Source of the DNA: a virus
IMG/VR virus record: IMGVR_UViG_3300045955_000127
Location: 1 to 58,537 of that record
Reading direction: 5' to 3' (one strand)
Length of the DNA: 58,537 nt
Position 1 is the first letter of the stretch, and each line of letters begins with the position of its first letter. The position numbers and the translations under genes were made by a program. The notes under the pieces are model-generated. The model was not told the DNA's origin. It did no database searches and was given only the letters and a program-made list of their open reading frames with translations. This document shows, in pieces, positions 1 to 58,537 of this stretch.

Positions 1-1
1 A

Positions 2-145
2 GAGGGTTGGCAACCGGCGTGCTTTATCGGAATCACCGATCTTTACGCCACGCTGCCGGAGGAGGCTCCGGAATATCCGGTGATTTGGGCCTGTACGACG
101 AAACAGAAGGCGCATTTTGGGGAAACTCTGGAGGTAAGACTATGA
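2..145 (+). CDS. C-terminal fragment of a VWA-like metallopeptidase (DUF2201 type)
   Basis: The frame is open from base 2 and stops at TGA 143-145; the start lies outside the window. The 47 visible residues contain ITDLYATLPEEAPEYPVIWA and then FGETLEV. This matches the usual end of DUF2201/VWA-like predicted metal-dependent peptidases, where a von Willebrand A-type fold finishes with a YPVIW strand and a PFGE-like turn. In phages these often sit beside an AAA ATPase, which would lie off the left edge. The stop overlaps the next ATG (ATGA), so the gene belongs to the rightward operon that ends at the terminator near 650. Family assignment rests only on this tail. Confidence 0.6.
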   Translation, partial: EGWQPACFIGITDLYATLPEEAPEYPVIWACTTKQKAHFGETLEVRL

Positions 146-309
146 CCCTGAGACAGAAATTTGAGAACCTTGCCAATCTTTTCGAGATTGACAAGGAAAA
201 CTTCATGCCGTTGGTCGATAAGGCCATCGCTGATGGGATGACGGAGTACGACTTTGTAAAGTTCGCTGCCGCCTTCGCGGCTAACTGGGCTCTGGAGGTA
301 AAACAATGA
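142..309 (+). CDS. Small phage protein, unknown function (55 aa)
   Basis: The start is ATG 142, preceded by GGAGGT six bases upstream and overlapping the previous stop as ATGA. The protein is helical and mildly acidic (begins MTLRQKFENLANLF, ends WALEVKQ) with no cysteine cluster or membrane segment. It is followed by another ATGA overlap, so it is translationally coupled within the rightward operon. I do not recognise a family. Confidence 0.7.
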   Translation: MTLRQKFENLANLFEIDKENFMPLVDKAIADGMTEYDFVKFAAAFAANWALEVKQ

Positions 310-578
310 AAGTGAAAGTTTGGGAAGAGCTGCCGGAGGATTCGTTCGCCATGAACTACGACAAAGAAATCAAAGAATTGGAGCAGGCGATCCGCGTCTC
401 GAAGCGCTGCACCGGAAAGCCGCCGCGCGTTCTGATCCGCCGGCTCTCTGTGCTTGAACACATGCGAGAGTGGACCAAGAAAGAGAAGTTAGCGCAGACC
501 AAACTCAAGACGTATCGGCGGAAGTTGCGGGCTTATAAGGCGTGGGATACGATCAAAAGGCGTTCCGCGGGAACTTAG
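306..578 (+). CDS. Basic helical protein, unknown function (90 aa)
   Basis: Starts at ATG 306 inside the previous stop (ATGA), with GGAGGT upstream. The C-terminal half is strongly basic and helical (KLKTYRRKLRAYKAW, KRRS), suggesting nucleic-acid or protein binding, but there is no recognisable domain. It is the last gene of the rightward operon; a strong intrinsic terminator follows 50 bases after its stop. Confidence 0.7.
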   Translation: MKVKVWEELPEDSFAMNYDKEIKELEQAIRVSKRCTGKPPRVLIRRLSVLEHMREWTKKEKLAQTKLKTYRRKLRAYKAWDTIKRRSAGT

Positions 579-628
579 CACACTGTTCCTCCCGTGGACG
601 GCGAGAGAGTCTCGTCAGCTCTCTCCAG

Positions 629-663
629 GCCGGGCTCCGTTAAGGCCCGGCTTTTCTTTTTTT
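629..663 (+). terminator. Rho-independent terminator of the rightward operon
   Basis: A perfect 7-bp GC stem, GCCGGGC (629-635) with GCCCGGC (645-651), is followed by a T-rich tract (652-663). There is no T tract in the leftward direction, so it acts on rightward transcription. It separates the operon ending at 578 from the leftward genes, whose last stop codon (640) lies inside the hairpin. Confidence 0.9.
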
Positions 664-957
664 CAAGATACTGGCGAGGATCTCGCTTATGTAGCGATCG
701 AAATCTTTGCCCCTTGTTCGCCTCTCATCGTAGGTCATCAAGGTACTGGAATAAAGGGCTTCCCCCCGGTCTTCCCGGGCTTCCTGGATCCTATATTCCT
801 TCCCGTTTACCTTAACGTTAAACCCCCTGGTGGAATCAAACTGCTGTCGCAATCCAGGCGGGAGATTCTCCAGAATAATGCGTAGGCTCATCTTTGTGGC
901 CTGGAGATCCGACGAGTCGCCAGATTCGCCGGTTGAATTTTCTGGGTCAAAACTCAA
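640..957 (-). CDS. Hypothetical protein, coupled to upstream gene (105 aa)
   Basis: The likely start is TTG 957, overlapping the stop of the upstream gene as TTGA; an internal in-frame ATG gives a shorter product starting MSLRIILENLPPGLRQQ. The middle reads as a small mixed alpha/beta domain (GFNVKVNGKEYRIQEA), and the tail is basic. The stop lies inside the opposing terminator stem. No family recognised. It is at the end of the leftward unit that begins at the integrase promoter. Confidence 0.55.
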   Translation of the reverse strand: MSFDPENSTGESGDSSDLQATKMSLRIILENLPPGLRQQFDSTRGFNVKVNGKEYRIQEAREDRGEALYSSTLMTYDERRTRGKDFDRYISEILASILKKRKAGP

Positions 958-1367
958 TTTATGAAAAGAGCCTTCGGCGCTTCTAGCGCTCTTGGTAGGT
1001 CGTCAAGGATTTGCTTTCCGATTGTCTTGCCGGACTTGGTGACAAAGTAAGGCAAAAGCAGCTCCCTTATGTCGATCACTCCCGAATCGGCGGCTTCAAA
1101 GATCGCCTTGATGTGGTGATATAGCACCCGCCAGACTCGGCGTTCCTCCTGCTCTTGGGCGGATTGGCTAGATTTCTCCTTGACCGGAACAGCTATCCTG
1201 ATTCCATACGGCCGCCCATCGATCGCCACGCTGGCCTGGAAACCCTCAACCCGCACAGGCTCGCGGGCCGAGCCAAATTGAACATTGGACGCCCCATGCC
1301 CGAGGAGCATTTTTTTGATTTGCCCCTGACTTTTTTCCGGAGCAACGATTGTTTGATTATAAGCCAT
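954..1367 (-). CDS. Hypothetical protein downstream of integrase (137 aa)
   Basis: I chose ATG 1367 (MAYNQTIVAPEKSQ) because the longer frame upstream looks non-coding and a G-rich stretch lies about 9 bases before this start. The N-terminal part resembles a small alpha/beta fold; the middle has a Gln/Glu-rich linker (SSQSAQEQEERR). The end is coupled to the next gene through TTGA. Function unknown. Confidence 0.55.
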   Translation of the reverse strand: MAYNQTIVAPEKSQGQIKKMLLGHGASNVQFGSAREPVRVEGFQASVAIDGRPYGIRIAVPVKEKSSQSAQEQEERRVWRVLYHHIKAIFEAADSGVIDIRELLLPYFVTKSGKTIGKQILDDLPRALEAPKALFIN

Positions 1368-1467
1368 CCTGCTCGTGTCCCCCCCTGGAAATAATGTGTT
1401 TCTTGGGCTCCCTACCACAACCTGCACGACGTTATGGGCATAATGGATACTATGGGTAGATTGCCGG

Positions 1468-1531
1468 AGGCCTGGCATGACTGCAAGTCATAGGACTGAC
1501 GGCTTCAGTTCGATTCATGGGCTTGTAATTC
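1468..1531. other. Candidate attachment-site region beside the integrase
   Basis: The gap between the integrase stop and the next gene holds a perfect 6-bp inverted repeat, ATGACT-GCA-AGTCAT (1477-1491), then a tract containing TTCGATT (1509-1515) that superficially resembles a tRNA anticodon loop and T loop (loop CTGCAAG, anticodon GCA). The T stem does not pair, so this is not a functional tRNA. Tyrosine integrases commonly have attP next to int and often carry tRNA-like identity, which makes this the best attP candidate. There is no direct proof. Confidence 0.25.
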
Positions 1532-2776
1532 TTAGCTTTTTTCGCCTTCGGTTTTACTTTTTCGTAAAACCTGCTGCGATTCTGCTAGTGCTTTACCAGC
1601 AGAGAAGACCGCATCCGCCAATCGGCTTGCACTGGCTGATCGCATCTGCGGAATAAAATGGCTATAAACCTGAAGCGTCACGTCCATCCGGGCGTGTCCG
1701 AGCATTGCACTAACATCCGGGATCGGCGTCCCGGCCATCAAATGAATACTGGCACCGGTATGCCGAAGGGCATGAAGTCTTAATCGCCTCACTCCAGAAG
1801 CCTCGCAGGCGTTTTTGTGTGCGTGATAGGCAGCACTTTGGGGGTAGGGCAGACCGTTTGCCCTAGCCAAGACGAGATCGTGCGTCCCTGGCGGATTCTG
1901 TAGCTTCCAGCGGGCCAATAAAGCGACCAGCTGGTCCGGGATGGGCACTATTCGCATTCCGCTTTTGGTTTTGGGCAACCAGAAAACGGGCTTGCCGTCC
2001 CGGTATTTGCCGCCCCAAGACCTCCGGATCGCTATTTCCTTGGTTTCTAGGTCAACATCCGACCACATCAGGCCCAAGATTTCGCCCCTTCGAGCCATCG
2101 TGAGGGCGATAGTGTTGAGGAATACCTCATCGAATCCCGGCTTGGCGCCCTGGAGCAATAGAAACAGCTCCTCGGGTGTGTAGACTTCTTCATGGTGCAC
2201 GGTGAATATGTCATAAGCCCATTCTTCGCCGGGCTCCTTGGGTTGACTGGCCAATCGCGCAGCTGCTTCTACCGGGTTGAACCGCAGCACGCCGAGCGCG
2301 ATCTGCTTGCGGAATATGACCTGCAGCGTGCTCATTACCTTGTTCACGCTCTTACCGGCTAGGCCCATCGTTTTCCAAATATCTCGAGCGTTTTCGACCA
2401 TCCGCGTATCGACGCGATCGGACCGATAATCGCCAAGAACCGGGTTGATGTACTTCTTGACGTGATTTTCCCAGTACAGCAGAGTGGATTCTTTTAGGGG
2501 CCCCCCCATCCTTGATGCGGTGATCTTCTTGGCTTCCAACCATTCAAGGGCAGCTTCTCGAATCAGCGGTGTCTTGCTAGGCAAAAACTGGTTGCGGCCG
2601 ATCTCCTCCAGGCGCTGGCGCAACCGTTGGCGCGCGCCGGCTTCCGTGTCGCATTTGGTCGATTCCACCCGTTCCCTAGATCTATACGGGTAGGCTATGC
2701 TAAAAAATCTTGATTCAGCGATAGACCCGTCTGGCCTACGCCAGCGCCGACGAAAAATTCTGCCTATTCCGCTCAT
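1532..2776 (-). CDS. int: Tyrosine-family site-specific integrase
   Basis: A 414-residue tyrosine recombinase that would integrate and, with an excisionase, excise the phage. From ATG 2776 there is an N-terminal DNA-binding region (MSGIGRIFRRRW), a core-binding SAM-like domain around residues 70-170 and a catalytic domain after about residue 200. The catalytic set is visible: R230 in ARRGE, a lysine in TKSG, H335-x-x-R338 in HALRHTG, H361 in LGHARM and the nucleophile Y371 in QVYSHF. All key residues are present, so it should be active. The start is chosen for the GGAGGGAG site 8 bases upstream; the frame is open further upstream. Transcribed leftward from a promoter at 2930-2959. Confidence 0.93.
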   Translation of the reverse strand: MSGIGRIFRRRWRRPDGSIAESRFFSIAYPYRSRERVESTKCDTEAGARQRLRQRLEEIGRNQFLPSKTPLIREAALEWLEAKKITASRMGGPLKESTLLYWENHVKKYINPVLGDYRSDRVDTRMVENARDIWKTMGLAGKSVNKVMSTLQVIFRKQIALGVLRFNPVEAAARLASQPKEPGEEWAYDIFTVHHEEVYTPEELFLLLQGAKPGFDEVFLNTIALTMARRGEILGLMWSDVDLETKEIAIRRSWGGKYRDGKPVFWLPKTKSGMRIVPIPDQLVALLARWKLQNPPGTHDLVLARANGLPYPQSAAYHAHKNACEASGVRRLRLHALRHTGASIHLMAGTPIPDVSAMLGHARMDVTLQVYSHFIPQMRSASASRLADAVFSAGKALAESQQVLRKSKTEGEKS

Positions 2777-2929
2777 CGGCAATCTCCCTCCTGCCGGATT
2801 ACCGGCCACCCTTTGGTGACCATCCAAAAGCCTATGAAACCATAACGATACTGGCAGAAGAGAAGAGTTGGCGGGTACGGGACGCCTAGTCCCGTTCTGA
2901 AATCCGGAGTTGAGAACGTGTCACTCACT

Positions 2930-2959
2930 GTATTACGTTTTCCGTTTTTCACTTGTCAA
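2930..2959 (-). promoter_or_regulatory. Leftward promoter for int with embedded operator motif (site A)
   Basis: On the minus strand a perfect -35 TTGACA (2954-2959) is followed by an 18-base spacer and TAATAC (2930-2935). The spacer contains AAAAACGGAAAACG (2936-2949), which matches the motif found at three other promoters in this window. Placing the motif between -35 and -10 is the classical geometry for repression. It is the only visible promoter for the integrase unit. Confidence 0.6.
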
Positions 2960-3005
2960 GAAAAAAATAAATGACCCGAGAAAATAAGGGAAATAATCAT
3001 GCCAA

Positions 3006-3021
3006 TGTTACATAGGTAACA
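3006..3021. repeat. Perfect 6-bp inverted repeat upstream of the integrase promoter
   Basis: TGTTAC-ATAG-GTAACA lies in the 208-base gap 2828-3035 between int and the zinc-ribbon gene. There is no T tract on either side, so it is a poor terminator. It is more likely a protein-binding site, for instance for an excisionase or regulator. Apart from this and site A the gap is AT-rich and shows nothing else. Confidence 0.4.
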
Positions 3022-3035
3022 AGCGCAATTCCCCC

Positions 3036-3224
3036 TTATTTAGTCTGCTTTATCCATGCCAGCCATCGGTTGCAGTTTCTACAGTATTTCCCTTCGTGTG
3101 GACCTTTCATCTTTGTATAAGTAGCGAACGATCCACATTTGGGGCAAGCGTCTGCCGGATCGTGGTAAATAAATTGTTCCGGCAAAGGCCGTTGACAATA
3201 TGGGCATAGTTCTTTTGCTTTCAC
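3036..3224 (-). CDS. Double zinc-ribbon small protein (62 aa)
   Basis: GTG start at 3224 overlaps the upstream stop as GTGA. Three CxxC pairs are visible (LCPYCQRP, ACPKCGS, YCRNCNR), so it can form two zinc ribbons or knuckles. Such tiny zinc proteins are frequent in phage early operons and may bind DNA or host RNA polymerase; the exact role is unknown. It is the last gene of the leftward recombination operon. Confidence 0.75.
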   Translation of the reverse strand: MKAKELCPYCQRPLPEQFIYHDPADACPKCGSFATYTKMKGPHEGKYCRNCNRWLAWIKQTK

Positions 3225-3475
3225 GACCCCTGCATCTTCAATTTTCTCTCAAGATACTTCTGGATTCCGTTGTACGAGAACCGAATGCACCCGCTTAGCT
3301 CAACGCGGAACGGTAAGTCTTTCCGCATGTACAACAGATTAGGACTAACTTGCAAGAGCTTCGCCGCCTCTTTCGCCTTGAGCAGCCGATCGTCCATCCG
3401 CCCCTCCTTGAGCGCCGCCAGCTCCTCGCGGATCACGGTCCTGATGGTTTCTTTGAGGAAGGATTCGAGGGTCAT
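3221..3475 (-). CDS. Helix-turn-helix (HTH_17/excisionase-like) protein (84 aa)
   Basis: After a helical N-terminus, residues ~28-80 contain a MerR-like winged helix: LLKAKEAAKLLQVSPNLLYM followed by a basic wing and LxYLERKL. This is the excisionase/HTH_17 pattern used to bind DNA and bend att sites or to regulate. It lies about 400 bp from int, so it is a reasonable excisionase candidate, but a second HTH_17 protein (5554-5736) competes for that role. Coupled by ATGA to RusA upstream. Confidence 0.7.
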   Translation of the reverse strand: MTLESFLKETIRTVIREELAALKEGRMDDRLLKAKEAAKLLQVSPNLLYMRKDLPFRVELSGCIRFSYNGIQKYLERKLKMQGS

Positions 3476-3924
3476 TTCTTCTGTCCGATCATTATCTCCG
3501 CTCTTGGCCGGCCGCCCTTCTCGTGGAAGTTCTTCACGAGGCGCAGCTCACACACCTGTTTATCATCGCAAAAAATAACACCGCTTAAACTGTCCATTAA
3601 ACTTTTGGCGAGATTTTCTATATCGGGCTTCGATGTGCATGGGATATCGCCTTCGGGATCTTTCTTCCGGCAAAGCGATTGTGGACGCGGGAGATAAAAA
3701 GCGACGATCATCCAGACCGGGCCATCCCATTGAACCGAATCCCCGGGGTAGCGTTCATACCATGCCTTTATTGCGGCAGTCTTCACGTCACTCTTCCACT
3801 GAGTTACCGGGTGTTTCTTGGGGGTGTAATTATGGACCCACGCGCGACCGTCAGCGGCGTTCATAAGGCTATGTCTCTGACGAGGCTGCGCGACCGGACT
3901 TCCGAATACCGTAAATTGAATCAT
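3472..3924 (-). CDS. rusA: RusA-family Holliday junction resolvase
   Basis: A 150-residue RusA-type endonuclease that cleaves four-way junctions during recombination and before packaging. Diagnostic features: the N-terminal MIQFTVFGSPVAQPRQRH, the motif TSKPDIENLAKSLMDSLSG with metal-binding aspartates, and FCDDKQVCELRLVKNF. Length matches the family. The gene is coupled by ATGA to a 30-residue membrane protein upstream and works with the RecT/nuclease genes of the same operon. Confidence 0.92.
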   Translation of the reverse strand: MIQFTVFGSPVAQPRQRHSLMNAADGRAWVHNYTPKKHPVTQWKSDVKTAAIKAWYERYPGDSVQWDGPVWMIVAFYLPRPQSLCRKKDPEGDIPCTSKPDIENLAKSLMDSLSGVIFCDDKQVCELRLVKNFHEKGGRPRAEIMIGQKK

Positions 3925-4013
3925 AGGCTTATTAACCAGCTCATCGTAAATCCAGTCAGGATCGCCCCAAGCCAGATGCCAAGACAGAGATAGGCCACGT
4001 AGTACCAGATCAT
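3921..4013 (-). CDS. 30-residue single-pass membrane protein
   Basis: ATG 4013 overlaps the HNH stop (ATGA) and the stop overlaps the RusA start (ATGA), so it is coupled on both sides. The product (MIWYYVAYLCLGIWLGAILT, then GFTMSWLISL) is essentially one transmembrane helix. The function is unknown. Its perfect fit between two genes argues that it is real. Confidence 0.65.
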   Translation of the reverse strand: MIWYYVAYLCLGIWLGAILTGFTMSWLISL

Positions 4014-4354
4014 TCGAACAAATCTCCGATCGCTATTTTAGCGCGGCGCTTTTCGAGTGCATGTTTCTTATGCAGAGGAACATCGACTCGAAGGTGACAA
4101 CGGTTACACATGGCTTTTAGGTGGTTGAGATCGCCGCATAGCGGATCGCAATTACAAAGATGGGCGGTCGTCAAAATGATCTTCCCCTTTGCCCATTTCG
4201 GAGCGCGCCACTGCTTTTCCTCGCAACGACGCGGGCCTGGATTCGTTCGATGAAGCCCACATTCTCCAGTACATTCACATTGTCCTTCAGCTCGAATGAA
4301 CCTTACGAAGTAGCTGATGTATTTCCAGTTGGATGGGTATCGTGTATCGGGCAT
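4010..4354 (-). CDS. HNH endonuclease-like protein (114 aa)
   Basis: The zinc-binding N-terminal part (QCECTGECG) is followed by a classic phage HNH core: TTAHLCNCDPLCGDLNHLKA then MCNRCHLRVD, with the H, N and H positions present and the paired cysteines that hold the fold. In the family these are nicking or cutting enzymes; here it lies in the recombination operon rather than next to the terminase. It could be a homing-type or packaging-type nuclease. Confidence 0.8.
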   Translation of the reverse strand: MPDTRYPSNWKYISYFVRFIRAEGQCECTGECGLHRTNPGPRRCEEKQWRAPKWAKGKIILTTAHLCNCDPLCGDLNHLKAMCNRCHLRVDVPLHKKHALEKRRAKIAIGDLFE

Positions 4355-4363
4355 CGTCGCCGC

Positions 4364-4642
4364 TTAATCGTCGGCTTCTGAATCGTCCTTATCGTTGGCT
4401 GCAATCGACACTTTCTCCTTGCCTCTAGTGATCTTGAGTCTCACCGCGGGCTCTTCGGAATCGTCGACGTAGACATCCAGCCCGTGAAGATGCAAGAGCG
4501 CGAGACATTTCTTCTCGGCATCCTGCTCCTTTTTTTGCTCCGACATGCGGGCTTCGCGATGTTCGCGGAGTTCCCTGCCGGCTTTGGTGAGTTCTTCGTT
4601 GTACTCGATTACGCCGTTTAAGGGTTCTTGTCTTTGAGTCAT
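4364..4642 (-). CDS. Charged helical protein, unknown (92 aa)
   Basis: ATG 4642 overlaps the methyltransferase stop (ATGA). Residues 15-45 form a highly charged coiled-coil-like stretch (ELREHREARMSEQKKEQ), followed by a short beta-rich region and an acidic tail. No family recognised. The operon position suggests an accessory DNA-metabolism role, which is inference only. Confidence 0.65.
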   Translation of the reverse strand: MTQRQEPLNGVIEYNEELTKAGRELREHREARMSEQKKEQDAEKKCLALLHLHGLDVYVDDSEEPAVRLKITRGKEKVSIAANDKDDSEADD

Positions 4643-5319
4643 TCGAATAGTCCTCCCTGTTTGTGTCTGTGGACTCCGGTTGTGTACATTTTCGGGTCAA
4701 CTTCGCAGGTGTCGTATTTGAGATTCAATTCCCTGCAAGCTACGCCGGTTGTGTCTGAGCCGGCGAAAGGGTCGATCACATATTCGCCTTCGTCGAAACA
4801 GTCGCGTAGAATCTCGACGACATTGCGATAAGGCCGGGCACATGGATGAACAGTATCCGGTTCTCCGCGTGACGATGATTGATAAATTGCTCTGATTCTC
4901 CGCTTGCCCTTTCGAGCCATTGGCCATCCGGCACCTGCGGGGGCGTAGTAAACGATTGGATCAAGTAGCATCTCAAAACCGGCCATGTAGCGCGGGGGCC
5001 ACCAAGCCACAAAGAATAGTGACCGATATTCGAGGGCATCTATAGCCTTCAGCGCTGGGCCGAGCGATGTCATCCCCAACCAGATAAAGCACCGACCGGA
5101 AGTCGGATGGAGCACCCTGGCCGCTTCATCGGCCATGCTCTTCAAAAGCGTCAACCAGTTCGTACCGCCGACCAATTGTACCCCCCTCGCCCGGTCAAAG
5201 CCCTTTTTGGCGTGATAAGCTCCCCGCATTCGCCATGGAGGATCGGTGAAAATGCCGTCGACGCTTCCATCTGGCAGCGACTTCATGAATTCAATCCCGT
5301 CAGCCAGGCGGTAGCTCAT
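4639..5319 (-). CDS. DNA (N4-cytosine/N6-adenine) methyltransferase
   Basis: A 226-residue SAM-dependent methyltransferase of the PF01555 type. Motif IV is DPPW (residues 26-29) and motif I is IDPFAGSDTTG (182-192), giving the IV-before-I order of beta-class enzymes; a short recognition region lies between. The usual FAGSGTT reads FAGSDTT here. No cognate restriction enzyme is next to it, so it is probably an orphan enzyme protecting phage DNA from host restriction or marking it. The start overlaps the upstream stop (ATGA). Confidence 0.88.
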   Translation of the reverse strand: MSYRLADGIEFMKSLPDGSVDGIFTDPPWRMRGAYHAKKGFDRARGVQLVGGTNWLTLLKSMADEAARVLHPTSGRCFIWLGMTSLGPALKAIDALEYRSLFFVAWWPPRYMAGFEMLLDPIVYYAPAGAGWPMARKGKRRIRAIYQSSSRGEPDTVHPCARPYRNVVEILRDCFDEGEYVIDPFAGSDTTGVACRELNLKYDTCEVDPKMYTTGVHRHKQGGLFE

Positions 5320-5573
5320 GCCGCCCTAATCCCCTGCTGAAACTCCACGCCCGTCGCGCTCATCCTTCGCCCGCGCTTTTCTTTCCCCACCGTCCTGCCT
5401 CCCCTTCCCTGGCGTCTGGGCTTGGGCACGACATCGGGATGCTTCAGGGCATGGTGAAGAGGGAAATGCTCCGCCGGCATCTTGGCGTTTCCGGGACACG
5501 TCGGACAGATCACGCACTCAATTTCTTGGCCGTCGACCACTATGGTCGCAACATCAAATAGGACTTTGCTCAT
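5316..5573 (-). CDS. Small Cys/His protein, unknown (85 aa)
   Basis: ATG 5573 has an excellent AGGAGG site. The N-terminal half holds C-x2-C-x2-C and two histidines (ECVICPTCPGNAK, FPLHHALKH), consistent with a zinc-finger-like fold; the C-terminal half is a basic Arg/Gly-rich tail (RQGRGGRTVGKEKRGRR). It could bind nucleic acid. It overlaps the upstream gene by 20 bases and the methyltransferase by ATGA. Confidence 0.65.
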   Translation of the reverse strand: MSKVLFDVATIVVDGQEIECVICPTCPGNAKMPAEHFPLHHALKHPDVVPKPRRQGRGGRTVGKEKRGRRMSATGVEFQQGIRAA

Positions 5574-5736
5574 TTCCCCTCCTTGAATAATCTAAAAGAG
5601 CCTGGCGATTAAACCGCCAGCTCTTGCTGATCTTAACCGCTGGAATTTCGCCTGCCTTGGCCAGCTTGTAAATCGTTTTTAGGTTGAACTTGAGTAGCTT
5701 GGCCGCTTCGGCTGGGGTTAGAATTTCGTCTTCCAT
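5554..5736 (-). CDS. Excisionase-family helix-turn-helix protein (60 aa)
   Basis: The whole protein is one HTH_17 domain: LTPAEAAKLLKFNLKTIYKL with a wing IPAVKISKSWRF and a terminal helix ending DYSRR. This is the canonical excisionase/MerR-like fold. It is one of two such proteins in the operon (the other at 3221-3475); either could be Xis or a transcriptional regulator. The gene lies between the nuclease/RecT genes and the methyltransferase. Confidence 0.8.
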   Translation of the reverse strand: MEDEILTPAEAAKLLKFNLKTIYKLAKAGEIPAVKISKSWRFNRQALLDYSRRGNEQSPI

Positions 5737-5739
5737 GGT

Positions 5740-6417
5740 TTATCCTTTCTGTACCGGAGTTCGAGTAGACCAGATTTTCACTCCGGGGTATAACCATTTC
5801 ACACCCTTTTTGTCGGGCTCCACCGAATCAAAGAGCGCGTGCGTCTGTTTGTTGATGAATCCTTTGTTGAAATCGATTGCTCCGATCGGCGCCTTCCCTT
5901 CGGCCACGGCCTTCACCAAAGCTTTCAGATCCTCGACTGCGTAGTGCTTGGTTTCAGTGTAGTGTAGCCCCTCGATCTTAGGAGTTGTCTTCGCGACGAC
6001 CGTAGGCTCGGGCGGTGCCTGCTCAATCTTCTTGGCCGCCTCTTCCGCTCCCAGTTCCCGGGCGACCGCTGCTGCTGCGGCTTTCTCCTCTTCCGCTTTA
6101 CGATCCGCTTCCCGCTGTTCCTGCTGGCGTCGGGCCTCCATCTGGCTGTCGTAGTACGCCATCAACTTGCCGATGCGGTCGTAGACCGTTTGCAAAGGCT
6201 CGGTAAATTTCTTTAAGTCTGCAAGCAGGCTTCGGTGATGACGGTAAGCTTCGTCTACGCGGGGCCGATAGAGCCCTTCGAAATACTCAATGGCAGACTT
6301 TACGAGAACGCGCTTCCCTGCCGCAGCCTCGTAGCTTTGCGCATCGGTCACGTTAAGCTTGCTACATTGCGCGACAAGCGCCATGGTTTCAGTTTCGTTC
6401 AATGCGGTGTCTTCCAT
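5740..6417 (-). CDS. Recombination-operon coiled-coil protein (225 aa)
   Basis: Residues ~1-100 are helical, residues ~95-140 form a long charged coiled coil (RRQQEQREADRKAEEEKAAA), and the C-terminal third is a globular domain ending WLYPGVKIW. This layout is common for proteins beside RecT or Erf in phages, where they may assist annealing or single-strand binding, but I cannot assign a biochemical role. The start ATG is in the preceding stop (TGATG). Confidence 0.7.
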   Translation of the reverse strand: MEDTALNETETMALVAQCSKLNVTDAQSYEAAAGKRVLVKSAIEYFEGLYRPRVDEAYRHHRSLLADLKKFTEPLQTVYDRIGKLMAYYDSQMEARRQQEQREADRKAEEEKAAAAAVARELGAEEAAKKIEQAPPEPTVVAKTTPKIEGLHYTETKHYAVEDLKALVKAVAEGKAPIGAIDFNKGFINKQTHALFDSVEPDKKGVKWLYPGVKIWSTRTPVQKG

Positions 6418-7013
6418 CAGTTCTCCATCCAGGTTTTTAGATTTTGTCGATACCTGTCTAATTCCAGATTGGCGTCATAGAGCCTCTTTGCGGAGAGAAA
6501 CGCATTCCAGTCCGCGCTATCATCTTCGGGCCTGTGCTCGTCGAGCTTGGCGATCGAGCCGTCTTTCTGCAAATAAAGCGACCCGCGGCGCTGGACCCAG
6601 ACCCTGTCGTCCTGCTCGTTGGCCGCGACTTTATACGAGATCGTTTGCAACCTGTGCCACTTGTATTTCCCGCCAGTTTTGCTGTCGAGCAACCACACAT
6701 TGCCGTCGAGAACATCGGGATGGCAGATATAACCGTGGCGTTTGCTCGTGTATTCCGGCTGGATTGCTTCCGCCTTGAATCCCGTGGCATGAAGCCACAG
6801 CTCCAGGCTGATCAAGTACGGCATCACTCTTCCGTCTACGCTTTCCAGGTCCGCGAGTTTGTGGCCTTGGAAGAGAAACCGACACCCGATATCCACCGCA
6901 GTCCCGATCGCGAGGTAGTCGCCCTCTTTGTACCGGGGAGTAATATTTGCAGCAGCTATAATATCGGTGACTCTAGGCAATCTATCCCTAAGTTTCTCGG
7001 CGTCTAAGATCAT
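6417..7013 (-). CDS. PD-(D/E)XK-type nuclease, RecT partner (198 aa)
   Basis: The central region has HGYICHPDVLDGNVWLLDSKTG, in which the D...D-x-K arrangement (LDxK) is the PD-(D/E)XK signature; a basic region and DRVWVQRRGSLYL follow. These Cas4/lambda-exo-like enzymes resect DNA ends for the annealing protein made by the neighbouring gene. I chose ATG 7013, because the longer frame starts inside RecT without a ribosome site; this one has GGAG about 14 bases upstream. The overlap with RecT is 26 bases. Confidence 0.75.
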   Translation of the reverse strand: MILDAEKLRDRLPRVTDIIAAANITPRYKEGDYLAIGTAVDIGCRFLFQGHKLADLESVDGRVMPYLISLELWLHATGFKAEAIQPEYTSKRHGYICHPDVLDGNVWLLDSKTGGKYKWHRLQTISYKVAANEQDDRVWVQRRGSLYLQKDGSIAKLDEHRPEDDSADWNAFLSAKRLYDANLELDRYRQNLKTWMEN

Positions 7014-8028
7014 ACTTTTTACACAGCTCCGCTTGGTCATTGACATCTAATTTCGACAACGAGAATGATAAAAAGTTTGGACGAGAGTTCAGCTCGTCTT
7101 TATCGGCGTTCTCGATCCATAACTCGACTCGTTTGTTTAGCGGTAGATCTTTGTTCTCCCACGGCTTTGCAAGAGTTGGCGTCTTTGGCGCTTCAGGTCC
7201 AGTTCCTTCCGCTGGAAGTGAATTATTATCTCCTGCATCCTGCGGATTTCCGCCCCCAGATCCGCCGCCAACTGCCGGTTGCTGCGCGGGACCGACATCG
7301 TGCGACCCGCTATCTGTTTCTTGCTGAGCATCGGCTTCCCCCTTTGGTTTGTTCTTTGAGCCGACGGGTCGGCCTTTGCGTTTCTCTTCGGCTTGTTCTT
7401 GCGGTTTGAGTTGCGGGATGGCGATCGGTTTTTCCTCTTCGCGGCGAACATCGGCAGGATCGATATCGACATCCCGTGCGATCGCGGCAGGGATAAGCCC
7501 CTTCGTTGCTTCTGGTAAAGCTGCGCTACCGGCGAGATGCCGAGCGCGCCACATGAGCATGATCGCCGGATAGTTTTGCCATACGCCCGCCTTGCCCCAC
7601 AGGCCCGCCTTTTCTGCCATTTCGCGCGTGTATTTTCGGGTGATCGGCCGCGGATTTCCCCGGCGCTTGATAGTGACTTGGGCATAGCCTTTCTGCAAAA
7701 TCTCGCTGGGGTCTACGTCATCGTTCGCCCACTCGCAAAGCGGATGCGCGAGGATAATCGCCCAATACCCATCACCGAAAACACTTGGCCGCCCATTGAT
7801 CACGCAGATGGATTGCAGCGAAGCCATCGGGGGGAGCCCCACTTCATGGCCGTACTGAATCGCGGCCAGGACTGCGCCGCCATTACCAGCAAAATCTTTA
7901 GGGACAAAACTGGTCTTGGCGAGCATATTCGAAAAGTTTACGAGCTGTTCCCATGTAGTAGGGCGAAATGCTACGGCATTAGGATCAACTCCTATACCAG
8001 CCTCGCGCGTACTTTGTTCTTCAGCCAT
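6988..8028 (-). CDS. recT: RecT-family single-strand annealing protein
   Basis: A 346-residue protein whose first ~210 residues match Rec[74 protein letters not shown]. It anneals complementary single strands after resection by the adjacent nuclease. The C-terminal ~120 residues are a low-complexity linker and tail. Start ATG 8028 has AGGAGG 7 bases upstream, which rules out the longer frame reaching 8181. It overlaps the HNH gene by 8 bases. Confidence 0.92.
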
Positions 8029-8461
8029 TGATAGCCTCCTTCTTTCGTTGATCACATTTCCTTCTTGCGTCGCGTCGACAAACTCTACAACCCCGCTGTC
8101 CATTGGAAGGCCGGATATAAAGATTATGACCTTCGTAAGGGTGACCTTGGGGGCAATGTGTGCGGCTTGCATTTCTGGCATTCCACGTATTTCCGCGCAA
8201 CAGGTTGACTCGATACGGGACAGGTTCTAAGTGCCAAGGGTTTACGCACCACCGACTGCGGCACAAATGATCCAAGATCAGGCGTCCCGGAATACTGCCG
8301 CGGTACAATTCGTATCCCGCTCTATGTGCTTGTCGAGTTTCTCTGTGAGTCCAGGCGAAACAACCGTATCCAGTGCTTGGCCAGATATAACCGAGCCAGA
8401 TCCAACAACCGCTCATCGGTTCAGGCATGCAAAGATTATCGAAGCGTTCCAGTCGAGTCAT
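8021..8461 (-). CDS. HNH endonuclease with C-terminal zinc module (146 aa)
   Basis: Start ATG 8461 overlaps the upstream stop as ATGA. The N-terminal half is the typical HNH_3 layout: [24 protein letters not shown], then [20 protein letters not shown] with the catalytic H-N-H residues. The C-terminal half carries a [13 protein letters not shown] module with a GCRVCRR pair, a zinc-binding domain frequent behind phage HNH cores. It is probably a free-standing homing nuclease inserted in the early operon. The same zinc module occurs alone at 53404-53589. Confidence 0.88.
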
Positions 8462-8625
8462 TTCCAAAGATTTCGAATTATTGGCGTTGCTTTCATCAGG
8501 GCGTTGAGCGCAGCGCTTCGGATCTTCCGAAATGCCCTATCGTCGCCGTACATCTCCTTGGCTGTCTCTGCTCTACGGTGTGCGCGGCGGAAGCGCTCTT
8601 GAGCCAGGTCAACGATCTTGTTCAC
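8458..8625 (-). CDS. Small basic helical protein (55 aa)
   Basis: A GTG start at 8625 lies eight bases after a GAGGAT site; the product starts [20 protein letters not shown] and ends IIRNLWK. It is arginine-rich and helical. It overlaps the upstream gene by 17 bases and the HNH start by ATGA. The HNH ATG appears to depend on this gene's translation. Unknown function. Confidence 0.55.
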
Positions 8626-8773
8626 TTTCAATCCTCTTCAATTCCGCGAGGCGCTTTCTAAGAAAAGTTTCCTTCGGCCACTCTCTGCGTATTTGCGGCT
8701 CGGGCGGCTCGACATACGGAGCGCCGTTGATCTTTGAAAGAATAAAAACCCGCTCCCAATCTTTACGCTTCAC
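8609..8773 (-). CDS. Small charged protein (54 aa)
   Basis: GTG 8773 overlaps the stop of the Cro-like gene as GTGA and has GGAGG five bases upstream (inside the end of that gene). The product (MKRKDWERVFILSKINGAPY, then VEPPEPQIRREWPKETF) is short and charged with no recognisable domain. Coupling and the ribosome site are the evidence that it is a gene. Confidence 0.55.
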   Translation of the reverse strand: MKRKDWERVFILSKINGAPYVEPPEPQIRREWPKETFLRKRLAELKRIESEQDR

Positions 8774-8967
8774 ATCGCCCTCCATATTTCGACTGTTTTA
8801 GAAATCATCGCGTAATGCACTTGCCACTCTCCCGACATCTTCATTCTGCTAATCATGTTTTGCGTGGCACCGAGTTCTGCCGCTAATTGTTCCTGCGTCC
8901 AGCCCTTCGCGGCTAAGATATCGTCAACCAGCTCCCGAAGTGCGGCAGGTTGCTTTTTGTTTGCCAT
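8770..8967 (-). CDS. Cro-like helix-turn-helix regulator (65 aa)
   Basis: Almost the entire protein is an HTH_3 domain: LRELVDDILAAKGWTQEQLA then AELGATQNMISRMK, ending in a short helix. It is the first gene of the leftward early operon, divergent from the CI-like gene at 9081, which is the position of Cro in lambdoid switches. A AAGGAG site precedes ATG 8967. It probably represses the repressor promoter and tunes the early operon. Confidence 0.82.
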   Translation of the reverse strand: MANKKQPAALRELVDDILAAKGWTQEQLAAELGATQNMISRMKMSGEWQVHYAMISKTVEIWRAM

Positions 8968-9020
8968 TGTGCGAATCTCCTTTGGCGCTTACCGCTACCG
9001 TGATAACAGTATGCGATACA

Positions 9021-9050
9021 CGTATAACAGGAAACGTAAAACGGAGTCAA
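9021..9050. promoter_or_regulatory. Divergent switch region with operator motif (site B)
   Basis: On the minus strand -35 TTGACT (9045-9050) with a 17-base spacer reaches TTATAC (9022-9027): a strong leftward promoter for the Cro-like operon. On the plus strand TATAAC (9023-9028) can serve as a -10 for the repressor gene, with no good -35, as expected for a maintenance-type promoter. The operator-like AGGAAACGTAAAACGG (9029-9044) lies within the leftward spacer. A short ATAC-AC-GTAT inverted repeat (9016-9025) lies beside it. Confidence 0.65.
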
Positions 9051-9080
9051 GACCAAAATGTGACAAAGGGAGAAAATTAT

Positions 9081-9524
9081 ATGCAACAGATTAACATCGA
9101 TGATTTTCGTCGCGAGTTTTCTCTGAGATTTCGCGAGCTTGTGCAGACCGAGCCGGGCACAAAAAAACTTGAATCTTTTTCTTTCACAACGGGCGTCTCG
9201 CTTCGCCAGGCGTCCGAATGGGGCAACCAGCGGCATCTTACTTGGCCGAGCGCGGCGAATTTAATTCAAGTTGCGATCACAAAGAACGTTTCGCTTAATT
9301 GGCTGATGCTGGGAGAAGGGCCGAAGAAAAGAATAATTGACAAACGGGTCGTGCGTGAGTTAGTTGAAATTATTTCGAACCTACCGGAGAAGGAGGAGGC
9401 GGCGCTATTATCCATACTGGACAAGGTGCTGATGCGATATCGCTATGGAGAGAGAGCAAAGGCTGGAAAAAATACTGATGGAGATGTTGGGCGACCTAGA
9501 GCCGGAGGTACTAAAAAAAATTAA
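9081..9524 (+). CDS. CI-like lysogeny repressor, short form (147 aa)
   Basis: Start ATG 9081 is chosen for the AGGGAG site upstream; the frame is open from 8940. Residues ~25-85 form a CI-type HTH (FTTGVSLRQASEWGNQRHLT, then VSLNWLMLGEGPKKR), and residues ~90-120 form a helical segment. There is no LexA/S24 peptidase domain, so RecA-triggered self-cleavage is not expected and induction must work another way. The last ~25 residues look unlike a protein (GKNTDGDVGRPRAGGTKKN), whereas the +1 frame there looks coding. Divergent from the Cro-like gene. Confidence 0.8.
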   Translation: MQQINIDDFRREFSLRFRELVQTEPGTKKLESFSFTTGVSLRQASEWGNQRHLTWPSAANLIQVAITKNVSLNWLMLGEGPKKRIIDKRVVRELVEIISNLPEKEEAALLSILDKVLMRYRYGERAKAGKNTDGDVGRPRAGGTKKN

Positions 9525-9657
9525 AAGCGATTTTTTGATAGAGATCCGACGGCGACAGCTATGCTGCGTCAAGGCACGACCTGCCCCACGGGCTGCCCAG
9601 GCTTGGCCTGGGCATCTATGGAAAACTCGGGTCCGTCTACTGCGCCGGCTCCATTAA
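9445..9657 (+). CDS. Candidate overlapping gene at the end of the repressor (70 aa)
   Basis: From ATG 9445 the frame reads MEREQRLEKILMEMLGDLEP, EVLKKIKSDFLIEIRRRQ: a clean amphipathic charged helix, more protein-like than the repressor frame it overlaps by 80 bases. Its 3' part runs antisense into the gene ending at 9569 and looks poor there. It may be a small coupled protein, or the true repressor C-terminus reached through a frameshift. Either reading is uncertain. Confidence 0.35.
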   Translation: MEREQRLEKILMEMLGDLEPEVLKKIKSDFLIEIRRRQLCCVKARPAPRAAQAWPGHLWKTRVRLLRRLH

Positions 9658-9862
9658 ACGCCTCGATCACAACAAAATAAGTATTCGCAGCTGTTACCAA
9701 GTCTTTCAGGGGTAAAGATCGGACATTCTTGGGGATAGTAGTCACAATGTCGTAAGGACCGCCCGTGAGCGTGCCCGCCTTTACGCGAAAGCCGTCAACT
9801 CTGCCCTGAGTCCGTTCATCATAAGTAAATTGAATTGTTGCCGTTGCTATGTCTGAAGCCAT
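9569..9862 (-). CDS. Fibronectin-III-like small virion or appendage protein (97 aa)
   Basis: A single beta-sandwich-like domain: ATIQFTYDERTQGRVDGFRV, GGPYDIVTTIPKN, YFVVIEAFNGAGAVDGPEFS, matching the strand pattern of fibronectin type III repeats. GGAGG lies 10 bases before ATG 9862. It is the last gene of the long late region. A perfect 8-bp hairpin (GCCCAGGC 9595-9602 with GCCTGGGC 9606-9613) lies near its 3' end but lacks a T tract. Confidence 0.65.
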   Translation of the reverse strand: MASDIATATIQFTYDERTQGRVDGFRVKAGTLTGGPYDIVTTIPKNVRSLPLKDLVTAANTYFVVIEAFNGAGAVDGPEFSIDAQAKPGQPVGQVVP

Positions 9863-9864
9863 TT

Positions 9865-12800
9865 TTAATCGCCTCCGAAACTAGGATTTGCCACGGTTAG
9901 GCAGGGTGTCACATCGTGAGTGAAATTTACCCCGCCAACTATGCGCGGCTGGAAACAGAATTGATCTCCTACCACTACATCTGGATCTATCTTAATCAGC
10001 GCGATAAAGTTCGTCGTTGAATCCTCTGTTAAATCTACCGTAGGGTTAGTGGCCTCTTTGCCTATAACCGCGCCCGCAACAAAACTGCCATGTGGGTCGG
10101 TTGTTAAAGCTGACGTGATTGGCTCGGCGTCAAAGAGTGTTGTACCCGAAGCTACCCCGAACGCCACGCCTACAGCATTGGTGCAGGTAGAATTAAAGCT
10201 GCCCGTGGTAGAGTTAAATTCGTTGCCGGTACAGGTGACTTGTCCCGCTGTGGAGTTGTCTACAATATTTGTTCCATTGAGTCGGTTCTGGGTAAAGCCC
10301 AGAGAGGCGGGTATATGAGAGCCTGTACCGTTGGTTATGCGTCCGCCATTGATCGTGTTGTTACTGATAACCGTATTATCAAGTGAGTTTCGGATCGCGT
10401 CTTTTCCCGTGTCGGGTAGGCTAAATGAATTGGCATCTACGGTGACTTGAAAATTCTGGTACTCCTCCGCTACGCCATCATTGCCGAGGTTGATGCACCT
10501 GTTGAAATCACAATCTACAAAAACATTACTCTGTACCAGCCTGATCGAACCGGCTCCGGTGCCAGTTTGAATGAGCATGATACCCGTAGTGATATTTGTC
10601 CCATCGAAATAATTCCCGATGTAATTGACCGTGGCCCCAGCCGCGCTGCCTTTGTCGTCTATGCAATTCTCAGACAGGCACTGAGGAAACCAGTTGTAAG
10701 AAACCTCGTTGACTCCATCTATATCGCCAGGATCTGCTGCTGCTGCGTTGCCGATTTGCAGGTTATCCTCTGCATCGGTAGCAGTCTGGCTGATCTTGTT
10801 TCGGGTGATAAGAAGGTTCTTGGCCTTGCGCCCGCCCGAGCCCACATTGTTGCGGATGTAAACCGCCATCTGCCCCAATCCGCCAGTGACATTGTGGACA
10901 ATCGCGTTACCTCGGAGAATCGCTCCGTCCACATCGCCCGCGAATTTAACCGTAGAACGACTGCCAGTGCCTGATGCCGTGACGGTGTTATTCTCGTACT
11001 TACTGCCGGTTGCCCAGACTGTGCCGTTGAGAACCGTGGGTCGAAACAGCGCACACGCAGCGCCACTTGAGCAATTATGCTCGAAGCCCCTGACTTCGAC
11101 ATTGGCACCGATCTCAATCTCACCGACGATTTCTATCGCCTCGCAGTTGTAGGGTTTTAGAATCGTCGGATTGCCGCTTGTGCCCTCGCCTATTATCCAC
11201 GGGTTTCCAGCCACGGTAAAAGTCGCCCCACTGGTATTTCGCAGCAGGAATGTCCCGCCCGTAGAGTTTTCGAGCGCTGCTTCCCATCCGTCTGCGGTTG
11301 TCAAAACTGTGCCTGTGGTGGTGCAGGACTCGTTAGCCTCGCCATAAGTAAGGGTAAGCGGGTTGGGGTTTTGGGGGGGCAGCGTTGGAGGCCCCGATGC
11401 CGTAGTATCCGTCATTCTGGCATAGCTGCCGCCGTTGTGATTCGCCCAGATTTCAAACCCGGCTGGATCGCAATTACCGCCCGTACAGTCAACACCGAAA
11501 GTCAGCGCGGTGTAGCCGCCCCTCATAACAGATGCCGCCGTCGCCTTATCTTCGGGACCACGCCACTTGGGAGATGCCAGCGTGCCATCAAGATGAAACC
11601 AGCGAAAGTTGATCGTGGTCAGAACCGCCGCGCCACCACCGGCCACGTTGTTTTGAAAGGTTTGGAGCGCAAAGGATAGAATATCACTATCCAGACAGCC
11701 AAAAACCTCACCACCGATACACTCATTTCCGGTCAGCTGCGTGCCCGCTGCCCCCGGCCTGGTGTAAGATCCCTTGATTGTGTTGCCGGCTGCAACCGTA
11801 CCGGCGATTCCAATACTCACTCTGGCCGTTTGCGAGAGGGCACAGTTACTTTCAGTCTGTCCGACATCACCGCCGCCCGTGTCGATTGTGACGTTGAAAT
11901 GCTGCGTGGTGCAGCTCTTTAATCCAACACCACCCCTAATTGCCTGCGTAGGCACGCTAAAATTATACCTAAAGGTACCCGCGTCACCGTTTTCAACTGT
12001 GCCCGTGGAGAATCTAATTGTCTGGAAAGCACCAATGTCACAGGTATTCCCTGGGGCTATACACTGATAGCCGTTAGGGAGTCCGGTGCGTGTACCCTGA
12101 GCCAAAAGTGAAGATCCTTCACTTGGGGTAAACCTATTCTGAGAAACATCTACGAAGACGGTGGCATCGGTTCCAAAGTGATTATTAGAAACCGTGTGAC
12201 TGCCTCCAGATTCGTCAATGCTGTTATTTTCATTGTTTACACAAGCGTTGTTTCTAATAACGTGCCCGCTACCGAAATCAGAGTGTACCCCGATGCAAAA
12301 GTTTTGGTTATTGTAAATCGTGTTGTTATACACCTTGATGTTTAGGTTTCTGCCGGAATTAGTCGTGCCGGATACCGTGATTCCATCGCCGGTCGAGCCC
12401 GGCGTGATAGTGCCGTCCTTCAGAATATTGCCGTAAACTTCGGAGCTGTCGTTGTCCTGAAGTAAAATTCCCGTTTTGCCGTGTTGTAGAATGAAGTTGA
12501 AGCGAATCTTCAGCCGCACCATAGAGTTCGCGCCGGACTCGTTAGCGTTCGTCGCTTGAATGCCAAGCCCGATAGTGTCATGCACGTAATTTCGTTCAAT
12601 GATGCAATCGACACACTTGCCAAAATAAATTCCATGCCCCGGATTGCTGCTGGCGATGTTGCCGCAGTTAAACATTTGGTTGTTCACAACCTCTGTCAAG
12701 CTATTTGATGACGATAGGCCCGCCTGGGTGATAAAGCAGCTCGACCCGCTCGATGCAGTAGTTGTGGAGTCGTGAAATATAGAGTTGTACCATTTTAGAC

Positions 12801-13254
12801 CGACCGTGGAGCCTTGCGTCCCGCCGCAAAACACTAGAGACACGGAACAATCAAAATCAATATTGTCGAACGTGATCCAGCTGCGGCCATTTTGGACCAT
12901 TGCGGGGCCAGAGGTAGGACGTATAATTGCTGCTTGGTTAGAGTCCCAGCCGCGGACTATAGTTGGGTTGCTCTGTGTGCCCGAGGGAAAATTCTTGCTG
13001 TTGTTCGACCAGAATCCTTCGTTATAAGTTCCGGCTTTAATGTTTACAGTATCGCCGCTGGACATGCACAACCGCGCCTCTTCGATGGTATCGAAATGGT
13101 CGGCGTTGGCAGAGCCTGGATCGGTTGAACTTTCTGCGGCTCCGCAACTCGCAGCAGTTCCCCCCGGCTTAACCCAGTATGTTGCAGCGTTCGAAATCCC
13201 AACCGTCAGTATGTACAGAAAGAGCGTGAGTATGATTTCTCTTGTTATCTTCAT
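9865..13254 (-). CDS. Secreted-type double beta-helix appendage protein (1129 aa)
   Basis: Begins with a Sec signal peptide (MKITREIILTLFLYILTVGI, cleavage near SNA-ATYW). Residues ~25-410 are a right-handed parallel beta-helix of the DUF1565/NosD type, with Asn-rich turns (RNYVHDTIGLGIQATNAN, SEVYGNILKDG) and a typical end motif DIGAFQ. Residues ~420-630 are beta-sandwich-like. Residues ~640-1080 form a second beta-helix (VEVRGFEHNCSSG, NNTVTASGTGSRS). Cysteines are numerous and often paired. Phage beta-helices usually bind or cut surface polysaccharide; an exported one is unusual. ATGA overlap with the upstream gene. Confidence 0.85.
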   Translation of the reverse strand: MKITREIILTLFLYILTVGISNAATYWVKPGGTAASCGAAESSTDPGSANADHFDTIEEARLCMSSGDTVNIKAGTYNEGFWSNNSKNFPSGTQSNPTIVRGWDSNQAAIIRPTSGPAMVQNGRSWITFDNIDFDCSVSLVFCGGTQGSTVGLKWYNSIFHDSTTTASSGSSCFITQAGLSSSNSLTEVVNNQMFNCGNIASSNPGHGIYFGKCVDCIIERNYVHDTIGLGIQATNANESGANSMVRLKIRFNFILQHGKTGILLQDNDSSEVYGNILKDGTITPGSTGDGITVSGTTNSGRNLNIKVYNNTIYNNQNFCIGVHSDFGSGHVIRNNACVNNENNSIDESGGSHTVSNNHFGTDATVFVDVSQNRFTPSEGSSLLAQGTRTGLPNGYQCIAPGNTCDIGAFQTIRFSTGTVENGDAGTFRYNFSVPTQAIRGGVGLKSCTTQHFNVTIDTGGGDVGQTESNCALSQTARVSIGIAGTVAAGNTIKGSYTRPGAAGTQLTGNECIGGEVFGCLDSDILSFALQTFQNNVAGGGAAVLTTINFRWFHLDGTLASPKWRGPEDKATAASVMRGGYTALTFGVDCTGGNCDPAGFEIWANHNGGSYARMTDTTASGPPTLPPQNPNPLTLTYGEANESCTTTGTVLTTADGWEAALENSTGGTFLLRNTSGATFTVAGNPWIIGEGTSGNPTILKPYNCEAIEIVGEIEIGANVEVRGFEHNCSSGAACALFRPTVLNGTVWATGSKYENNTVTASGTGSRSTVKFAGDVDGAILRGNAIVHNVTGGLGQMAVYIRNNVGSGGRKAKNLLITRNKISQTATDAEDNLQIGNAAAADPGDIDGVNEVSYNWFPQCLSENCIDDKGSAAGATVNYIGNYFDGTNITTGIMLIQTGTGAGSIRLVQSNVFVDCDFNRCINLGNDGVAEEYQNFQVTVDANSFSLPDTGKDAIRNSLDNTVISNNTINGGRITNGTGSHIPASLGFTQNRLNGTNIVDNSTAGQVTCTGNEFNSTTGSFNSTCTNAVGVAFGVASGTTLFDAEPITSALTTDPHGSFVAGAVIGKEATNPTVDLTEDSTTNFIALIKIDPDVVVGDQFCFQPRIVGGVNFTHDVTPCLTVANPSFGGD

Positions 13255-14321
13255 TGGAAAAATATCGGCGCTATGCGACGACGGCTCGACCCTGCCGCTG
13301 CCGGAATTGCTCTAATGGCATACCAGTAATAATCAACACCTGATTCGTTGACCCTGAGGTTTGTTCCCACTTCAAAACCATTGACTAAAAAATCCTGAAT
13401 CTGATCCGTTCCACACGTAGCCGTAGTTGCCACACATGACTCATCGCCGGAATTGTCCTTGAATCTAAAAGTCATCACGTTATTTGCTGTCGCACTATTG
13501 GCTTTCATCAAAAGAAATTCCGGTTGAAACCCAAGGGTTGTTATTTGCCTATCGTCGCTTGCATCGCCGGCGTAGGTGCCATCTATCGAGCTACCGCCGG
13601 CGTTTTTCATGGCCCAATAATGCACTGTATCAGTAGCGCCGTTGACAAAGCCGCTAGTGCCAACCTCAAAGCCGTTGGAATTTAATGCTTGAATCCTGTT
13701 TGATGTTGCGCACGATGCCCCGCTAGCTTGCGAGCAGGTCTGATCTCCGGTCAGTGCCGCAAATTTGAAAACAAAAACATCGCTGCTTGTTTCTGTCTGT
13801 ACGGCTACAAAATCGGGCTGAAAATCGTTGGCGTCGCTGGTGTCGGAAATATCAATGTCGCGCGCATCGAGACCATCTCCAGCATAAGTGCCCACGGCAA
13901 AATCATCGTTAACACCATCCTTGGCGAGCGCGAGATAAAAACACGTCACGCCGCTTGCGTTGACTTGATTGTCAGACCCTATCTGAAATCCGTTGGCGCT
14001 AAATGCCTGAATTCTGTTCGTCACGGGTCCAGCGTTTGTATTAAGAACAAGGGAAGCATCAGCTCCCATTGTTGCCGTGCTCCAAACTGCTTGTTCAGTG
14101 GTATTGCATTTGACAATTACCAATTCGGGCTGGAAATCCGTCACGCTTGGCGTCGTAGTGTCGGAAATATCTATGGTGCGGTTGTCTGTGGCGTTGCCGG
14201 TATAGGAGCCGCTGGCCATCAAGTAACCGAAGCTTGTTTCGGGAACGAAAACCGGGCACAATAAAAGAGCGGCTAGGAAGACGTTCCGAAGCCCCTGTTT
14301 CCTGGCAGGGATGCCGCGCAA
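13251..14321 (-). CDS. Three-repeat adhesin-like appendage protein, start uncertain
   Basis: Three tandem repeats of about 100 residues, each with GSYTGN/GTYAGD...IDIS, FQPE(L/F), a Cys pair, RIQAxxxNGFxxG and a final Tyr-rich strand. This repeat resembles the DUF7483-type beta domains of bacterial and phage surface proteins. No ATG lies at a sensible place. TTG 14321 gives a signal-peptide-like N-terminus (RNVFLAALLLCPVFVPETSF) with GGGG just upstream; GTG 14339 is an alternative. The open frame continues upstream antisense through the HNH gene at 14355, so the original 5' end may have been displaced by that insertion. Confidence 0.7.
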   Translation of the reverse strand: MRGIPARKQGLRNVFLAALLLCPVFVPETSFGYLMASGSYTGNATDNRTIDISDTTTPSVTDFQPELVIVKCNTTEQAVWSTATMGADASLVLNTNAGPVTNRIQAFSANGFQIGSDNQVNASGVTCFYLALAKDGVNDDFAVGTYAGDGLDARDIDISDTSDANDFQPDFVAVQTETSSDVFVFKFAALTGDQTCSQASGASCATSNRIQALNSNGFEVGTSGFVNGATDTVHYWAMKNAGGSSIDGTYAGDASDDRQITTLGFQPEFLLMKANSATANNVMTFRFKDNSGDESCVATTATCGTDQIQDFLVNGFEVGTNLRVNESGVDYYWYAIRAIPAAAGSSRRRIAPIFFQ

Positions 14322-14354
14322 CTTACCCCAGGAATGCACGACAGGAGGTGCAAT

Positions 14355-15017
14355 ATGGCAGCTCATAACTTCAAAGACATTACGGGTCAGCAGTTCAGCC
14401 GCTTGAACGTATTGCGGCGCGCGCCCAATAACGCGCTTAACCAAGCCACGTGGCTCTGTGTATGTTCCTGCGGACGGCAAATTACTGTCCTCGGGAACAA
14501 GTTGCGCAGTGGTCATACTCGTAGCTGCGGCTGCATTAACGTCGAGCGATGGTTGCGCGAACGGACCACGCACGGATATTCCAAATCTCCTGAGTGGCGA
14601 ATTTTTCAGCACATGAGAGACCGTTGTAATAACCCGCGCTGTAAAAACTTTCGCGATTATGGCGGACGCGGAATTAAAATGCTCTTCTCTTCTTTTGAAG
14701 AATTTCTCGCTGAAGTGGGGCTGCGACCAACGCCGAAGCACTGGATTGAGAGAATATGCAACGATGGCCATTACGAATCGGGAAACGTGAAGTGGGCTAC
14801 CAAGATTGAGCAAGCCAATAATACCCGCGCGAATCATTTCATTACCTTCAAGGGAGAAACTAAGACGGTGGCGCAATGGGCTACGCAGTTGGGAATTAAC
14901 GTCGGCACGATCCATGCACGTATACATGCTGGCCGGTGGTCGCCTGACAGAGCTTTGTCCACCCCAACACTTATATATTGGTCAAGGCAAAAGCGTTCCT
15001 GGAACGCGAACAGGTAG
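14355..15017 (+). CDS. Antisense HNH homing-type endonuclease (220 aa)
   Basis: The only plus-strand gene within 46 kb of leftward late genes. ATG 14355 has AGGAGGT seven bases upstream. Order: NFKDITGQQFSRLNVLRRAP, a cysteine zinc region (WLCVCSCGRQ, TRSCGCINVE), PEWRIFQHMRDRCNNP, YGGRGIKM, then the HNH segment PKHWIERICNDGHYESGNVK and WATKIEQANNTR; the C-terminus (residues ~155-205) is a NUMOD/HTH-like module ending SPDRALSTP. The usual DRIDNDG reads ERICNDG, so activity may be changed. The insertion splits off a signal-peptide ORF at 15018-15076. Confidence 0.88.
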   Translation: MAAHNFKDITGQQFSRLNVLRRAPNNALNQATWLCVCSCGRQITVLGNKLRSGHTRSCGCINVERWLRERTTHGYSKSPEWRIFQHMRDRCNNPRCKNFRDYGGRGIKMLFSSFEEFLAEVGLRPTPKHWIERICNDGHYESGNVKWATKIEQANNTRANHFITFKGETKTVAQWATQLGINVGTIHARIHAGRWSPDRALSTPTLIYWSRQKRSWNANR

Positions 15018-15076
15018 GCATGAGCAGGAGTTACCCAGAGCAGCCCCGCCAGGATGAGGGCTTTAATAAGTCGCAT
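15018..15076 (-). pseudogene. Orphan signal-peptide start, cut by the HNH insertion
   Basis: From ATG 15076, overlapping the end of the upstream gene by 14 bases as a coupled gene would, the frame encodes a complete Sec signal peptide: MRLIKALILAGLLWVTPAHA with an A-x-A cleavage site. It then runs antisense into the C-terminus of the HNH gene, where the protein no longer makes sense. It looks like the 5' end of an exported appendage gene whose body was separated or lost; the body may be the gene at 13251-14321. Confidence 0.5.
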
Positions 15077-17696
15077 TGATACTAATCCCAATCAGGTGTA
15101 ATCCGGTAAACGCATCCTCATAGTCCGTCGCTGTCGCATCCACATCGCCGGTAAACGTCACCCAATCACCCGCTGCTGGAGTGTTAGCGATGGTGATCGG
15201 CGCCGTAGTACAGCTCATATAATCTTCAGTCTGGTTGTTGAACGTACACGTCGCCTGCACATTCGCCGCCGTCGGGTCTGTAACCGCCGCGAACTGGTTC
15301 CCCGGCGCGTAAGAATCCCCGCCCCAATCCACAGCGAAGTCATTGAGCGAAGCCGTAGCCGAGAACATGTGCATCGTCAGCGTAACCGTTCCAGCGTTCC
15401 ACGTTGCCGGCATTGGGAGCGAGAACTTAATGCGACAAGCGTTGTCGTCCGCAGGGTTTATAGTAAGAATGTCGTCGTTGGGTAGGGCTTTCTCAGTTGG
15501 TGTTTGGTCGGTGCAGCTCGCAGACCCCTTCATGTAGGCTGCTGGGATGAAAATAGACTTGACTGCTGCGGCAGTCGCAACATTGGCCCAGCTGCCATTT
15601 ACCCTAACCCTCAATGCGTCGGTGTCGGTGCGGTAGAACAAATCCCCATCGGTGACTTGCGCTGTTGGATCGGCTGCGCCGCTGCCCGGATTGACCCCCT
15701 GCGCACCGCCGACAAACTTATGGTTCCCCTGCATTGCCAGCGTGCCAGTGCCGGTCGCAGTAGCATCGGGGTTGGCTATAATGACCGCCGAGTCATCGTC
15801 CTCGTCCCAAAGTGCCCACGTAAACCCAACCGGAACTAAGGTTCTCCTGTCAGCATCTGTGCAGGGTTTCCACAACGGCCCATGCGTGGCATCGGTAAAT
15901 CCGCACATCGGCGTGACACCATCGCCAATCCGTACGGAGTTTCCTAGATTGTTAGCCCCAGTGAATGTATTGACGCCAGTGAAGGTATTATTTCCAGCGA
16001 GGGTAACATCGCCGGCGCCGCCTGCCGCCTGGTCCCAAACTGCCGCCGCCACCGTACTGTCGATCAAATCCCAGCATCTTTGATTCTCGGTTCCTGCGGA
16101 ATTACACCATCGCGTTACGCCGGCTATATAGCCATCGCCGGAGTCGTCATTTTCATCTGGATCGCGGGTTTCTAAAACTCGGGAGATTTTACAAGTGAGA
16201 TTGCCTTGAGCATCTATCGCGTGAGCGAAGACTCCAACATTGGTGCTCGTTATTGTGCAGTCCGTTGGATTACTGGCAAGACTCCCGGCGCTGCCGGTTG
16301 TGTTTGAATTTAGATAGGCAAGACTTTGGCTTGCTGTGCCGTCGTGAATCTTGGGTATTCCCGTGGTGGAATCTAGGCCAAATTCCCCCGGGGCCGCTGG
16401 AGTAAACCCCGCCGAGTTGGGCACTTCGATTGTTACCGCGCCGAAGTCCTGCTTGCCTGATGTATAGGTAGTAGCCGCCCCGCGGCTTACGTAGTCAGTG
16501 CCCGCCGCCGCCGCCGCTATATTCCCCCCGCCATCGGCTTTAACGATGCCCGTTATAGCGCCGACGATTGGGTCGCTCTCAGTGATCGTTACCGTGGTAT
16601 CTGGATCGTCATCGGTGACATTTACGGCAGTGCCGACAAAATTGAGATTGTTGCGCTGCGTGAGCGGCGTTCCCTCATTTTCGATCGTATGACCACCGCC
16701 AACCGACGTAGGGCAATTGGTGCCGTCTTCCTGGCAAACGCTGGTGCCTCCAATGGTAACATCGACGGTCGCCGCAACCGAACCAGAGCTGAGAGTGTCC
16801 GTACCTTTATCGTAAGTAAGGCTGCTATCCGTGCCACAAGCTCCGGCATCATTGAAGGTTACTTCGGTATCCGATCCGCAAGCGCCGCCACCTGAGCCCG
16901 GCGGGCGCGCAAAGCCGATCACCGAAGGCGTGCCGGTTATCTTCAAAGTTCCTGGCGTGCCCGAAGCGAGAACCGCCTTAACGGAAGTGGCGCCAGACAC
17001 GTTGCAGCGAAAGACGCCCTCCGCGGCCAGCCATGTCGTGCTGGTATAGGTCGTCCCGCCATCGAGTGAGTAACAATCGGTTGCCTCGAACTGCTGTCCA
17101 TCTGTACTGGTCTGGATAGAGAATGTAGAGCTATTAAAATCTCCGGTAGCGGTGATCAGCAGCACTTGACGGCCACCGATCGGATGAATGGGATTTTGCA
17201 CTGGCGTGGTCGAACTGTTGTAAAGCCCCATCGAAGGAATCACGTCTACCGGGTAGAGGCTGCCTACGGATCCGGCCGGCGTCACGTTCCCCACCATCGA
17301 TGCGTTCGCGCTAATCTTCACTGCTGTGGGCGAGCCGCTATTCAAAACGGCCTTCACCACTGCGGCGCCAGACACGTTGCAGCGCCATGTTCCGGGGGCA
17401 GTGATCCAGCCGTTAGCCGTAAATGTTGTAAGCCCGTCCATCGAGTAACAGTCTGTGTTAGCGTAGGTGATCCCATCGCCGCTGATTTGCACATGGAAGG
17501 TTGCGCTATTAAAAGTCCCCCCGGCGGTCACTTGGAGGACTTGCCACCGCCCGTTTAGGTTAAATGGGTTTACTGAGCCCGAGATCGTGTTGTTATAGAG
17601 CAGGAATTCGGTGAAGATCGGCCCCACTGTGGTTTGGCTGAAAACGGAAGTCGTTAAGCAGAAAACATAAAATAGAAGAGCAAAAAAAATCTTCAT
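15063..17696 (-). CDS. Secreted-type tail-fibre-like protein (877 aa)
   Basis: Signal peptide MKIFFALLFYVFCLTTSVFS then QTTVG. Two N-terminal repeats of about 125 residues share LxITAxGxFNSxTFxxQxSxDG, a DCYSxDG segment and a WRCNVSG/FRCNVSG segment, giving two Cys pairs that suggest disulfides. Next are tail-fibre-like strands and hinges (SDPIVGAITGIVKADGGG, TLAGNNTFTGVNTFTGANNL) and a C-terminal beta domain (MPATWNAGTVTLTMHMFSAT, FAVDWGGDSY). The architecture is that of a receptor-binding fibre, but with an export signal. AAGG precedes ATG 17696. Confidence 0.8.
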   Translation of the reverse strand: MKIFFALLFYVFCLTTSVFSQTTVGPIFTEFLLYNNTISGSVNPFNLNGRWQVLQVTAGGTFNSATFHVQISGDGITYANTDCYSMDGLTTFTANGWITAPGTWRCNVSGAAVVKAVLNSGSPTAVKISANASMVGNVTPAGSVGSLYPVDVIPSMGLYNSSTTPVQNPIHPIGGRQVLLITATGDFNSSTFSIQTSTDGQQFEATDCYSLDGGTTYTSTTWLAAEGVFRCNVSGATSVKAVLASGTPGTLKITGTPSVIGFARPPGSGGGACGSDTEVTFNDAGACGTDSSLTYDKGTDTLSSGSVAATVDVTIGGTSVCQEDGTNCPTSVGGGHTIENEGTPLTQRNNLNFVGTAVNVTDDDPDTTVTITESDPIVGAITGIVKADGGGNIAAAAAGTDYVSRGAATTYTSGKQDFGAVTIEVPNSAGFTPAAPGEFGLDSTTGIPKIHDGTASQSLAYLNSNTTGSAGSLASNPTDCTITSTNVGVFAHAIDAQGNLTCKISRVLETRDPDENDDSGDGYIAGVTRWCNSAGTENQRCWDLIDSTVAAAVWDQAAGGAGDVTLAGNNTFTGVNTFTGANNLGNSVRIGDGVTPMCGFTDATHGPLWKPCTDADRRTLVPVGFTWALWDEDDDSAVIIANPDATATGTGTLAMQGNHKFVGGAQGVNPGSGAADPTAQVTDGDLFYRTDTDALRVRVNGSWANVATAAAVKSIFIPAAYMKGSASCTDQTPTEKALPNDDILTINPADDNACRIKFSLPMPATWNAGTVTLTMHMFSATASLNDFAVDWGGDSYAPGNQFAAVTDPTAANVQATCTFNNQTEDYMSCTTAPITIANTPAAGDWVTFTGDVDATATDYEDAFTGLHLIGISINATY

Positions 17697-17703
17697 AACA
17701 GAT

Positions 17704-18618
17704 TTACCTTCTGTCGATATCTAGCCCAAGACCGAAAATGCTGTTGGATGGCGATGCGCCACTCCATTGCGCCGTGATATCCAAATCTTGAACGATCGAA
17801 GAATCGGCCCCGCTGGCAGCGATTCTGCTCAGGGTAAATAGATTGGCTATCCCTCCGATGTTTAACGATGACGACTCGAGAAATCCCAATGAGGAAGTCG
17901 ATTGTGAATTGGCGGAATTTCGAGCGTGCAGACGCGACCGTAACGCTACCCCGACATTAGCAACTAGGCCGCCCGTGGGGTTCGCTATCGGCAACGTGAA
18001 TAATTCAACACCAGCGTAACGCAGCCGGATGGTCACCGTAGCTGCCGCCACAATCCCGATGATCTCAAAGTCGCAGTTGATATGAAGAAAACGATTTGTG
18101 CTAAGAAGCCCAGCCGCGATCTGTTTTGAATAAAGATCAGTTTCGCTGGCGGTGTTCGTTACATCGGGCTCGCTAACGTCTTTGATTAAAGCCGCGCTGT
18201 CAATCCGGACATTGCCTCCCGAGGGATTGACGGCTTCGCTGCCATTGCCATTGATAAAATTTATCAGGAGCTGCGATTGCAGGTTGACGCCGTTTGCCTG
18301 GATTGTGGCTCCAGACAAAGAGCCCTCAAAGACAGTGCCAGCCAGCAACGCCGCGATGCTCCCCGTTGCCGACCCCGGCACGATTCCCGTAACCGGCATC
18401 CCTGTACCGATGGTTACCGAAACGATCGCAGTCTGAGGCAATGCAATCGGGCTCAATGCCCCGCTTGAATTCGAGATCGTCGAGGCGATGCTTACAGCGA
18501 TCACGGACCCGCCGATGATTTGCTGCGGAACGCTGATGACGACAAGCGTATTCGGGAGAGCGACCCCGTTCGCGTTATAGAGCGTGCCCGAGACTATGCA
18601 AGTTCCTGGAGCTGGCAT
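17704..18618 (-). CDS. Beta-rich structural protein (304 aa)
   Basis: Start ATG 18618 is preferred because a G-rich ribosome site lies upstream and the longer frame overlaps the neighbour. N-terminal residues resemble a carboxypeptidase-regulatory/Ig-like sandwich (CIVSGTLYNANGVALPNTLV); the middle is low-complexity Ser/Gly/Ile; the C-terminal ~130 residues are a beta domain ending IFGLGLDIDRR. No signal peptide. Probably a fibre or baseplate-like component beside the fibre gene; function not established. Confidence 0.65.
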   Translation of the reverse strand: MPAPGTCIVSGTLYNANGVALPNTLVVISVPQQIIGGSVIAVSIASTISNSSGALSPIALPQTAIVSVTIGTGMPVTGIVPGSATGSIAALLAGTVFEGSLSGATIQANGVNLQSQLLINFINGNGSEAVNPSGGNVRIDSAALIKDVSEPDVTNTASETDLYSKQIAAGLLSTNRFLHINCDFEIIGIVAAATVTIRLRYAGVELFTLPIANPTGGLVANVGVALRSRLHARNSANSQSTSSLGFLESSSLNIGGIANLFTLSRIAASGADSSIVQDLDITAQWSGASPSNSIFGLGLDIDRR

Positions 18619-18623
18619 AAGAG

Positions 18624-19001
18624 TTAACCCCCCGGAAAATACTTCTCTGCTACCGGATTCCAAAAGAAAGTTTTTGCCGTGCCGGCGGCCAGTGCGACCG
18701 CCGCGGCGATATTGCCGCTGGTCCCCGTACTGAAACCATCGATCGCCAATAGGACGACCGGGCCAAAATCCTCGCGCGCTTCTATCGTTTGTATCGTCGT
18801 GGATCCGGTAACAGGTTGGAGGCGGCGTGTCGGCGCTATTGTCGTGGCCGAAGCGATTGAGGCGAACGGTTCTCGGTCTATCGGATTCAAAAAGTCGCGC
18901 GTGTATTTTAAGAATTTTTCCCAGTATTCGAAAAAATCCTTCACCCGCTCATTCAAAGCAGGATTGCCGACGCGAAAGGATGGCGGATCGTAGCGCGGCA
19001 T
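18624..19001 (-). CDS. Virion-associated hypothetical protein (125 aa)
   Basis: ATG 19001 overlaps the upstream stop as TAATG. The N-terminal third is helical and aromatic (NERVKDFFEYWEKFLKYTRD); the rest is a beta domain (FGPVVLLAIDGFSTGTSG, TFFWNPVAEKYFP). The second part resembles small trimeric caps on phage fibres, but I cannot name a family. Confidence 0.6.
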   Translation of the reverse strand: MPRYDPPSFRVGNPALNERVKDFFEYWEKFLKYTRDFLNPIDREPFASIASATTIAPTRRLQPVTGSTTIQTIEAREDFGPVVLLAIDGFSTGTSGNIAAAVALAAGTAKTFFWNPVAEKYFPGG

Positions 19002-19315
19002 TATCCAATTTCTCCCGTGAGCGACCAAAGAATTTCGAATACCCGCGCCTCGGCAACACCGCTATCGGCTTCGAGGCGCAACTTCTCCGCATGGAAGATC
19101 ATCACCATCTGAGCACCGTCTGCCGTCAACTCAATCTCCGTCGTTCCGCTCTTGAGCAATGCGTTATTGGTCTTTCCCCATACGCGGATATTGACTGCCT
19201 CCGCTAATGTCGTTGGCGAAAGGATCAGAACCGCCATGGGCGACCGGCTGCCCAACGAGATCTCATTGGAGTTTTGCTCGCCGTTTGGAATCGTCAGTAA
19301 ATCGGAGCGTGCCAT
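19001..19315 (-). CDS. Small beta-sandwich structural protein (104 aa)
   Basis: Beta-rich throughout: SPMAVLILSPTTLAEAVNIR, IELTADGAQMVMIFHAEKLR, ending VFEILWSLTGEIG. No cysteines, no membrane segment. Coupled downstream by TAATG. The size and location suit a decoration or baseplate subunit; unknown family. Confidence 0.6.
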   Translation of the reverse strand: MARSDLLTIPNGEQNSNEISLGSRSPMAVLILSPTTLAEAVNIRVWGKTNNALLKSGTTEIELTADGAQMVMIFHAEKLRLEADSGVAEARVFEILWSLTGEIG

Positions 19316-19317
19316 TT

Positions 19318-19566
19318 TCAGGTGATCCTTGTAATGTCCGTGATATCTGCGATCAAAAGCAGCCTACCCTCTACTACGCCGCCGCCCCCCCACAAACTCT
19401 CTGGCATTCCCCAGAGTAATTGTTGCTGGTCGTCCTGCCCTAATGCGCCCGGCGAAACCGGCAACCCCGGTTCCCAGACCTGGCACCACTCCATAAAGGC
19501 CAACTTTAGATTGTTGACAGCTTCCGGCCCAGCTCCGCCGCCTTGAAATAGGAGTAAAAGGCTCAT
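19318..19566 (-). CDS. Small structural protein, unknown (82 aa)
   Basis: Starts at ATG 19566, overlapping the upstream stop as ATGA. Sequence begins MSLLLLFQGGG and continues with a Trp-rich middle (MEWCQVWEPG) and a Gly-rich turn. The N-terminus is too short for a membrane helix. Unknown function; kept because of the tight fit between neighbours. Confidence 0.5.
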   Translation of the reverse strand: MSLLLLFQGGGAGPEAVNNLKLAFMEWCQVWEPGLPVSPGALGQDDQQQLLWGMPESLWGGGGVVEGRLLLIADITDITRIT

Positions 19567-20318
19567 CTCCCTACTCCCATCAGCGACATAGTGGAGCCGC
19601 CTGCCGCTGCCCCCGCTACCTCCGCTATGGCAAAATGGATAAACGCCCTGTCATCTGTAGCGCCAGAGGAATAGCCTACCGATCTGCTTCCGCTCCCCGG
19701 CGTGGTTTCGCGGCCCATCATCATCACACGCGATCCTACGTCCATGTCATGGAGATGGGTGCTATTAGTTCCAGCCGAGGGTAAGTCCGCCAGCCCAGAG
19801 CGACCACAGACTAATCGAAGGGCCGTCACCGCGCCCGAATCAATTGCCTGTTCGGCGAGTGTGCCGTCCTCTTCCAAAAGTACACGGGTTCCTACCTCTT
19901 CCGTATCGCCCCCTGCGGTAAAGGTCACGGCGACCGCATAAGCCTCATTGGCGCTATTGTCTCTTGTGACAACCACAGAGGCGGGATCATCTGTCGGTAC
20001 GGATCCACCTAAAAACCAGACGGTCGCCGTAGCAAATTCCCCTATTGTATCTTGCGCCACGGTTCCAAGCCTCGCCAGCGGCACCCCAACATAAGTGACT
20101 GCGCTCACAAGAGTTGGGGTATCGTCGTCATTCCCCATAACACACACGGCAACTCCTCTAGGAGTACCCACGGGGTCATGATCCCATGTAAAACTCGCCT
20201 CGCTAGTCGAGGGCGTTGTCGCGGTATGCGATTCACTAGCAGCGTCAAAGGCAACAACCGCCCACGCGGGACGAGCAATCAATAGGGCGACAAACAAGAC
20301 TGCAAGTCGTTTCATCAT
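19563..20318 (-). CDS. Secreted-type beta-sandwich protein (251 aa)
   Basis: Signal peptide MMKRLAVLFVALLIARPAWA then VVAFDAASES; GAGGT precedes the start. The mature part is one or two beta-sandwiches (SFTWDHDPVGTPRGVAVCVM, ATVWFLGGSVPTDDPASVVV) ending with SVGYSSGATDDRAFIHFAIA. The closing strand pattern (a/tDxRAxxH) recurs in the middle of the next protein (20315-21892), so the two probably share a domain. Six exported proteins in this block suggest a common extracellular role. Confidence 0.7.
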   Translation of the reverse strand: MMKRLAVLFVALLIARPAWAVVAFDAASESHTATTPSTSEASFTWDHDPVGTPRGVAVCVMGNDDDTPTLVSAVTYVGVPLARLGTVAQDTIGEFATATVWFLGGSVPTDDPASVVVTRDNSANEAYAVAVTFTAGGDTEEVGTRVLLEEDGTLAEQAIDSGAVTALRLVCGRSGLADLPSAGTNSTHLHDMDVGSRVMMMGRETTPGSGSRSVGYSSGATDDRAFIHFAIAEVAGAAAGGSTMSLMGVGR

Positions 20319-21892
20319 GGCGGCGATACCTCATTGAAGCTTGCATTCTCGTCGCCTATCTTTATCGAGTCCATGTAATGAATAAGCGTATCGTCTGGGT
20401 TAGGATTTTGCAGGTTCCACCACGATTTATAAATCCCGAACCTGACAATGCTACTCTTGTTGCACGCAGGGAAGGTGCCGTCACACACCATATTAGGCCC
20501 ATTTTGAGTAACTACCTTTGAACCGTTTTTCCAAATTTCCAGCAATCCCGTAGGCACGCCGCCTGACCCAGTTGACCAAATCACATGCACAACAAATTTC
20601 GTCCATTGCCCTTTGGCAATTGCGCCCAAGTTGTATGATGTCTCCGTTACAGTGCTATTGGTATTGCACCCCGTCGTGCCGTCAGCAAAATTCACCGCTA
20701 AAAGGTTGTCATTCGGCAGTACACGGAAGGCCAGATGCTGCCCGGTAAATGTGTCGCAGGCATCATTTGTGCGGTGCCACTGATAAACAATGGTTCCATT
20801 TGGGTCATTCGTGTTATCGTCCCATGTCGAATCAAAATAAATAGCGAATCCGTACCATCTTTCAGTCCCATTTGTCTGCGTGGCGTTCCAGCCTAGCATG
20901 GTCTTACCGGGGGTATTGCCGGATACGGGATCGCCATCGCTTGATTCAAACCGCACTGATTGTGTACCGTCATTGGCTTGTGCACTAGAAAGCGCGTGAG
21001 AATGTGCACAACAACCATTAGCATCTATCAAGTCGGGGTCCGCGCCGCTTAAAACAGTCCCGGTCTCAAAATTTGCGGTGTGGGTGATATTATCGCTCGT
21101 TGGCGGGGGGTCGGTATCATCGGGCGGACGGATATCAACGACTTGATGCACGTATGCCCGGGCATCAGGCTTATCCCAGGTCATCGTCACGCTCGCGGCT
21201 CCGGCTTTTGTTGACGCGCCGCTCTGACGATTGGTGAGTGATGCGTTTACGCCCGCCGACTTTTGCCAGAGTGAGCCTTGCCCGGCTCCCGGTGCAATAG
21301 TTTCATTATTCGGCACAGTGGTGCAAAGATGGTCAAAGACTATTCGCTGTGTCGCGCTTGAAATCATCGTTGATGGGGTTGTGCCGGTGCCAAAGGACGC
21401 CGAAATGGTCCCGAGCGGGGTTGTGCCATCCACGTCCTGAAAGTGAAAAATACCAAACGCCATGTTTTGCGCTGCGGTGGCAGACACAGTAAATGTCTGT
21501 GCTCCGGCTGTAGGGGCAATTAAACGATAGATCGCGGCCCGGACGGTTGGCGCAGTGCCCGTTACCTCATTTGCATCTGCGCTGTAACGCGTAAACGCTC
21601 CGTCCTCGCTCGAAGATACGGAGATATCGTGAGTGGAACTGCGGTGACAGACGCCAGCAATCGTTAAATCCGTATTGGCGGGTACGACTTCATCGACTTC
21701 CAGCTGCGTGCAATTTTCGCAGCCGTAGGGATCGGGCGGGTCAGGTGGATCAGGTGGATTTAGCTCTATGTCGCTCCGAAATGGACGTGGCCCGGACAGC
21801 GCCCTATCAGCCAGGTCCCTAATGACCTGCGCGGTAACAATCTGCGCCGCTAGGCCGATCAGGAGAATTATGCCGATAATGAAATATCGCAT
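20315..21892 (-). CDS. Secreted-type heparin-lyase-fold protein (525 aa)
   Basis: Signal peptide MRYFIIGIILLIGLAAQIVT then AQVI; Pro/Asp-rich linkers (NPPDPPDPPDPYG, PPDDTDPPP) separate domains. Residues ~60-250 match the beta-sandwich of the neighbouring protein. Residues ~265-525 resemble the PF14099 polysaccharide-lyase fold (heparin lyase I/glucuronan lyase): RFESSDGDPVSG, WYGFAIYFDSTW, VYQWHRTNDAC, GQWTKFVVHVIWSTGSGG, IWKNGSKVV, RFGIYKSWWN. It could cut or bind acidic capsular sugar. Catalytic residues cannot be confirmed by eye. Confidence 0.72.
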   Translation of the reverse strand: MRYFIIGIILLIGLAAQIVTAQVIRDLADRALSGPRPFRSDIELNPPDPPDPPDPYGCENCTQLEVDEVVPANTDLTIAGVCHRSSTHDISVSSSEDGAFTRYSADANEVTGTAPTVRAAIYRLIAPTAGAQTFTVSATAAQNMAFGIFHFQDVDGTTPLGTISASFGTGTTPSTMISSATQRIVFDHLCTTVPNNETIAPGAGQGSLWQKSAGVNASLTNRQSGASTKAGAASVTMTWDKPDARAYVHQVVDIRPPDDTDPPPTSDNITHTANFETGTVLSGADPDLIDANGCCAHSHALSSAQANDGTQSVRFESSDGDPVSGNTPGKTMLGWNATQTNGTERWYGFAIYFDSTWDDNTNDPNGTIVYQWHRTNDACDTFTGQHLAFRVLPNDNLLAVNFADGTTGCNTNSTVTETSYNLGAIAKGQWTKFVVHVIWSTGSGGVPTGLLEIWKNGSKVVTQNGPNMVCDGTFPACNKSSIVRFGIYKSWWNLQNPNPDDTLIHYMDSIKIGDENASFNEVSPP

Positions 21893-22816
21893 TTAGAATT
21901 GAGCGTAACTGATATCGACCCCGATATTCGCAGCTCCCGATTGAGTCACACATAGAGCATCGCCGCCTGCATCGGATTTGAGCACCATCCCAACACCCGA
22001 CCCGCGTGAAATACCTACGGTTGCGCCTGCGGTAAGAATCATGCCGGATGATCTATCCGCCTGACTTGTAGCGCAATCAGTTCCCGTGCCGGATACGAAC
22101 TTAACCGAGGTTTGAGCATCGCCTTCGCTGACAATGGAAAAACTACAAACATAAATAACAGTTGATCCCGACAGGGCAACGATTTCGGTCGTTGTCGCTG
22201 TGGTCATGTTAAGAAAAGCATTATTAGTGCATTTGATATCCGCATTGCCGTTGGCCCCTTGGGTCTGTACGGCCACAGTTCCGTCGGAAGTAGTTTTAAC
22301 ACGCCGCGCCGTGGAGCCGCCGTCGTCCGATCCAGAGATTTGAATGTCGTCGATGGTATCGCTGAGGGCAGTAATTAGATTAACTAACGTCAGTCGCAGG
22401 TTAGACGGCACCCCCACTGCTCGCCCCGTCACGGTCACGGTCCCGGCTGAGTAACCGGATATTCGCGCTCTGACGGCTTGCAGGCCCGCGACAGGGATTT
22501 CCCATATCGTGACGCCCGAAGTGGTTACTGTCGTATCAAGCACCTGAGTTCCCAGTTGCACGGCATTGAGAGCGGAATAGTTTGTGGCGTCCCCCGTTCC
22601 CTCGAAATTGACAGTTGTGCCACCGGAGCATGAGGCGCAGTTGACGGTAACAATGACGGTGGACATGCCGCTAACTGTTAAAGCCGTGCCGTTGCCGTCG
22701 GCTGTTGCGGCGTTTTGTAGAGTACCCGAGATAATCGAACCTTCAATCGTAACAGGCTGTTGCGACCAAACATGAACCGGCCACAAAAGAGCAATGATTA
22801 AAATTAGTTTTTTCAT
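21893..22816 (-). CDS. Secreted-type structural protein (307 aa)
   Basis: ATG 22816 is chosen: ATGA overlap with the upstream stop, GGAG before it, and an immediate signal peptide MKKLILIIALLWPVHVWSQQ. The N-terminal half is Thr/Val-rich beta with a CASC pair; the C-terminal half (CTNNAFLNMTTATTTEIVAL, YVCSFSIVSEG, GTGTDCATSQAD) matches the domain of the protein at 26853-27320, including the GTGTxCAT motif. Probably a paralogous exported beta domain. Confidence 0.7.
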   Translation of the reverse strand: MKKLILIIALLWPVHVWSQQPVTIEGSIISGTLQNAATADGNGTALTVSGMSTVIVTVNCASCSGGTTVNFEGTGDATNYSALNAVQLGTQVLDTTVTTSGVTIWEIPVAGLQAVRARISGYSAGTVTVTGRAVGVPSNLRLTLVNLITALSDTIDDIQISGSDDGGSTARRVKTTSDGTVAVQTQGANGNADIKCTNNAFLNMTTATTTEIVALSGSTVIYVCSFSIVSEGDAQTSVKFVSGTGTDCATSQADRSSGMILTAGATVGISRGSGVGMVLKSDAGGDALCVTQSGAANIGVDISYAQF

Positions 22817-23808
22817 TCGTACTCCACGTCCAAAACGCAATCACTTGCCGTTACGCCCGTAGTATCATTATCAGCAATACCAGTAACAATCGTGATCGCT
22901 ATGCCTGTGCTAAAAGCTATCCCGCCCGGTGGCGCATAGATAGAATGCACGCCCGCTTGTGCCGCGAATGTACGCACCACGCCCGATCCTGGCGTTGGTG
23001 CTCCCGCTGTGTTGTGAAATTTAACAAAGATGGGAACCGCTGAATTATTAAACAGAGTGATGCCACGCACCACGCCCGCGCTCGCTTTGATATTAGCTGC
23101 ATCGCCGCTGCCAGCCGCTACGCGATGGAAAGTAGAAGCAGCCGGTGCGCCACCAAGCGCGGCCAAAATCTCGTCCAATACGCCGCCGGATTCGAGAGCT
23201 AGGGCTGAAGTATTTAGATTCGTGCCAGCATTGGCAGTAACAGAACCCGTGACGGTTACGTCATTGTTTGCCCCGAGATCAACAGTGAGGGTGCCTTCAA
23301 CGGCAGCTTCGATGGCAGCCAGTGATACCACCCCGGGGTCATCTGCGGCCAGAGTAACCCTTGGCGTATTCGCTGCTACATTTCCCGCCCCCGCTGTTAC
23401 CCCTGCCTGTCCAGCAACAATGTTGACTTTTGCGCGGTCGGACTCATCCCAATCATCAATCGCAGCAAGTGAAGTAGCGGCGGCAGCAAGATTGCCGCCG
23501 GATTCCAACGCGAGGGCAGAGGTGTTGAGATTAGTACCGGCATTGGCGGTTATGGTTCCGCTGACTGGCTGTGTAACACCTGAGCCGTCTACGGTTAAAG
23601 TCCCTGTAAGCGCCGCTACAGCCGGATCATCGCTGGCAAGCGTTACGCGCTGCACGCCAGCCGCTACCGCGCCGGCTCCGCCAAGAGCGTCAGTTGCAGC
23701 ACCATCGGCGCCAAGCGAGATTTTCACCCGCTGATACCATACGCTAGTAATATCGTCTGCGGCTATCGCGGTCCCACTGCCAGCGGTAATTTCAACATTG
23801 TCTGCCAT
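22813..23808 (-). CDS. Repeat-bearing virion/appendage protein (331 aa)
   Basis: Residues ~60-215 hold two repeats of about 105 residues with ANAGTNLNTSALALESGG followed by AAxxSLAAID and AGxxxVAANTPRVTLA. The C-terminal ~110 residues are a compact beta domain ending DCVLDVEYE. Such repeats are seen in tail-fibre stalk proteins of uncultivated phages. No signal peptide. The repeat is also visible in DNA at about 23183-23240 and 23493-23551. Confidence 0.65.
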   Translation of the reverse strand: MADNVEITAGSGTAIAADDITSVWYQRVKISLGADGAATDALGGAGAVAAGVQRVTLASDDPAVAALTGTLTVDGSGVTQPVSGTITANAGTNLNTSALALESGGNLAAAATSLAAIDDWDESDRAKVNIVAGQAGVTAGAGNVAANTPRVTLAADDPGVVSLAAIEAAVEGTLTVDLGANNDVTVTGSVTANAGTNLNTSALALESGGVLDEILAALGGAPAASTFHRVAAGSGDAANIKASAGVVRGITLFNNSAVPIFVKFHNTAGAPTPGSGVVRTFAAQAGVHSIYAPPGGIAFSTGIAITIVTGIADNDTTGVTASDCVLDVEYE

Positions 23809-24453
23809 CTATGGCCCCGTTACCCACTCGCCCTTTGTAACCGTACCGCCCGCAGAGCTTGTGGATTGTTTTTGATCTACTGTACTTTCATCGTCGGCGT
23901 ATAGTTGCGTGGTCGTGCCATCATTGTCCTTTTTGTTCCGCCAAGACTTGTAGATGTAATTTATTTTCGCGGCGAGGGTGGTTGTCGCTGCCGGCGCTCC
24001 CTGCCCCGGCTCCGCATAGGTATCGGTCGCTAGGGCATCCACAACCTCGGCGTTAACTTGGGCGGCACTTAGATCGTTTAGCGCCGCTACGAGATTAAAC
24101 TGTTTAGGCACGGGCGATGCCGCGCTAGTTGTTACCATCACATAAACAACCGCGTACCACGCGCCCGTGGCGAATACGGCATCAGCAATATCAAGCCTGT
24201 AAAGTCCCGGCGCTAGGGTATTGGAAACCTCTTTCAACCCCCAATCTGTATGAGCGTCCGTAAGCGCAGATAAGTCGCTCAGGCTTGATGTTACATCGGT
24301 AACGACAACATCATTATCTGTTTCTACCCTGGTATAAGATACAGTTAAATCGGAGGAATCCAATCCAGTCGCACCACTGCCATCGGTTTGTGCCGAGTCG
24401 GGAATAAAAACCAGAATCGTTCTGTCGGTTGTGCCTATGAGAATATCTTCCAT
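23809..24453 (-). CDS. Phage structural protein, unknown (214 aa)
   Basis: N-terminal residues 1-130 form a beta-sandwich (RTILVFIPDSAQTDGSGATG, LAPGLYRLDIADAVFATGAW) followed by a helical end (DLSAAQVNAEVVDALATDTY) and a basic KINYIYKSWRNKK segment. This design is common between a beta-helix protein and the tail genes of uncultivated short-tailed phages. It ends where the repeat protein begins. Confidence 0.6.
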   Translation of the reverse strand: MEDILIGTTDRTILVFIPDSAQTDGSGATGLDSSDLTVSYTRVETDNDVVVTDVTSSLSDLSALTDAHTDWGLKEVSNTLAPGLYRLDIADAVFATGAWYAVVYVMVTTSAASPVPKQFNLVAALNDLSAAQVNAEVVDALATDTYAEPGQGAPAATTTLAAKINYIYKSWRNKKDNDGTTTQLYADDESTVDQKQSTSSAGGTVTKGEWVTGP

Positions 24454-25568
24454 TAGACCAACCCGCCCGACATACTACGTGGATAATTTAGTCCGCCGCC
24501 ACTCGATACGTGTTGCACGGCACCTTTATCTAAATTCCCACCGGGATACGCGCCGCCCCAGACGTTATCAACGTCCAGCGGAGCAAAGTACACAAAGCGG
24601 TTAGCGAAGGTGTTGCTGCCGGACTTGGCAAAGGGGGTAGAGCCGAGACTTTCGTTGTCGTCGGTGAAGACGGTGTCGGAATCCAAATCATAGGCAGTTG
24701 CACAATTAAAAACTGCGTTATTTGCAACCGCCCAGTTGTCCATTGTCGTAGTCCAGTCGTTTAGAGAAATGCCTATTCCCCCAGTACCACTGAAACCTTC
24801 TATTAAATTGTTGAACACGACCACGGAGCCGTTAGTATCGAAGTAAATCCCTTTCCCTGTCCCGCTCGAAGATAAAATAGAGTTATGGGCGATAATTATA
24901 TTGGCGTTTCCTCCAAAACACTGAATCCCATCATTAGCACTGCTAGCCTTTAGGGTAATTATGTTTCCCCAGATCGTTCGGTTAGATTCAGCCGCTCTGA
25001 TCGCCATACCGTTGCTAAACGTGTTGGTCGGCCCCTCGAAAAACCAACTACCAAATACATTCGCGTGCAACGCCACGCCCCCGCAATTAGAAAAGCTACA
25101 CCCGAAAACCCCACCATGATTTGCCCCGCCGTTATTATCTAAGGCCGAACCGTTGCTATTGTCGAAAAAAACACAATCTTGAAAATAATTTCTCCCATCA
25201 CCATCAACAATCACTATCTTTTCTGTGCCAGTATTGTGAAGATTCAGCCCTATAGCCGACACATGGTTTTTGTTCCAAAGAGCAAAATTGCCGTTGTTTC
25301 CGTCTAAACCCCCGGCACCGTCTGGCCCGCCGACCCAATTTCTCAAAACTGTTTTAGCTGTAAGCGTGGGACTCCCCCATGTAGTAAAGTCCAGGGACGC
25401 CGATAAAACGTCCTCGCCGCTCACAAAAATTTTATCACCGTTAGTCGTATCCCTGGTTACGTTATCCAAGACGTGCTGTACGGTTTGAAACGGGTTGCCG
25501 CTTGAACCGTCGCCAGTCGCGTCGTCACCTGACGTAGTGGCGACGTATGTTTCTGTAAGCGCACCCAT
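24453..25568 (-). CDS. Parallel beta-helix appendage protein (371 aa)
   Basis: The start MGALTETYVATTSGDDATGD and NPFQTVQHVLDNVTRDTTNG are the hallmark of DUF1565-type right-handed beta-helices. Coils continue to about residue 300 (NHGGVFGCSFSNCGG, HANVFGSWFFEG, IIIAHNSILSSSGTG), ending NLDKGAVQHV. No signal peptide, unlike the other beta-helix at 9865-13254. Typical role: tail-spike-type binding or depolymerisation of host polysaccharide. Confidence 0.8.
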   Translation of the reverse strand: MGALTETYVATTSGDDATGDGSSGNPFQTVQHVLDNVTRDTTNGDKIFVSGEDVLSASLDFTTWGSPTLTAKTVLRNWVGGPDGAGGLDGNNGNFALWNKNHVSAIGLNLHNTGTEKIVIVDGDGRNYFQDCVFFDNSNGSALDNNGGANHGGVFGCSFSNCGGVALHANVFGSWFFEGPTNTFSNGMAIRAAESNRTIWGNIITLKASSANDGIQCFGGNANIIIAHNSILSSSGTGKGIYFDTNGSVVVFNNLIEGFSGTGGIGISLNDWTTTMDNWAVANNAVFNCATAYDLDSDTVFTDDNESLGSTPFAKSGSNTFANRFVYFAPLDVDNVWGGAYPGGNLDKGAVQHVSSGGGLNYPRSMSGGLV

Positions 25569-25931
25569 TTACCCTAGCATCGCATTGATGCCACTGGCCT
25601 TAGTTGCCTGTGCCCTGAAGGGCGGGTTGGGTACGCCAACACTTGCGCCGCCATTACCCAAATCAACCACCTGACGGACGGACTCCATGAGGTTAAACAA
25701 TGTCGCTAATTCTGTCGCCGTCATATCATCGGCTCCCGCTAAACCGGACTTATTCGGCACAACTGCGCCAGCATCAAGCGTGGCGAAGATTGCTAGCCCG
25801 TTGGCATCATCGGCTATGGCTTTTAGGTGATTAAACACCCGCGCCACTTCGCCAGAGCCGGCGCGTACAAAGTTTACGAGATTGTCAACAATCCCTTGAT
25901 CCTGGGGGGATAATTCTGTGTATAGTGCCAT
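25569..25931 (-). CDS. Small structural protein, unknown (120 aa)
   Basis: ATG 25931 has AGGAG upstream (rc of the sequence at about 25938-25942); the open frame extends to 26012 but that part overlaps the neighbour. Product: MALYTELSPQDQGIVDNLVN, helical in the first half, Gly/Ala-rich in the second (GNGGASVGVPNPPFR). No family recognised. Confidence 0.6.
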   Translation of the reverse strand: MALYTELSPQDQGIVDNLVNFVRAGSGEVARVFNHLKAIADDANGLAIFATLDAGAVVPNKSGLAGADDMTATELATLFNLMESVRQVVDLGNGGASVGVPNPPFRAQATKASGINAMLG

Positions 25932-25950
25932 TGTAAAAACTCCTTTAATC

Positions 25951-26484
25951 TCAAAGCCCGTGATCCCTTTTCCACTTGCTAAAGGCGTCTTGAGTTTTCT
26001 TAAATTCTTCATCGAGCGCTTTGTTACGAGCGATTTTTTCTTTTTCCGCTTTAGCGTGCGTCTCTATTTTTGCGCGATAATCGGCGTCGGCTTTACGGTT
26101 CATATCCTTCGCCTGCTTTTCCATGGTCAAGATCGAACCTTCCAGTTCCGCAATCTTATCATTGAGGAGTTCGATTTCGCCGCCAAGTCGCGCTCCGAGG
26201 CCTTCAAACTCCCGCTCCTTCGCTGCTTTTTTCATCGCGAATTCCCGAGCGAGTTCTGCTTCGCGCTCTGCGTTGGCTTGCGTCAGGGAGTTAAGAGCCG
26301 CACGTTTGGCCGCAATCTGCTTCTCGATATCTGCCAACTCGCGCTCTCCGGACTCCTTTTTTTGCTTGATGCGGACATACTCACGGAGGCCGACGCCTGC
26401 CAGCGCCCGCAGTTTCACGTCCTGCTCGAGCTGGCGCGCTGCGTCCAATATTTGGCTGTCTGTCAACTCTGTTGGTTGAGCCAT
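25951..26484 (-). CDS. Coiled-coil protein (177 aa)
   Basis: Residues ~40-165 form an almost continuous charged coiled coil (ESGERELADIEKQIAAKRAA, KAAKEREFEGLGARLGGEIE, KIAELEGSILTMEKQAKDMN). It could be a stalk, chaperone or tape-like spacer; no clear homologue by eye. It begins MAQPTELTDSQILDAARQLE, four bases downstream of the upstream gene's stop. Confidence 0.65.
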   Translation of the reverse strand: MAQPTELTDSQILDAARQLEQDVKLRALAGVGLREYVRIKQKKESGERELADIEKQIAAKRAALNSLTQANAEREAELAREFAMKKAAKEREFEGLGARLGGEIELLNDKIAELEGSILTMEKQAKDMNRKADADYRAKIETHAKAEKEKIARNKALDEEFKKTQDAFSKWKRDHGL

Positions 26485-26487
26485 TGC

Positions 26488-26844
26488 TTACCCCTTTCTG
26501 ATCGCGATCGCCATCCCGATCGTTACTTTAGTGTCCGCGCTCCCGTCTACAATGCGCGGCATTATATGCGCCAATAGATCCATGGACCGTTTGATGGATG
26601 GTTGATCGAATACGAGATTGTTTCGTTCACCATCATTGATGTAATTAAATCGTCCCGGAATAATGCCTCCAAGAATTTCCACGCGGGCGCCTGCTAGGTC
26701 GCCTACCACATGAAAAGTTCTCTGCGTCGGTAGCCCGTAGAGTTGAAGATGCCCGTGCGGTTGTCCTTCGTCGCCGTTTCTAAGATCCTCCCAAATTACC
26801 ACCGAGCCGTCTTGGGTCAGAGTTTCCTTGAATAAAACCTGCAT
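26488..26844 (-). CDS. Hypothetical protein (118 aa)
   Basis: A good GTAGGAGG site precedes ATG 26844. Beta-rich N-terminal part (VLFKETLTQDGSVVIWEDLR) and helical end (SIKRSMDLLAHIMPRIVDG). It sits between an exported protein and a coiled coil. Unknown function. Confidence 0.6.
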   Translation of the reverse strand: MQVLFKETLTQDGSVVIWEDLRNGDEGQPHGHLQLYGLPTQRTFHVVGDLAGARVEILGGIIPGRFNYINDGERNNLVFDQPSIKRSMDLLAHIMPRIVDGSADTKVTIGMAIAIRKG

Positions 26845-26852
26845 CGTGCCTC

Positions 26853-27320
26853 CTACTGAGTGTACCCGCCAATGAACACATCGATCGTGTTAGTAGCCAC
26901 GCCGATCAAACAGATCGCGTGTCCGGTCGTTACCTTGATCGGCGTCGGCAAGGGGATGGCGTTTAGGCCGTTGGCCGCGATCGGTGCGTTGAACCTTTCC
27001 GATCCGTCGCCGATATTAGGGAATACGTTGGTAGTCTCCGTGGCGCAATTTGTGCCCGTACCGGATCTAAGCGCATAAGTGCCCGAAGTGCCCGTGCTTG
27101 TCTGGACGGCGATTAGGGTGATGTAATGACTTTGCGTGGACACGCCCGGCACGGCTTGGCATTGCGTCAGAGTCGCATCGATAGCCTGAAGAGAGCATCC
27201 GAACGCCGTCGGCGGCGTGGTCGGAATTACTCCCACCGCACCAAGATAATTCGGCGTACTCTGGCCGCTCGCCACCAATGGGAGCGCCAGAAGAAAAAGC
27301 GCCAAGAACAATTTTTTCAT
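26853..27320 (-). CDS. Secreted-type small beta protein (155 aa)
   Basis: Clear Sec signal peptide MKKLFLALFLLALPLVASGQ with a GGGGGG ribosome site upstream. The mature part carries paired cysteines (FGCSLQAIDATLTQCQAV and GTGTNCATETTN) and matches the C-terminal domain of the protein at 21893-22816 by the GTGTxCAT motif and flanking strands. It overlaps the gp10-like gene by one base. An exported domain directly behind a tail-hub gene is unexpected. Confidence 0.7.
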   Translation of the reverse strand: MKKLFLALFLLALPLVASGQSTPNYLGAVGVIPTTPPTAFGCSLQAIDATLTQCQAVPGVSTQSHYITLIAVQTSTGTSGTYALRSGTGTNCATETTNVFPNIGDGSERFNAPIAANGLNAIPLPTPIKVTTGHAICLIGVATNTIDVFIGGYTQ

Positions 27321-28729
27321 CAGTAAGTACCCCCCGGTCTAAATTCCGGCGTAAAGCCAATAACCTCACAATCCCCCTGTGTCGATAAAACCCACTTGTG
27401 ATAGCGGTCATACTGCCCGCATGTATGCCAGCCGCTCTCTATGTCCTCGACCGCGGCCTCGGTGTGTTCATCCGGCTTGCCTAATTCTCTGACGTGCCAC
27501 GGGACGACGGTGGCGGCGCTCGGCTTGGTATTGTATTCAGGCTTGACTCCGAACATTTGAGAGAGTCGTGCCGGGTCGCCGTGATAGCCAGTCGTCAAAA
27601 ACATCGGCCCCGGATCCCCGCTCCTTTGCTGCGGAACGAAACTCCCGTCGATAAAGATGCTTGAGTTAGTGGAGATCGGCAGCGGTAGTTGATTGCTCGT
27701 TATGCCAAAATAGGGGACGCTCGAAACGTCGCCGTGGCCGACGGCCCAGCGGCGCGCGCGAAGGTTGTAGGAGACGAACATATCGCAGGTCGGCGCATCG
27801 GGCGCGTTAATTGAAACGAAGTGCCAGTAAAGCGTCGACTGTGAAGCATCGAACCACCCGATAGTTTCTTCGATATGATTGCCGTCCAGCATTCTGAAAA
27901 ACCACCTGGCAAGATTATTCGGGATACGCTGCGGCGTGTAGCCCGTCGTAATCCAGAAATCGTCAAGCCCGATATACGCCACGAAATCCGGCCCCTGGAT
28001 CACACAACCCCTGCCCCATGTCCCGCTTCCGCCCGAAATGATTTCCCACAGCCAGCCGAAAGGAGCGCCCTGTTGGCCGATGTAGATGGAGTTTTTCTTA
28101 AAGGCGAGCGCGTTTCGGTTAATAAAAGCGCCTGCCACGATCGGCCCCGGAGTATCTAAGATCCGCCCATTTCTGGCCAATGTGGCTGCGCTGTCGGTGA
28201 AATCCGTGTTATCTCCGATCGCGGAGGAGAACCATTGATCGCCGACAAACGCCAGCGCCTGGAGAGATGCCGTAGTCGTGATCAGGGTGTTCGCCGGAGA
28301 TCCGGAGATCGCAGCAAACGACCCCGCCTTGGGACACCGAAAAAGCCCGCCGTTGAGAGCCGCGGCGCAATGAACATCGTCGCCATATTGGGCAAAATCG
28401 GCGAGGGCGCCGGCAGTATGAGCGAAGCCGGCGCCAACAGCCGACCATGTGCCGCCCGATAGTCGGTAAAAATCCACCTGAGTAGACCCATTCTCGACCG
28501 CAGCGAATAAAGCCGTACTTTGATCGATGTAATAAGCCCGAAACGCGCCGATGGGCCTAGCTGGCAGGGCGGCGCCGAGAGAGGCCGTATCATTCAGCGG
28601 CCTAAATCCTGCCGGCGTTGGCTGCACGTTTCTGGCGTCCAAAATAATACCCGGAGTGGTTGCCGGCAGATCCGGCGCGAATTCCGTTAGCGGGATCAAT
28701 CGGCCGCTTCCTGATCGAAAGAGTCCCAT
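27320..28729 (-). CDS. P22 gp10-like tail hub/DNA stabilisation protein (469 aa)
   Basis: ATG 28729 follows the upstream stop and has GGAGG upstream; the longer frame is discarded. The sequence is a beta-propeller-like repeat protein (TTPGIILDARNVQPTPAGFR, AFRAYYIDQSTALFAAVENG, FAQYGDDVHCAAALNGGLFR, DFWITTGYTPQRIPN). This matches packaged-DNA-stabilisation/tail-hub proteins of P22-like phages, which close the portal after packaging and carry the tail fibres. It sits directly after the gp4-like connector. Confidence 0.72.
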   Translation of the reverse strand: MGLFRSGSGRLIPLTEFAPDLPATTPGIILDARNVQPTPAGFRPLNDTASLGAALPARPIGAFRAYYIDQSTALFAAVENGSTQVDFYRLSGGTWSAVGAGFAHTAGALADFAQYGDDVHCAAALNGGLFRCPKAGSFAAISGSPANTLITTTASLQALAFVGDQWFSSAIGDNTDFTDSAATLARNGRILDTPGPIVAGAFINRNALAFKKNSIYIGQQGAPFGWLWEIISGGSGTWGRGCVIQGPDFVAYIGLDDFWITTGYTPQRIPNNLARWFFRMLDGNHIEETIGWFDASQSTLYWHFVSINAPDAPTCDMFVSYNLRARRWAVGHGDVSSVPYFGITSNQLPLPISTNSSIFIDGSFVPQQRSGDPGPMFLTTGYHGDPARLSQMFGVKPEYNTKPSAATVVPWHVRELGKPDEHTEAAVEDIESGWHTCGQYDRYHKWVLSTQGDCEVIGFTPEFRPGGTY

Positions 28730-28736
28730 TTTGTTC

Positions 28737-29666
28737 TTACCACGCCTCCGGACTTGGGCCTTCCTGGCTTTGCTGTTCTCGTTCCTGATCTTGCAGGGAG
28801 ATCTTTTCGCTCTCTGCATTCTCCAGCTCCATCGCCGCAGCCTCTGGGTCATACATGCGCTCACGGTGAATGATGTGCTTTGTGTAACAACGGATTAGCC
28901 TCTCGGCCGTCGTCGTCCAGAAATTACTGTCTGTCACGGCTCGGGGCGGGAAAGGGGCTGAATAATAAGACAGCGTGATCGGAAAGAATTGGATCGGATA
29001 TGGCCAACAGTAAATGCGTTTCTGATAAAAGGCGTAATCTGTTGGATAGACCGTGACCGGTGCTGGCCGGATCACATCGACCTTGCGCAAGTTTCGGTAG
29101 CTCGTTTTCCCTAGCTCGTAGCGAAGATTGGCCGCTGTGATCTCAACTGTCGTTGGCGCAACGTAGTCAATCGGGGGAATGATCTGGTTGATGGTGGGGA
29201 CCGTTGAGAGCTGTGTCCATTTGTTGCTCGCCGGTCCTCGACTATCCGGCCAAGCCTCCACTGTAGCCCAGGTCACTTCGTTGTCTACGGTAGTCCCGAA
29301 GTCTCCGACGTTGAAAATCGGCCCGGGCTGAGCAGCTAACGTAAAAAGCCGATGGTCGAAGGTTGGTATAACGGTGCCGTTATTGCCGGAAGTGAGAGCG
29401 ACAAAAATATATTCGTTCCCATCGTCGGCAGTCTCCCGGATTGTGTATCCGTAGGGCACGAAGAGGCTCCCTGCCCACCCGCCGATGTCGGTATTATCTA
29501 TCTCTGTGAAAAAAAAAGGCTGGCGCGACCAATGCCGGATGGCATCGCGTGCGAAGTCTTGCACTTGTCCGAGAAGATCGGGGCGGTGAAGCTCGCGAAT
29601 AATTCGCTGTAGCATCTCACCGAAAGTCCTCTGATCGGAATTGAGAGGATCATAGGCCTGTGGCAC
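28737..29666 (-). CDS. Head-to-tail connector, P22 gp4-like (309 aa)
   Basis: N-terminal helices (SDQRTFGEMLQRIIRELHRP, VQDFARDAIRHWSRQPFFF) are typical of the gp4/adaptor family that sits under the portal. A beta-rich insertion follows (residues ~60-150), then a conserved-looking C-terminal helix region (RLIRCYTKHIIHRERMYDPE) and a coiled-coil tail. Location between capsid genes and the gp10-like hub supports the assignment. Confidence 0.65.
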   Translation of the reverse strand: MPQAYDPLNSDQRTFGEMLQRIIRELHRPDLLGQVQDFARDAIRHWSRQPFFFTEIDNTDIGGWAGSLFVPYGYTIRETADDGNEYIFVALTSGNNGTVIPTFDHRLFTLAAQPGPIFNVGDFGTTVDNEVTWATVEAWPDSRGPASNKWTQLSTVPTINQIIPPIDYVAPTTVEITAANLRYELGKTSYRNLRKVDVIRPAPVTVYPTDYAFYQKRIYCWPYPIQFFPITLSYYSAPFPPRAVTDSNFWTTTAERLIRCYTKHIIHRERMYDPEAAAMELENAESEKISLQDQEREQQSQEGPSPEAW

Positions 29667-29707
29667 TTGTGCGGCTCCATCGCCCCATCGTTACAGGTAA
29701 GGATGAT

Positions 29708-29926
29708 TTATCGCCCCTTCATTGGACCAGCTTTCTTGCTGGCATGAAGCTCGCCCGGGGCTCCGTGCCCCATTATTTCACCAGACTTGGAATTGACAGT
29801 CTCTTCCATGGAGTCGGTCTGACCGTGAGCGGCGAAAACCTCGTCATAGGAAAAAAACGGAGAGCTGTCCGGAGTATCGGCCCGGCCTTCCGATTCGTTA
29901 TACGCGCTCTTGCTACGCTTGGGCAT
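29708..29926 (-). CDS. Small acidic protein near capsid genes (72 aa)
   Basis: ATG 29926 has a perfect AAGGAGG site; the upstream extension of the frame is ignored. Product begins MPKRSKSAYNESEGRADTPD and is Ser/Glu/Asp-rich and probably disordered. Unknown function, possibly a capsid maturation or packaging accessory. Confidence 0.6.
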   Translation of the reverse strand: MPKRSKSAYNESEGRADTPDSSPFFSYDEVFAAHGQTDSMEETVNSKSGEIMGHGAPGELHASKKAGPMKGR

Positions 29927-29927
29927 T

Positions 29928-30104
29928 TTAGTCCTCCTTCTGTTCTGGGTCATCGAGAAAACGACTCGAATGACCGCATGAACGCAAATGTTGACGGATA
30001 CGCTTGACCTGTTCCGGCAGTGGTAGATCCTCAAAGTGCTTCGGCTTTGCCTTTTTCCGCCGATCTTCGATGTTCTCGCTCAGCTTTTCCCTGGAAAGAT
30101 CCAT
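29928..30104 (-). CDS. Small charged protein (58 aa)
   Basis: ATG 30104 overlaps the preceding stop (TGATG). Product MDLSREKLSENIEDRRKKAK, then PKHFEDLPLPEQVKRIRQHL and RSCGHSSRFLDDP; charged helical, with a single cysteine. Stop TAA is two bases before the next ATG. Coupling on both sides supports it. Confidence 0.55.
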   Translation of the reverse strand: MDLSREKLSENIEDRRKKAKPKHFEDLPLPEQVKRIRQHLRSCGHSSRFLDDPEQKED

Positions 30105-30262
30105 CACTGCGCTTTCGTTTTCTCGCCTTCGGTAGTCCCGAGGAGCGAACGGACTATCTGGTCGGTCGCCCCTCTGGGGCCCTTGCGAGGGTAATCGGGA
30201 TACGGCTCGGGCGGTTTTTCATCGCAATCGTAGCCGCCCTTAAATGGGACAGGCTTTTCCAT
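30104..30262 (-). CDS. Small proline-rich protein (52 aa)
   Basis: ATG 30262 overlaps the decoration-protein stop (TAATG) and its own stop overlaps the next ATG (TGATG). Product MEKPVPFKGGYDCDEKPPEP, then YPDYPRKGPRGATDQIVRSL; a Pro/Tyr-rich N-terminal half and a short helix. Unknown function. Confidence 0.5.
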   Translation of the reverse strand: MEKPVPFKGGYDCDEKPPEPYPDYPRKGPRGATDQIVRSLLGTTEGEKTKAQ

Positions 30263-30717
30263 TATTCGTGTTTCACCAAGGCTACGCCATTCACTACGAC
30301 TTCCGCTGCTGCCTGTGCTCCTGCCCCGGTACTCGGCCTGAGTCTCAGATATGCTGACGCGGCGCTGGTATAGAGAATCTGGCCAACTCTGTTGGCGATA
30401 GCCGTGGCATCTGTCAATCTGCCGCCTGCTTGGCCGGTGGTGATGCCCGATTGGTAGACGTTGCCCTGTCCGTCTTCCAGCACGAAAACCAAGGCAGCGC
30501 TTCCATCGAGATCGCCTATATCGATCGAATAACCTCCAAGGCGTCCCGGCGTCGGAACGTAGAACAGCCCGATCAGGTCCGACGTGCCCAAGTCTTGGCT
30601 GGCTGGAATATTGGCTCCGGGTGCGTTCGCCGTGCTAAACGGGATTATCTGTGGATAAACCCCGGTCGGAGCCCCGGCCGCGCCTAACGCGTATTTATCA
30701 GTTGAGAAAACAGCCAT
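30262..30717 (-). CDS. Probable capsid decoration protein (151 aa)
   Basis: Directly downstream of the major capsid gene, with AAGGAGGG before ATG 30717. The sequence is Gly/Ala-rich beta (DLIGLFYVPTPGRLGGYSID, AALVFVLEDGQGNVYQSGIT, AYLRLRPSTGAGAQAAAEVV), the usual character of head decoration or stabilisation proteins. Function inferred from position and composition. Confidence 0.6.
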   Translation of the reverse strand: MAVFSTDKYALGAAGAPTGVYPQIIPFSTANAPGANIPASQDLGTSDLIGLFYVPTPGRLGGYSIDIGDLDGSAALVFVLEDGQGNVYQSGITTGQAGGRLTDATAIANRVGQILYTSAASAYLRLRPSTGAGAQAAAEVVVNGVALVKHE

Positions 30718-30749
30718 AAGAACCCTCCTTAATCCCTGCCAATGCCCAC

Positions 30750-31967
30750 TTATTGAGTCAAAGTGGCTTGAGCGCTTGGACTATCCCGGTCAATTCCGTA
30801 TGTATCGATCGCGATAGACCCGAAATCGACCGAATTGAAAATCACCTTCTTGACTCCCCAGATACTCGAGACGCCGATACCCATCTGGCGCCCGAAGTCC
30901 CTGAGTTCCTCCAGCCAGCGGAACCGGTTCTGTTCGCCGGGGTATCTTCCGAAGGCCAGCGTGGCGGCTTGAGCGCCCATGAAGATTGAGCGCTTAGTGT
31001 TGGCCTTGACTGCGCCGGCGTTCGTAACTGCGTTCGGCACGCGGGCGTTCTCGTGCAAAAGGACATTGTGATACATGCCAACCGCCTCCCACCAGATCGG
31101 GTTATCTCCGACATCGCCGCCCGACATCGCCGCCTTCTCGATATCGAGCCATTGGCCGGTCGTAGTCGACGTTCTGAGATCGGTTACCTGGCTAGGGTGC
31201 ATACACTGGATATGAACCTTGCGCCCAGATACCACCATCGGACGGACGCCAGCAGTGATCGATTTGGCCCATGCAACGGCGATATCGATAAGCCGAATGT
31301 CCATCGGATGGGAACTTGTCAAAGAGTCCGCGTCGGTATTGGTGCCGCCCGGGTAGGGCGCCACGATATGGCGCGAAGGAACGGCCGCAGCCGCGTTCGG
31401 CGAAGGAGCGGTGGCCGCCTGCAATCCGGTGTGTCGGGTATCGGTAAGCTGGACCTGAGAACCGGTCTGGTTGGCCACGGCATGGTCGGCGCGGGCCGCA
31501 TACCAGTCGCCCAGCCTATTGCGAGCGATTTTCCGCATGTCGAACAAAACCCGTTGGATCGAGATGGGCCCCACGAGCAAAACCGCATGCGCGAGTTCGT
31601 GAACCACAAGGGAGTCGCCGTAAGTGGTCGGCTGCTCCTCGTTCCCGGTCAAGGTGTTAAGATCGAGCGTGCCAAGTCCGGAAAGCAGGTTGGTTACCCC
31701 GTAAGTGATCTGGTCGCCGGAGTTCTTGGAAAGGTTGTCCAAGAGGTACACGCACGCGCTCTCCTCGCGAGAGGCGCAGCGCATAAACCACATCTCTTGG
31801 AGAAATGCCGCAAACATCTCCTTGGCCCATCTTTTCGGCGTCAGCGGATCGTTAGTCTGATAACTCCATTCCGCGCAAGCCGCGACCGGGCCGTGGTAGT
31901 CGTAGGATTCCCGTGCGACTACTTCGTCGGTGTTTAGGTCTATGACGATTTTGGTATTTACTCGCAT
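30750..31967 (-). CDS. Major capsid protein, N4gp56/DUF4043-like (405 aa)
   Basis: Length and motifs fit an HK97-fold coat of the N4gp56/DUF4043 group: SGDQITYGVTNLLSGLGTLD with NEEQPTTYGDSLVVHELAHA (the beginning of the A domain), HPMDIRLIDIAVAWAKS, a late MGAQAATLAFGRYP strand and FGRQMGIGVSSIWGVKKVIF. GGAG lies before ATG 31967. It has its own promoter at 32072-32100, separating it from the sugar cassette upstream. It is followed by the decoration protein. Confidence 0.85.
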   Translation of the reverse strand: MRVNTKIVIDLNTDEVVARESYDYHGPVAACAEWSYQTNDPLTPKRWAKEMFAAFLQEMWFMRCASREESACVYLLDNLSKNSGDQITYGVTNLLSGLGTLDLNTLTGNEEQPTTYGDSLVVHELAHAVLLVGPISIQRVLFDMRKIARNRLGDWYAARADHAVANQTGSQVQLTDTRHTGLQAATAPSPNAAAAVPSRHIVAPYPGGTNTDADSLTSSHPMDIRLIDIAVAWAKSITAGVRPMVVSGRKVHIQCMHPSQVTDLRTSTTTGQWLDIEKAAMSGGDVGDNPIWWEAVGMYHNVLLHENARVPNAVTNAGAVKANTKRSIFMGAQAATLAFGRYPGEQNRFRWLEELRDFGRQMGIGVSSIWGVKKVIFNSVDFGSIAIDTYGIDRDSPSAQATLTQ

Positions 31968-32071
31968 AGGGACGTTCTCCTTATTTTGTCCGGAGTAACG
32001 TCCCGGCTGTCGATGGCTGCACGCTAACGCGGTGCAGAATTGGCGAGGGTTATATTAACTGTTCAAGGGTG

Positions 32072-32100
32072 TGAATATCGTAAAACGGAAAACGTGTCAA
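32072..32100 (-). promoter_or_regulatory. Capsid promoter with operator motif (site C)
   Basis: Minus-strand -35 TTGACA (32095-32100) with a 17-base spacer and TATTCA (32072-32077). The spacer is almost entirely CGTAAAACGGAAAACG when read on the plus strand (32079-32094), the best copy of the shared motif. The -35 overlaps the stop codon of the GHMP kinase gene, so the promoter lies exactly at the end of the sugar cassette. The rest of the gap 31968-32071 shows only the capsid ribosome site. Confidence 0.65.
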
Positions 32101-33062
32101 GGGGCATTAAAAATAATTTGACTTCCGCTGGATTCGAATTTGAACGGGACGTGAACCAGACGACTTAATTTTTCCCGAACCATGTCCTGCTTTTCCGGGG
32201 GAACAAAGAAGACCATGAATCCGCCGCCGCCGGCGCCAAGGAGCTTCCCGCCGATTGCGCCCGCGCGTCTTCCCTCTGCATAAATTTCGTCTATCTCCGG
32301 GGTCGTGACACCCGGAAGCTGGCGCTTTAACAGCCAAGACTCGTGAAGAATCTTTCCAAACCAGATCCAGTCCTCGTTTAGTAGGGCCGCCAGCCCGGCA
32401 TTGGCATATTCCTGCGTGCGCTCCAGATCGAGCCCCTCATGATCTATCAACTTGACGTATGTTTGGGCAATGTCCGAGGCTGTCCGCTGCCTGCGCGTAT
32501 AGACAAGCATGAGATGATTTTCAAACTCCTCACTGATCGTGAGTTCTTTTATCCGATAGCTGCTATCCGACAAAAATTGGATAAAATTTAACCCCCCGTA
32601 GGCCGTGATCATCTGATCCTGATGGCCAACGCATTCCTGCATTTTTTCGCGCTCGATCCAAATGGCCTGGCTCGCGATCGCATGCGCATCGTGCGGGGCC
32701 CCCGCGAGCGCATGTAGCGCACTTAACAGGCCGACCGTGAACGCCGAACTTGAGCCGATCCCGCTTCTCGCCGGAAGGTCCGCGTCGTGGTGAATTTCGA
32801 GTCCGCGGTGAATTCCGAGATACTTGAGCGTTTCCCGGATACCGGGATGCTTGATTTCGTCTACGGTGCCGCAGTTTTCTATCTCGCGGTAAATCAGGCG
32901 ATACCTGTGATCGAAAAAGGGCGGGAGATAACGGCAGGTAATATAGCAATATTTGTCGATGGTAGTGGCCAGGACTGCGCCGCCGTGCTTGGTGAACCAC
33001 TCGGGATAATCGGTTCCGCCGCCGAAAAAAGAGATGCGGAACGGAGTCCTGCTGATAATCAT
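32097..33062 (-). CDS. GHMP sugar kinase, heptose-7-phosphate kinase type
   Basis: A complete 321-residue GHMP kinase closest to D-glycero-D-manno-heptose 7-phosphate kinase (HddA): RTPFRISFFGGGTDYPEW (5-22), DLPARSGIGSSSAFTVGL (95-112; ATP phosphate loop), CVGHQDQMITAYGG (144-157; catalytic Asp expected at 149) and KLLGAGGGGFMVFFVPP (273-289). It would phosphorylate a heptose or related sugar at C1 on the way to a nucleotide-sugar donor. No nucleotidyltransferase lies next to it, so it must feed a host pathway. Highly unusual between phage scaffold and capsid genes. Coupled by ATGA. Confidence 0.88.
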   Translation of the reverse strand: MIISRTPFRISFFGGGTDYPEWFTKHGGAVLATTIDKYCYITCRYLPPFFDHRYRLIYREIENCGTVDEIKHPGIRETLKYLGIHRGLEIHHDADLPARSGIGSSSAFTVGLLSALHALAGAPHDAHAIASQAIWIEREKMQECVGHQDQMITAYGGLNFIQFLSDSSYRIKELTISEEFENHLMLVYTRRQRTASDIAQTYVKLIDHEGLDLERTQEYANAGLAALLNEDWIWFGKILHESWLLKRQLPGVTTPEIDEIYAEGRRAGAIGGKLLGAGGGGFMVFFVPPEKQDMVREKLSRLVHVPFKFESSGSQIIFNAP

Positions 33063-33262
33063 GGATCATCTCCCGGTAGCTTGTGGATTCCCTTGGGCGG
33101 GTAAAGCTGATGGATTCGGCAAAAATTCTTGTAGCGATAGCGGTGACGCGCTCTATTGGGACAGCGCTGCCCGTTGCGCGTCTTTGCATCGCATTGAGGC
33201 ATCGCGCGGCCGACACGGAGTTCCGTCAGGGTAAAGTTTGATTTGCAGTGGGGGCAGAGCAT
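33059..33262 (-). CDS. Zinc-ribbon protein in the sugar cassette (67 aa)
   Basis: N-terminal MLCPHCKSNFTLTEL is a zinc knuckle; the second part, CDAKTRNGQRCPNRARH then YKNFCRIHQ, matches the small C-x-A...G-x-x-C...C-x-x-H module found in many phage proteins. It is encoded between glycosyltransferase and kinase with a 37-base overlap upstream and an ATGA overlap downstream. Role unknown; not a typical sugar enzyme. Confidence 0.7.
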   Translation of the reverse strand: MLCPHCKSNFTLTELRVGRAMPQCDAKTRNGQRCPNRARHRYRYKNFCRIHQLYPPKGIHKLPGDDP

Positions 33263-33930
33263 TCCGGCATTTGATAATCAGCCAGCGACAACGGCCAGGG
33301 TTGAATGTGAAAACTCTCGATCTGCGGCACGGCATAGACGGGAATCCCGAGGCGCTTTAGCCGAAGAAAAAAGCTAAAATCCTCTCCGAGCCCGAACGGG
33401 TGAGCGCTGGACGGCGGGAACATAGTAAAAGGCAATTCTCCCGAGGCATAGATCGCGTCGAATACTTTCCGGCGAATAAATAGCGTTCCGGCGCCGGCGC
33501 AGTTGACGTTGAGAACGCCCTGCGCTTCCCGGTCCCAGGCAGCCACGAAGCTCAACTTTTCGGTTTTCTCATCGAAATTGAACAGCGTCGGCCTAAACGG
33601 TGCGGATTTCTGCACGTAAACAGCGGATACGACATCGGCTTTGAGTTGGTCTGCGGCGTGCTTTAATCGCACGAGAACGTCGGGCTCGAAGAGATGGTCG
33701 GTATCGAGCATCAATACCCAATCGCCTTTGAAATTCTCTGCGATCCAGTTTCGGGCCATGGCGTGAAGAGAAGACTTAGGGCGGTCATAGTGGATTTGCT
33801 GACCAGGCGGGAGCCCGTATTCGCAGTTGAACAGCGTCATCTGATGGAAAGCCCAACAGAAGTCTTCGAACACGGACGGTACGCCGCCCATGTAGTAGGC
33901 TGAACCTATGATCTTATTTCGGTAGAGCAT
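33226..33930 (-). CDS. GT-A fold glycosyltransferase (234 aa)
   Basis: A GT2-like enzyme: the DXD motif lies in GDWVLMLDTDHLFEPD (D76, D78), the acceptor-side motif is FGLGEDFSFFLRLKRLG with E183-D184, and a late histidine (ESFHIQPW) completes the metal site. It would transfer a sugar from a nucleotide donor. It overlaps the GT4-methyltransferase fusion upstream by 17 bases, so the two are translated together. The target could be capsid, appendage or host glycan. Confidence 0.82.
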   Translation of the reverse strand: MLYRNKIIGSAYYMGGVPSVFEDFCWAFHQMTLFNCEYGLPPGQQIHYDRPKSSLHAMARNWIAENFKGDWVLMLDTDHLFEPDVLVRLKHAADQLKADVVSAVYVQKSAPFRPTLFNFDEKTEKLSFVAAWDREAQGVLNVNCAGAGTLFIRRKVFDAIYASGELPFTMFPPSSAHPFGLGEDFSFFLRLKRLGIPVYAVPQIESFHIQPWPLSLADYQMPECSAPTANQTLP

Positions 33931-35599
33931 TCGTCCAACTCTCGTTTATGTGAATCACGTCGTCGTCAATCGCGCTACAGACAAGCCCGTGCCCCTCGTA
34001 GTTGTTGTAATCGATAGGTTGATACACGTCGACGAAAAGCCCCGCGGCATGAACCATGCGGTAGATATCGGCCTGCTTGATCGCTCGATCGTGAAACGCG
34101 CTTGCGCCATCGTGGAACATCGCTTGCGGATCTACGCTCTTGTGCTGGTTTTCGTGCGGCCTGCCGCTGTCGTTTGGTACGGTAATGACAAGCCTTCCGC
34201 CGGGCTTCAACACCTTTCGGCAATTCTTGAGAATCTCAATGCCGTCTCCTTCGGAGAGATGCTCAAGGACTTCGCCGAGAATTACAGAATCGAATTCTTT
34301 TTCGAATGGTAGGGCTTCCCTTGCATCGGCCACCACGTCGACCGGGCACTTTCGCGGGAGAAAGCCTTCCGGCCATTCGTCCGTCACGTCGAGATTGACC
34401 ACGCCTTCTGCCTTGAGATCGAGCGGGTCATTGCCGCAGCCTAAGTTTAGCGTTTTCCCGGCCATGTAGCGGCGCTGGAACTGAAACTGAGCAAACCACT
34501 TGAGCCCGTTGCCCTCTATGAAGTTCGACCATTGATCGACTGCACGTTCCCAATTGAACCAATGGCGCGCGTCGGGCATCATTTCTTTTCTAATGGCTTC
34601 TTGAGCTTCGGCGTCGGAGGCGAGGTTGATCAGCTCCCACGCGAAACGGCATTGCGTGAGGCGGTCGACTTTCGGGTCACCGTCGAGCAGGATGCCGTGG
34701 CGCGTATTATCGGCAAGCCCGCCGTAGGCTCGCGTGATAGGAATTGCCCCGCAGGCCTGAGCTTCGCAGACAGAAATGCAATAGGTTTCGAACATCTGAC
34801 ACGGGTAAACCCATAAGCCGGCAGACATGAGTTCACGGTAGAGTTTTTTCTGGCCGATTCTCCCGTGCCAGAAAACTCCCGGGCGATTCATCAGGCGCTG
34901 GGCCTCTTCTTTGAAGGTCTTGAATTGCGAGAAGTGGGGATGGAAATCGATTAGCTTGTCGATATTGTCAAAGCCGTAAAATATGTGCAGCTCGAGATCG
35001 GGAACGCGCTCGCGCGCGCGGGAAAAGATCCACAAGAGCGGCATCAGCCCGCGGTCTGGGCTTGACGTATAGATCAACTTTTTCGGGTTTCTTTCCGGCA
35101 TTCCCTCGGCCTCAATTTCCCGGATAAGGTCTGTTTTAGAGCCGTAGTTTCCCGTGATCCAAAGTTTATCTTTGAGAAACGGGTGCATCTTGAGCATCAA
35201 CTTATAGTGCTCCGCGGTGAGCACGCAATATTTGTCCAGTTTTGCTATGCGTTTCGGGGTAAGTTGATCTCCGTAATGCTCATCCTGTGCCATGAAGACT
35301 ACCGTTTGGCCCGGTCGGTTTTCGGGCTCGCCAAACTTATCCAGAAATTCAGGATTCCTGTAGATAACCCACAGTCCCGGCTCTGAGTAATCAGCGTCTT
35401 TGAAATGCTTCCAGGTTGTGCCGCGCCACTTCGGATCGCAGTCTTTCGGGATTGGGGCGTAGCTGATAACTTCGTAGCCGCGGCGGGCAAGGCGCCAGGC
35501 GAGTTCGATCTGATGTATTTCGCTTCCACCAATACCGGTTTCCCCATTAGCATATGACCAGCTCTCAAAGAACACGCTAGCGTGTAAGTGAATTTTCAT
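33914..35599 (-). CDS. Fusion: GT-B glycosyltransferase (GT4-like) plus SAM methyltransferase
   Basis: 561 residues with two enzymes. Residues ~1-365 are GT-B: GIGGSEIHQIELAWRLARRG (22-41), KLIYTSSPDRGL (174-185), and FETYCISVCEAQACGAIPI with the E-x7-E pair E271/E279. Residues ~375-555 are a class I methyltransferase: LNLGCGNDPL (384-393), DSVILGEVLEHL and KVLKPGGRLVITVPN. It probably adds a sugar and methylates it, a cap-like modification. First gene of the cassette; nothing is seen in the 75-base gap before it. Confidence 0.88.
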   Translation of the reverse strand: MKIHLHASVFFESWSYANGETGIGGSEIHQIELAWRLARRGYEVISYAPIPKDCDPKWRGTTWKHFKDADYSEPGLWVIYRNPEFLDKFGEPENRPGQTVVFMAQDEHYGDQLTPKRIAKLDKYCVLTAEHYKLMLKMHPFLKDKLWITGNYGSKTDLIREIEAEGMPERNPKKLIYTSSPDRGLMPLLWIFSRARERVPDLELHIFYGFDNIDKLIDFHPHFSQFKTFKEEAQRLMNRPGVFWHGRIGQKKLYRELMSAGLWVYPCQMFETYCISVCEAQACGAIPITRAYGGLADNTRHGILLDGDPKVDRLTQCRFAWELINLASDAEAQEAIRKEMMPDARHWFNWERAVDQWSNFIEGNGLKWFAQFQFQRRYMAGKTLNLGCGNDPLDLKAEGVVNLDVTDEWPEGFLPRKCPVDVVADAREALPFEKEFDSVILGEVLEHLSEGDGIEILKNCRKVLKPGGRLVITVPNDSGRPHENQHKSVDPQAMFHDGASAFHDRAIKQADIYRMVHAAGLFVDVYQPIDYNNYEGHGLVCSAIDDDVIHINESWTNALPK

Positions 35600-35674
35600 A
35601 AGTTGTCTCTACGATTCCATGGGAGTTGATCCGATAGAATTCTTCATATCCAGGTATCGGACGAAATTCTGAAT

Positions 35675-36700
35675 TCATCCGAGTTCTTCTAAGCGTTTAT
35701 TGAGAATGCGACCGGCGGTTTTGTCTTGCTTGAGAGCTACATATTCATCGTCGGAAAGCGCCGCCAAGTCTTCATCCGTAAGCCCTGCCACATTTTCCAT
35801 CGGGTCGCGCTGCGAGTTCTTCGTCCCGCCCAAGCCCTGCAAGGCTTGGCCCTTCTTGATGCGCGCTATTTTCTCCTTGGCCTTGTTGAGATCGACCCCC
35901 TTGGAGTCATCCGGTGGCAGCGGCTCGGCTGCCGCCTTTGGTTTCCATCCGAAATGATCCTTGGCGAGTTCGACCACGGCCTCTGCCGGGCTACCCCCGC
36001 GCTGTTCCGCTGTGAACGCGAGCCCCATGAACATCGCCGCCGCGTGTTGGTCGGCTTCTTGGCGCGTCAACCCGCGTTTCTGCCAAAAATCGATGTGCTT
36101 TTGGTAAACAAAATTCGCCACTTCCTCGTATGGTACGTCGGGATGGCTCTGTTTGAATGTGGCCACGTCATTATCCAGAAATATTTTGATCCGACGCTCC
36201 GATTGCTGACGCTCGTTAAACTGTTCTTGCCACTGTCTTTGCTGTTCCTCTTGCTGTTTGAAACGGTCGATGACTTCTTTCTGTTCCTTTATGGACTGCT
36301 TCATGTCCCACATTTCGGCGCCGTATGGATCTTCGTTGGCGTCGGGACGTTTCGATTGAAGATCTGCTTCTTTTAGCCGGTCGGCCTCTTCTCTCTGAAA
36401 GTCTCTGCGTGCTTGGAGCTTTGCGTTCTCTTCGCGAAGGCGCTGAAGTTCTTGCATCTGCTGCTGCTCTTGCGCGCGCAAGCGATCGCGCTGCTCACGA
36501 AGCCGCTTGTTCTCGGCGACGTAATTCTGCTCAGGCCGATCCGGCTCCTTCTCGGGTTCTTTCTCCGGCTCTTTTGCCGGCTGCTTGTCTTCAACCTCGA
36601 TCCCCTCGGCCTCAAGGGCCTTGCGCTCCTCTTCGGTGAGTTGATCGGGATCGTCCTCGGGAAGAAGATTCCCCTTTGAGTCAGTGATTTCAATTGCCAT
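35675..36700 (-). CDS. Scaffolding protein candidate (341 aa)
   Basis: Acidic N-terminus (LLPEDDPDQLTEEERKALEA), a KEPEKEPEKEP linker and a long coiled coil (residues ~60-170) are followed by a helical C-terminus. These are the features of phage internal scaffolds that direct capsid assembly and then leave. It lies between portal-side genes and the capsid gene, although a sugar cassette now separates it from the capsid. No protease motif seen. Confidence 0.72.
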   Translation of the reverse strand: MAIEITDSKGNLLPEDDPDQLTEEERKALEAEGIEVEDKQPAKEPEKEPEKEPDRPEQNYVAENKRLREQRDRLRAQEQQQMQELQRLREENAKLQARRDFQREEADRLKEADLQSKRPDANEDPYGAEMWDMKQSIKEQKEVIDRFKQQEEQQRQWQEQFNERQQSERRIKIFLDNDVATFKQSHPDVPYEEVANFVYQKHIDFWQKRGLTRQEADQHAAAMFMGLAFTAEQRGGSPAEAVVELAKDHFGWKPKAAAEPLPPDDSKGVDLNKAKEKIARIKKGQALQGLGGTKNSQRDPMENVAGLTDEDLAALSDDEYVALKQDKTAGRILNKRLEELG

Positions 36701-36872
36701 CGGATTCCTCCTCTAGCTCCTTTAGCGCCCAACGGGGCAGCGGATAATTCCAAGAAAAGATGTGTCCGTTATAACGGCAGACCGGACGGGCCTGGATAGT
36801 TGCCGCGATTCCAAATCCAGACCGCTCCCCCGCCGCGAGAAAGTTGGCCAGGTCGTCGTCGAGTTCGTTCAT
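36690..36872 (-). CDS. Small hypothetical protein (60 aa)
   Basis: ATG 36872 lies in the preceding stop (TGATG), and the stop overlaps the scaffold start by 11 bases. Product begins MNELDDDLANFLAAGERSGF and contains ARPVCRYNGHIFSWNYPLPR. Similar short proteins precede the scaffold in many phages; function unknown. Confidence 0.6.
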   Translation of the reverse strand: MNELDDDLANFLAAGERSGFGIAATIQARPVCRYNGHIFSWNYPLPRWALKELEEESDGN

Positions 36873-37039
36873 CAGAGCTGGCTATCGTTCGGGAATTTTA
36901 TGACGGTGTTGTTTATATACACGCAAAAGTTGTAATCACCGCCGCCGAGATCCTCGATTATTACTCGCCCGTTGCTGGCCGGGCCTGCCTCTGGAAGATC
37001 GGCGGTTGGGATCAATTTTTCCTCAAGATCGATAATCAT
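36872..37039 (-). CDS. Small hypothetical protein (55 aa)
   Basis: Start ATG 37039 follows GGGAGGAG and overlaps the upstream stop (TAATG); the stop overlaps the next ATG (TGATG). Product MIIDLEEKLIPTADLPEAGP, then ASNGRVIIEDLGGGDYNFCV and YINNTVIKF; a small beta-rich domain. Unknown function. Confidence 0.65.
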   Translation of the reverse strand: MIIDLEEKLIPTADLPEAGPASNGRVIIEDLGGGDYNFCVYINNTVIKFPNDSQL

Positions 37040-37737
37040 TATTCTCCTCCCGAATTCCCCGGATTGACGTAGATCACTTCACCGAAAGCCTGGTTACGCA
37101 TTTTGTTGCTCAATAGTTCGTCCTGATCATCGGCCTGGCCTTGCGCCTTGTGCCTGATGCAGTGCGGGACCCCGCGGCGGGAAACATACACGCTGGGTTG
37201 CCCGCAGAACTGACAGGCCTTCTCGGGCGCTTGCGCGACTTGGGCTTGCGCCTTCAGCGCGATCGCGTCGGCCTCCGCTGGCGTGAGTTGGCGTATTGCA
37301 GGCGCGGTCGGTGCAGGATGGAGAGTCCCGGAAGGTGGAACATGCTGAAGCGGTTGCGGCCCCCCCTGGACCCAGCTCAGAACATCTTGAAGTTCACGAA
37401 GCTGTTTCTGGACATACTGAAGCGTGGCCACTTTGAAGAGTTCGATTCCCTCGGGTCCAAAGTCTTTCGTGGCAACCTGCAATCGCCGCATGGCTTTGAT
37501 CAGCTCACGCTCTGTACCGGATGGCTTGACGGGCGTGACGTGATTAACCGGCGTGAGCGGGCGAGGAAAGATCTGCGCAAGGGCCGATTCTTCCTTCCGC
37601 GGCCTTTCCCGTCCGCGCTTGATTGGCGAGCCTGCTACCCCCGCCTGTCCCGTTCCATCTCTATTACGTTCTGTACCCAATTGTCCCTCGCGCGCGGATC
37701 GAGCCCTACGCTCTTTGCCTTGGCCGTCGTAAACCAA
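37039..37737 (-). CDS. Proline-rich protein with a zinc knuckle (up to 232 aa)
   Basis: The C-terminal part has CQFCGQPSVYVSRRGVPHC (a C-x2-C...C zinc site, followed by IRHK); the middle is a helical stretch (ELIKAMRRLQVATKDFGPEG) and a Pro/Gln-rich linker. The ATG at 37737 overlaps the upstream gene by 103 bases in another frame; TTG 37680 or an internal ATG are alternatives, so the N-terminus is uncertain. Unknown function. Confidence 0.55.
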   Translation of the reverse strand: MVYDGQGKERRARSAREGQLGTERNRDGTGQAGVAGSPIKRGRERPRKEESALAQIFPRPLTPVNHVTPVKPSGTERELIKAMRRLQVATKDFGPEGIELFKVATLQYVQKQLRELQDVLSWVQGGPQPLQHVPPSGTLHPAPTAPAIRQLTPAEADAIALKAQAQVAQAPEKACQFCGQPSVYVSRRGVPHCIRHKAQGQADDQDELLSNKMRNQAFGEVIYVNPGNSGGE

Positions 37738-38138
37738 TGCAGGCTCATCCGATCAAGCACGTCTTGCACAACCTGTTTCTCCTCGTAGATCACTGGCCCC
37801 AACAGATACCCGAGAATCTCCCTGGCGATTTTCTTCTGTTCTTCTGCCCACTGGAATGTCGCCAGGATCGCCTGCTCTGGCATTCCAAATTCATTTCCGC
37901 TCCCGATTTCGTGAAGGATGCAAACCGAACCATGCCATCTTGGAGGCGGAACCGCCTTCTTGGACATGGCGAAGAATTCAATAGTCACGGACACGCTGTA
38001 GTCTTCACCGAGCCGGCGATAGAACCGCGGGTCGAAACAATCTTCTGCGATTATGCAAGGGTCGGCGATAGCATGGGCGCGCATTTGCTGACCGAGGATC
38101 TCCAGTTCGTTTTGGGGAGGCAGCCCGGTGAGAATCAT
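37635..38138 (-). CDS. Hypothetical protein (167 aa)
   Basis: Begins MILTGLPPQNELEILGQQMR and includes FYRRLGEDYSVSVTIEFFAM and HGSVCILHEIGSGNEF. The mixed alpha/beta pattern with an aromatic middle looks like a real globular protein. No family recognised; it lies between zinc-binding proteins and the scaffold side. Confidence 0.6.
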   Translation of the reverse strand: MILTGLPPQNELEILGQQMRAHAIADPCIIAEDCFDPRFYRRLGEDYSVSVTIEFFAMSKKAVPPPRWHGSVCILHEIGSGNEFGMPEQAILATFQWAEEQKKIAREILGYLLGPVIYEEKQVVQDVLDRMSLHWFTTAKAKSVGLDPRARDNWVQNVIEMERDRRG

Positions 38139-38154
38139 TTCAATGTTTTTAGCG

Positions 38155-38784
38155 TTAACCCTCTCTCGCGAACGGATTTTTCACCTGTCTTGTTGCCTTG
38201 GATTCCGAAAACGGGCTGCTGGCCGCTTTGCGGTCGTCCTGCATAGGCCCAAAGGGATTGGCCACGTTCTTTCTGTCGGCTCGTACCCCGGTAGGAATCT
38301 GCGCTTCGTTCTCTCTCTGGAAAGCGTTGTGAGGCTTCTGACCGTCCCTGTACTTCTTGCTCTGGTACGTCTGCATTTTGTCGCGAAGTTCAAATCCGCA
38401 GTTTTCGCAGATGTCTTCACGCTCAGTCCAACTCCATGTGGGGAGCCGACACTCGGAACAACGGATTTGGAACATGGGCTCCTCGGGAAGATGGCGAGCC
38501 CATGCTTCGGCTTTGCGATCGTGAGGGTTTAGGTCTTTGAGAAACTTGACTTCGCGGATATTGTGGATCGTGCCGACAGCATCTTGGTCGGGCGGCACGG
38601 GGCCGGCACCGGGCTCGAAGACGTATTTATCGGCCAGATCTTCTTGATATTCCCGGTACTGCTCTTCGGCGCGCTCTACGAGGTCAATGCTGGGTTGCGG
38701 CTGCGCCGTTTGCTCCGGCTGGGGCAGAGAGTTCTTGCGAGGCCGGCCGCTCGGTCTTTTGATCGGATTTTCGGGTGTATCCAA
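38155..38784 (-). CDS. Zinc-ribbon protein with disordered ends (209 aa)
   Basis: Residues ~108-133 form a zinc ribbon ([22 protein letters not shown]); residues ~1-40 are Pro/Gln/Lys-rich, and the C-terminal ~65 residues are polar with repeats of xNPF ([15 protein letters not shown]). The two NPF motifs could be partner-docking segments. Overlaps the upstream gene by about 100 bases; a later start is possible. Confidence 0.6.
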
Positions 38785-39064
38785 AAATCTCCCCCAATTC
38801 AGGTGGAATGACTTTCCATTTTAGGAGTGTTAGAAAATATGGCTCGTCGTCACTTAATTGAATTCCGTGTTTTTCCGCTACCGTTTCCAGAATGTTACAT
38901 GCGGAATGCGTAAATTGCAAATTCAAAAATCCTTCGTTTGCGCAAAATAATAAAATCACCTGGACGGAGTTGAGATTTAATTTCTCGGCGAGAGCTTTCA
39001 AATCGTCCAAAATTCTCGTTTTGGATTTTTCCTTAATTTGTTCTTTCTTTTTTAATCGTGCCAT
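38684..39064 (-). CDS. Helical protein downstream of HNH remnant (126 aa)
   Basis: The frame is open to 39193, but residues before ATG 39064 belong to an HNH remnant. From [20 protein letters not shown] there is a ribosome-like GAGG and a sensible protein: [50 protein letters not shown]. The fold could be a HTH-like helical bundle. It is probably the original gene, with an HNH element that once sat just before it. Confidence 0.5.
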
Positions 39065-39290
39065 CCAATGCCTCGCATTTCTTTGATTTCTGGCCTGCTC
39101 TAATTTAGTTGCCCAACGGCAATTGCTCGGTTCGTAATTCCCGTCGTTGTCAATACGATCCAGGGAATGCTTCGGGGTCGGCTTCGGCCCCATGTCGGCA
39201 AGAAAGTTTTCGAAAAACTCCCATTGTTAGGCGACCGAAGACGGTGCCAGTGAGATCAATAAAATTATGTGATATGCCTGTAGTAGCCAT
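39065..39290 (-). pseudogene. HNH endonuclease remnant with internal deletion
   Basis: From ATG 39290 (GGAGGT site) the sequence reads MATTGISHNFIDLTGTVFGR, the usual beginning of a phage HNH enzyme. At about 39222-39230 it switches frame: in another frame [40 protein letters not shown] and LEQARNQRN, the usual middle/end. The zinc region and about 90 residues between are missing, so the gene lost an internal piece and is frameshifted. It is related to the intact gene at 14355-15017. Confidence 0.75.
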
Positions 39291-39334
39291 TTGCGTACCT
39301 CCATTGCGCAGCGGTTAGAGCCGTCGGCGGGCTG

Positions 39335-41521
39335 CTACTCGTCGGCGGCTTGTTTGTTTTTCCGCTCCCCATTTTCCGTTTTCCCGTTTCCATTTGCCGG
39401 ATTTTCTAATCCTTTAGCACCTGGAATTAAACTGCTCAAGGTATTTAAAACATTTATTTCATTTTGCTCTCTTTTTTCTTTTGCGTCGGCATTTACTTTT
39501 AATGCTTCCAAAATCAGCCACGGCAATTCTAATTTCGCTTCTGTCTCGATCGCCTTGGCGGAAGCGAGGCTTTTTTGTGCGTCGGCTTTTAATTTTTCCG
39601 TCTTGGCAGCCTGGAGAGCTGGCGGGTCTTTCGGGCCTTGGCCCTTGCCGGCCGCTGCTGCCTGTGCCTGCTGCGCCTGGGCGGACGCCTTGATCACGGT
39701 CTTTTGCAATTGATCGATCAGCTGCGCCGGCAGATACGTGAATTTCAGGCAGTACATCAGAAATTCCATGCCCCCGGACGCCTTCATCAGCGAAGGGATG
39801 ATCGGCTGGAGGTCTTGCCAGACTCGAGCTTTCAAATTCGGGTTGTGCTTGACGCTCTCGTCGACGGCCAGCCGGTATTTTTCCGGCAAATTCGATTTTA
39901 AGAGCGGGATGGACTTGCCATTAAACGGCCCGCCGATCTCCATCAGCTGCCCATCGGTCATAAATTCCTGGACAAAATTATAAGTAACCCGGGCTTCTTC
40001 TTTTCGGAAACGATTGATTTCGTCAAAAAACCAGCCGAAAATAGAGAGCGCTGCGGTGAGTCTCCCCTGCTGGGTCTGTTGGCCAAGCTCTCCCTCGGCC
40101 ATGCCGAAGAATTCGGGCCCCAGGCCAATGACATCGGTGATCGCCTGCGTGGAGGCTTCGTAAAAAACCTGGAGCCCTTGTGGTAACTGCGGGAATTCAC
40201 GAGGCTTTACCTTGTCGATTTTCCCTTCTTGGACGGCCACCCAGGCGTTATGTTTCGTCCACTCGTCTCTCGCGCGCGTTTCATTTACGAAGGTGTTTTT
40301 CTCGAAAATCGTGCCGCCCTTGGCGTTGTGGATATAATAATCCAGGCCCGAAGAGAGCGCTTTATTCTTGGTACGCTGCGGATCCACCATGTCCGGAATG
40401 ACCCCGACAAACATTTTCTTGTCCTGGTCCCATTCTCCAGTCAGACACAGAAGCGTCCAGTAATTGCCAGGCAAATCGACCGGATCTTCGAGTTCGATCC
40501 CATTGGCGACGTATATCTGGCGGTATTTGGTCTTGGTCTGCTTAACGGCCGTCGGAAGAGGGATTTGCCGGCCGTTGAGCAATTCCTCGTCCTGGAAATC
40601 TTTCTTTAGGTCTTTCCAGAGGTCTTCCGAAATCTCCATCAGGCGGTTAGGATTGTCCGGATCTGCCAGACGGTAAACTGTCGCTTCGTAGCGTTCCTGG
40701 AACTGAAAGACTGTGATCGTGTGCTTATTGCCGCGCCCGGGGTCGACTTCCTGGTTAGCCTTTTGGTTGGCCAATGAATAGTTCGGCGTGACCAGCTCAT
40801 ATTTGTTGATCGTCCATTCTGGAGGCTCCGGCGCCGCGGCCTCGGTCATGTTGAGCTTTTCCTTGCCCCATCGCCGTTCGAATTCCTCTCTTGGGACTTC
40901 CCGCTTTCTGCAACGCCAGTCCGAATCTCTGAGCCCGATCGCCTTAGCCGATTGGTCCCAGTACATTTCGTCCCATGGAATCCGCTGCTTTAAGACTTGT
41001 CCGTCTAGGTCTTCGCTAAAATCGACGTAAACCTCAAACCAGCCCATGCCCGTGTTGCCAAGATCTTTGACCGCCAGGCTGCGCTCATAGGCTGCTTCGG
41101 ATAGTTCGTCGACAGCGGCCACGGCCTCCGATGCCAAATCCCCCATAGTGTCGTGTTCGATCGGCGAATCGAGTGCGCGGGTGATAAAGCGCACATCGGT
41201 GCGATTTAACCGCTCCAAGCCAGTGAGGCTCCGCATAACCTTCCGGATTTCGTTGAACACGAGCACGGGCCGCTTGGCCTGCTGCATGATGACTTTATCG
41301 TAATCGTCCCACTGGTGGCCGTCGTACATGCGCTGCATCTCTCTGGCTTGTGCATGCCAAGCACGCACGGTCCCATAGGAATTCTTGACCTTGCGCATGA
41401 CGCGAAGGGCGCGAGCCATGGAGTCGCGGTCAGTCCTGAGCGCGTCCATGGTGATCTGCGCCGATGGAGACTGCTGTGAGTGCTCTAACTGAGTGAAGGG
41501 TATATCGATTGAGTCAGCCAC
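39335..41521 (-). CDS. Portal protein, P22-type (728 aa)
   Basis: A large portal with the P22 type opening (MARALRVMRKVKNSYGTVRA, NEIRKVMRSLTGLERLNRTD), central FEVYVDFSEDLDGQVLKQRI, IPWDEMYWDQSAK, and FVGVIPDMVDPQRTKNKALS followed by a helical C-terminus with coiled-coil repeats. It forms the DNA-entry ring and contacts the terminase. A GTG start at 41521 overlaps the preceding stop as TAGTG. The C-terminal tail is Gly/Asn/Lys-rich. Confidence 0.9.
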   Translation of the reverse strand: MADSIDIPFTQLEHSQQSPSAQITMDALRTDRDSMARALRVMRKVKNSYGTVRAWHAQAREMQRMYDGHQWDDYDKVIMQQAKRPVLVFNEIRKVMRSLTGLERLNRTDVRFITRALDSPIEHDTMGDLASEAVAAVDELSEAAYERSLAVKDLGNTGMGWFEVYVDFSEDLDGQVLKQRIPWDEMYWDQSAKAIGLRDSDWRCRKREVPREEFERRWGKEKLNMTEAAAPEPPEWTINKYELVTPNYSLANQKANQEVDPGRGNKHTITVFQFQERYEATVYRLADPDNPNRLMEISEDLWKDLKKDFQDEELLNGRQIPLPTAVKQTKTKYRQIYVANGIELEDPVDLPGNYWTLLCLTGEWDQDKKMFVGVIPDMVDPQRTKNKALSSGLDYYIHNAKGGTIFEKNTFVNETRARDEWTKHNAWVAVQEGKIDKVKPREFPQLPQGLQVFYEASTQAITDVIGLGPEFFGMAEGELGQQTQQGRLTAALSIFGWFFDEINRFRKEEARVTYNFVQEFMTDGQLMEIGGPFNGKSIPLLKSNLPEKYRLAVDESVKHNPNLKARVWQDLQPIIPSLMKASGGMEFLMYCLKFTYLPAQLIDQLQKTVIKASAQAQQAQAAAAGKGQGPKDPPALQAAKTEKLKADAQKSLASAKAIETEAKLELPWLILEALKVNADAKEKREQNEINVLNTLSSLIPGAKGLENPANGNGKTENGERKNKQAADE

Positions 41522-41658
41522 TATCCGCCTCTAGGTTTCTGTCCCCTCTTTTGGGCCGTGGCATAGAAAACTTGCTTGCCCTTCTTTTCGCCGTAGCGCT
41601 TCTTCATAGACTTCATTACTTTCGATCCCCGGCCTTTGAAATACTTGCTTATTGGCAT
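41521..41658 (-). CDS. Small basic phage protein (45 aa)
   Basis: ATG 41658 overlaps the stop of the giant protein upstream (TAATG), and its stop overlaps the portal start (TAGTG). Product MPISKYFKGRGSKVMKSMKK then RYGEKKGKQVFYATAQK: a family of short basic proteins found near portal genes in many phages. Role unknown, possibly DNA binding. Confidence 0.75.
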   Translation of the reverse strand: MPISKYFKGRGSKVMKSMKKRYGEKKGKQVFYATAQKRGQKPRGG

Positions 41659-44600
41659 TATGGCACTACCTCCGCGTGGGAAAATTGGTTCTTCTGTCTC
41701 TGGGCCTTCATCGCCTGCGATGCTATCCGGGCCATCTCGAACGTCACCGCATCGAGTTTCTTTCGCTTCTCCTCGGGGGAGTAATGTCTGTTCTCGATTA
41801 TGGACTCTTGCTGCTTTCGGAGCAACGACATAGATTTCGCCACCGGGCGCATCAAGAGTTCGCGGCGCAAGTCTTCGGCATGCTTTACGTGATACTGCTG
41901 AAGCTCCGTGAAGTTTCGCTGGCGCCTCAGAAGATCGAACGTGCTCTTTGCTTCGCTGACGCGCGCGTATTCGTCATAGAACCGTTCGATCGATTCGGGC
42001 TGGCCGGGGAAGTTGGCGATAAGACCCCGCACTCCAGGAACATCAGAGATGCCACCAGCAGACGGTTTTTCTTTCATCTGGCCACGAAACGCGAGCCGAT
42101 CGATTTGTTCCATCGTTAATTTGCCGGCGCCGCCAAAATACCCCTGCGCCAGATTCTCGATCTTGTTGGGCGGATAATTCAGTTTGTCGCCAAGCCACTT
42201 TGCTGTCTCTGTCGTATAGGAGCCCGATTGATATTTCGCCTCGGCCATCTCTTTGCCGCGTGGGACGAGCGGCCGTTCCCGAAACATGGAGTAATTGGCG
42301 AAGTTCTCAATCAACGGGACGAACGCCGTCGGTAGCGGATTGGGCAGAGAATTCATCACGTTATTCCCCAAATCCTTGAGCCCTTGCGGATCCTTGCTGT
42401 CGACGTATTCCATGATCCGCTCAACGCTCGATCCAAAAAGTAATCCAAGCTCAAAGGGCTTGGGAATTCTCCAGATTGGATGATTCGAGGAAAATTCCGC
42501 CTTCTCTTCTGCGGTCATGGTATTCCAGCGTTTCGTATCCATCTCGCCAGTTGGGATAATCCAGAACAAATATTTCTGCCAGCCAGGCTGCTCTTGATAG
42601 CGCGGATCGTCACGATTGGCCATGTAGAGAAGCACCGACGGCAGCGTGATCCCCACGCCCGTGCGCGTCAGCGTACCAACGGGACTCTCCTTGAAAGCCC
42701 TAGCGGTCTTATCTAGGCCTTGCAGGTTCGCGTTCAAGAACGCCGTGATTTGATTGAGCGCTCCCATCTTGGCACCGCGACGAGAGAAATCCAGTGTCAC
42801 TTCCCTGGAAGCGAATGCGGCGCGCATCATTCCTTCCGTGGTCATGCCCTCTTTGGCAATCCCGCGCGAAAACTCTCCGAGGCGCGTCCCGGCTTCGCCT
42901 AATTCAGAAAGAATGCGCAGGCTGTCAATGGGGTGGCGCCAGACGTGTTTGACGGTTCCGCCGGTCAAGATATCTTTCAGTTGCCGTTGCAGGTGAGCGC
43001 GATCAAGAGATAGCAGCATAGAGTGCTCGCCGCCGGCCGCTTTCCACGCATCGAACATTTCATCCTGCTTCAGCATGTGAAAGACGCCCTTGACGAAATC
43101 GATTCCCGGACGATAGCCGTACTTGGAGAAAATCGTCGCGGTCCATTGGTCGCGGAGCGGATTTCTGATCGAAAACTCCGGAGACAAAACTGTTGCGCCC
43201 AGGCGCAGCGATCGAGCAGGAAAGCTCAGCAATCGAGTAAGTAGATTTGAGCTTTCGCCATCGAGGGCCATCATGGATTTATAAAGCGCCGGGTGAATCT
43301 GATACCAGTCGGTCTTGCCATTTTGCCAGACCGAGATGATATTTTTCCCGCCCGGAACATTCTGCGCTGGCCGAAAGATCGTAGCGAGCTGATCTAACAG
43401 TTGCGGGTCGTTGGTTGGCAGTTGGATGCCGGATTGATTAAGCGTGTCCCTGATTTTTTTCTGGACTTCTTTCAGGTTGAACTGGATCCCCTGAGAGGGC
43501 TTGGTGATCTTCTCGACGAATTTTCCGCTGCCTTCGCTGACATCGGCTAGATTCGTGAGCGCGCGCGCGACCCTGTTCCGCTCGGCCAAGTTAATAAACG
43601 AGTAGGTATTTTTGATGATCGATTCGAGCGGGTCGAGGATTTCTTTACCGGAGCCTTTGATTTTGTGGGTGGGCTTATAAAGATTCGCGAAAGTCTTGCC
43701 TGTTCCACCGAGCCCCTCTTCGATGTCTTCCATTAGGCGATAAAACGGCACGTAGGAATCGTTTAGCCGCTTGATTGCAGCATAGCCAGCGTTATCCAAA
43801 AAACCGCCGTCTTTCAAGTAATTCAAAACGCGGTCTTGGTAGGAATAGAGCCTTTGCGCCGTTGGCCCGAATTGCTGATGCAAAGTCTGGACGGTAGCCG
43901 CCGCATCGTTGGGATCGATCCCGGATTGAATGCCGCGCTGGTTTAATTCCATGGACCGCCGAGCAACCAGATAGCTCCGCAGTCCGTCCAGATCGTTCTC
44001 GACGGGCTTCAAGATATCCGAGAGGCCTTCGCCCGTTTGTTGAAGCGTCCTGAAATCCCTGGTCCCTTTGGTCAAAAATAAATCCGCCTTGCCGATCCAC
44101 CCGCGGAAAAGACGCGCCAACTTATACGGATCTTTGGAAACATCAAGTGGTTGCCCCCGAGCCATCCTGTCGGTGATGATTTTGATCGGGTTCAAATCAT
44201 CTAGGGTAGCCGTATAGGCATCGCTGAAGCTCAGCGCGCTCTTCGCCTTCTCTCCAACGGAGATCTGCGAAGCCACCTTGGCGATCGCGGGCTGCGCCTG
44301 ATATCTGGCGTATTTCGTTTGTGCCTGTCGGAGAGTTTCGAGCGCGCGAGGGAAGCCGTTCTGAAGCGATTGCTCGAAGAACTGGAAGAATTGCGGCGCG
44401 GCCTGCTGTGCTGTCTGGGGATTCGTCACGTAGAGTCTCACGAAATCCGCCAAGCCTTCTTCCGCGTATCCGCCGGCCGGCACGCGCGCGCCGTAAAGCT
44501 GCTGGCCGAGCTGTACGAGTTCGGGATGCGCAGCCGCCCTGCGCGAAACGCCGGGCAGGAATTTCTTGGAAAAGAAATGGCCGACCTCGTGCGTGGCCAC

Positions 44601-45989
44601 GTCGACATCGTTGGCGAGCTTTAATCTGACCACTTCCTCTGGCCGCTTAAATGCCCCGCGTGCCCTGCGTTGGACGAAGGGAAAGAATCCTGTGCGAATC
44701 GGCAGATCCAATTCTTTCTGAAGATCCCGGATGATATCGCCGCGTCTGACTAATTTTTGCGGTCCCGTCGGTGTCTGGTAATTTTTTTGCAGCGGGTCAA
44801 AGGACTGCGGAATATTTTCGTAGCTTCGGCGAAGCTCGGGGAAGCCGAGTTCTTTGGGCGGTTCCGGAATATCCGTGATCCCGTTTCTGATCAAGACTTC
44901 CTTGGCGGCTTCCCGGGTTACTACGCCGCTATTGGGGTCGCGGAGGATCATTTTCGCATCTTCGATCTCTTCTTGTATCGCCTGCTTGGAAATCTCGGGA
45001 TGGACTTTAGCCGTTCTGGTTTTCTGTTCTGCCTGGATTGCGCCCTGCTGGAGACTGCCGGGCTTATATTGCTTGTGCATTTCGCGGAGCTGATCGTCGG
45101 TCTTGCCGGCAAGAGACTGAGCAAATTCTTCGGCAGGGCCGATCTTGGCCGGCGCCTGTTGCCCTTGCCTGGCAAGAACACGCTGGCGCAACGCTTCGGC
45201 ATGTGGGCCCGGCGCTGGGCCAGTGGGGACTTTCACCTGCGCTGGCGGTGGCTGGGGCGCTGCGCCTTTTGGTTGAGGCGGCGGTTGCTTCCCGGTTAAT
45301 TTCGTCGGTCCCGCTTGCGCTGCTTTTTCCGCGGCGATCGTTTTCTGTAACGCCGCATTCCGTTGCTCAAGTCCTGCGATTTCTGTGGCAATATCCTGTT
45401 CGCCCTTGGGCCGCATGGTGAACCCTTCGCCAGCGACCGATCCGGGCGTCCATCCTGGCGGCGGCTCCAGCATCTTCGGCGCTGGTCCCTTTGGCACGGG
45501 CATGGGCGGCTTTGCTCCGCGAACCAGCTTCAATCCGAGCGCGCCGCCTGGGCCGGCTGTGAGAAAATCCGCTGCTACGGAACCCGCCGCCGCCGCTTTG
45601 GGAGATGCGCCCATTTGGCTCAAGCCTTCGAGCGCAGCACCGGAGGCGAATTCGCCGGCGATCGCTGGGGGCGTAGCGGCCAATGGTGCTAACACTGGAG
45701 CTGCTGCCGCGCCTAACGCGGACTGATGGCTGGTCGGATCAAGTGATTGATATGCCCCGAGGGCCATTTCGCCGACTTGCTGTAGCCCAGATGACACAAC
45801 ATCTTTGGCCCGTGTCAGCAAGGGCTTCTTGCGCAGGTAATCGATCACTTCCGTGGCGCTATATCCGGACTGGCGTGCTTGTTTGATTTTCCCATGGACG
45901 AACCCCTTGATCTCGTCGTCGGAATATCCGGCCTCTCGCGCCGTGGTGATTTTGTCGCTCAGCGCTGGCCAAAGTTGGTCGATTTGCAC
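41658..45989 (-). CDS. Giant polyvalent internal virion protein with HExxH peptidase motif (1443 aa)
   Basis: N-terminal residues 1-55 contain two AGYS/SGYS helix repeats (AREAGYSDDEIKGF, ARQSGYSATEVIDY), followed by a Pro/Gln-rich linker to ~300. H467-E-V-G-H471 in VDVATHEVGHFFSKKF is a zinc-metallopeptidase motif. Residues ~870-1060 resemble LPD38, a domain of large polyvalent proteins (NLAERNRVARAL, LSPEFSIRNPLRDQWTATIF). Such proteins are packaged with DNA and injected; the peptidase may act on host or virion proteins. The C-terminal ~200 residues are helical with HENSAPxE-like motif-free linkers. GTG start at 45989. Confidence 0.8.
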   Translation of the reverse strand: MQIDQLWPALSDKITTAREAGYSDDEIKGFVHGKIKQARQSGYSATEVIDYLRKKPLLTRAKDVVSSGLQQVGEMALGAYQSLDPTSHQSALGAAAAPVLAPLAATPPAIAGEFASGAALEGLSQMGASPKAAAAGSVAADFLTAGPGGALGLKLVRGAKPPMPVPKGPAPKMLEPPPGWTPGSVAGEGFTMRPKGEQDIATEIAGLEQRNAALQKTIAAEKAAQAGPTKLTGKQPPPQPKGAAPQPPPAQVKVPTGPAPGPHAEALRQRVLARQGQQAPAKIGPAEEFAQSLAGKTDDQLREMHKQYKPGSLQQGAIQAEQKTRTAKVHPEISKQAIQEEIEDAKMILRDPNSGVVTREAAKEVLIRNGITDIPEPPKELGFPELRRSYENIPQSFDPLQKNYQTPTGPQKLVRRGDIIRDLQKELDLPIRTGFFPFVQRRARGAFKRPEEVVRLKLANDVDVATHEVGHFFSKKFLPGVSRRAAAHPELVQLGQQLYGARVPAGGYAEEGLADFVRLYVTNPQTAQQAAPQFFQFFEQSLQNGFPRALETLRQAQTKYARYQAQPAIAKVASQISVGEKAKSALSFSDAYTATLDDLNPIKIITDRMARGQPLDVSKDPYKLARLFRGWIGKADLFLTKGTRDFRTLQQTGEGLSDILKPVENDLDGLRSYLVARRSMELNQRGIQSGIDPNDAAATVQTLHQQFGPTAQRLYSYQDRVLNYLKDGGFLDNAGYAAIKRLNDSYVPFYRLMEDIEEGLGGTGKTFANLYKPTHKIKGSGKEILDPLESIIKNTYSFINLAERNRVARALTNLADVSEGSGKFVEKITKPSQGIQFNLKEVQKKIRDTLNQSGIQLPTNDPQLLDQLATIFRPAQNVPGGKNIISVWQNGKTDWYQIHPALYKSMMALDGESSNLLTRLLSFPARSLRLGATVLSPEFSIRNPLRDQWTATIFSKYGYRPGIDFVKGVFHMLKQDEMFDAWKAAGGEHSMLLSLDRAHLQRQLKDILTGGTVKHVWRHPIDSLRILSELGEAGTRLGEFSRGIAKEGMTTEGMMRAAFASREVTLDFSRRGAKMGALNQITAFLNANLQGLDKTARAFKESPVGTLTRTGVGITLPSVLLYMANRDDPRYQEQPGWQKYLFWIIPTGEMDTKRWNTMTAEEKAEFSSNHPIWRIPKPFELGLLFGSSVERIMEYVDSKDPQGLKDLGNNVMNSLPNPLPTAFVPLIENFANYSMFRERPLVPRGKEMAEAKYQSGSYTTETAKWLGDKLNYPPNKIENLAQGYFGGAGKLTMEQIDRLAFRGQMKEKPSAGGISDVPGVRGLIANFPGQPESIERFYDEYARVSEAKSTFDLLRRQRNFTELQQYHVKHAEDLRRELLMRPVAKSMSLLRKQQESIIENRHYSPEEKRKKLDAVTFEMARIASQAMKAQRQKNQFSHAEVVP

Positions 45990-45992
45990 GGA

Positions 45993-47225
45993 TTATCCCC
46001 CGGGCATGCCCTTAAAGATATCGTCAAGGGATGGGCGTTGAGAACTTTTCGCTGGCGGGTTCTTGGGCGCTCCCGCTGGCGCTGGCGTACCGGCGGGCGC
46101 CGGGGCTTCTTTGGGCGTCGGCGCCGGAGTTGTCGCCGTCGGGTTAGGAAGGCCGAAAGCACGGTAGACTTGATCGGCAAATTGATTTTCGAGCGCCGCC
46201 CGCTGCTTGGGATCCGCTTCCGTCAAGAACGGGGTCAAGCTGGTTCGATAATCGGTGATCAGTTTTTGTGCCTCAATGACGCTTCGCGCAACGCGGTTGG
46301 CTTTGTCGCGTTCGTTCTGAGCCGTAATTCCCGCCAGGGTCGCGTCCACGCGCGCCATCGCTGCATTGACCTGTGCTAATCTGGCTTGACTGGTCAAATC
46401 TTGACCGCGCTGCATGAGAAACATACGCTCCGACTCGAGCTGTTGCTTCATCGCCATCATTTGCTGATGGTATTGTTCTCGCTCCGCGAGCTTCTGTTCG
46501 TCTAGCTCGGATTTTTTCAGAGCGATATACATTTCGTTTACGAGCTTTGGCCGAGTCGGACTATCCGCCGGAATCAAATTCAACGCTTGCTGATACAGCG
46601 GGTCTTGCGTGCTGCCTACCTGTGCTTGCCAACTGGCGATCGATTCTGGCGATTGGACTCCCTTAACGGCTAACTCGCCCGTGGTTTTAGCCGCATCGAT
46701 CATCGCCTTTTTCTTTTCTAGTTCGTGCGTCAAATTGAATTGTTGCTCGAGTGTTTGCTGATGTGCCGTTTGAGCGTTCAGGTAATCCCTTCGGGCTTGT
46801 CCCTGGATTGCTTCGTTGAAACCATGGAGCCCACCGGCAAAGGCCGCGCCTACCCTTGCGCCAGGGCCGCCGCGCCGTTGACTAAATCCGCCAGCCAATG
46901 ATCCCGCCAGGCTCTGAGTGATCGGATGGGCCATGATTGAAGTTACTTGATCCACAAAGCTCGGCTGCTGCTGGCTGCCTTGCGGTTGCTGGGTGTAATT
47001 GGAGACTGAAGGAGCTGGCGCCTTTGGCTCTTCGTCTTTTTTCTGTTCCGGCTCGCCCCACATCGGACGCTGAAATGAAGTGTCTTGCGGCGAGGTAAGG
47101 AAATCCTCACGTATCGGGCTCGCCTGCGCCATACCCATTGGCGGTTGCGCCCCGACGGCCATTGGCATCTGTTGCTGTGCCGATAGAGCCTTCCCGTACA
47201 TGAGCCTCACGAGTTCTTCTAACAT
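45993..47225 (-). CDS. Internal virion/ejection-type protein (410 aa)
   Basis: Start ATG 47225 with GGAAAG upstream is preferred; GTG 47252 is possible. Gln/Pro-rich N-terminus (SAQQQMPMAVGAQPPMGMAQ), a central amphipathic segment (LAGSLAGGFSQRRGGPGARV) and a long coiled coil (residues ~140-345), ending in a Pro/Ala-rich linker. These are typical of podovirus ejection proteins that form a trans-envelope channel. No enzymatic motif seen. Confidence 0.6.
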   Translation of the reverse strand: MLEELVRLMYGKALSAQQQMPMAVGAQPPMGMAQASPIREDFLTSPQDTSFQRPMWGEPEQKKDEEPKAPAPSVSNYTQQPQGSQQQPSFVDQVTSIMAHPITQSLAGSLAGGFSQRRGGPGARVGAAFAGGLHGFNEAIQGQARRDYLNAQTAHQQTLEQQFNLTHELEKKKAMIDAAKTTGELAVKGVQSPESIASWQAQVGSTQDPLYQQALNLIPADSPTRPKLVNEMYIALKKSELDEQKLAEREQYHQQMMAMKQQLESERMFLMQRGQDLTSQARLAQVNAAMARVDATLAGITAQNERDKANRVARSVIEAQKLITDYRTSLTPFLTEADPKQRAALENQFADQVYRAFGLPNPTATTPAPTPKEAPAPAGTPAPAGAPKNPPAKSSQRPSLDDIFKGMPGG

Positions 47226-47258
47226 CAGCTTTACACTTTCCGTTTGCCGCACATGGTA

Positions 47259-47771
47259 TCACCGCGCCCCCGGCACAAGGGCTCTAAGATAGGCTAAAGC
47301 GCGTGGGTCAACCCCCGCCTTCTTGCCTACCGCCGACGGCCCCGCTGTTGGCGGCGTGCTTTTCGATGTCATCGGCTGCGAGGGAGGAATCTGCGGCGGT
47401 GGAGGCATGGGCGCTGGAGCAATCGGGCCCGCTTGGTCTTTTTCCATGGCCTTCGTGGCGCCGCCTAATCCTGCTCCGGCGAGCCCTCCGATCGCAGCTC
47501 CCCATGGGCCGAACATCGAGCCCATAGAAGCACCGGACATGCCGCCCTGTAATGCGCCCTGAGCAATCCCGCCACCCCTACCGAAGTTTCCCATGTTAGG
47601 CATTCCGCCCGGCATCATCGGCATCTGAAACGGCTGCGATTGGGCAGGCCCGCCCATCGGTGGCGCGGGAAATCCTTGACCTGCTCCCGGCATAGAAAAC
47701 ACGGGGCTCCCGCCTGTGGCATTCGAGATCGCCCCACCACCCATCATTCCGCTTTGATTTAGTAGTTCCAT
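47259..47771 (-). CDS. Gly/Pro/Met-rich internal protein (170 aa)
   Basis: Low-complexity sequence: FSMPGAGQGFPAPPMGGPAQ, MPMMPGGMPNMGNFGRGG, GAALGGLAGAGLGG. A central glycine zipper (MSGASMGSMFGPWGAAIGGL) could insert into membranes, as ejection proteins do. The C-terminus is basic. No known domain. Confidence 0.6.
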   Translation of the reverse strand: MELLNQSGMMGGGAISNATGGSPVFSMPGAGQGFPAPPMGGPAQSQPFQMPMMPGGMPNMGNFGRGGGIAQGALQGGMSGASMGSMFGPWGAAIGGLAGAGLGGATKAMEKDQAGPIAPAPMPPPPQIPPSQPMTSKSTPPTAGPSAVGKKAGVDPRALAYLRALVPGAR

Positions 47772-47774
47772 TTT

Positions 47775-48389
47775 TTACCCGCGCGTAGTCCACTGGTAGT
47801 AAAGCGGATCCCAGGGATCGTTCTTTCTTTGCTCCCATGGTTGCTGCTGATAAAGATTTTCAAGGTAATACGCGACCTGGCTTTCCACTTCTGGAGGCAC
47901 GCTGCCCGTCGCTAACATCTGCTGCATCTGCCAAGGCTGAATGTACGAGCCATATTCGGGAATAAAAATGCCGTTGGTCGGCGCTGCCGGTTGCTGCGGC
48001 TGCTGTGGTTGCTGCGGCGGCGCTGCCTGTGGCGGATTAAACGGCTCCACGACACTCGGACTGAACCCGCCGGGAGAAGCCGGAGCGCCTGGCGTGGGCT
48101 GCATAGTCGGGCCGCCGGGAGTTTGATTAAGCGGGTTGACTGCCATCTGAGAAGGAAAGAAACTGCTCATTTGCTGAAAGGCCGCGGGGGAAAATGCCGC
48201 CATGATACTGTTGGGATTTTGCTGGAATTGCTGCATAAGCTGCTGCGATGCCGAGATCATTGGGAGCATGAAGTTATTTGCGTTGTACGCGGGCGGGTTC
48301 GTTCCGCTCGTCATGTAGCCGGAGCCGGGCGCTGAATACGTGTATGGGTTGAAGCTCCCGCCACCGCCTATCTGAGATTGGCCGCCCAT
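47775..48389 (-). CDS. Gln/Pro-rich internal protein (204 aa)
   Basis: The protein is mostly low-complexity Gln/Pro/Ala/Ser (QQPQQPQQPAAPTNGIFIPE; MISASQQLMQQFQQNPNSIM) with a compact C-terminal WQMQQMLATGSVPPEVE segment and WEQRKNDPWDPLYYQWTTRG. It starts right after the stop of the neighbour (TAAATG). Probably an ejection/internal virion protein. Confidence 0.6.
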   Translation of the reverse strand: MGGQSQIGGGGSFNPYTYSAPGSGYMTSGTNPPAYNANNFMLPMISASQQLMQQFQQNPNSIMAAFSPAAFQQMSSFFPSQMAVNPLNQTPGGPTMQPTPGAPASPGGFSPSVVEPFNPPQAAPPQQPQQPQQPAAPTNGIFIPEYGSYIQPWQMQQMLATGSVPPEVESQVAYYLENLYQQQPWEQRKNDPWDPLYYQWTTRG

Positions 48390-49091
48390 TTATTTCACCT
48401 TAACCGTTGCGGTCGATCCGAGCCCCTGGCCGATTCCAAGTACCTGCGCGAGCATTTGCAGTACATCGAACGGCCAACCTTGCTGACCATAGAGATTTTG
48501 GTAAGCGGTGTTCAAGACGTTTTGCGCTTGGGCCTGCTGCTGGCCGCCCGCCTCCAGGAGCATCTGGGACGGGAAATATGAACTTTGCATGAGCCCCGGA
48601 GCCATACCCGCAGCGTTTTGACGTAGCCGTTCCTGCTCCTGCCACGCCGGAAAGTAGATCGAGGTCGCCAGATCGTTCATCGTTTTGCCGGCAGTCTCCG
48701 TTGCACCTGAACCGCCGTACGCGCCCGCTCGAACGGCCGCCGAGTTCATCTGGCCCATCACATCGCCGGCTGCGCGATTGAAGTAATCCGAGAGCAGCGG
48801 ATTGTTGGCCGCGTCTTGATTCATCACGTTGGACTGAAACTGCATTGCTTGATCGACCAACGGTGAGCGTCCGCCCATGGCCGAAATGGCATCGAAGCCG
48901 CCCATCTGCATACCGGAGAACGGGGCCACTTCTTGATTGGGGTAGGGATAAGGCGCGATTTGCCATTGGCCGTTTGCCCCGGGCGCTAAAGTGTTCTGGC
49001 CGAGGCCGAGATAATTGGCGAGATATGGCCTTACGAGAGAGTTGGGTTCTGTGGAAGTTGTCTGCGTTTGGCCGCCGCCAGAGCCGCCCAT
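48390..49091 (-). CDS. Internal virion protein (233 aa)
   Basis: ATG 49091 (MGGSGGGQTQTTSTEPNSLV) is preferred over the longer TTG-started frame. Characteristic sequence: PYLANYLGLGQNTLAPGANG, DYFNRAAGDVMGQMNSAAVR, AGAYGGSGATETAGKTMNDL, MLLEAGGQQQAQAQNVLNTA. This pattern is common in ejection-region proteins of podoviruses. The ribosome site is weak. The 106-base gap upstream to the cupin gene is not clearly coding. Confidence 0.6.
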   Translation of the reverse strand: MGGSGGGQTQTTSTEPNSLVRPYLANYLGLGQNTLAPGANGQWQIAPYPYPNQEVAPFSGMQMGGFDAISAMGGRSPLVDQAMQFQSNVMNQDAANNPLLSDYFNRAAGDVMGQMNSAAVRAGAYGGSGATETAGKTMNDLATSIYFPAWQEQERLRQNAAGMAPGLMQSSYFPSQMLLEAGGQQQAQAQNVLNTAYQNLYGQQGWPFDVLQMLAQVLGIGQGLGSTATVKVK

Positions 49092-49197
49092 GGTCGCACT
49101 TCTTCTTTCTCGACCATTAACGCCGTCGGCGCGAAATCCGCTAAGCGTAACGCGGCTTAGATTGCGATGGGTTTCAGCGTAAGGGTAATACGATTTA

Positions 49198-49653
49198 TCA
49201 GATAGCGTCAAGTGGGAGAGCGATTTTCTCCGAATTCTTCCAATCGATTTCGCTTTCCCAATCGGTTGTTATTGGCCCCGTCCCCGGCTGATGCCAGAAC
49301 TGAATTGAGAAGAAAGTCGAGCCGCACGGCGCCACTTCTCCCCCGTGCCAGGCGTCTCGCGGGATGCTCAACGGGATGCGCATTATGCTCTCGGAGATCT
49401 TGAAAACCCGCTTGCCGATCCGCAAGACGCCGCCGCCGCCGCTATAGACTTCATAGGAATCGACGTTAGGGTGTCGGTGCATAGGAATCAACGTATCGCC
49501 CTTGACCGTGGCTTTTTCGATCTGGAACGGATGGGATAAATAAATCAGGTCGAGCTTCCAACGATCACCCGCGGCGGTACGCAAGATCGGAGCGCCGCTC
49601 CAGTCGATTTTAATCGCCCATTTGACAAAGGCTCTCAATGCTTCGTTTTTCAT
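49198..49653 (-). CDS. Cupin-domain protein (151 aa)
   Basis: A small beta-barrel: LDLIYLSHPFQIEKATVKGD, then IPMHRHPNVDSYEVYSGGGG with the cupin H-x-H...E metal site, and PRDAWHGGEV with a second histidine. Cupins bind small molecules or metals and often modify or isomerise sugars. In this genome a sugar cassette exists, so a role in sugar chemistry is conceivable, but it lies 14 kb away. ATG 49653 overlaps the previous stop (ATGA). Confidence 0.68.
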   Translation of the reverse strand: MKNEALRAFVKWAIKIDWSGAPILRTAAGDRWKLDLIYLSHPFQIEKATVKGDTLIPMHRHPNVDSYEVYSGGGGVLRIGKRVFKISESIMRIPLSIPRDAWHGGEVAPCGSTFFSIQFWHQPGTGPITTDWESEIDWKNSEKIALPLDAI

Positions 49654-49727
49654 GGGGCGAAAACCTCAAGGATTTCTATGGCGACTAATCGCCCCGAGCG
49701 ATCACCAATTTGAGTCATCTGAATCAT
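49650..49727 (-). CDS. Possible 25-residue mini-protein
   Basis: Between the GNAT-like gene and the cupin gene: ATG 49727, four bases after the GNAT stop, gives MIQMTQIGDRSGRLVAIEIL then EVFAP, with its stop overlapping the cupin ATG (ATGA). It may be a coupling leader rather than a functional protein. Confidence 0.35.
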   Translation of the reverse strand: MIQMTQIGDRSGRLVAIEILEVFAP

Positions 49728-49730
49728 TTT

Positions 49731-50162
49731 TCAAATCTCCAATTGATAGACTGTTTGAATTGGCTTAAATCCCCAGCGTTCGAAGGCTTTATACGGTGAC
49801 AGCATCGTTATTCGACTCAAGCCCAGCCCCTTCGCGTAGGCAGTCAAGAAGTCGATCGCCTGTTTTACGTAGGCGGGTTCAGTGATCATACCCTCGCCGT
49901 CCATCCTCGCCAGTATCCAGATGAAAAACTCGGCCTTGGAGGTTGGAACAATTTGCTGAACAATGCCGGCGCAAAATGCTCTGATTTTTTCGTCGTCCTT
50001 TGCTAGAAACAGTTTGGTCGCGCCGCTATAAACTCCGACGTAGACGTGCATCGGCTTCCAGTCGACTTTGTGATCCCGACAAAAAGCTATCAGGTGGCGC
50101 TCGATGTCGAACCAGTAGCGATCGAGTTCGTCGGGCTGGATCTGGACAATCTCGATGCTCAA
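49731..50162 (-). CDS. GNAT-like acetyltransferase fold protein (143 aa)
   Basis: TTG 50162 (LSIEIVQIQPDELDRYW) is chosen: GGAGG is four bases upstream and the TTGA overlap couples it to the preceding gene. The body (MHVYVGVYSGATKLFLAKDD, EAEFFIWILARMDG, LTAYAKGLGLSRITMLSPYK, AFERWGFKPIQTVYQLE) matches the GNAT-like proteins common near the terminase in phages. The CoA loop is degenerate, so catalysis is uncertain. Confidence 0.65.
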   Translation of the reverse strand: MSIEIVQIQPDELDRYWFDIERHLIAFCRDHKVDWKPMHVYVGVYSGATKLFLAKDDEKIRAFCAGIVQQIVPTSKAEFFIWILARMDGEGMITEPAYVKQAIDFLTAYAKGLGLSRITMLSPYKAFERWGFKPIQTVYQLEI

Positions 50163-50401
50163 ACTTCCTCCAGGAAAAAGAACTTGCCGAAATCTTCCTC
50201 GGTTCGGTGAAAACGCGGCATGCAAAACATTTTGCGATCTTTATTCCGGACGATGCGATACACAGTCCGGACTCCTTCTTTGCTCATTTCGACGCCATTC
50301 TCGTCAACCAGGGTGAAATCGTGCCATAGTTGTGCGTCGGTAACTTTCAGCACGCGATGCGCCGGTACGTCAATCCATTCGGGGGGTCTGCCGTCTTCCA
50401 T
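50159..50401 (-). CDS. Hypothetical protein (80 aa)
   Basis: ATG 50401 is chosen for the GAGGAG site 7 bases upstream; a longer version from 50431 would overlap the terminase. Product MEDGRPPEWIDVPAHRVLKV, WHDFTLVDENGVEMSKEGVR, KMFCMPRFHRTEEDFGKFFF. Mixed alpha/beta, unknown function. Coupled to the GNAT-like gene through TTGA. Confidence 0.6.
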   Translation of the reverse strand: MEDGRPPEWIDVPAHRVLKVTDAQLWHDFTLVDENGVEMSKEGVRTVYRIVRNKDRKMFCMPRFHRTEEDFGKFFFLEEV

Positions 50402-50415
50402 TTGCTTCTCCTCTA

Positions 50416-52065
50416 CTAGTTCGTCATCCATGTTCCGCCTCTCGGGTCAGCTTCATCGAAATCAATATGCTTTCTGAGCGTGCTCGGATCTGCATAGCCT
50501 TCCGGAAAATCGGGCGTCCATACGTTCGGCTCGTTCGGCTTTCGATACATGATCCAGGCCTGGCAATCCAGAGCGTCCTTAACTTTTGTGGCCGGAAATT
50601 TATCGTACTCGCTTAAAAAGTCTTGCAGGAAATCCACTTCCTCGCCGTTGATCATCCGCTTGGGCACGTAGCTTGGCAGAATCATCTCAGCGTTCTTGTA
50701 CGCTGGTATCAGCCACTGAATCCGATCGTCTTTCTCCACATGCGCGGATAGGGGTACGATGTCGAAGAGGTAGCCCTCGCGCTGCTGCTCCAGGCGAATG
50801 TGCTCGACATCGGCCTGCAAGCCGTAATGCTCATAGCCGACTTTCTGCACTCGCCCGTTATCGTTGTACTGACGATGAAACCTGAACAGCCATTCCGTGC
50901 GCTGTTCAAGGTTCATCCCCGCCTTGATGCCGTCGAGTAAGTAGCGGCGCTTGTCCGGATGGAGGGCGATCACCTGGATTGAAGTTTTTCCGGATTGCGT
51001 CTTGTTCTCCCTGCCTTTGCCTGGATCGACGACGATGTATAAATTGCAAGAGTTTAAGTCTTCGGCTGAAAGGCCTTTGTGATATCGTAGCCATTCTTTT
51101 TGAAAGCCCTCATTGGCCTCTTTCATGGTGGGATCCATGAGATACTCACAGGCCCAGTTCCCGGGCTTTAGGCTTCTCATGGTCGCGCGGCAGTGCTCAT
51201 CGGTCCAGATCGGGCTCGTGCAGTCCTTGTTGACTGCCGGCCGAATTCTCGCCAGGCCTACTTTTCGCTCGAGGAGTTGCTCGTAGATCGAGCCGCCGCG
51301 GAAAAACACTCCCGTCATCGTCCACTTGGCGGGCTTGCCCGCGCTTAAACCGAGGCTCGTATCAAACGATTGCTCGATTTGCTCGATCATGTACTCGCTA
51401 ACTTGCTCTTTCTGAATGTCATCGTACCAGATCCAGTCGTAGTGCTTGCCCGTGGGCTGGCCGTCGACCATGCCCGAGCATTCAATCGTCGCCTCGCCGC
51501 GCGTGACGTTTTTCCGCTTGACGGTTATCCCGCGGTCGAGACTCCATTTCGGTGCATCGCGTTCCGGGTTCTCCCAGATTACGTCCGGGAAAAGCCAGCG
51601 CAGCTTCTCATGGTTCTCGAACGTGCTCTTGATCTTAAACAAAAAATCCTTGGCGATAGGCTTGGTGTGGGAGAAGATGCAGTGTGTCGAATCGGGATCT
51701 TTGAGAATCTCCTGGAGGAGCTTCCCGTAGGTCTTCATCACGGACTTTCCGGAGCCACGAGTAGCTAGATCGATGATGTTATCGTAATTCCGGTTAATCT
51801 CGCCGATGTAGTCGACATGCCATTGCGTGTTTACGTTGGGGATCTCCAGAATATGCACGATGAGAAAGTAAAGATCGTTTAACGCGAGCCAGCGAAGATG
51901 GTTCCACTGCGCGTCCTTGGTGCATTGCTTGATTAAGTCGGCCCACTGGATAGCCTCAAGCGGCGTCTGACAAGCTCGATCGAAAGGCTGGTGGTGAGCG
52001 CAGGTGTTCGCCGTTCGTCGGGCTATCTGCTGGCGAAGCTCTAAGAAGGGGTCGAAACTACTCAT
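50416..52065 (-). CDS. terL: Terminase large subunit
   Basis: 549 residues with an N-terminal ATPase and C-terminal nuclease. Walker A: ATRGSGKS (101-108); Walker B: DWIWYDD (210-216) followed by IQKE; nuclease acidic residues in LYIVVDPGKG (D348) and later DALDCQAW. The enzyme pumps DNA through the portal and cuts it. The start overlaps the small-subunit stop. This is the strongest marker of the phage and lies where late genes begin. Confidence 0.95.
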   Translation of the reverse strand: MSSFDPFLELRQQIARRTANTCAHHQPFDRACQTPLEAIQWADLIKQCTKDAQWNHLRWLALNDLYFLIVHILEIPNVNTQWHVDYIGEINRNYDNIIDLATRGSGKSVMKTYGKLLQEILKDPDSTHCIFSHTKPIAKDFLFKIKSTFENHEKLRWLFPDVIWENPERDAPKWSLDRGITVKRKNVTRGEATIECSGMVDGQPTGKHYDWIWYDDIQKEQVSEYMIEQIEQSFDTSLGLSAGKPAKWTMTGVFFRGGSIYEQLLERKVGLARIRPAVNKDCTSPIWTDEHCRATMRSLKPGNWACEYLMDPTMKEANEGFQKEWLRYHKGLSAEDLNSCNLYIVVDPGKGRENKTQSGKTSIQVIALHPDKRRYLLDGIKAGMNLEQRTEWLFRFHRQYNDNGRVQKVGYEHYGLQADVEHIRLEQQREGYLFDIVPLSAHVEKDDRIQWLIPAYKNAEMILPSYVPKRMINGEEVDFLQDFLSEYDKFPATKVKDALDCQAWIMYRKPNEPNVWTPDFPEGYADPSTLRKHIDFDEADPRGGTWMTN

Positions 52066-52870
52066 TCGGCGTATCCTGCGGCGTCTGCGCGCTTTCTTGT
52101 CTCGCGGCCTGAGTAGCCGCGGCTGCCTGTTTTGCTAAATGCTCGTCCATTTTTTTCTTTTTCCAATACTCTTTTAAGTGTGCAGCCCCGCGCTTGGCGT
52201 TGTTACTTCGCCATTGGCGCCTTGCCTGGCCGTTCCAGTTGTTGCTGTATTCGACCTCCGGCGGAATCTCATCGCAGCCCGATTCTTTTCCGCCGTAGTC
52301 GATCGCGATTTCTTTTCCGTTCTCAAGCAGGCGCTGCGCCTTGGTGGCCACGACGGTTCCCTTTGGACCTTCGGATTCCATGAACTGAAGAAGAATCTCG
52401 ATTGCTTCGGGATTGTTTTTGAAAGCATCGAGAAGTTTCCCCATCATGTTCGTCCAACGAGGCAGCATGACGTGCGGGTCCATGTACTTTTGCGCGCCGG
52501 TTAAATCCATGATCTGTTTTGCGACCTTCAGAGATAGGTCGATTGATTTCTCGCGCATCCGGACTTGTTTTTCGGTAAGCTGCGGGCGGGAAGCGTGAAG
52601 ATCCCGCGCCATGCTATCGGATAATTCGGCAAGCCAGCGAAGATGCCTTAACATCGCCAGCGGGTCGACGTTGGGCTGTTTGGTCGAGTGCATCGCCTCG
52701 TGGCGGCGGATCTCGCGTTCGAGAAAGCCGAACTCGGCGGCGACATCTCCCATGTAGGCTCCCGCCGCGCAAAGCGATTCGATCAGATCGCGGTCCCGCG
52801 TCTTGCAGATTTTGCACGCGCGATCGAGGCGCCCGTCGTGGCGGTATTCTTCTCCGGTTACTTCGGCCAT
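52058..52870 (-). CDS. Terminase small subunit-like protein (270 aa)
   Basis: N-terminal CKICKTRDRDLIESLCAAGA forms a zinc/HTH-like module (residues ~17-50: AYMGDVAAEFGFLEREIRRH), followed by helices and a C-terminal basic, Gln/Ala-rich tail. Position directly before the large subunit and an HTH-like N-terminus argue for DNA recognition in packaging. ATG 52870 has GGAG upstream and overlaps the previous stop (TGATG). Confidence 0.7.
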   Translation of the reverse strand: MAEVTGEEYRHDGRLDRACKICKTRDRDLIESLCAAGAYMGDVAAEFGFLEREIRRHEAMHSTKQPNVDPLAMLRHLRWLAELSDSMARDLHASRPQLTEKQVRMREKSIDLSLKVAKQIMDLTGAQKYMDPHVMLPRWTNMMGKLLDAFKNNPEAIEILLQFMESEGPKGTVVATKAQRLLENGKEIAIDYGGKESGCDEIPPEVEYSNNWNGQARRQWRSNNAKRGAAHLKEYWKKKKMDEHLAKQAAAATQAARQESAQTPQDTPNE

Positions 52871-53004
52871 CAATACTCCGGCGTGAACTTTCTCGTTCGC
52901 GGCTTACGCTTCATCCCACTCTTGGTCATGCTTGGAGTCTTGACCTTGAAGCTATGGGATCTCTTGCTGCGGCCGCGCAGTGGGACTCGGGAACGGACTC
53001 TCAT
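52870..53004 (-). CDS. Arg/Lys-rich 44-residue protein
   Basis: ATG 53004 with GGAGG upstream overlaps the previous stop (ATGA), and its stop overlaps the small terminase start (TGATG). Product MRVRSRVPLRGRSKRSHSFK then VKTPSMTKSGMKRKPRTRKF: strongly basic, probably disordered, a likely nucleic-acid binder. Its immediate location before terminase suggests a packaging accessory. Confidence 0.65.
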   Translation of the reverse strand: MRVRSRVPLRGRSKRSHSFKVKTPSMTKSGMKRKPRTRKFTPEY

Positions 53005-53453
53005 ATTTGCTCCTCCTTCTCGATCTTCTCCAGCTCGGCCTTTGCGTCGTCGTATTCCAGGCGCTCCGCTTCGTCAATGAGCTGTTCTTTCTTTTGCTTC
53101 TCGAGCCTGAAAGCCTCTTCCGCGCTAAGCTCGACAAGCGGCCTGGGTTTGCTCTCGATTTCCACCTGCTGCTGCGCACGCCTGAAGGCATCGCGCTGGT
53201 CGAGTTCCTTAGCGTGAGCATCGGGCCAAATTCCCTCCAGGCGCTTTACTTGCATCGCGTCTAAATAAATGTCCAACAATACGTCTGTCCCCAACCGCAA
53301 TCGGTAATCAGCTAAACACACCAAACAGGAAAAAACGTGGTCCCCGGAAGATAGCCCGCACACGGAGTTCGGTTCATACCGTGTTTTTTTGCACAGCGGG
53401 CACCTATGTTGATGGGACTGTTCCTTGATCGCTTTGGAGATTATTTCTATCAC
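53001..53453 (-). CDS. Zinc-finger/coiled-coil protein (150 aa)
   Basis: GTG 53453 has CGGAG five bases upstream. N-terminal HRCPLCKKTRYEPNSVCG and HVFSCLVCLADYR give two C-x2-C pairs (zinc ribbon); the rest is a helical coiled coil (ELSAEEAFRLEKQKKEQLID, ELEKIEKEEQI). May be a packaging or transcription accessory. Coupled by ATGA to the basic small protein. Confidence 0.62.
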   Translation of the reverse strand: MIEIISKAIKEQSHQHRCPLCKKTRYEPNSVCGLSSGDHVFSCLVCLADYRLRLGTDVLLDIYLDAMQVKRLEGIWPDAHAKELDQRDAFRRAQQQVEIESKPRPLVELSAEEAFRLEKQKKEQLIDEAERLEYDDAKAELEKIEKEEQI

Positions 53454-53589
53454 GATATCTCCGCTTCGTTTCTCGATCGCAAATTTTACACCGCTTGCCT
53501 GTATCGCAATCTCTCCGTATGGTATTTGCCTCGTTGTATTCGTGTCCCTGTGGACAATGTGTCCGTGGTGGGAAATAGTTCTCAGGCAC
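53404..53589 (-). CDS. Stand-alone HNH-associated zinc module (61 aa)
   Basis: GTG-started frame encoding the same module that ends phage HNH enzymes: [20 protein letters not shown] then GKRCKICDRETKRRYR. The HNH catalytic core is absent, so it is either a remnant of a homing nuclease or a domesticated zinc module. It resembles the C-terminus of the enzyme at 8021-8461. It overlaps the genes on both sides. Confidence 0.5.
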   Translation of the reverse strand: MPENYFPPRTHCPQGHEYNEANTIRRDCDTGKRCKICDRETKRRYRDRNNLQSDQGTVPST

Positions 53590-53635
53590 CCATCTGCCCC
53601 ATCTGCATCGCCTGCATTCTAGCTATTGGGTCCAT
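53582..53635 (-). CDS. Met-rich 17-residue ORF with strong ribosome site
   Basis: A perfect AAGGAGG seven bases before ATG 53635 leads only to MDPIARMQAMQMGQMGA. Such a strong start with such a short product suggests a gene whose body was replaced, probably when the adjacent HNH zinc module arrived; a leader peptide is the alternative. Confidence 0.4.
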   Translation of the reverse strand: MDPIARMQAMQMGQMGA

Positions 53636-54008
53636 GTTTTCCTCCTTTGGTTATCAGGCTCCTTACGTAGCCCGGGTTGATATTCAAAACGTGACAGACG
53701 TTTACGAACGAAAACACCCATTCGGTATCCTCGCTTGCAAACCACCTAAGCGTCTCCAATCTTTCCGCTTTTAATTTTGCGATATAGCCGGGGGTGTACT
53801 TTCCCTTAACCAGCGGCGGCTTTCGCGTGATGGTTTCGATTGCATCCTCAAGAATCGCCGCGCAAAGATTCCACTCTGGTGTCCTCTGGCGTGATGCGTT
53901 TCTGTCTTTCCAGTCAAGGGGGTCCGTCGCGGTATCCCACCCGTAGACGACAAGCCCATTTTTCGCGCCATCATCGTCGCGAGCCTTGCTGTAAGCCGTG
54001 TTGATCAT
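53619..54008 (-). CDS. Hypothetical protein (129 aa)
   Basis: Sequence: MINTAYSKARDDDGAKNGLV, WNLCAAILEDAIETITRKPP, LRWFASEDTEWVFSFVNVCH, NINPGYVRSLITKGG. The C-terminal part looks like a helix-turn-helix; a similar fold occurs in small regulators, but no family is identified. The start overlaps the endolysin stop (ATGA). Confidence 0.6.
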   Translation of the reverse strand: MINTAYSKARDDDGAKNGLVVYGWDTATDPLDWKDRNASRQRTPEWNLCAAILEDAIETITRKPPLVKGKYTPGYIAKLKAERLETLRWFASEDTEWVFSFVNVCHVLNINPGYVRSLITKGGKHGPNS

Positions 54009-54493
54009 ACGAGCAGATTATTCCCGATAAACCTGTGCCAGTTCCGAATGTAATCATCCGGCGTTCCTTTTCCCTGCTCCGTGTTGTAGTAGCGCTTGTA
54101 GTATTCGGCCTGCGCCGGCAAGTTGTCGGGGATCGGTTCGGGAAAGCGCAGGTAGTGGACTCGACACATGAGAGTCGCGGCCGCCAGATTCCAGACTATC
54201 TCCGACATGATGTCGTCGACCAGCCACGGCTGGCGCGAGGAAATCCATTTCTTGCAATGGTTCTTGAAAAAGGGTCGCTTGTCGATAAAAACGAGATTGT
54301 CCATCATCGCGGGCCGCTCGGACTGATAGATTCCTCGGGCGGGCCCTCCCTGTAGCTGGACAAGCCAACGACCACACTCCGATTCTTGGCAGGCAGTCCC
54401 GAGCACAAGCTTTTCGGCATCGGCTGAGTGATTTCTGATATCAGTCAAGACTGGACGGATTACCCAGCGCAGGAGTTGCATCGGATCTATCAT
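54005..54493 (-). CDS. Putative endolysin (lysozyme/transglycosylase-like, 162 aa)
   Basis: N-terminal lysozyme-like motif LGTACQESECGRWLVQLQGG with the catalytic Glu in QES, GIYQSERPAM, and a C-terminal end YYKRYYNTEQGKGTPDDYIR with NWHRF. This matches phage transglycosylase/lysozyme-like proteins that break peptidoglycan at the end of infection. No signal peptide, so a holin or pinholin must let it out. The start lies inside the small membrane gene upstream (53-base overlap). Confidence 0.65.
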   Translation of the reverse strand: MIDPMQLLRWVIRPVLTDIRNHSADAEKLVLGTACQESECGRWLVQLQGGPARGIYQSERPAMMDNLVFIDKRPFFKNHCKKWISSRQPWLVDDIMSEIVWNLAAATLMCRVHYLRFPEPIPDNLPAQAEYYKRYYNTEQGKGTPDDYIRNWHRFIGNNLLV

Positions 54494-54572
54494 TGGTCAA
54501 AAAAAGCACGAGCCCCAACACGCCCCAGATAAAAAACGCCCAGGCCAAAAGCCACAAAGCCAGATCGCTCAT
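54441..54572 (-). CDS. 43-residue membrane protein, possible holin
   Basis: ATG 54572 overlaps the SWIM-protein stop (ATGA). Product MSDLALWLLAWAFFIWGVLG then LVLFLTNDRSDATPALGN: one strong transmembrane helix followed by a polar tail. It overlaps the endolysin start and is coupled to it, as holins often are. Small size and single helix also fit an antiholin. Confidence 0.6.
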   Translation of the reverse strand: MSDLALWLLAWAFFIWGVLGLVLFLTNDRSDATPALGNPSSLD

Positions 54573-54742
54573 TCTCTTTCTTTCAAGGCCTCTTTAAGAT
54601 GCTTGCACAAAAATCCCTCTACTCGATTGCCTTCCTTGTCGTAGCCTCGATAACGAAAGGAATCGCAGTCGCAAGTTTTTTGATGGAGATCGACGCTGTA
54701 AAACTTCTCCGGGTCGCGTGAGGATTTCATTTCGCGGATCAT
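54569..54742 (-). CDS. SWIM-type zinc-finger protein (57 aa)
   Basis: From ATG 54742 (overlapping the lipoprotein stop, ATGA) the product is MIREMKSSRDPEKFYSVDLH then TCDCDSFRY, and a late GFLCKHLKEAL: the CxC...CxH of a SWIM zinc finger with the usual basic context. SWIM domains bind DNA or proteins. A SWIM protein in a lysis/late region of a phage is odd; function unknown. Confidence 0.72.
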   Translation of the reverse strand: MIREMKSSRDPEKFYSVDLHQKTCDCDSFRYRGYDKEGNRVEGFLCKHLKEALKERE

Positions 54743-54975
54743 GGCGCAAAGTTCAAAACGGGCGGTACAGCCGGGCAATTGCCGTCCTTGTCTCGCGGAG
54801 TAATCCTTGCTTTGGCGCGACCGGCCGGCGGCGGCACGCCGAAATCGATATCCGACCAAACACAGTTGGTTTTGCTGGCTTCATCCAAGTCTTTTAGGTT
54901 TGGCGTATTGAGCCCGCTCAGGATGCAGCCAGAAAAGAGAAAGCCGGATAAAAATAAAAATAGAGTTTTCATCAT
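54739..54975 (-). CDS. Small lipoprotein (possible outer-membrane spanin-like subunit)
   Basis: Signal peptide MKTLFLFLSGFLFSGC with a lipobox (FSG-C), then CILSGLNTPNLKDLDE. Consecutive ATGs overlap the stop of the nuclease gene. The mature part is about 60 residues, Pro-rich and without coiled coil. Position next to holin and endolysin suggests an o-spanin role, but the coiled-coil partner is not obvious. Confidence 0.65.
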   Translation of the reverse strand: MMKTLFLFLSGFLFSGCILSGLNTPNLKDLDEASKTNCVWSDIDFGVPPPAGRAKARITPRDKDGNCPAVPPVLNFAP

Positions 54976-55313
54976 TTTTTTTCGTGTCCGTTTTTCTTTA
55001 GCTCGTTCGCCAAAACTTTCTTGCCGCGCTTTATCACGGCAAGAAGCCTCCCGAAGCTGTCGCGCTTGCAGGCGTAGACGGAGTAGGGGCCTTTGTCGAT
55101 CCAGTTCTGCGTAAACTCGCCGGCCTTATCGCCTCGGTCATCGCCTGCCCTGAGTTCCCAAGTATCGACATCGAGCACCCTGATCGTTTCCTCGATCCAG
55201 AGCTTCGGCCAAATCTGAAGAGGAGTCTTAAACGTGTCGCCATCGATGGCCGATCCGCCGCCCTCGGCCAAGACGGTCCAACAAAGGAGCGCCGCGAGAA
55301 GATGTTTAGTCAT
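54972..55313 (-). CDS. Secreted staphylococcal-nuclease-type (SNase/thermonuclease) enzyme
   Basis: A 113-residue SNase domain with Sec signal (MTKHLLAALLCWTVLAEGGG). Catalytic residues align: D26 in AIDGDTF, R45 and D50/E53 in RVLDVDTWE, and R89 in FGRLLAVI. The family cuts DNA and RNA to short fragments with calcium. Its export points to extracellular or periplasmic DNA degradation, for example host DNA at lysis or competing DNA. ATG 55313 overlaps the end of the holin-like gene by 8 bases. Confidence 0.82.
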   Translation of the reverse strand: MTKHLLAALLCWTVLAEGGGSAIDGDTFKTPLQIWPKLWIEETIRVLDVDTWELRAGDDRGDKAGEFTQNWIDKGPYSVYACKRDSFGRLLAVIKRGKKVLANELKKNGHEKK

Positions 55314-55473
55314 TGACAAAGTAGCTCACGCCAAACGTAAGAATCGTTGTAATGGCTGAACCTACCTCACCGGGTATATCAACCCCGGAACTGGCACGGA
55401 CTACATAAACAAGCACAACACTTAGGGCGCCCGCGAGGGCGCCGGCTGTAACTTTTCTTGAAGGCGTGTTCAT
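55306..55473 (-). CDS. 55-residue two-helix membrane protein, holin-like
   Basis: ATG 55473 overlaps the upstream stop (ATGA). Product MNTPSRKVTAGALAGALSVV, LVYVVRASSGVDIPGEVGSA, ITTILTFGVSYFVND: two hydrophobic segments with a short polar loop, a typical holin layout. It stands second in the late operon, before the secreted nuclease. Confidence 0.7.
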   Translation of the reverse strand: MNTPSRKVTAGALAGALSVVLVYVVRASSGVDIPGEVGSAITTILTFGVSYFVND

Positions 55474-55865
55474 CGTCCCCCCTTGGCTTTTTCTTCTCTC
55501 ATAGCCCGACGCGCATCTGCGGCAACGGCACGGTTTTCTAAAGCTCTAATCCCTTTGGCGTTTTCCAAAGCAAGTTTGAACAGCGTTTCGATGTCATTTT
55601 TCATTCCTCCGATCTCGATTGCCATATTGGAACGTTCCCTATCTCCAACTGCCAGGCTTCTATTTTGCGCGTCTTGCTCTCCAGTGATTCGGCTAACGTA
55701 AGAGCTAAGAACAAACATAAAGATAATTCCAAAAGCAGTAAGAATGACAGAAGCCCAACCTCTAGGGCCGCAAACTCTCTCATGGCTTTTTGTTTGGCGC
55801 TCAAGTGCCGCGAGTCGATCCGATATTCTCTCAAGCACGTTTTCAATTTCGCCGTCAAGCGCCAC
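55470..55865 (-). CDS. Membrane-anchored coiled-coil protein (131 aa)
   Basis: GTG 55865 has GGAGG 6 bases upstream. N-terminal MALDGEIENVLERISDRLAA is a coiled coil, residues ~34-58 a single transmembrane helix (WASVILTAFGIIFMFVLSSY), and the C-terminal part a second coiled coil (NMAIEIGGMKNDIETLFKLA). The layout resembles hemolysin-XhlA or spanin-type lysis proteins. First gene of the leftward late unit, read from the divergent promoter at 55885. Confidence 0.65.
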   Translation of the reverse strand: MALDGEIENVLERISDRLAALERQTKSHERVCGPRGWASVILTAFGIIFMFVLSSYVSRITGEQDAQNRSLAVGDRERSNMAIEIGGMKNDIETLFKLALENAKGIRALENRAVAADARRAMREEKAKGGR

Positions 55866-55884
55866 ACAGAGCCTCCATGGGGGC

Positions 55885-55963
55885 CTTATAACACATATTT
55901 TTCAAAAACTAAAAGCGGAAAACGGAAAGCGTGTTGACAACAGCCGCCGACTTGTGCGATAAG
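55885..55963. promoter_or_regulatory. Divergent promoter region with operator motif (site D)
   Basis: Rightward: TTGACA (55934-55939), 18-base spacer, GATAAG (55958-55963) preceded by TG, so an extended -10. Leftward: TATAAG (minus, 55885-55890) with a weak -35 around 55908-55913. GCGGAAAACGGAAAGCG (55915-55931) sits between, touching the leftward -35 and two bases from the rightward TTGACA. One bound protein could control lysis/late and replication operons together. The gap 55866-56054 has no other feature. Confidence 0.65.
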
Positions 55964-56054
55964 TGTCGCCTCGCCGTTTCGTAAGAAATGCCCCATCCGC
56001 GGCGCTCGGGCCTGTCACCTGGGCGCCAGGGGCAACCTTGACAGGGGGTTGATT

Positions 56055-56582
56055 TTGGAAAAACCTAGCATCGTTGATGTCGTCGGCAATTATTTGCCGC
56101 TCAGGCGTTGCGGAAAAGAATATCGAGGGCCGTGCCCCTTCCATGCCGATAAGACCCCAAGTTTCTACGTGAGTGAGGAGCTTGGGGTTTTTTATTGCTT
56201 TGGATGCGGCGAGAAGGGCGACGTGATCGACTTTCTGATGAAGTGGTCGGGGAAAACCTTCGTCGAGGTTTGCGACCATCTCGATATCGATCGCGACCGC
56301 CGCGGCTACGTCAGAATGGTTCCGGACTCTGCCGAGATCGCCGCCAGGCGGATCTACGAATGGACGCTTGATTTCTCTGAGCGCTTGGCAATCTGCCTGT
56401 GTGAGATCGGCCAGCGGGCACAGATGGCCAAAGATACCGGACTTCGGGAAGAGTTCGAGATATCGGTTAGGGAGTGGACCGTGTTGGCGGATCTACATGA
56501 CGACCTGGCCAATCCGGATTTAGTCGTCGATTTGTTCCAGCAGCGCGACGATCTGGAAAGGCTGATAGGCTATGCAAGCTAA
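56055..56582 (+). CDS. DnaG-type zinc (CHC2) primase-like protein (175 aa)
   Basis: TTG 56055 follows AGGGGG by six bases. CHC2 zinc finger: CGKEYRGPCPFHADKTPSFY and GVFYCFGCGEKGDVIDFLM, the DNA-binding module of primases. The rest (residues ~85-175) is helical, without a TOPRIM domain, so it is either a zinc-only primase component or needs the neighbouring ATPase. It starts the rightward replication operon at site D. An overlap of 11 bases joins it to the next gene. Confidence 0.82.
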   Translation: MEKPSIVDVVGNYLPLRRCGKEYRGPCPFHADKTPSFYVSEELGVFYCFGCGEKGDVIDFLMKWSGKTFVEVCDHLDIDRDRRGYVRMVPDSAEIAARRIYEWTLDFSERLAICLCEIGQRAQMAKDTGLREEFEISVREWTVLADLHDDLANPDLVVDLFQQRDDLERLIGYAS

Positions 56583-57639
56583 GCCTCCGCTCCAGCGCCA
56601 GATTCAGCAGAGAATTGAGCAACAGCCGGTCAACGGTCAGCAGGCGTTATGGCCGGAACTCCTCACGGCTAAAGACTTTTTAAGTAAACCGCCAGATCCG
56701 ACACGCTGGCTCTGGGAGGATTGCCTACCGTTGGGAGCATGCTCGGTTTTAGTCGCGGCGCCCAAAACTGGCAAAACTCACCTAGCCGTAGCAATTTGCA
56801 TGGCGATTGCCCGTGGTTACCCACTGCTAGGTCGCGGCGTGCAGAAAGCAAAGGCGGCGTATATCTTTCTCGACGGCCACGAAGATGAACTGAAAGAAGT
56901 CTTTATAAAATTCGGGTTAAACCAAGAAGATCAGGTCATGTTTCATGGCGGATCGGTATCGACCCCGGCCCCTGTTCAATGGGCGATCCATTGCATTGAG
57001 AAGCATCAGGTTAAATTCTTGGTGCTCGATACCTTCCAGAAAATCTTCCGCCCGAGAAATATCAACGACTATGCCGAGGTCACAAACCTGATGGAACCGC
57101 TGCAAAAAGCCGCGCAGGACCATGGCTGTCATATCCAGTACTTACACCATGCCGGCAAACCAAATGAACAGAGGGGGGATCTTGACTCCGGAATCGGGAC
57201 TTCGGCGATTAGAGCCAACTGTTATAGCCTTTTGCATCTGAAGCGCCTCAACCCCGATGATGCAAGGAGCCCGCGGATTCTACGATCCGATCAGCGTGGC
57301 GGCCGCATTTTCGAGGAAATCGAAATATCCAGCGGCGAGGACGGTTTTATTAAAAAACTCGGGACAAAAGAAGACGCGCAAGCACGCAGCACCGCTAACG
57401 AAATGGAAGATTTCATACGTAATAATAATGGCTGCACAAACGCGGAACTTCGGGCGGGCATCCGGGGCGACTGGCGAATCCTTTGGAAAGCCAAGAAATT
57501 ATTAGAAAAAGGGCAACGCATCGAAATCGTAGGCACTGGTAAAAAGAATGATGCCCAACGTCATTACATAGCTGGGTCGCTCATCCCGGAACAGCAAGCA
57601 GAGGAAAGATCCGCAGATTTATTTAGGAGAGTGAAATGA
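56572..57639 (+). CDS. RecA-fold ATPase/replicative helicase-like (AAA_25, RepA type)
   Basis: 355 residues. Residues ~55-250 are a RecA-like motor: LVAAPKTGKTHLAVAICMAI (Walker A), AAYIFLDGHEDELKEVF, FLVLDTFQKIFRP (Walker B with D), and QYLHHAGKP. The C-terminal ~90 residues are a winged-helix-like region (MEDFIRNNNGCTNAELRAGI). It likely unwinds DNA at the phage origin with the primase-like protein upstream. The start overlaps the primase gene by 11 bases. Confidence 0.85.
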   Translation: MQAKPPLQRQIQQRIEQQPVNGQQALWPELLTAKDFLSKPPDPTRWLWEDCLPLGACSVLVAAPKTGKTHLAVAICMAIARGYPLLGRGVQKAKAAYIFLDGHEDELKEVFIKFGLNQEDQVMFHGGSVSTPAPVQWAIHCIEKHQVKFLVLDTFQKIFRPRNINDYAEVTNLMEPLQKAAQDHGCHIQYLHHAGKPNEQRGDLDSGIGTSAIRANCYSLLHLKRLNPDDARSPRILRSDQRGGRIFEEIEISSGEDGFIKKLGTKEDAQARSTANEMEDFIRNNNGCTNAELRAGIRGDWRILWKAKKLLEKGQRIEIVGTGKKNDAQRHYIAGSLIPEQQAEERSADLFRRVK

Positions 57640-57911
57640 GAGAAGAACTTATCCGCATGGGTCAGTGGGACCGGGAGGACGAGCGAGATCCGACTAAATC
57701 CGTCGCCGCCGCATTTGAAATGCTAGAATGCGTCAATTTGAGTTATTGCATACAAATAAACGATTACTACAACCGGAAAGCAAAAAACGGAGAAACTGTT
57801 CTCGGCTGGCGCGTCCAGATCGGAGGCGAGAACGGCTGGATTGGAATTCACGAGGAAATTCAGGTAGCTATCTGTCTTGCAGTAGTCAAGATCGAAGAAC
57901 CAGAAGCGTAA
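57636..57911 (+). CDS. Hypothetical replication-operon protein (91 aa)
   Basis: ATG 57636 overlaps the helicase stop (ATGA) and has GGAGAG upstream. Product MREELIRMGQWDREDERDPT, KSVAAAFEMLECVNLSYCIQ, GWRVQIGGENGWIGIHEEIQ, VAICLAVVKIEEPEA. Mixed alpha/beta; unknown function. Confidence 0.65.
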   Translation: MREELIRMGQWDREDERDPTKSVAAAFEMLECVNLSYCIQINDYYNRKAKNGETVLGWRVQIGGENGWIGIHEEIQVAICLAVVKIEEPEA

Positions 57912-58180
57912 ATGCATGTTTCGACGATTTGAAACATGAATCATTCTTGAAGAGCGTAAGCCATTGATTCTATTGATAATAATTCGTGTTTCATGTTGCG
58001 TTTTTGGCAAAAACTCAACAATGTAAATCCCTGTAATTGTTGAGTTCCTAAAGATGAGAAAAGTTGGCATGAGCTTGCTTCGCGCGCGCGCGCGAATAAG
58101 AGTAAGAAGAAACAAGAAAGATCGGCTTTTTGAAAAAAGCCTCGCAAAAACTTTTACACTTCGGAAAGTGGAGGTTCCAC
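57912..58180. other. Noncoding region with inverted repeats, candidate origin
   Basis: Between the replication genes and the next small gene lies about 270 bases of AT-rich DNA with three perfect inverted repeats: ATGTTTC/GAAACAT (57916-57937), AACTCAACAAT/ATTGTTGAGTT (58012-58046) and GGCTTTTT/AAAAAGCC (58122-58139), plus a (CG)6 tract (58081-58092). AACATGAA (57933-57940) recurs inverted at about 57991-57998. No convincing ORF fills it. An origin of replication or regulatory leader is plausible. Confidence 0.45.
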
Positions 58181-58315
58181 ATGAAACAAATCCGCCAGGA
58201 AATAATCTCGGGCCTTTGTCTGGCTCTTCGAATCTTTGTCTACCTGATACTTTTCCCGATAACCATCACCGGGCAGTATAAAACCAACCACATCTGGCAG
58301 GCAAAGAAGAAATGA
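58181..58315 (+). CDS. 44-residue membrane protein
   Basis: ATG 58181 has GGAGG upstream. Product MKQIRQEIISGLCLALRIFV then YLILFPITITGQYKTNHIWQ and AKKK: one transmembrane helix with a basic tail. Its stop overlaps the next ATG (ATGA). Unknown function. Confidence 0.6.
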   Translation: MKQIRQEIISGLCLALRIFVYLILFPITITGQYKTNHIWQAKKK

Positions 58316-58537
58316 GACGGATCCAGCTCCACCGCTTCTGGATCCGAAAGTGCTGGAAATGCCGGTTTAGAACCGTCATCATCAAAACCAAATGGAACGC
58401 CAATCCCCCGAAACGCCTCCTCTGGACACCCAGGGGCTTTAAACCCCGCCTCTGCGAATTCTGCAAAGTACCCGGCCGATTCCGTAAACCCTACCACCCA
58501 AAGAAAAACCCAGAAAAAAGCCCAGCGCCTATCCGCT
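58312..58537 (+). CDS. Zinc-ribbon protein, cut by the window end
   Basis: ATG 58312 overlaps the upstream stop. The 75 residues in the window (MRRIQLHRFWIRKCWKCRFR, TVIIKTKWNANPPKRLLWTP, CEFCKVPGRFRKPYHP) carry two C-x2-C pairs forming a zinc ribbon, plus a basic C-terminal tail. The stop lies beyond the window. Small basic zinc proteins are common in phage early operons. Confidence 0.55.
   Translation, partial: MRRIQLHRFWIRKCWKCRFRTVIIKTKWNANPPKRLLWTPRGFKPRLCEFCKVPGRFRKPYHPKKNPEKSPAPIR

Follow-up and report, generated by a model that had tools for sequence, protein, structure and literature searches.

Predicted signal peptides and paired cysteines in the appendage genes of a tailed phage suggest Sec export of part of its tail or fibre set

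Tailed phages are generally held to produce and assemble their parts within the cytoplasm, and the question raised by the 58,537-nucleotide viral DNA analysed here (IMG/VR record IMGVR_UViG_3300045955_000127; the window is this whole stretch) is what signal peptides (SPs) are doing at the starts of several of its appendage genes, as they do in many uncultured relatives. The phage encodes a P22-like portal, a terminase and a PF13252 capsid protein, and the fibre block begins at its nozzle gene. The reading that we favour, with moderate confidence, is that this block encodes Sec-exported, disulfide-bonded tail or decoration proteins, which would join the virions at or after lysis. The features, named in the text by their left coordinate, are as follows:

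1532-2827: tyrosine integrase
9865..13254, − strand: predicted exported right-handed beta-helix protein, 1129 aa, 30 mature Cys; SP MKITREIILTLFLYILTVGISNA at 13254-13186
13251..14330, − strand: DUF7483 / tail fibre (phrog_24898) protein, 6 Cys, which follow an SP-like segment
14355..15017, + strand: antisense HNH-type (homing-endonuclease-like) gene with its own AGGAGG
15017..15076, − strand: orphan SP MRLIKALILAGLLWVTPAHA, then YL after the predicted cleavage; coupled to gene 15063
15063..17696, − strand: predicted exported fibre-like protein, 877 aa, 18 mature Cys; SP MKIFFALLFYVFCLTTSVFS at 17696-17637
17704..18618, − strand: fibre-set protein without SP, starting M-PAPGTC
19563..20318, − strand: predicted exported protein, 251 aa, 2 Cys; SP MMKRLAVLFVALLIARPAWA at 20318-20259
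20315..21892, − strand: predicted exported polysaccharide lyase, 525 aa, 10 Cys; SP MRYFIIGIILLIGLAAQIVTA at 21892-21830
21893..22816, − strand: predicted exported protein, 307 aa; SP MKKLILIIALLWPVHVWS at 22816-22763
26853..27320, − strand: predicted exported jelly-roll protein, 155 aa, 4 mature Cys; SP MKKLFLALFLLALPLVASG at 27320-27264
27320..28729, − strand: tail nozzle/stabilisation protein without SP (phrog_3287; 34% identity to the L012 homologue)
28737..29666, − strand: head-tail adaptor without SP (PF24175 SU10_adaptor)
30750..31967, − strand: major capsid protein without SP (PF13252)

SPs were predicted with a rule-based Sec/SPase-I scorer, which looks for a positive n-region, a hydrophobic core of 8-14 residues, an AXA-like c-region and a real start, and which recovered 16 of 17 known E. 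coli signal peptides. Applied to all 277 open reading frames (ORFs) of the window, it confirmed the six SPs that the preliminary description had placed exactly at coupled starts (9865, 15063, 19563, 20315, 21893 and 26853). When translational coupling or a Shine-Dalgarno sequence was also required, seven SPs (these six and the orphan at 15076) were found on the sense strand and none on the antisense strand, versus 51 and 13, respectively, in 0.91 Mb of relatives identified through the major capsid protein. The start of each SP gene overlaps the previous stop or lies at most 4 nt from it; for instance, gene 26853 directly follows the nozzle gene, the stop of which its ATG overlaps, and the start of 21893 is the ATG at 22816, eight codons inside the longest ORF. 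The predicted SPs of the block are of the soluble SPase-I kind, with +1 residues A, Q, V, Q, Q, Q and Y; with neither a lipobox nor a +1 cysteine, the Sec/SPase-II lipoprotein class was rejected. The scorer also passes 54739 (lipoprotein-like) and 54972, and the + strand ORFs 16689, 23030 and 47080, which are weak or overlapping and look like chance matches.

The claim that the block is rich in paired cysteines held as well. The mature SP-bearing proteins of the window contain 76 cysteines in 3452 residues (2.20%), versus 25 in 7082 residues (0.35%) for the 23 other late proteins (Fisher p 2e-18), and the mature counts (30, 18, 2, 10, 6, 4 and 6) are all even. Similarly, in the relatives even and odd counts number 108 and 12 among SP-bearing proteins versus 247 and 291 among ORFs without SP (Fisher p 1.5e-20). 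Even totals, together with the gain and loss of cysteines in pairs, are what is expected of disulfide-bonded proteins, and the bonds are predicted on this basis. Paired cysteines, in turn, need an oxidising compartment.

This pairing can be followed in a jelly-roll domain of 105 residues, present in 26853 and, behind an N-terminal domain with a CASC pair, as the four-cysteine C-terminal part of 21893 (22231-21896). Scanning IMG/VR with one protein at a time (21893, the DUF7483 portion or the homologue L306) found no relatives, so that alignments were needed; about 60 IMG/VR proteins carry the domain. The SP rule is passed by 52 of the 59 unique proteins, the remainder being six with an SP-like leader by eye and one cut at a contig end. 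Cysteines are gained and lost in pairs across the family: Cys3 and Cys4 occur together in 58 of 58 proteins, and an upstream cysteine accompanies Cys2 in 32 of 33; a C53-C94 bond (domain numbering) is predicted. The scan pattern itself held one cysteine, so cysteine-free members could not be counted by it; the phage homologues without SP, which came from other searches, have no cysteine (L306 and S-CBS4 gp41) or one (L308). SP-bearing jelly-roll genes also lie just behind the tail genes of other phage types, namely behind a J-like/DUF2163 tail tip in L247 and behind a tape measure and a gpD-like protein in L261. The AlphaFold model of the 21893 jelly-roll (pLDDT 94.5) had 46 viral-model matches at E ≤1e-3, some of them named virion structural protein; a comparison of the fold with phage cement and knob proteins (KHP40 cement, HS1 needle knob) and other PDB entries gave weak, mixed matches (Z at most 8.9; best Foldseek E 3e-3). 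Among 611 sampled bacterial genomes, a search run without a positive control found one match, beside a capsid-like gene.

The other proteins of the block are of several kinds. Protein 20315 is a lyase as judged by its match to PF14099 (E 1.3e-29, profile positions 17-210 of 210), and its homologue in the cultured Pseudanabaena phage Pan5 likewise has an SP. Protein 15063 carries two N-terminal repeats with one cysteine pair each and tail-fibre-type repeats (TFTGVNTFTGA). PDB sequence searches found no match for 20315 or for the beta-helix protein 9865, and 15063 and 26853 had no match among cultured phages; most SP-bearing proteins of the window are without a recognised virion-binding N-terminal domain. 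As for the SP-less protein 17704, its homologue in relative L012 (L012:14877; 14895-15899) has an SP that ends just before TAPATC, the window protein starting at what is the mature N-terminus there.

The same relation is seen in a family of tail fibres with a DDHIR motif, whose SP-less members start M-GLE or M-ALE. In five relatives (L073, L163, L202, L230 and L027) an SP ends exactly at A|GLE. PaP3 orf12 (PaP3/LUZ24, Bruynoghevirus), which starts M-GLE without SP, has the same N-terminal GLE..TYI..DDHIR domain (66% identity over 56 aa to mature L073) and the same gene place before the nozzle; in all five relatives the gene lies after the adaptor and ahead of the nozzle, with one small gene between in L202. 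These five proteins have the features of Bruynoghevirus-type DDHIR fibres, an assignment that is confined to the relatives, whereas the window proteins are without the PaP3-type DDHIR domain. According to the preliminary description, homologues with conserved N-termini downstream of the hydrophobic segments and better starts would speak against SPs. Homologues without SP do begin downstream, yet precisely where cleavage is predicted, which has the opposite meaning: the SP is a real added leader, since the SP-bearing members have no sensible downstream start (their first mature residues are GLE, not M). The SP-bearing DDHIR fibres contain few cysteines (0-3), so that oxidative folding cannot be the whole reason for the SPs, and the idea that all SP-bearing fibres are cysteine-rich was rejected. 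In relatives, SP genes also lie beside capsid and portal genes; a 147-aa SP protein after the capsid gene of some of them had no match among cultured phages. Cultured carriers are very few (two Synechococcus phages, Pan5 and some Methylobacterium prophages); the Synechococcus phages are Yong-M4-211 and Ssp-JY42, with SP genes at L006/L007 11872-12288 and 12299-14659, and the Pan5 gene is heparin-lyase-like. We found no virion data for these carriers.

Taken together, the SPs at real starts, the even cysteine counts, the SP in front of an otherwise SP-less fibre N-terminus and the purifying selection on SP codons (pN/pS = 0.24 in the fibre SP) make the export of part of the tail or fibre set well supported in silico. 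The preliminary suggestion of an exported tail or fibre set thus stands as regards export, but the set is not only one of adhesins, since the polysaccharide lyase 20315, the beta-helix protein 9865 and the small jelly-roll proteins belong to it too. From the SPs and paired cysteines, which suggest that these parts cross the cell membrane and are disulfide-locked outside the cytoplasm, we infer that the proteins are indeed exported, cleaved and oxidised; their attachment to virions, at lysis or afterwards, rests on homology and gene place and is proposed with less certainty. We propose that about half of the mass of the appendage block would be made as Sec precursors, that host SecYEG would export the chains and signal peptidase I would cut the leader, and that folding would take place in the periplasm, with the host Dsb system closing the paired cysteines. 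Once the cell lyses, the fibres, spikes, lyase and small jelly-roll decorations, hardened by their disulfides, would come upon finished particles. They could attach by their N-terminal domains, which match those of ordinary fibres made in the cytoplasm wherever they can be recognised. Joining after lysis is plausible on chemical grounds, since in lysates both P22 tailspikes and T4 tail fibres become attached to particles.

The main rival accepts export but gives the proteins no place in the virion: they would act freely, as secreted lyases and adhesins or as receptor blockers, whether in the periplasm, in the medium or on the dying cell. There they would remove or cover receptors and extracellular polysaccharide, with the result that progeny avoid debris or spread through the matrix. 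We regard this as possible though clearly less probable. Secreted lyases are common, the lyase and beta-helix domains fit free enzymes too, a point that counts against virion attachment, and the SPs of the block are all of the soluble kind without lipobox; on the other hand, the SP-bearing DDHIR fibres keep the PaP3-type N-terminal domain and gene place, one of them (L073) ends in the fibre chaperone Peptidase_S74, and no SP-less paralogue was seen in the examined DNA of the five relatives. The coupling of SP genes within the structural operon, and their position next to capsid and portal genes in relatives, also argue for virion parts. The effect supposed by this rival is like that of T5 Llp, through which progeny do not stick to debris; T5 Llp and lambda Lom and Bor resemble the window set in being phage-encoded and exported with an SP, but Llp and Bor are lipoproteins and Lom is a beta-barrel, all host-modifying and not fibre-type, whereas the window block has no lipobox.

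Uncut leaders serving as membrane anchors or hydrophobic docking segments, for fibre holding at the inner membrane or for ejection, are unlikely: charged residues do lie near the predicted cleavage site in some SPs (19563, L014 and L012:14877), but nearly all SPs have consensus AXA-type c-regions, SP-less homologues begin exactly at the cleavage point and the paired cysteines call for oxidation. It is less likely still that the proteins are displayed or secreted by a lysogen to change the host surface, even though the phage encodes an integrase and conversion genes of the lom/bor type carry SPs, because the genes lie inside the late operon, coupled start-to-stop with SP-less tail genes, and the SP-bearing fibre orthologues occupy the place of a late structural gene. 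Chance hydrophobic N-termini or wrong starts can be virtually dismissed: the scorer is rule-based and, elsewhere in the window, lets some ORFs through by chance, but the strand asymmetry, the selection on SP codons and the even cysteine counts speak against an artefact. Lysis proteins such as SAR endolysins and spanins are the usual late phage proteins with an SP or transmembrane segment, and account for most scorer matches in control prophages; they are short and encoded in a lysis cassette, whereas the SP-bearing window proteins are beta-rich, of 155-1129 aa and encoded in the tail block. This identity was rejected by size, place and domains.

Among known systems, the virion proteins of filamentous phages offer a likeness: their coat proteins pIII and pVIII are Sec precursors, as proposed here from the genes, and the disulfides of pIII are closed in the periplasm. 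Filamentous phages, however, assemble at the membrane without lysis, and their small ssDNA genome, membrane extrusion and absence of terminase and portal do not fit this tailed phage with its P22-type portal, terminase and PF13252 capsid. The P22 tailspike, a terminal appendage that binds the receptor or acts as a lyase, can join particles already finished when these are in extracts, a late addition like that proposed here, but it lacks an SP and its folding is cytoplasmic. In the literature we found no report of SP-bearing tail fibres; the only SP mentioned for the Bcep22-like phage JC1 is that of the lysis protein Rz1, and SPs have been noted for cellular DGR targets (PMC8144416). We think the chances somewhat better than even that Sec export, periplasmic oxidation and virion mounting at or after lysis form a previously undescribed assembly route of tailed phages, one belonging to podo- and other tailed-phage lineages that metagenomes often contain and culture collections almost entirely lack. 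If so, virion maturation would include a step outside the cytoplasm, disulfides would be usable by phage adhesins, the host Sec and Dsb systems would be phage host factors, and phage adhesins would be mislabelled by a filter.

Besides these six, the window holds the orphan SP and one SP-like segment. The window region 13251-14927 matches PF24299 (E 4.6e-16) and phrog_24898 (E 1.1e-25). The possible SP of the DUF7483 gene (suspected at 13251-14321) was partly borne out: an SP-like segment, LRNVFLAALLLCPVFVPETSFG, then YL, occupies about 14291-14226, immediately ahead of the DUF7483 domain. It fails the scorer; as it has no ATG, the start of the gene, GTG or TTG, is uncertain. The orphan SP was verified at 15076-15017 on the − strand, its ATG at 15076 falling where gene 15063 ends, 14 nt ahead of the previous stop. 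No HNH-free relative was found, and a Pfam search of the HNH-type gene (14355..15017) gave no match; this gene is 34% identical to an HNH gene of phage Pan5. It is flanked by the orphan SP and the DUF7483 gene, with its stop codon in the two codons right after the SP, and the orphan SP is separated from its own gene by this antisense HNH gene.

The window, an IMG/VR virus record, belongs to a phage that is temperate and tailed; it encodes a tyrosine integrase, a P22-like portal, a terminase, a PF13252 capsid, an SU10-type adaptor and a nozzle-like protein, and its late genes lie on the minus strand, with the fibre block running from after the nozzle gene (27320) to 9569. Using a rule-based Sec scorer, which recovered 16/17 known E. 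coli signal peptides as a control, we picked out six genes of the fibre block, each with a signal peptide at its own start: 9865 (beta-helix), 15063 (fibre-like), 19563, 20315 (polysaccharide lyase), 21893 and 26853 (jelly-roll). When coupling or a Shine-Dalgarno sequence was required, seven signal peptides were found on the sense strand of the window and none on the antisense strand. The six signal-peptide genes and the orphan signal peptide of the preliminary description are real, and the coordinates of these genes were correct except for 21893, which starts at 22816. The 26853 gene was confirmed by a second assembly, an 8.9 kb contig (L001) from a different metagenome (1 base difference from the window in 8919).

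Disulfides are possible in exported proteins, and the cysteine contents argue that the signal peptides are used. The seven window proteins predicted to be exported carry, in their mature form, 76 cysteines in 3452 residues, versus 25 in 7082 for the 23 other late proteins (p 2e-18), and their mature cysteine count is even in 7/7 cases. Capsid-based scans for relatives added 79 viral loci and another 64 from bacterial genomes, the prophages with related capsids being mostly from Alpha- and Betaproteobacteria. Among the cysteine-containing proteins of relatives, even and odd counts were 108 and 12 with a signal peptide versus 247 and 291 without (p 1.5e-20), the latter set including some false ORFs and the statistics being somewhat inflated by redundancy among related, not fully independent proteins.

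The clearest case for signal-peptide proteins as tail parts, as judged from sequence, comes from fibres of relatives. The PaP3-type tail fibre, encoded just before the nozzle gene, starts directly at M-GLE, with no signal peptide; in the relatives L027 and L073, a signal peptide precedes the same GLE..TYI..DDHIRLIKS-like residues (66% identity over 56 residues between the PaP3-type fibre and L073). We scanned this family with the mature N-terminus only, hence with no bias towards signal peptides, and nearly all of its approximately 70 readable members start at M-GLE or M-ALE. In five members (L073, L163, L202, L230 and L027), a signal peptide ends at A|GLE; their gene order is adaptor, fibre, nozzle (with one small gene between in L202), and no second copy of the fibre gene was found in the sequence examined for these loci. 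The L073 fibre ends in Peptidase_S74, a chaperone of phage fibres. The fibre signal-peptide codons (pN/pS 0.24) are under purifying selection. A second pair shows equally exact placement: in the relative L012, the signal peptide of gene 14877 ends before TAPATC, and its window homologue 17704 starts at M-PAPGTC. Furthermore, signal-peptide jelly-roll genes follow a J-like tail tip in L247, and a tape measure and gpD-like tail protein in L261, so that the habit is not restricted to podoviruses.

Precursors with signal peptides ordinarily undergo export by Sec, cleavage by SPase-I and oxidation by Dsb, and this would most likely hold for the precursors described here. For the fibres with a canonical N-terminal domain, the mature form would be what the virion needs, and lysis would be the earliest stage at which it could encounter particles. 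Such late attachment would have precedents in P22 and T4, whose tailspikes and tail fibres, respectively, are known to be added to particles in extracts as a last step. The window lyase and beta-helix proteins could be exported and attached in the same way; as the main rival explanation, they could act freely. We found no report of tail fibres bearing signal peptides in the open-access literature searched.

The orphan signal peptide (15076-15017) has its start in the region where gene 15063 stops, and it continues into the end of an antisense gene:
14355-15017, plus strand, HNH-type gene with its own AGGAGG, related to an HNH gene of phage Pan5.
On the far side of this gene, the frame of the DUF7483 tail fibre (13251) opens with a second signal-peptide-like stretch and no ATG, and Tyr-Leu directly follows both stretches. 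Expression of the DUF7483 gene, if retained, would have to begin at GTG or TTG. In the simplest reading, a fibre gene whose product was exported received the HNH gene at its 5' end, in the manner of a homing insertion.

A new domain of 105 residues, predicted to be exported, makes up the body of the 26853 protein and the C-terminal region of 21893; the relatives L012 and L014 also have it, as do two Synechococcus phages in culture. When IMG/VR was scanned with an alignment, 64 loci were found. The signal-peptide rule was passed by 52/59 unique proteins; in six of the remaining seven, a signal-peptide-like leader was recognised by eye, and the seventh is truncated where its contig starts. The mature cysteine total is even in 49/53 proteins (p 7e-11), three of the four odd ones being cut at contig ends; Cys3 and Cys4 are present in 58/58 domains, and Cys2 is accompanied by an upstream cysteine in 32/33 cases. 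Homologues without signal peptides in phage structural regions, which came from other searches, have no cysteine (L306, S-CBS4 gp41) or one (L308). AlphaFold, run on 55 sequences, predicted an all-beta domain (pLDDT 94.5) with a jelly-roll-like fold. This model is best matched by uncharacterised proteins from phages, a few of which bear the name virion structural protein; its PDB matches are weak and mixed.

Other putatively exported proteins were noticed in relatives. In two cultured Synechococcus phages, Ssp-JY42 and Yong-M4-211 (L006/L007), a pair of neighbouring signal-peptide genes (11872-14659; products of 138 and 786 aa) lies between the tail genes and the endolysin gene, and two Methylobacterium prophages encode such proteins near the capsid gene (L111 11746-13455, 569 aa; L118 5992-7698, 568 aa). 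An exported 146-aa protein with eight mature cysteines, conserved in two relatives (L012 9363-9800; L013 9364-9804) immediately before the gene for the major capsid protein, was not seen in the window. Another conserved exported protein (147-148 aa, MRKA..PAMA|VTFTAVGT), with no match among cultured phages, is encoded some 0.5-1 kb beyond the capsid gene, ahead of the adaptor gene, in L041, L045, L055, L057, L066, L070, L072, L077, L079 and L086.

The window head operon also includes a GHMP kinase gene (32097-33062, minus strand) and a glycosyltransferase/methyltransferase fusion gene (33914-35599, minus strand), and relatives likewise have transferase-type non-structural genes near the capsid gene; virion glycosylation is a possible role. 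Adjoining the portal gene, 41658-45989 (minus strand) encodes a 1443-aa protein with an LPD38 domain (PF18857) and zero cysteines, which is probably an ejected internal protein.
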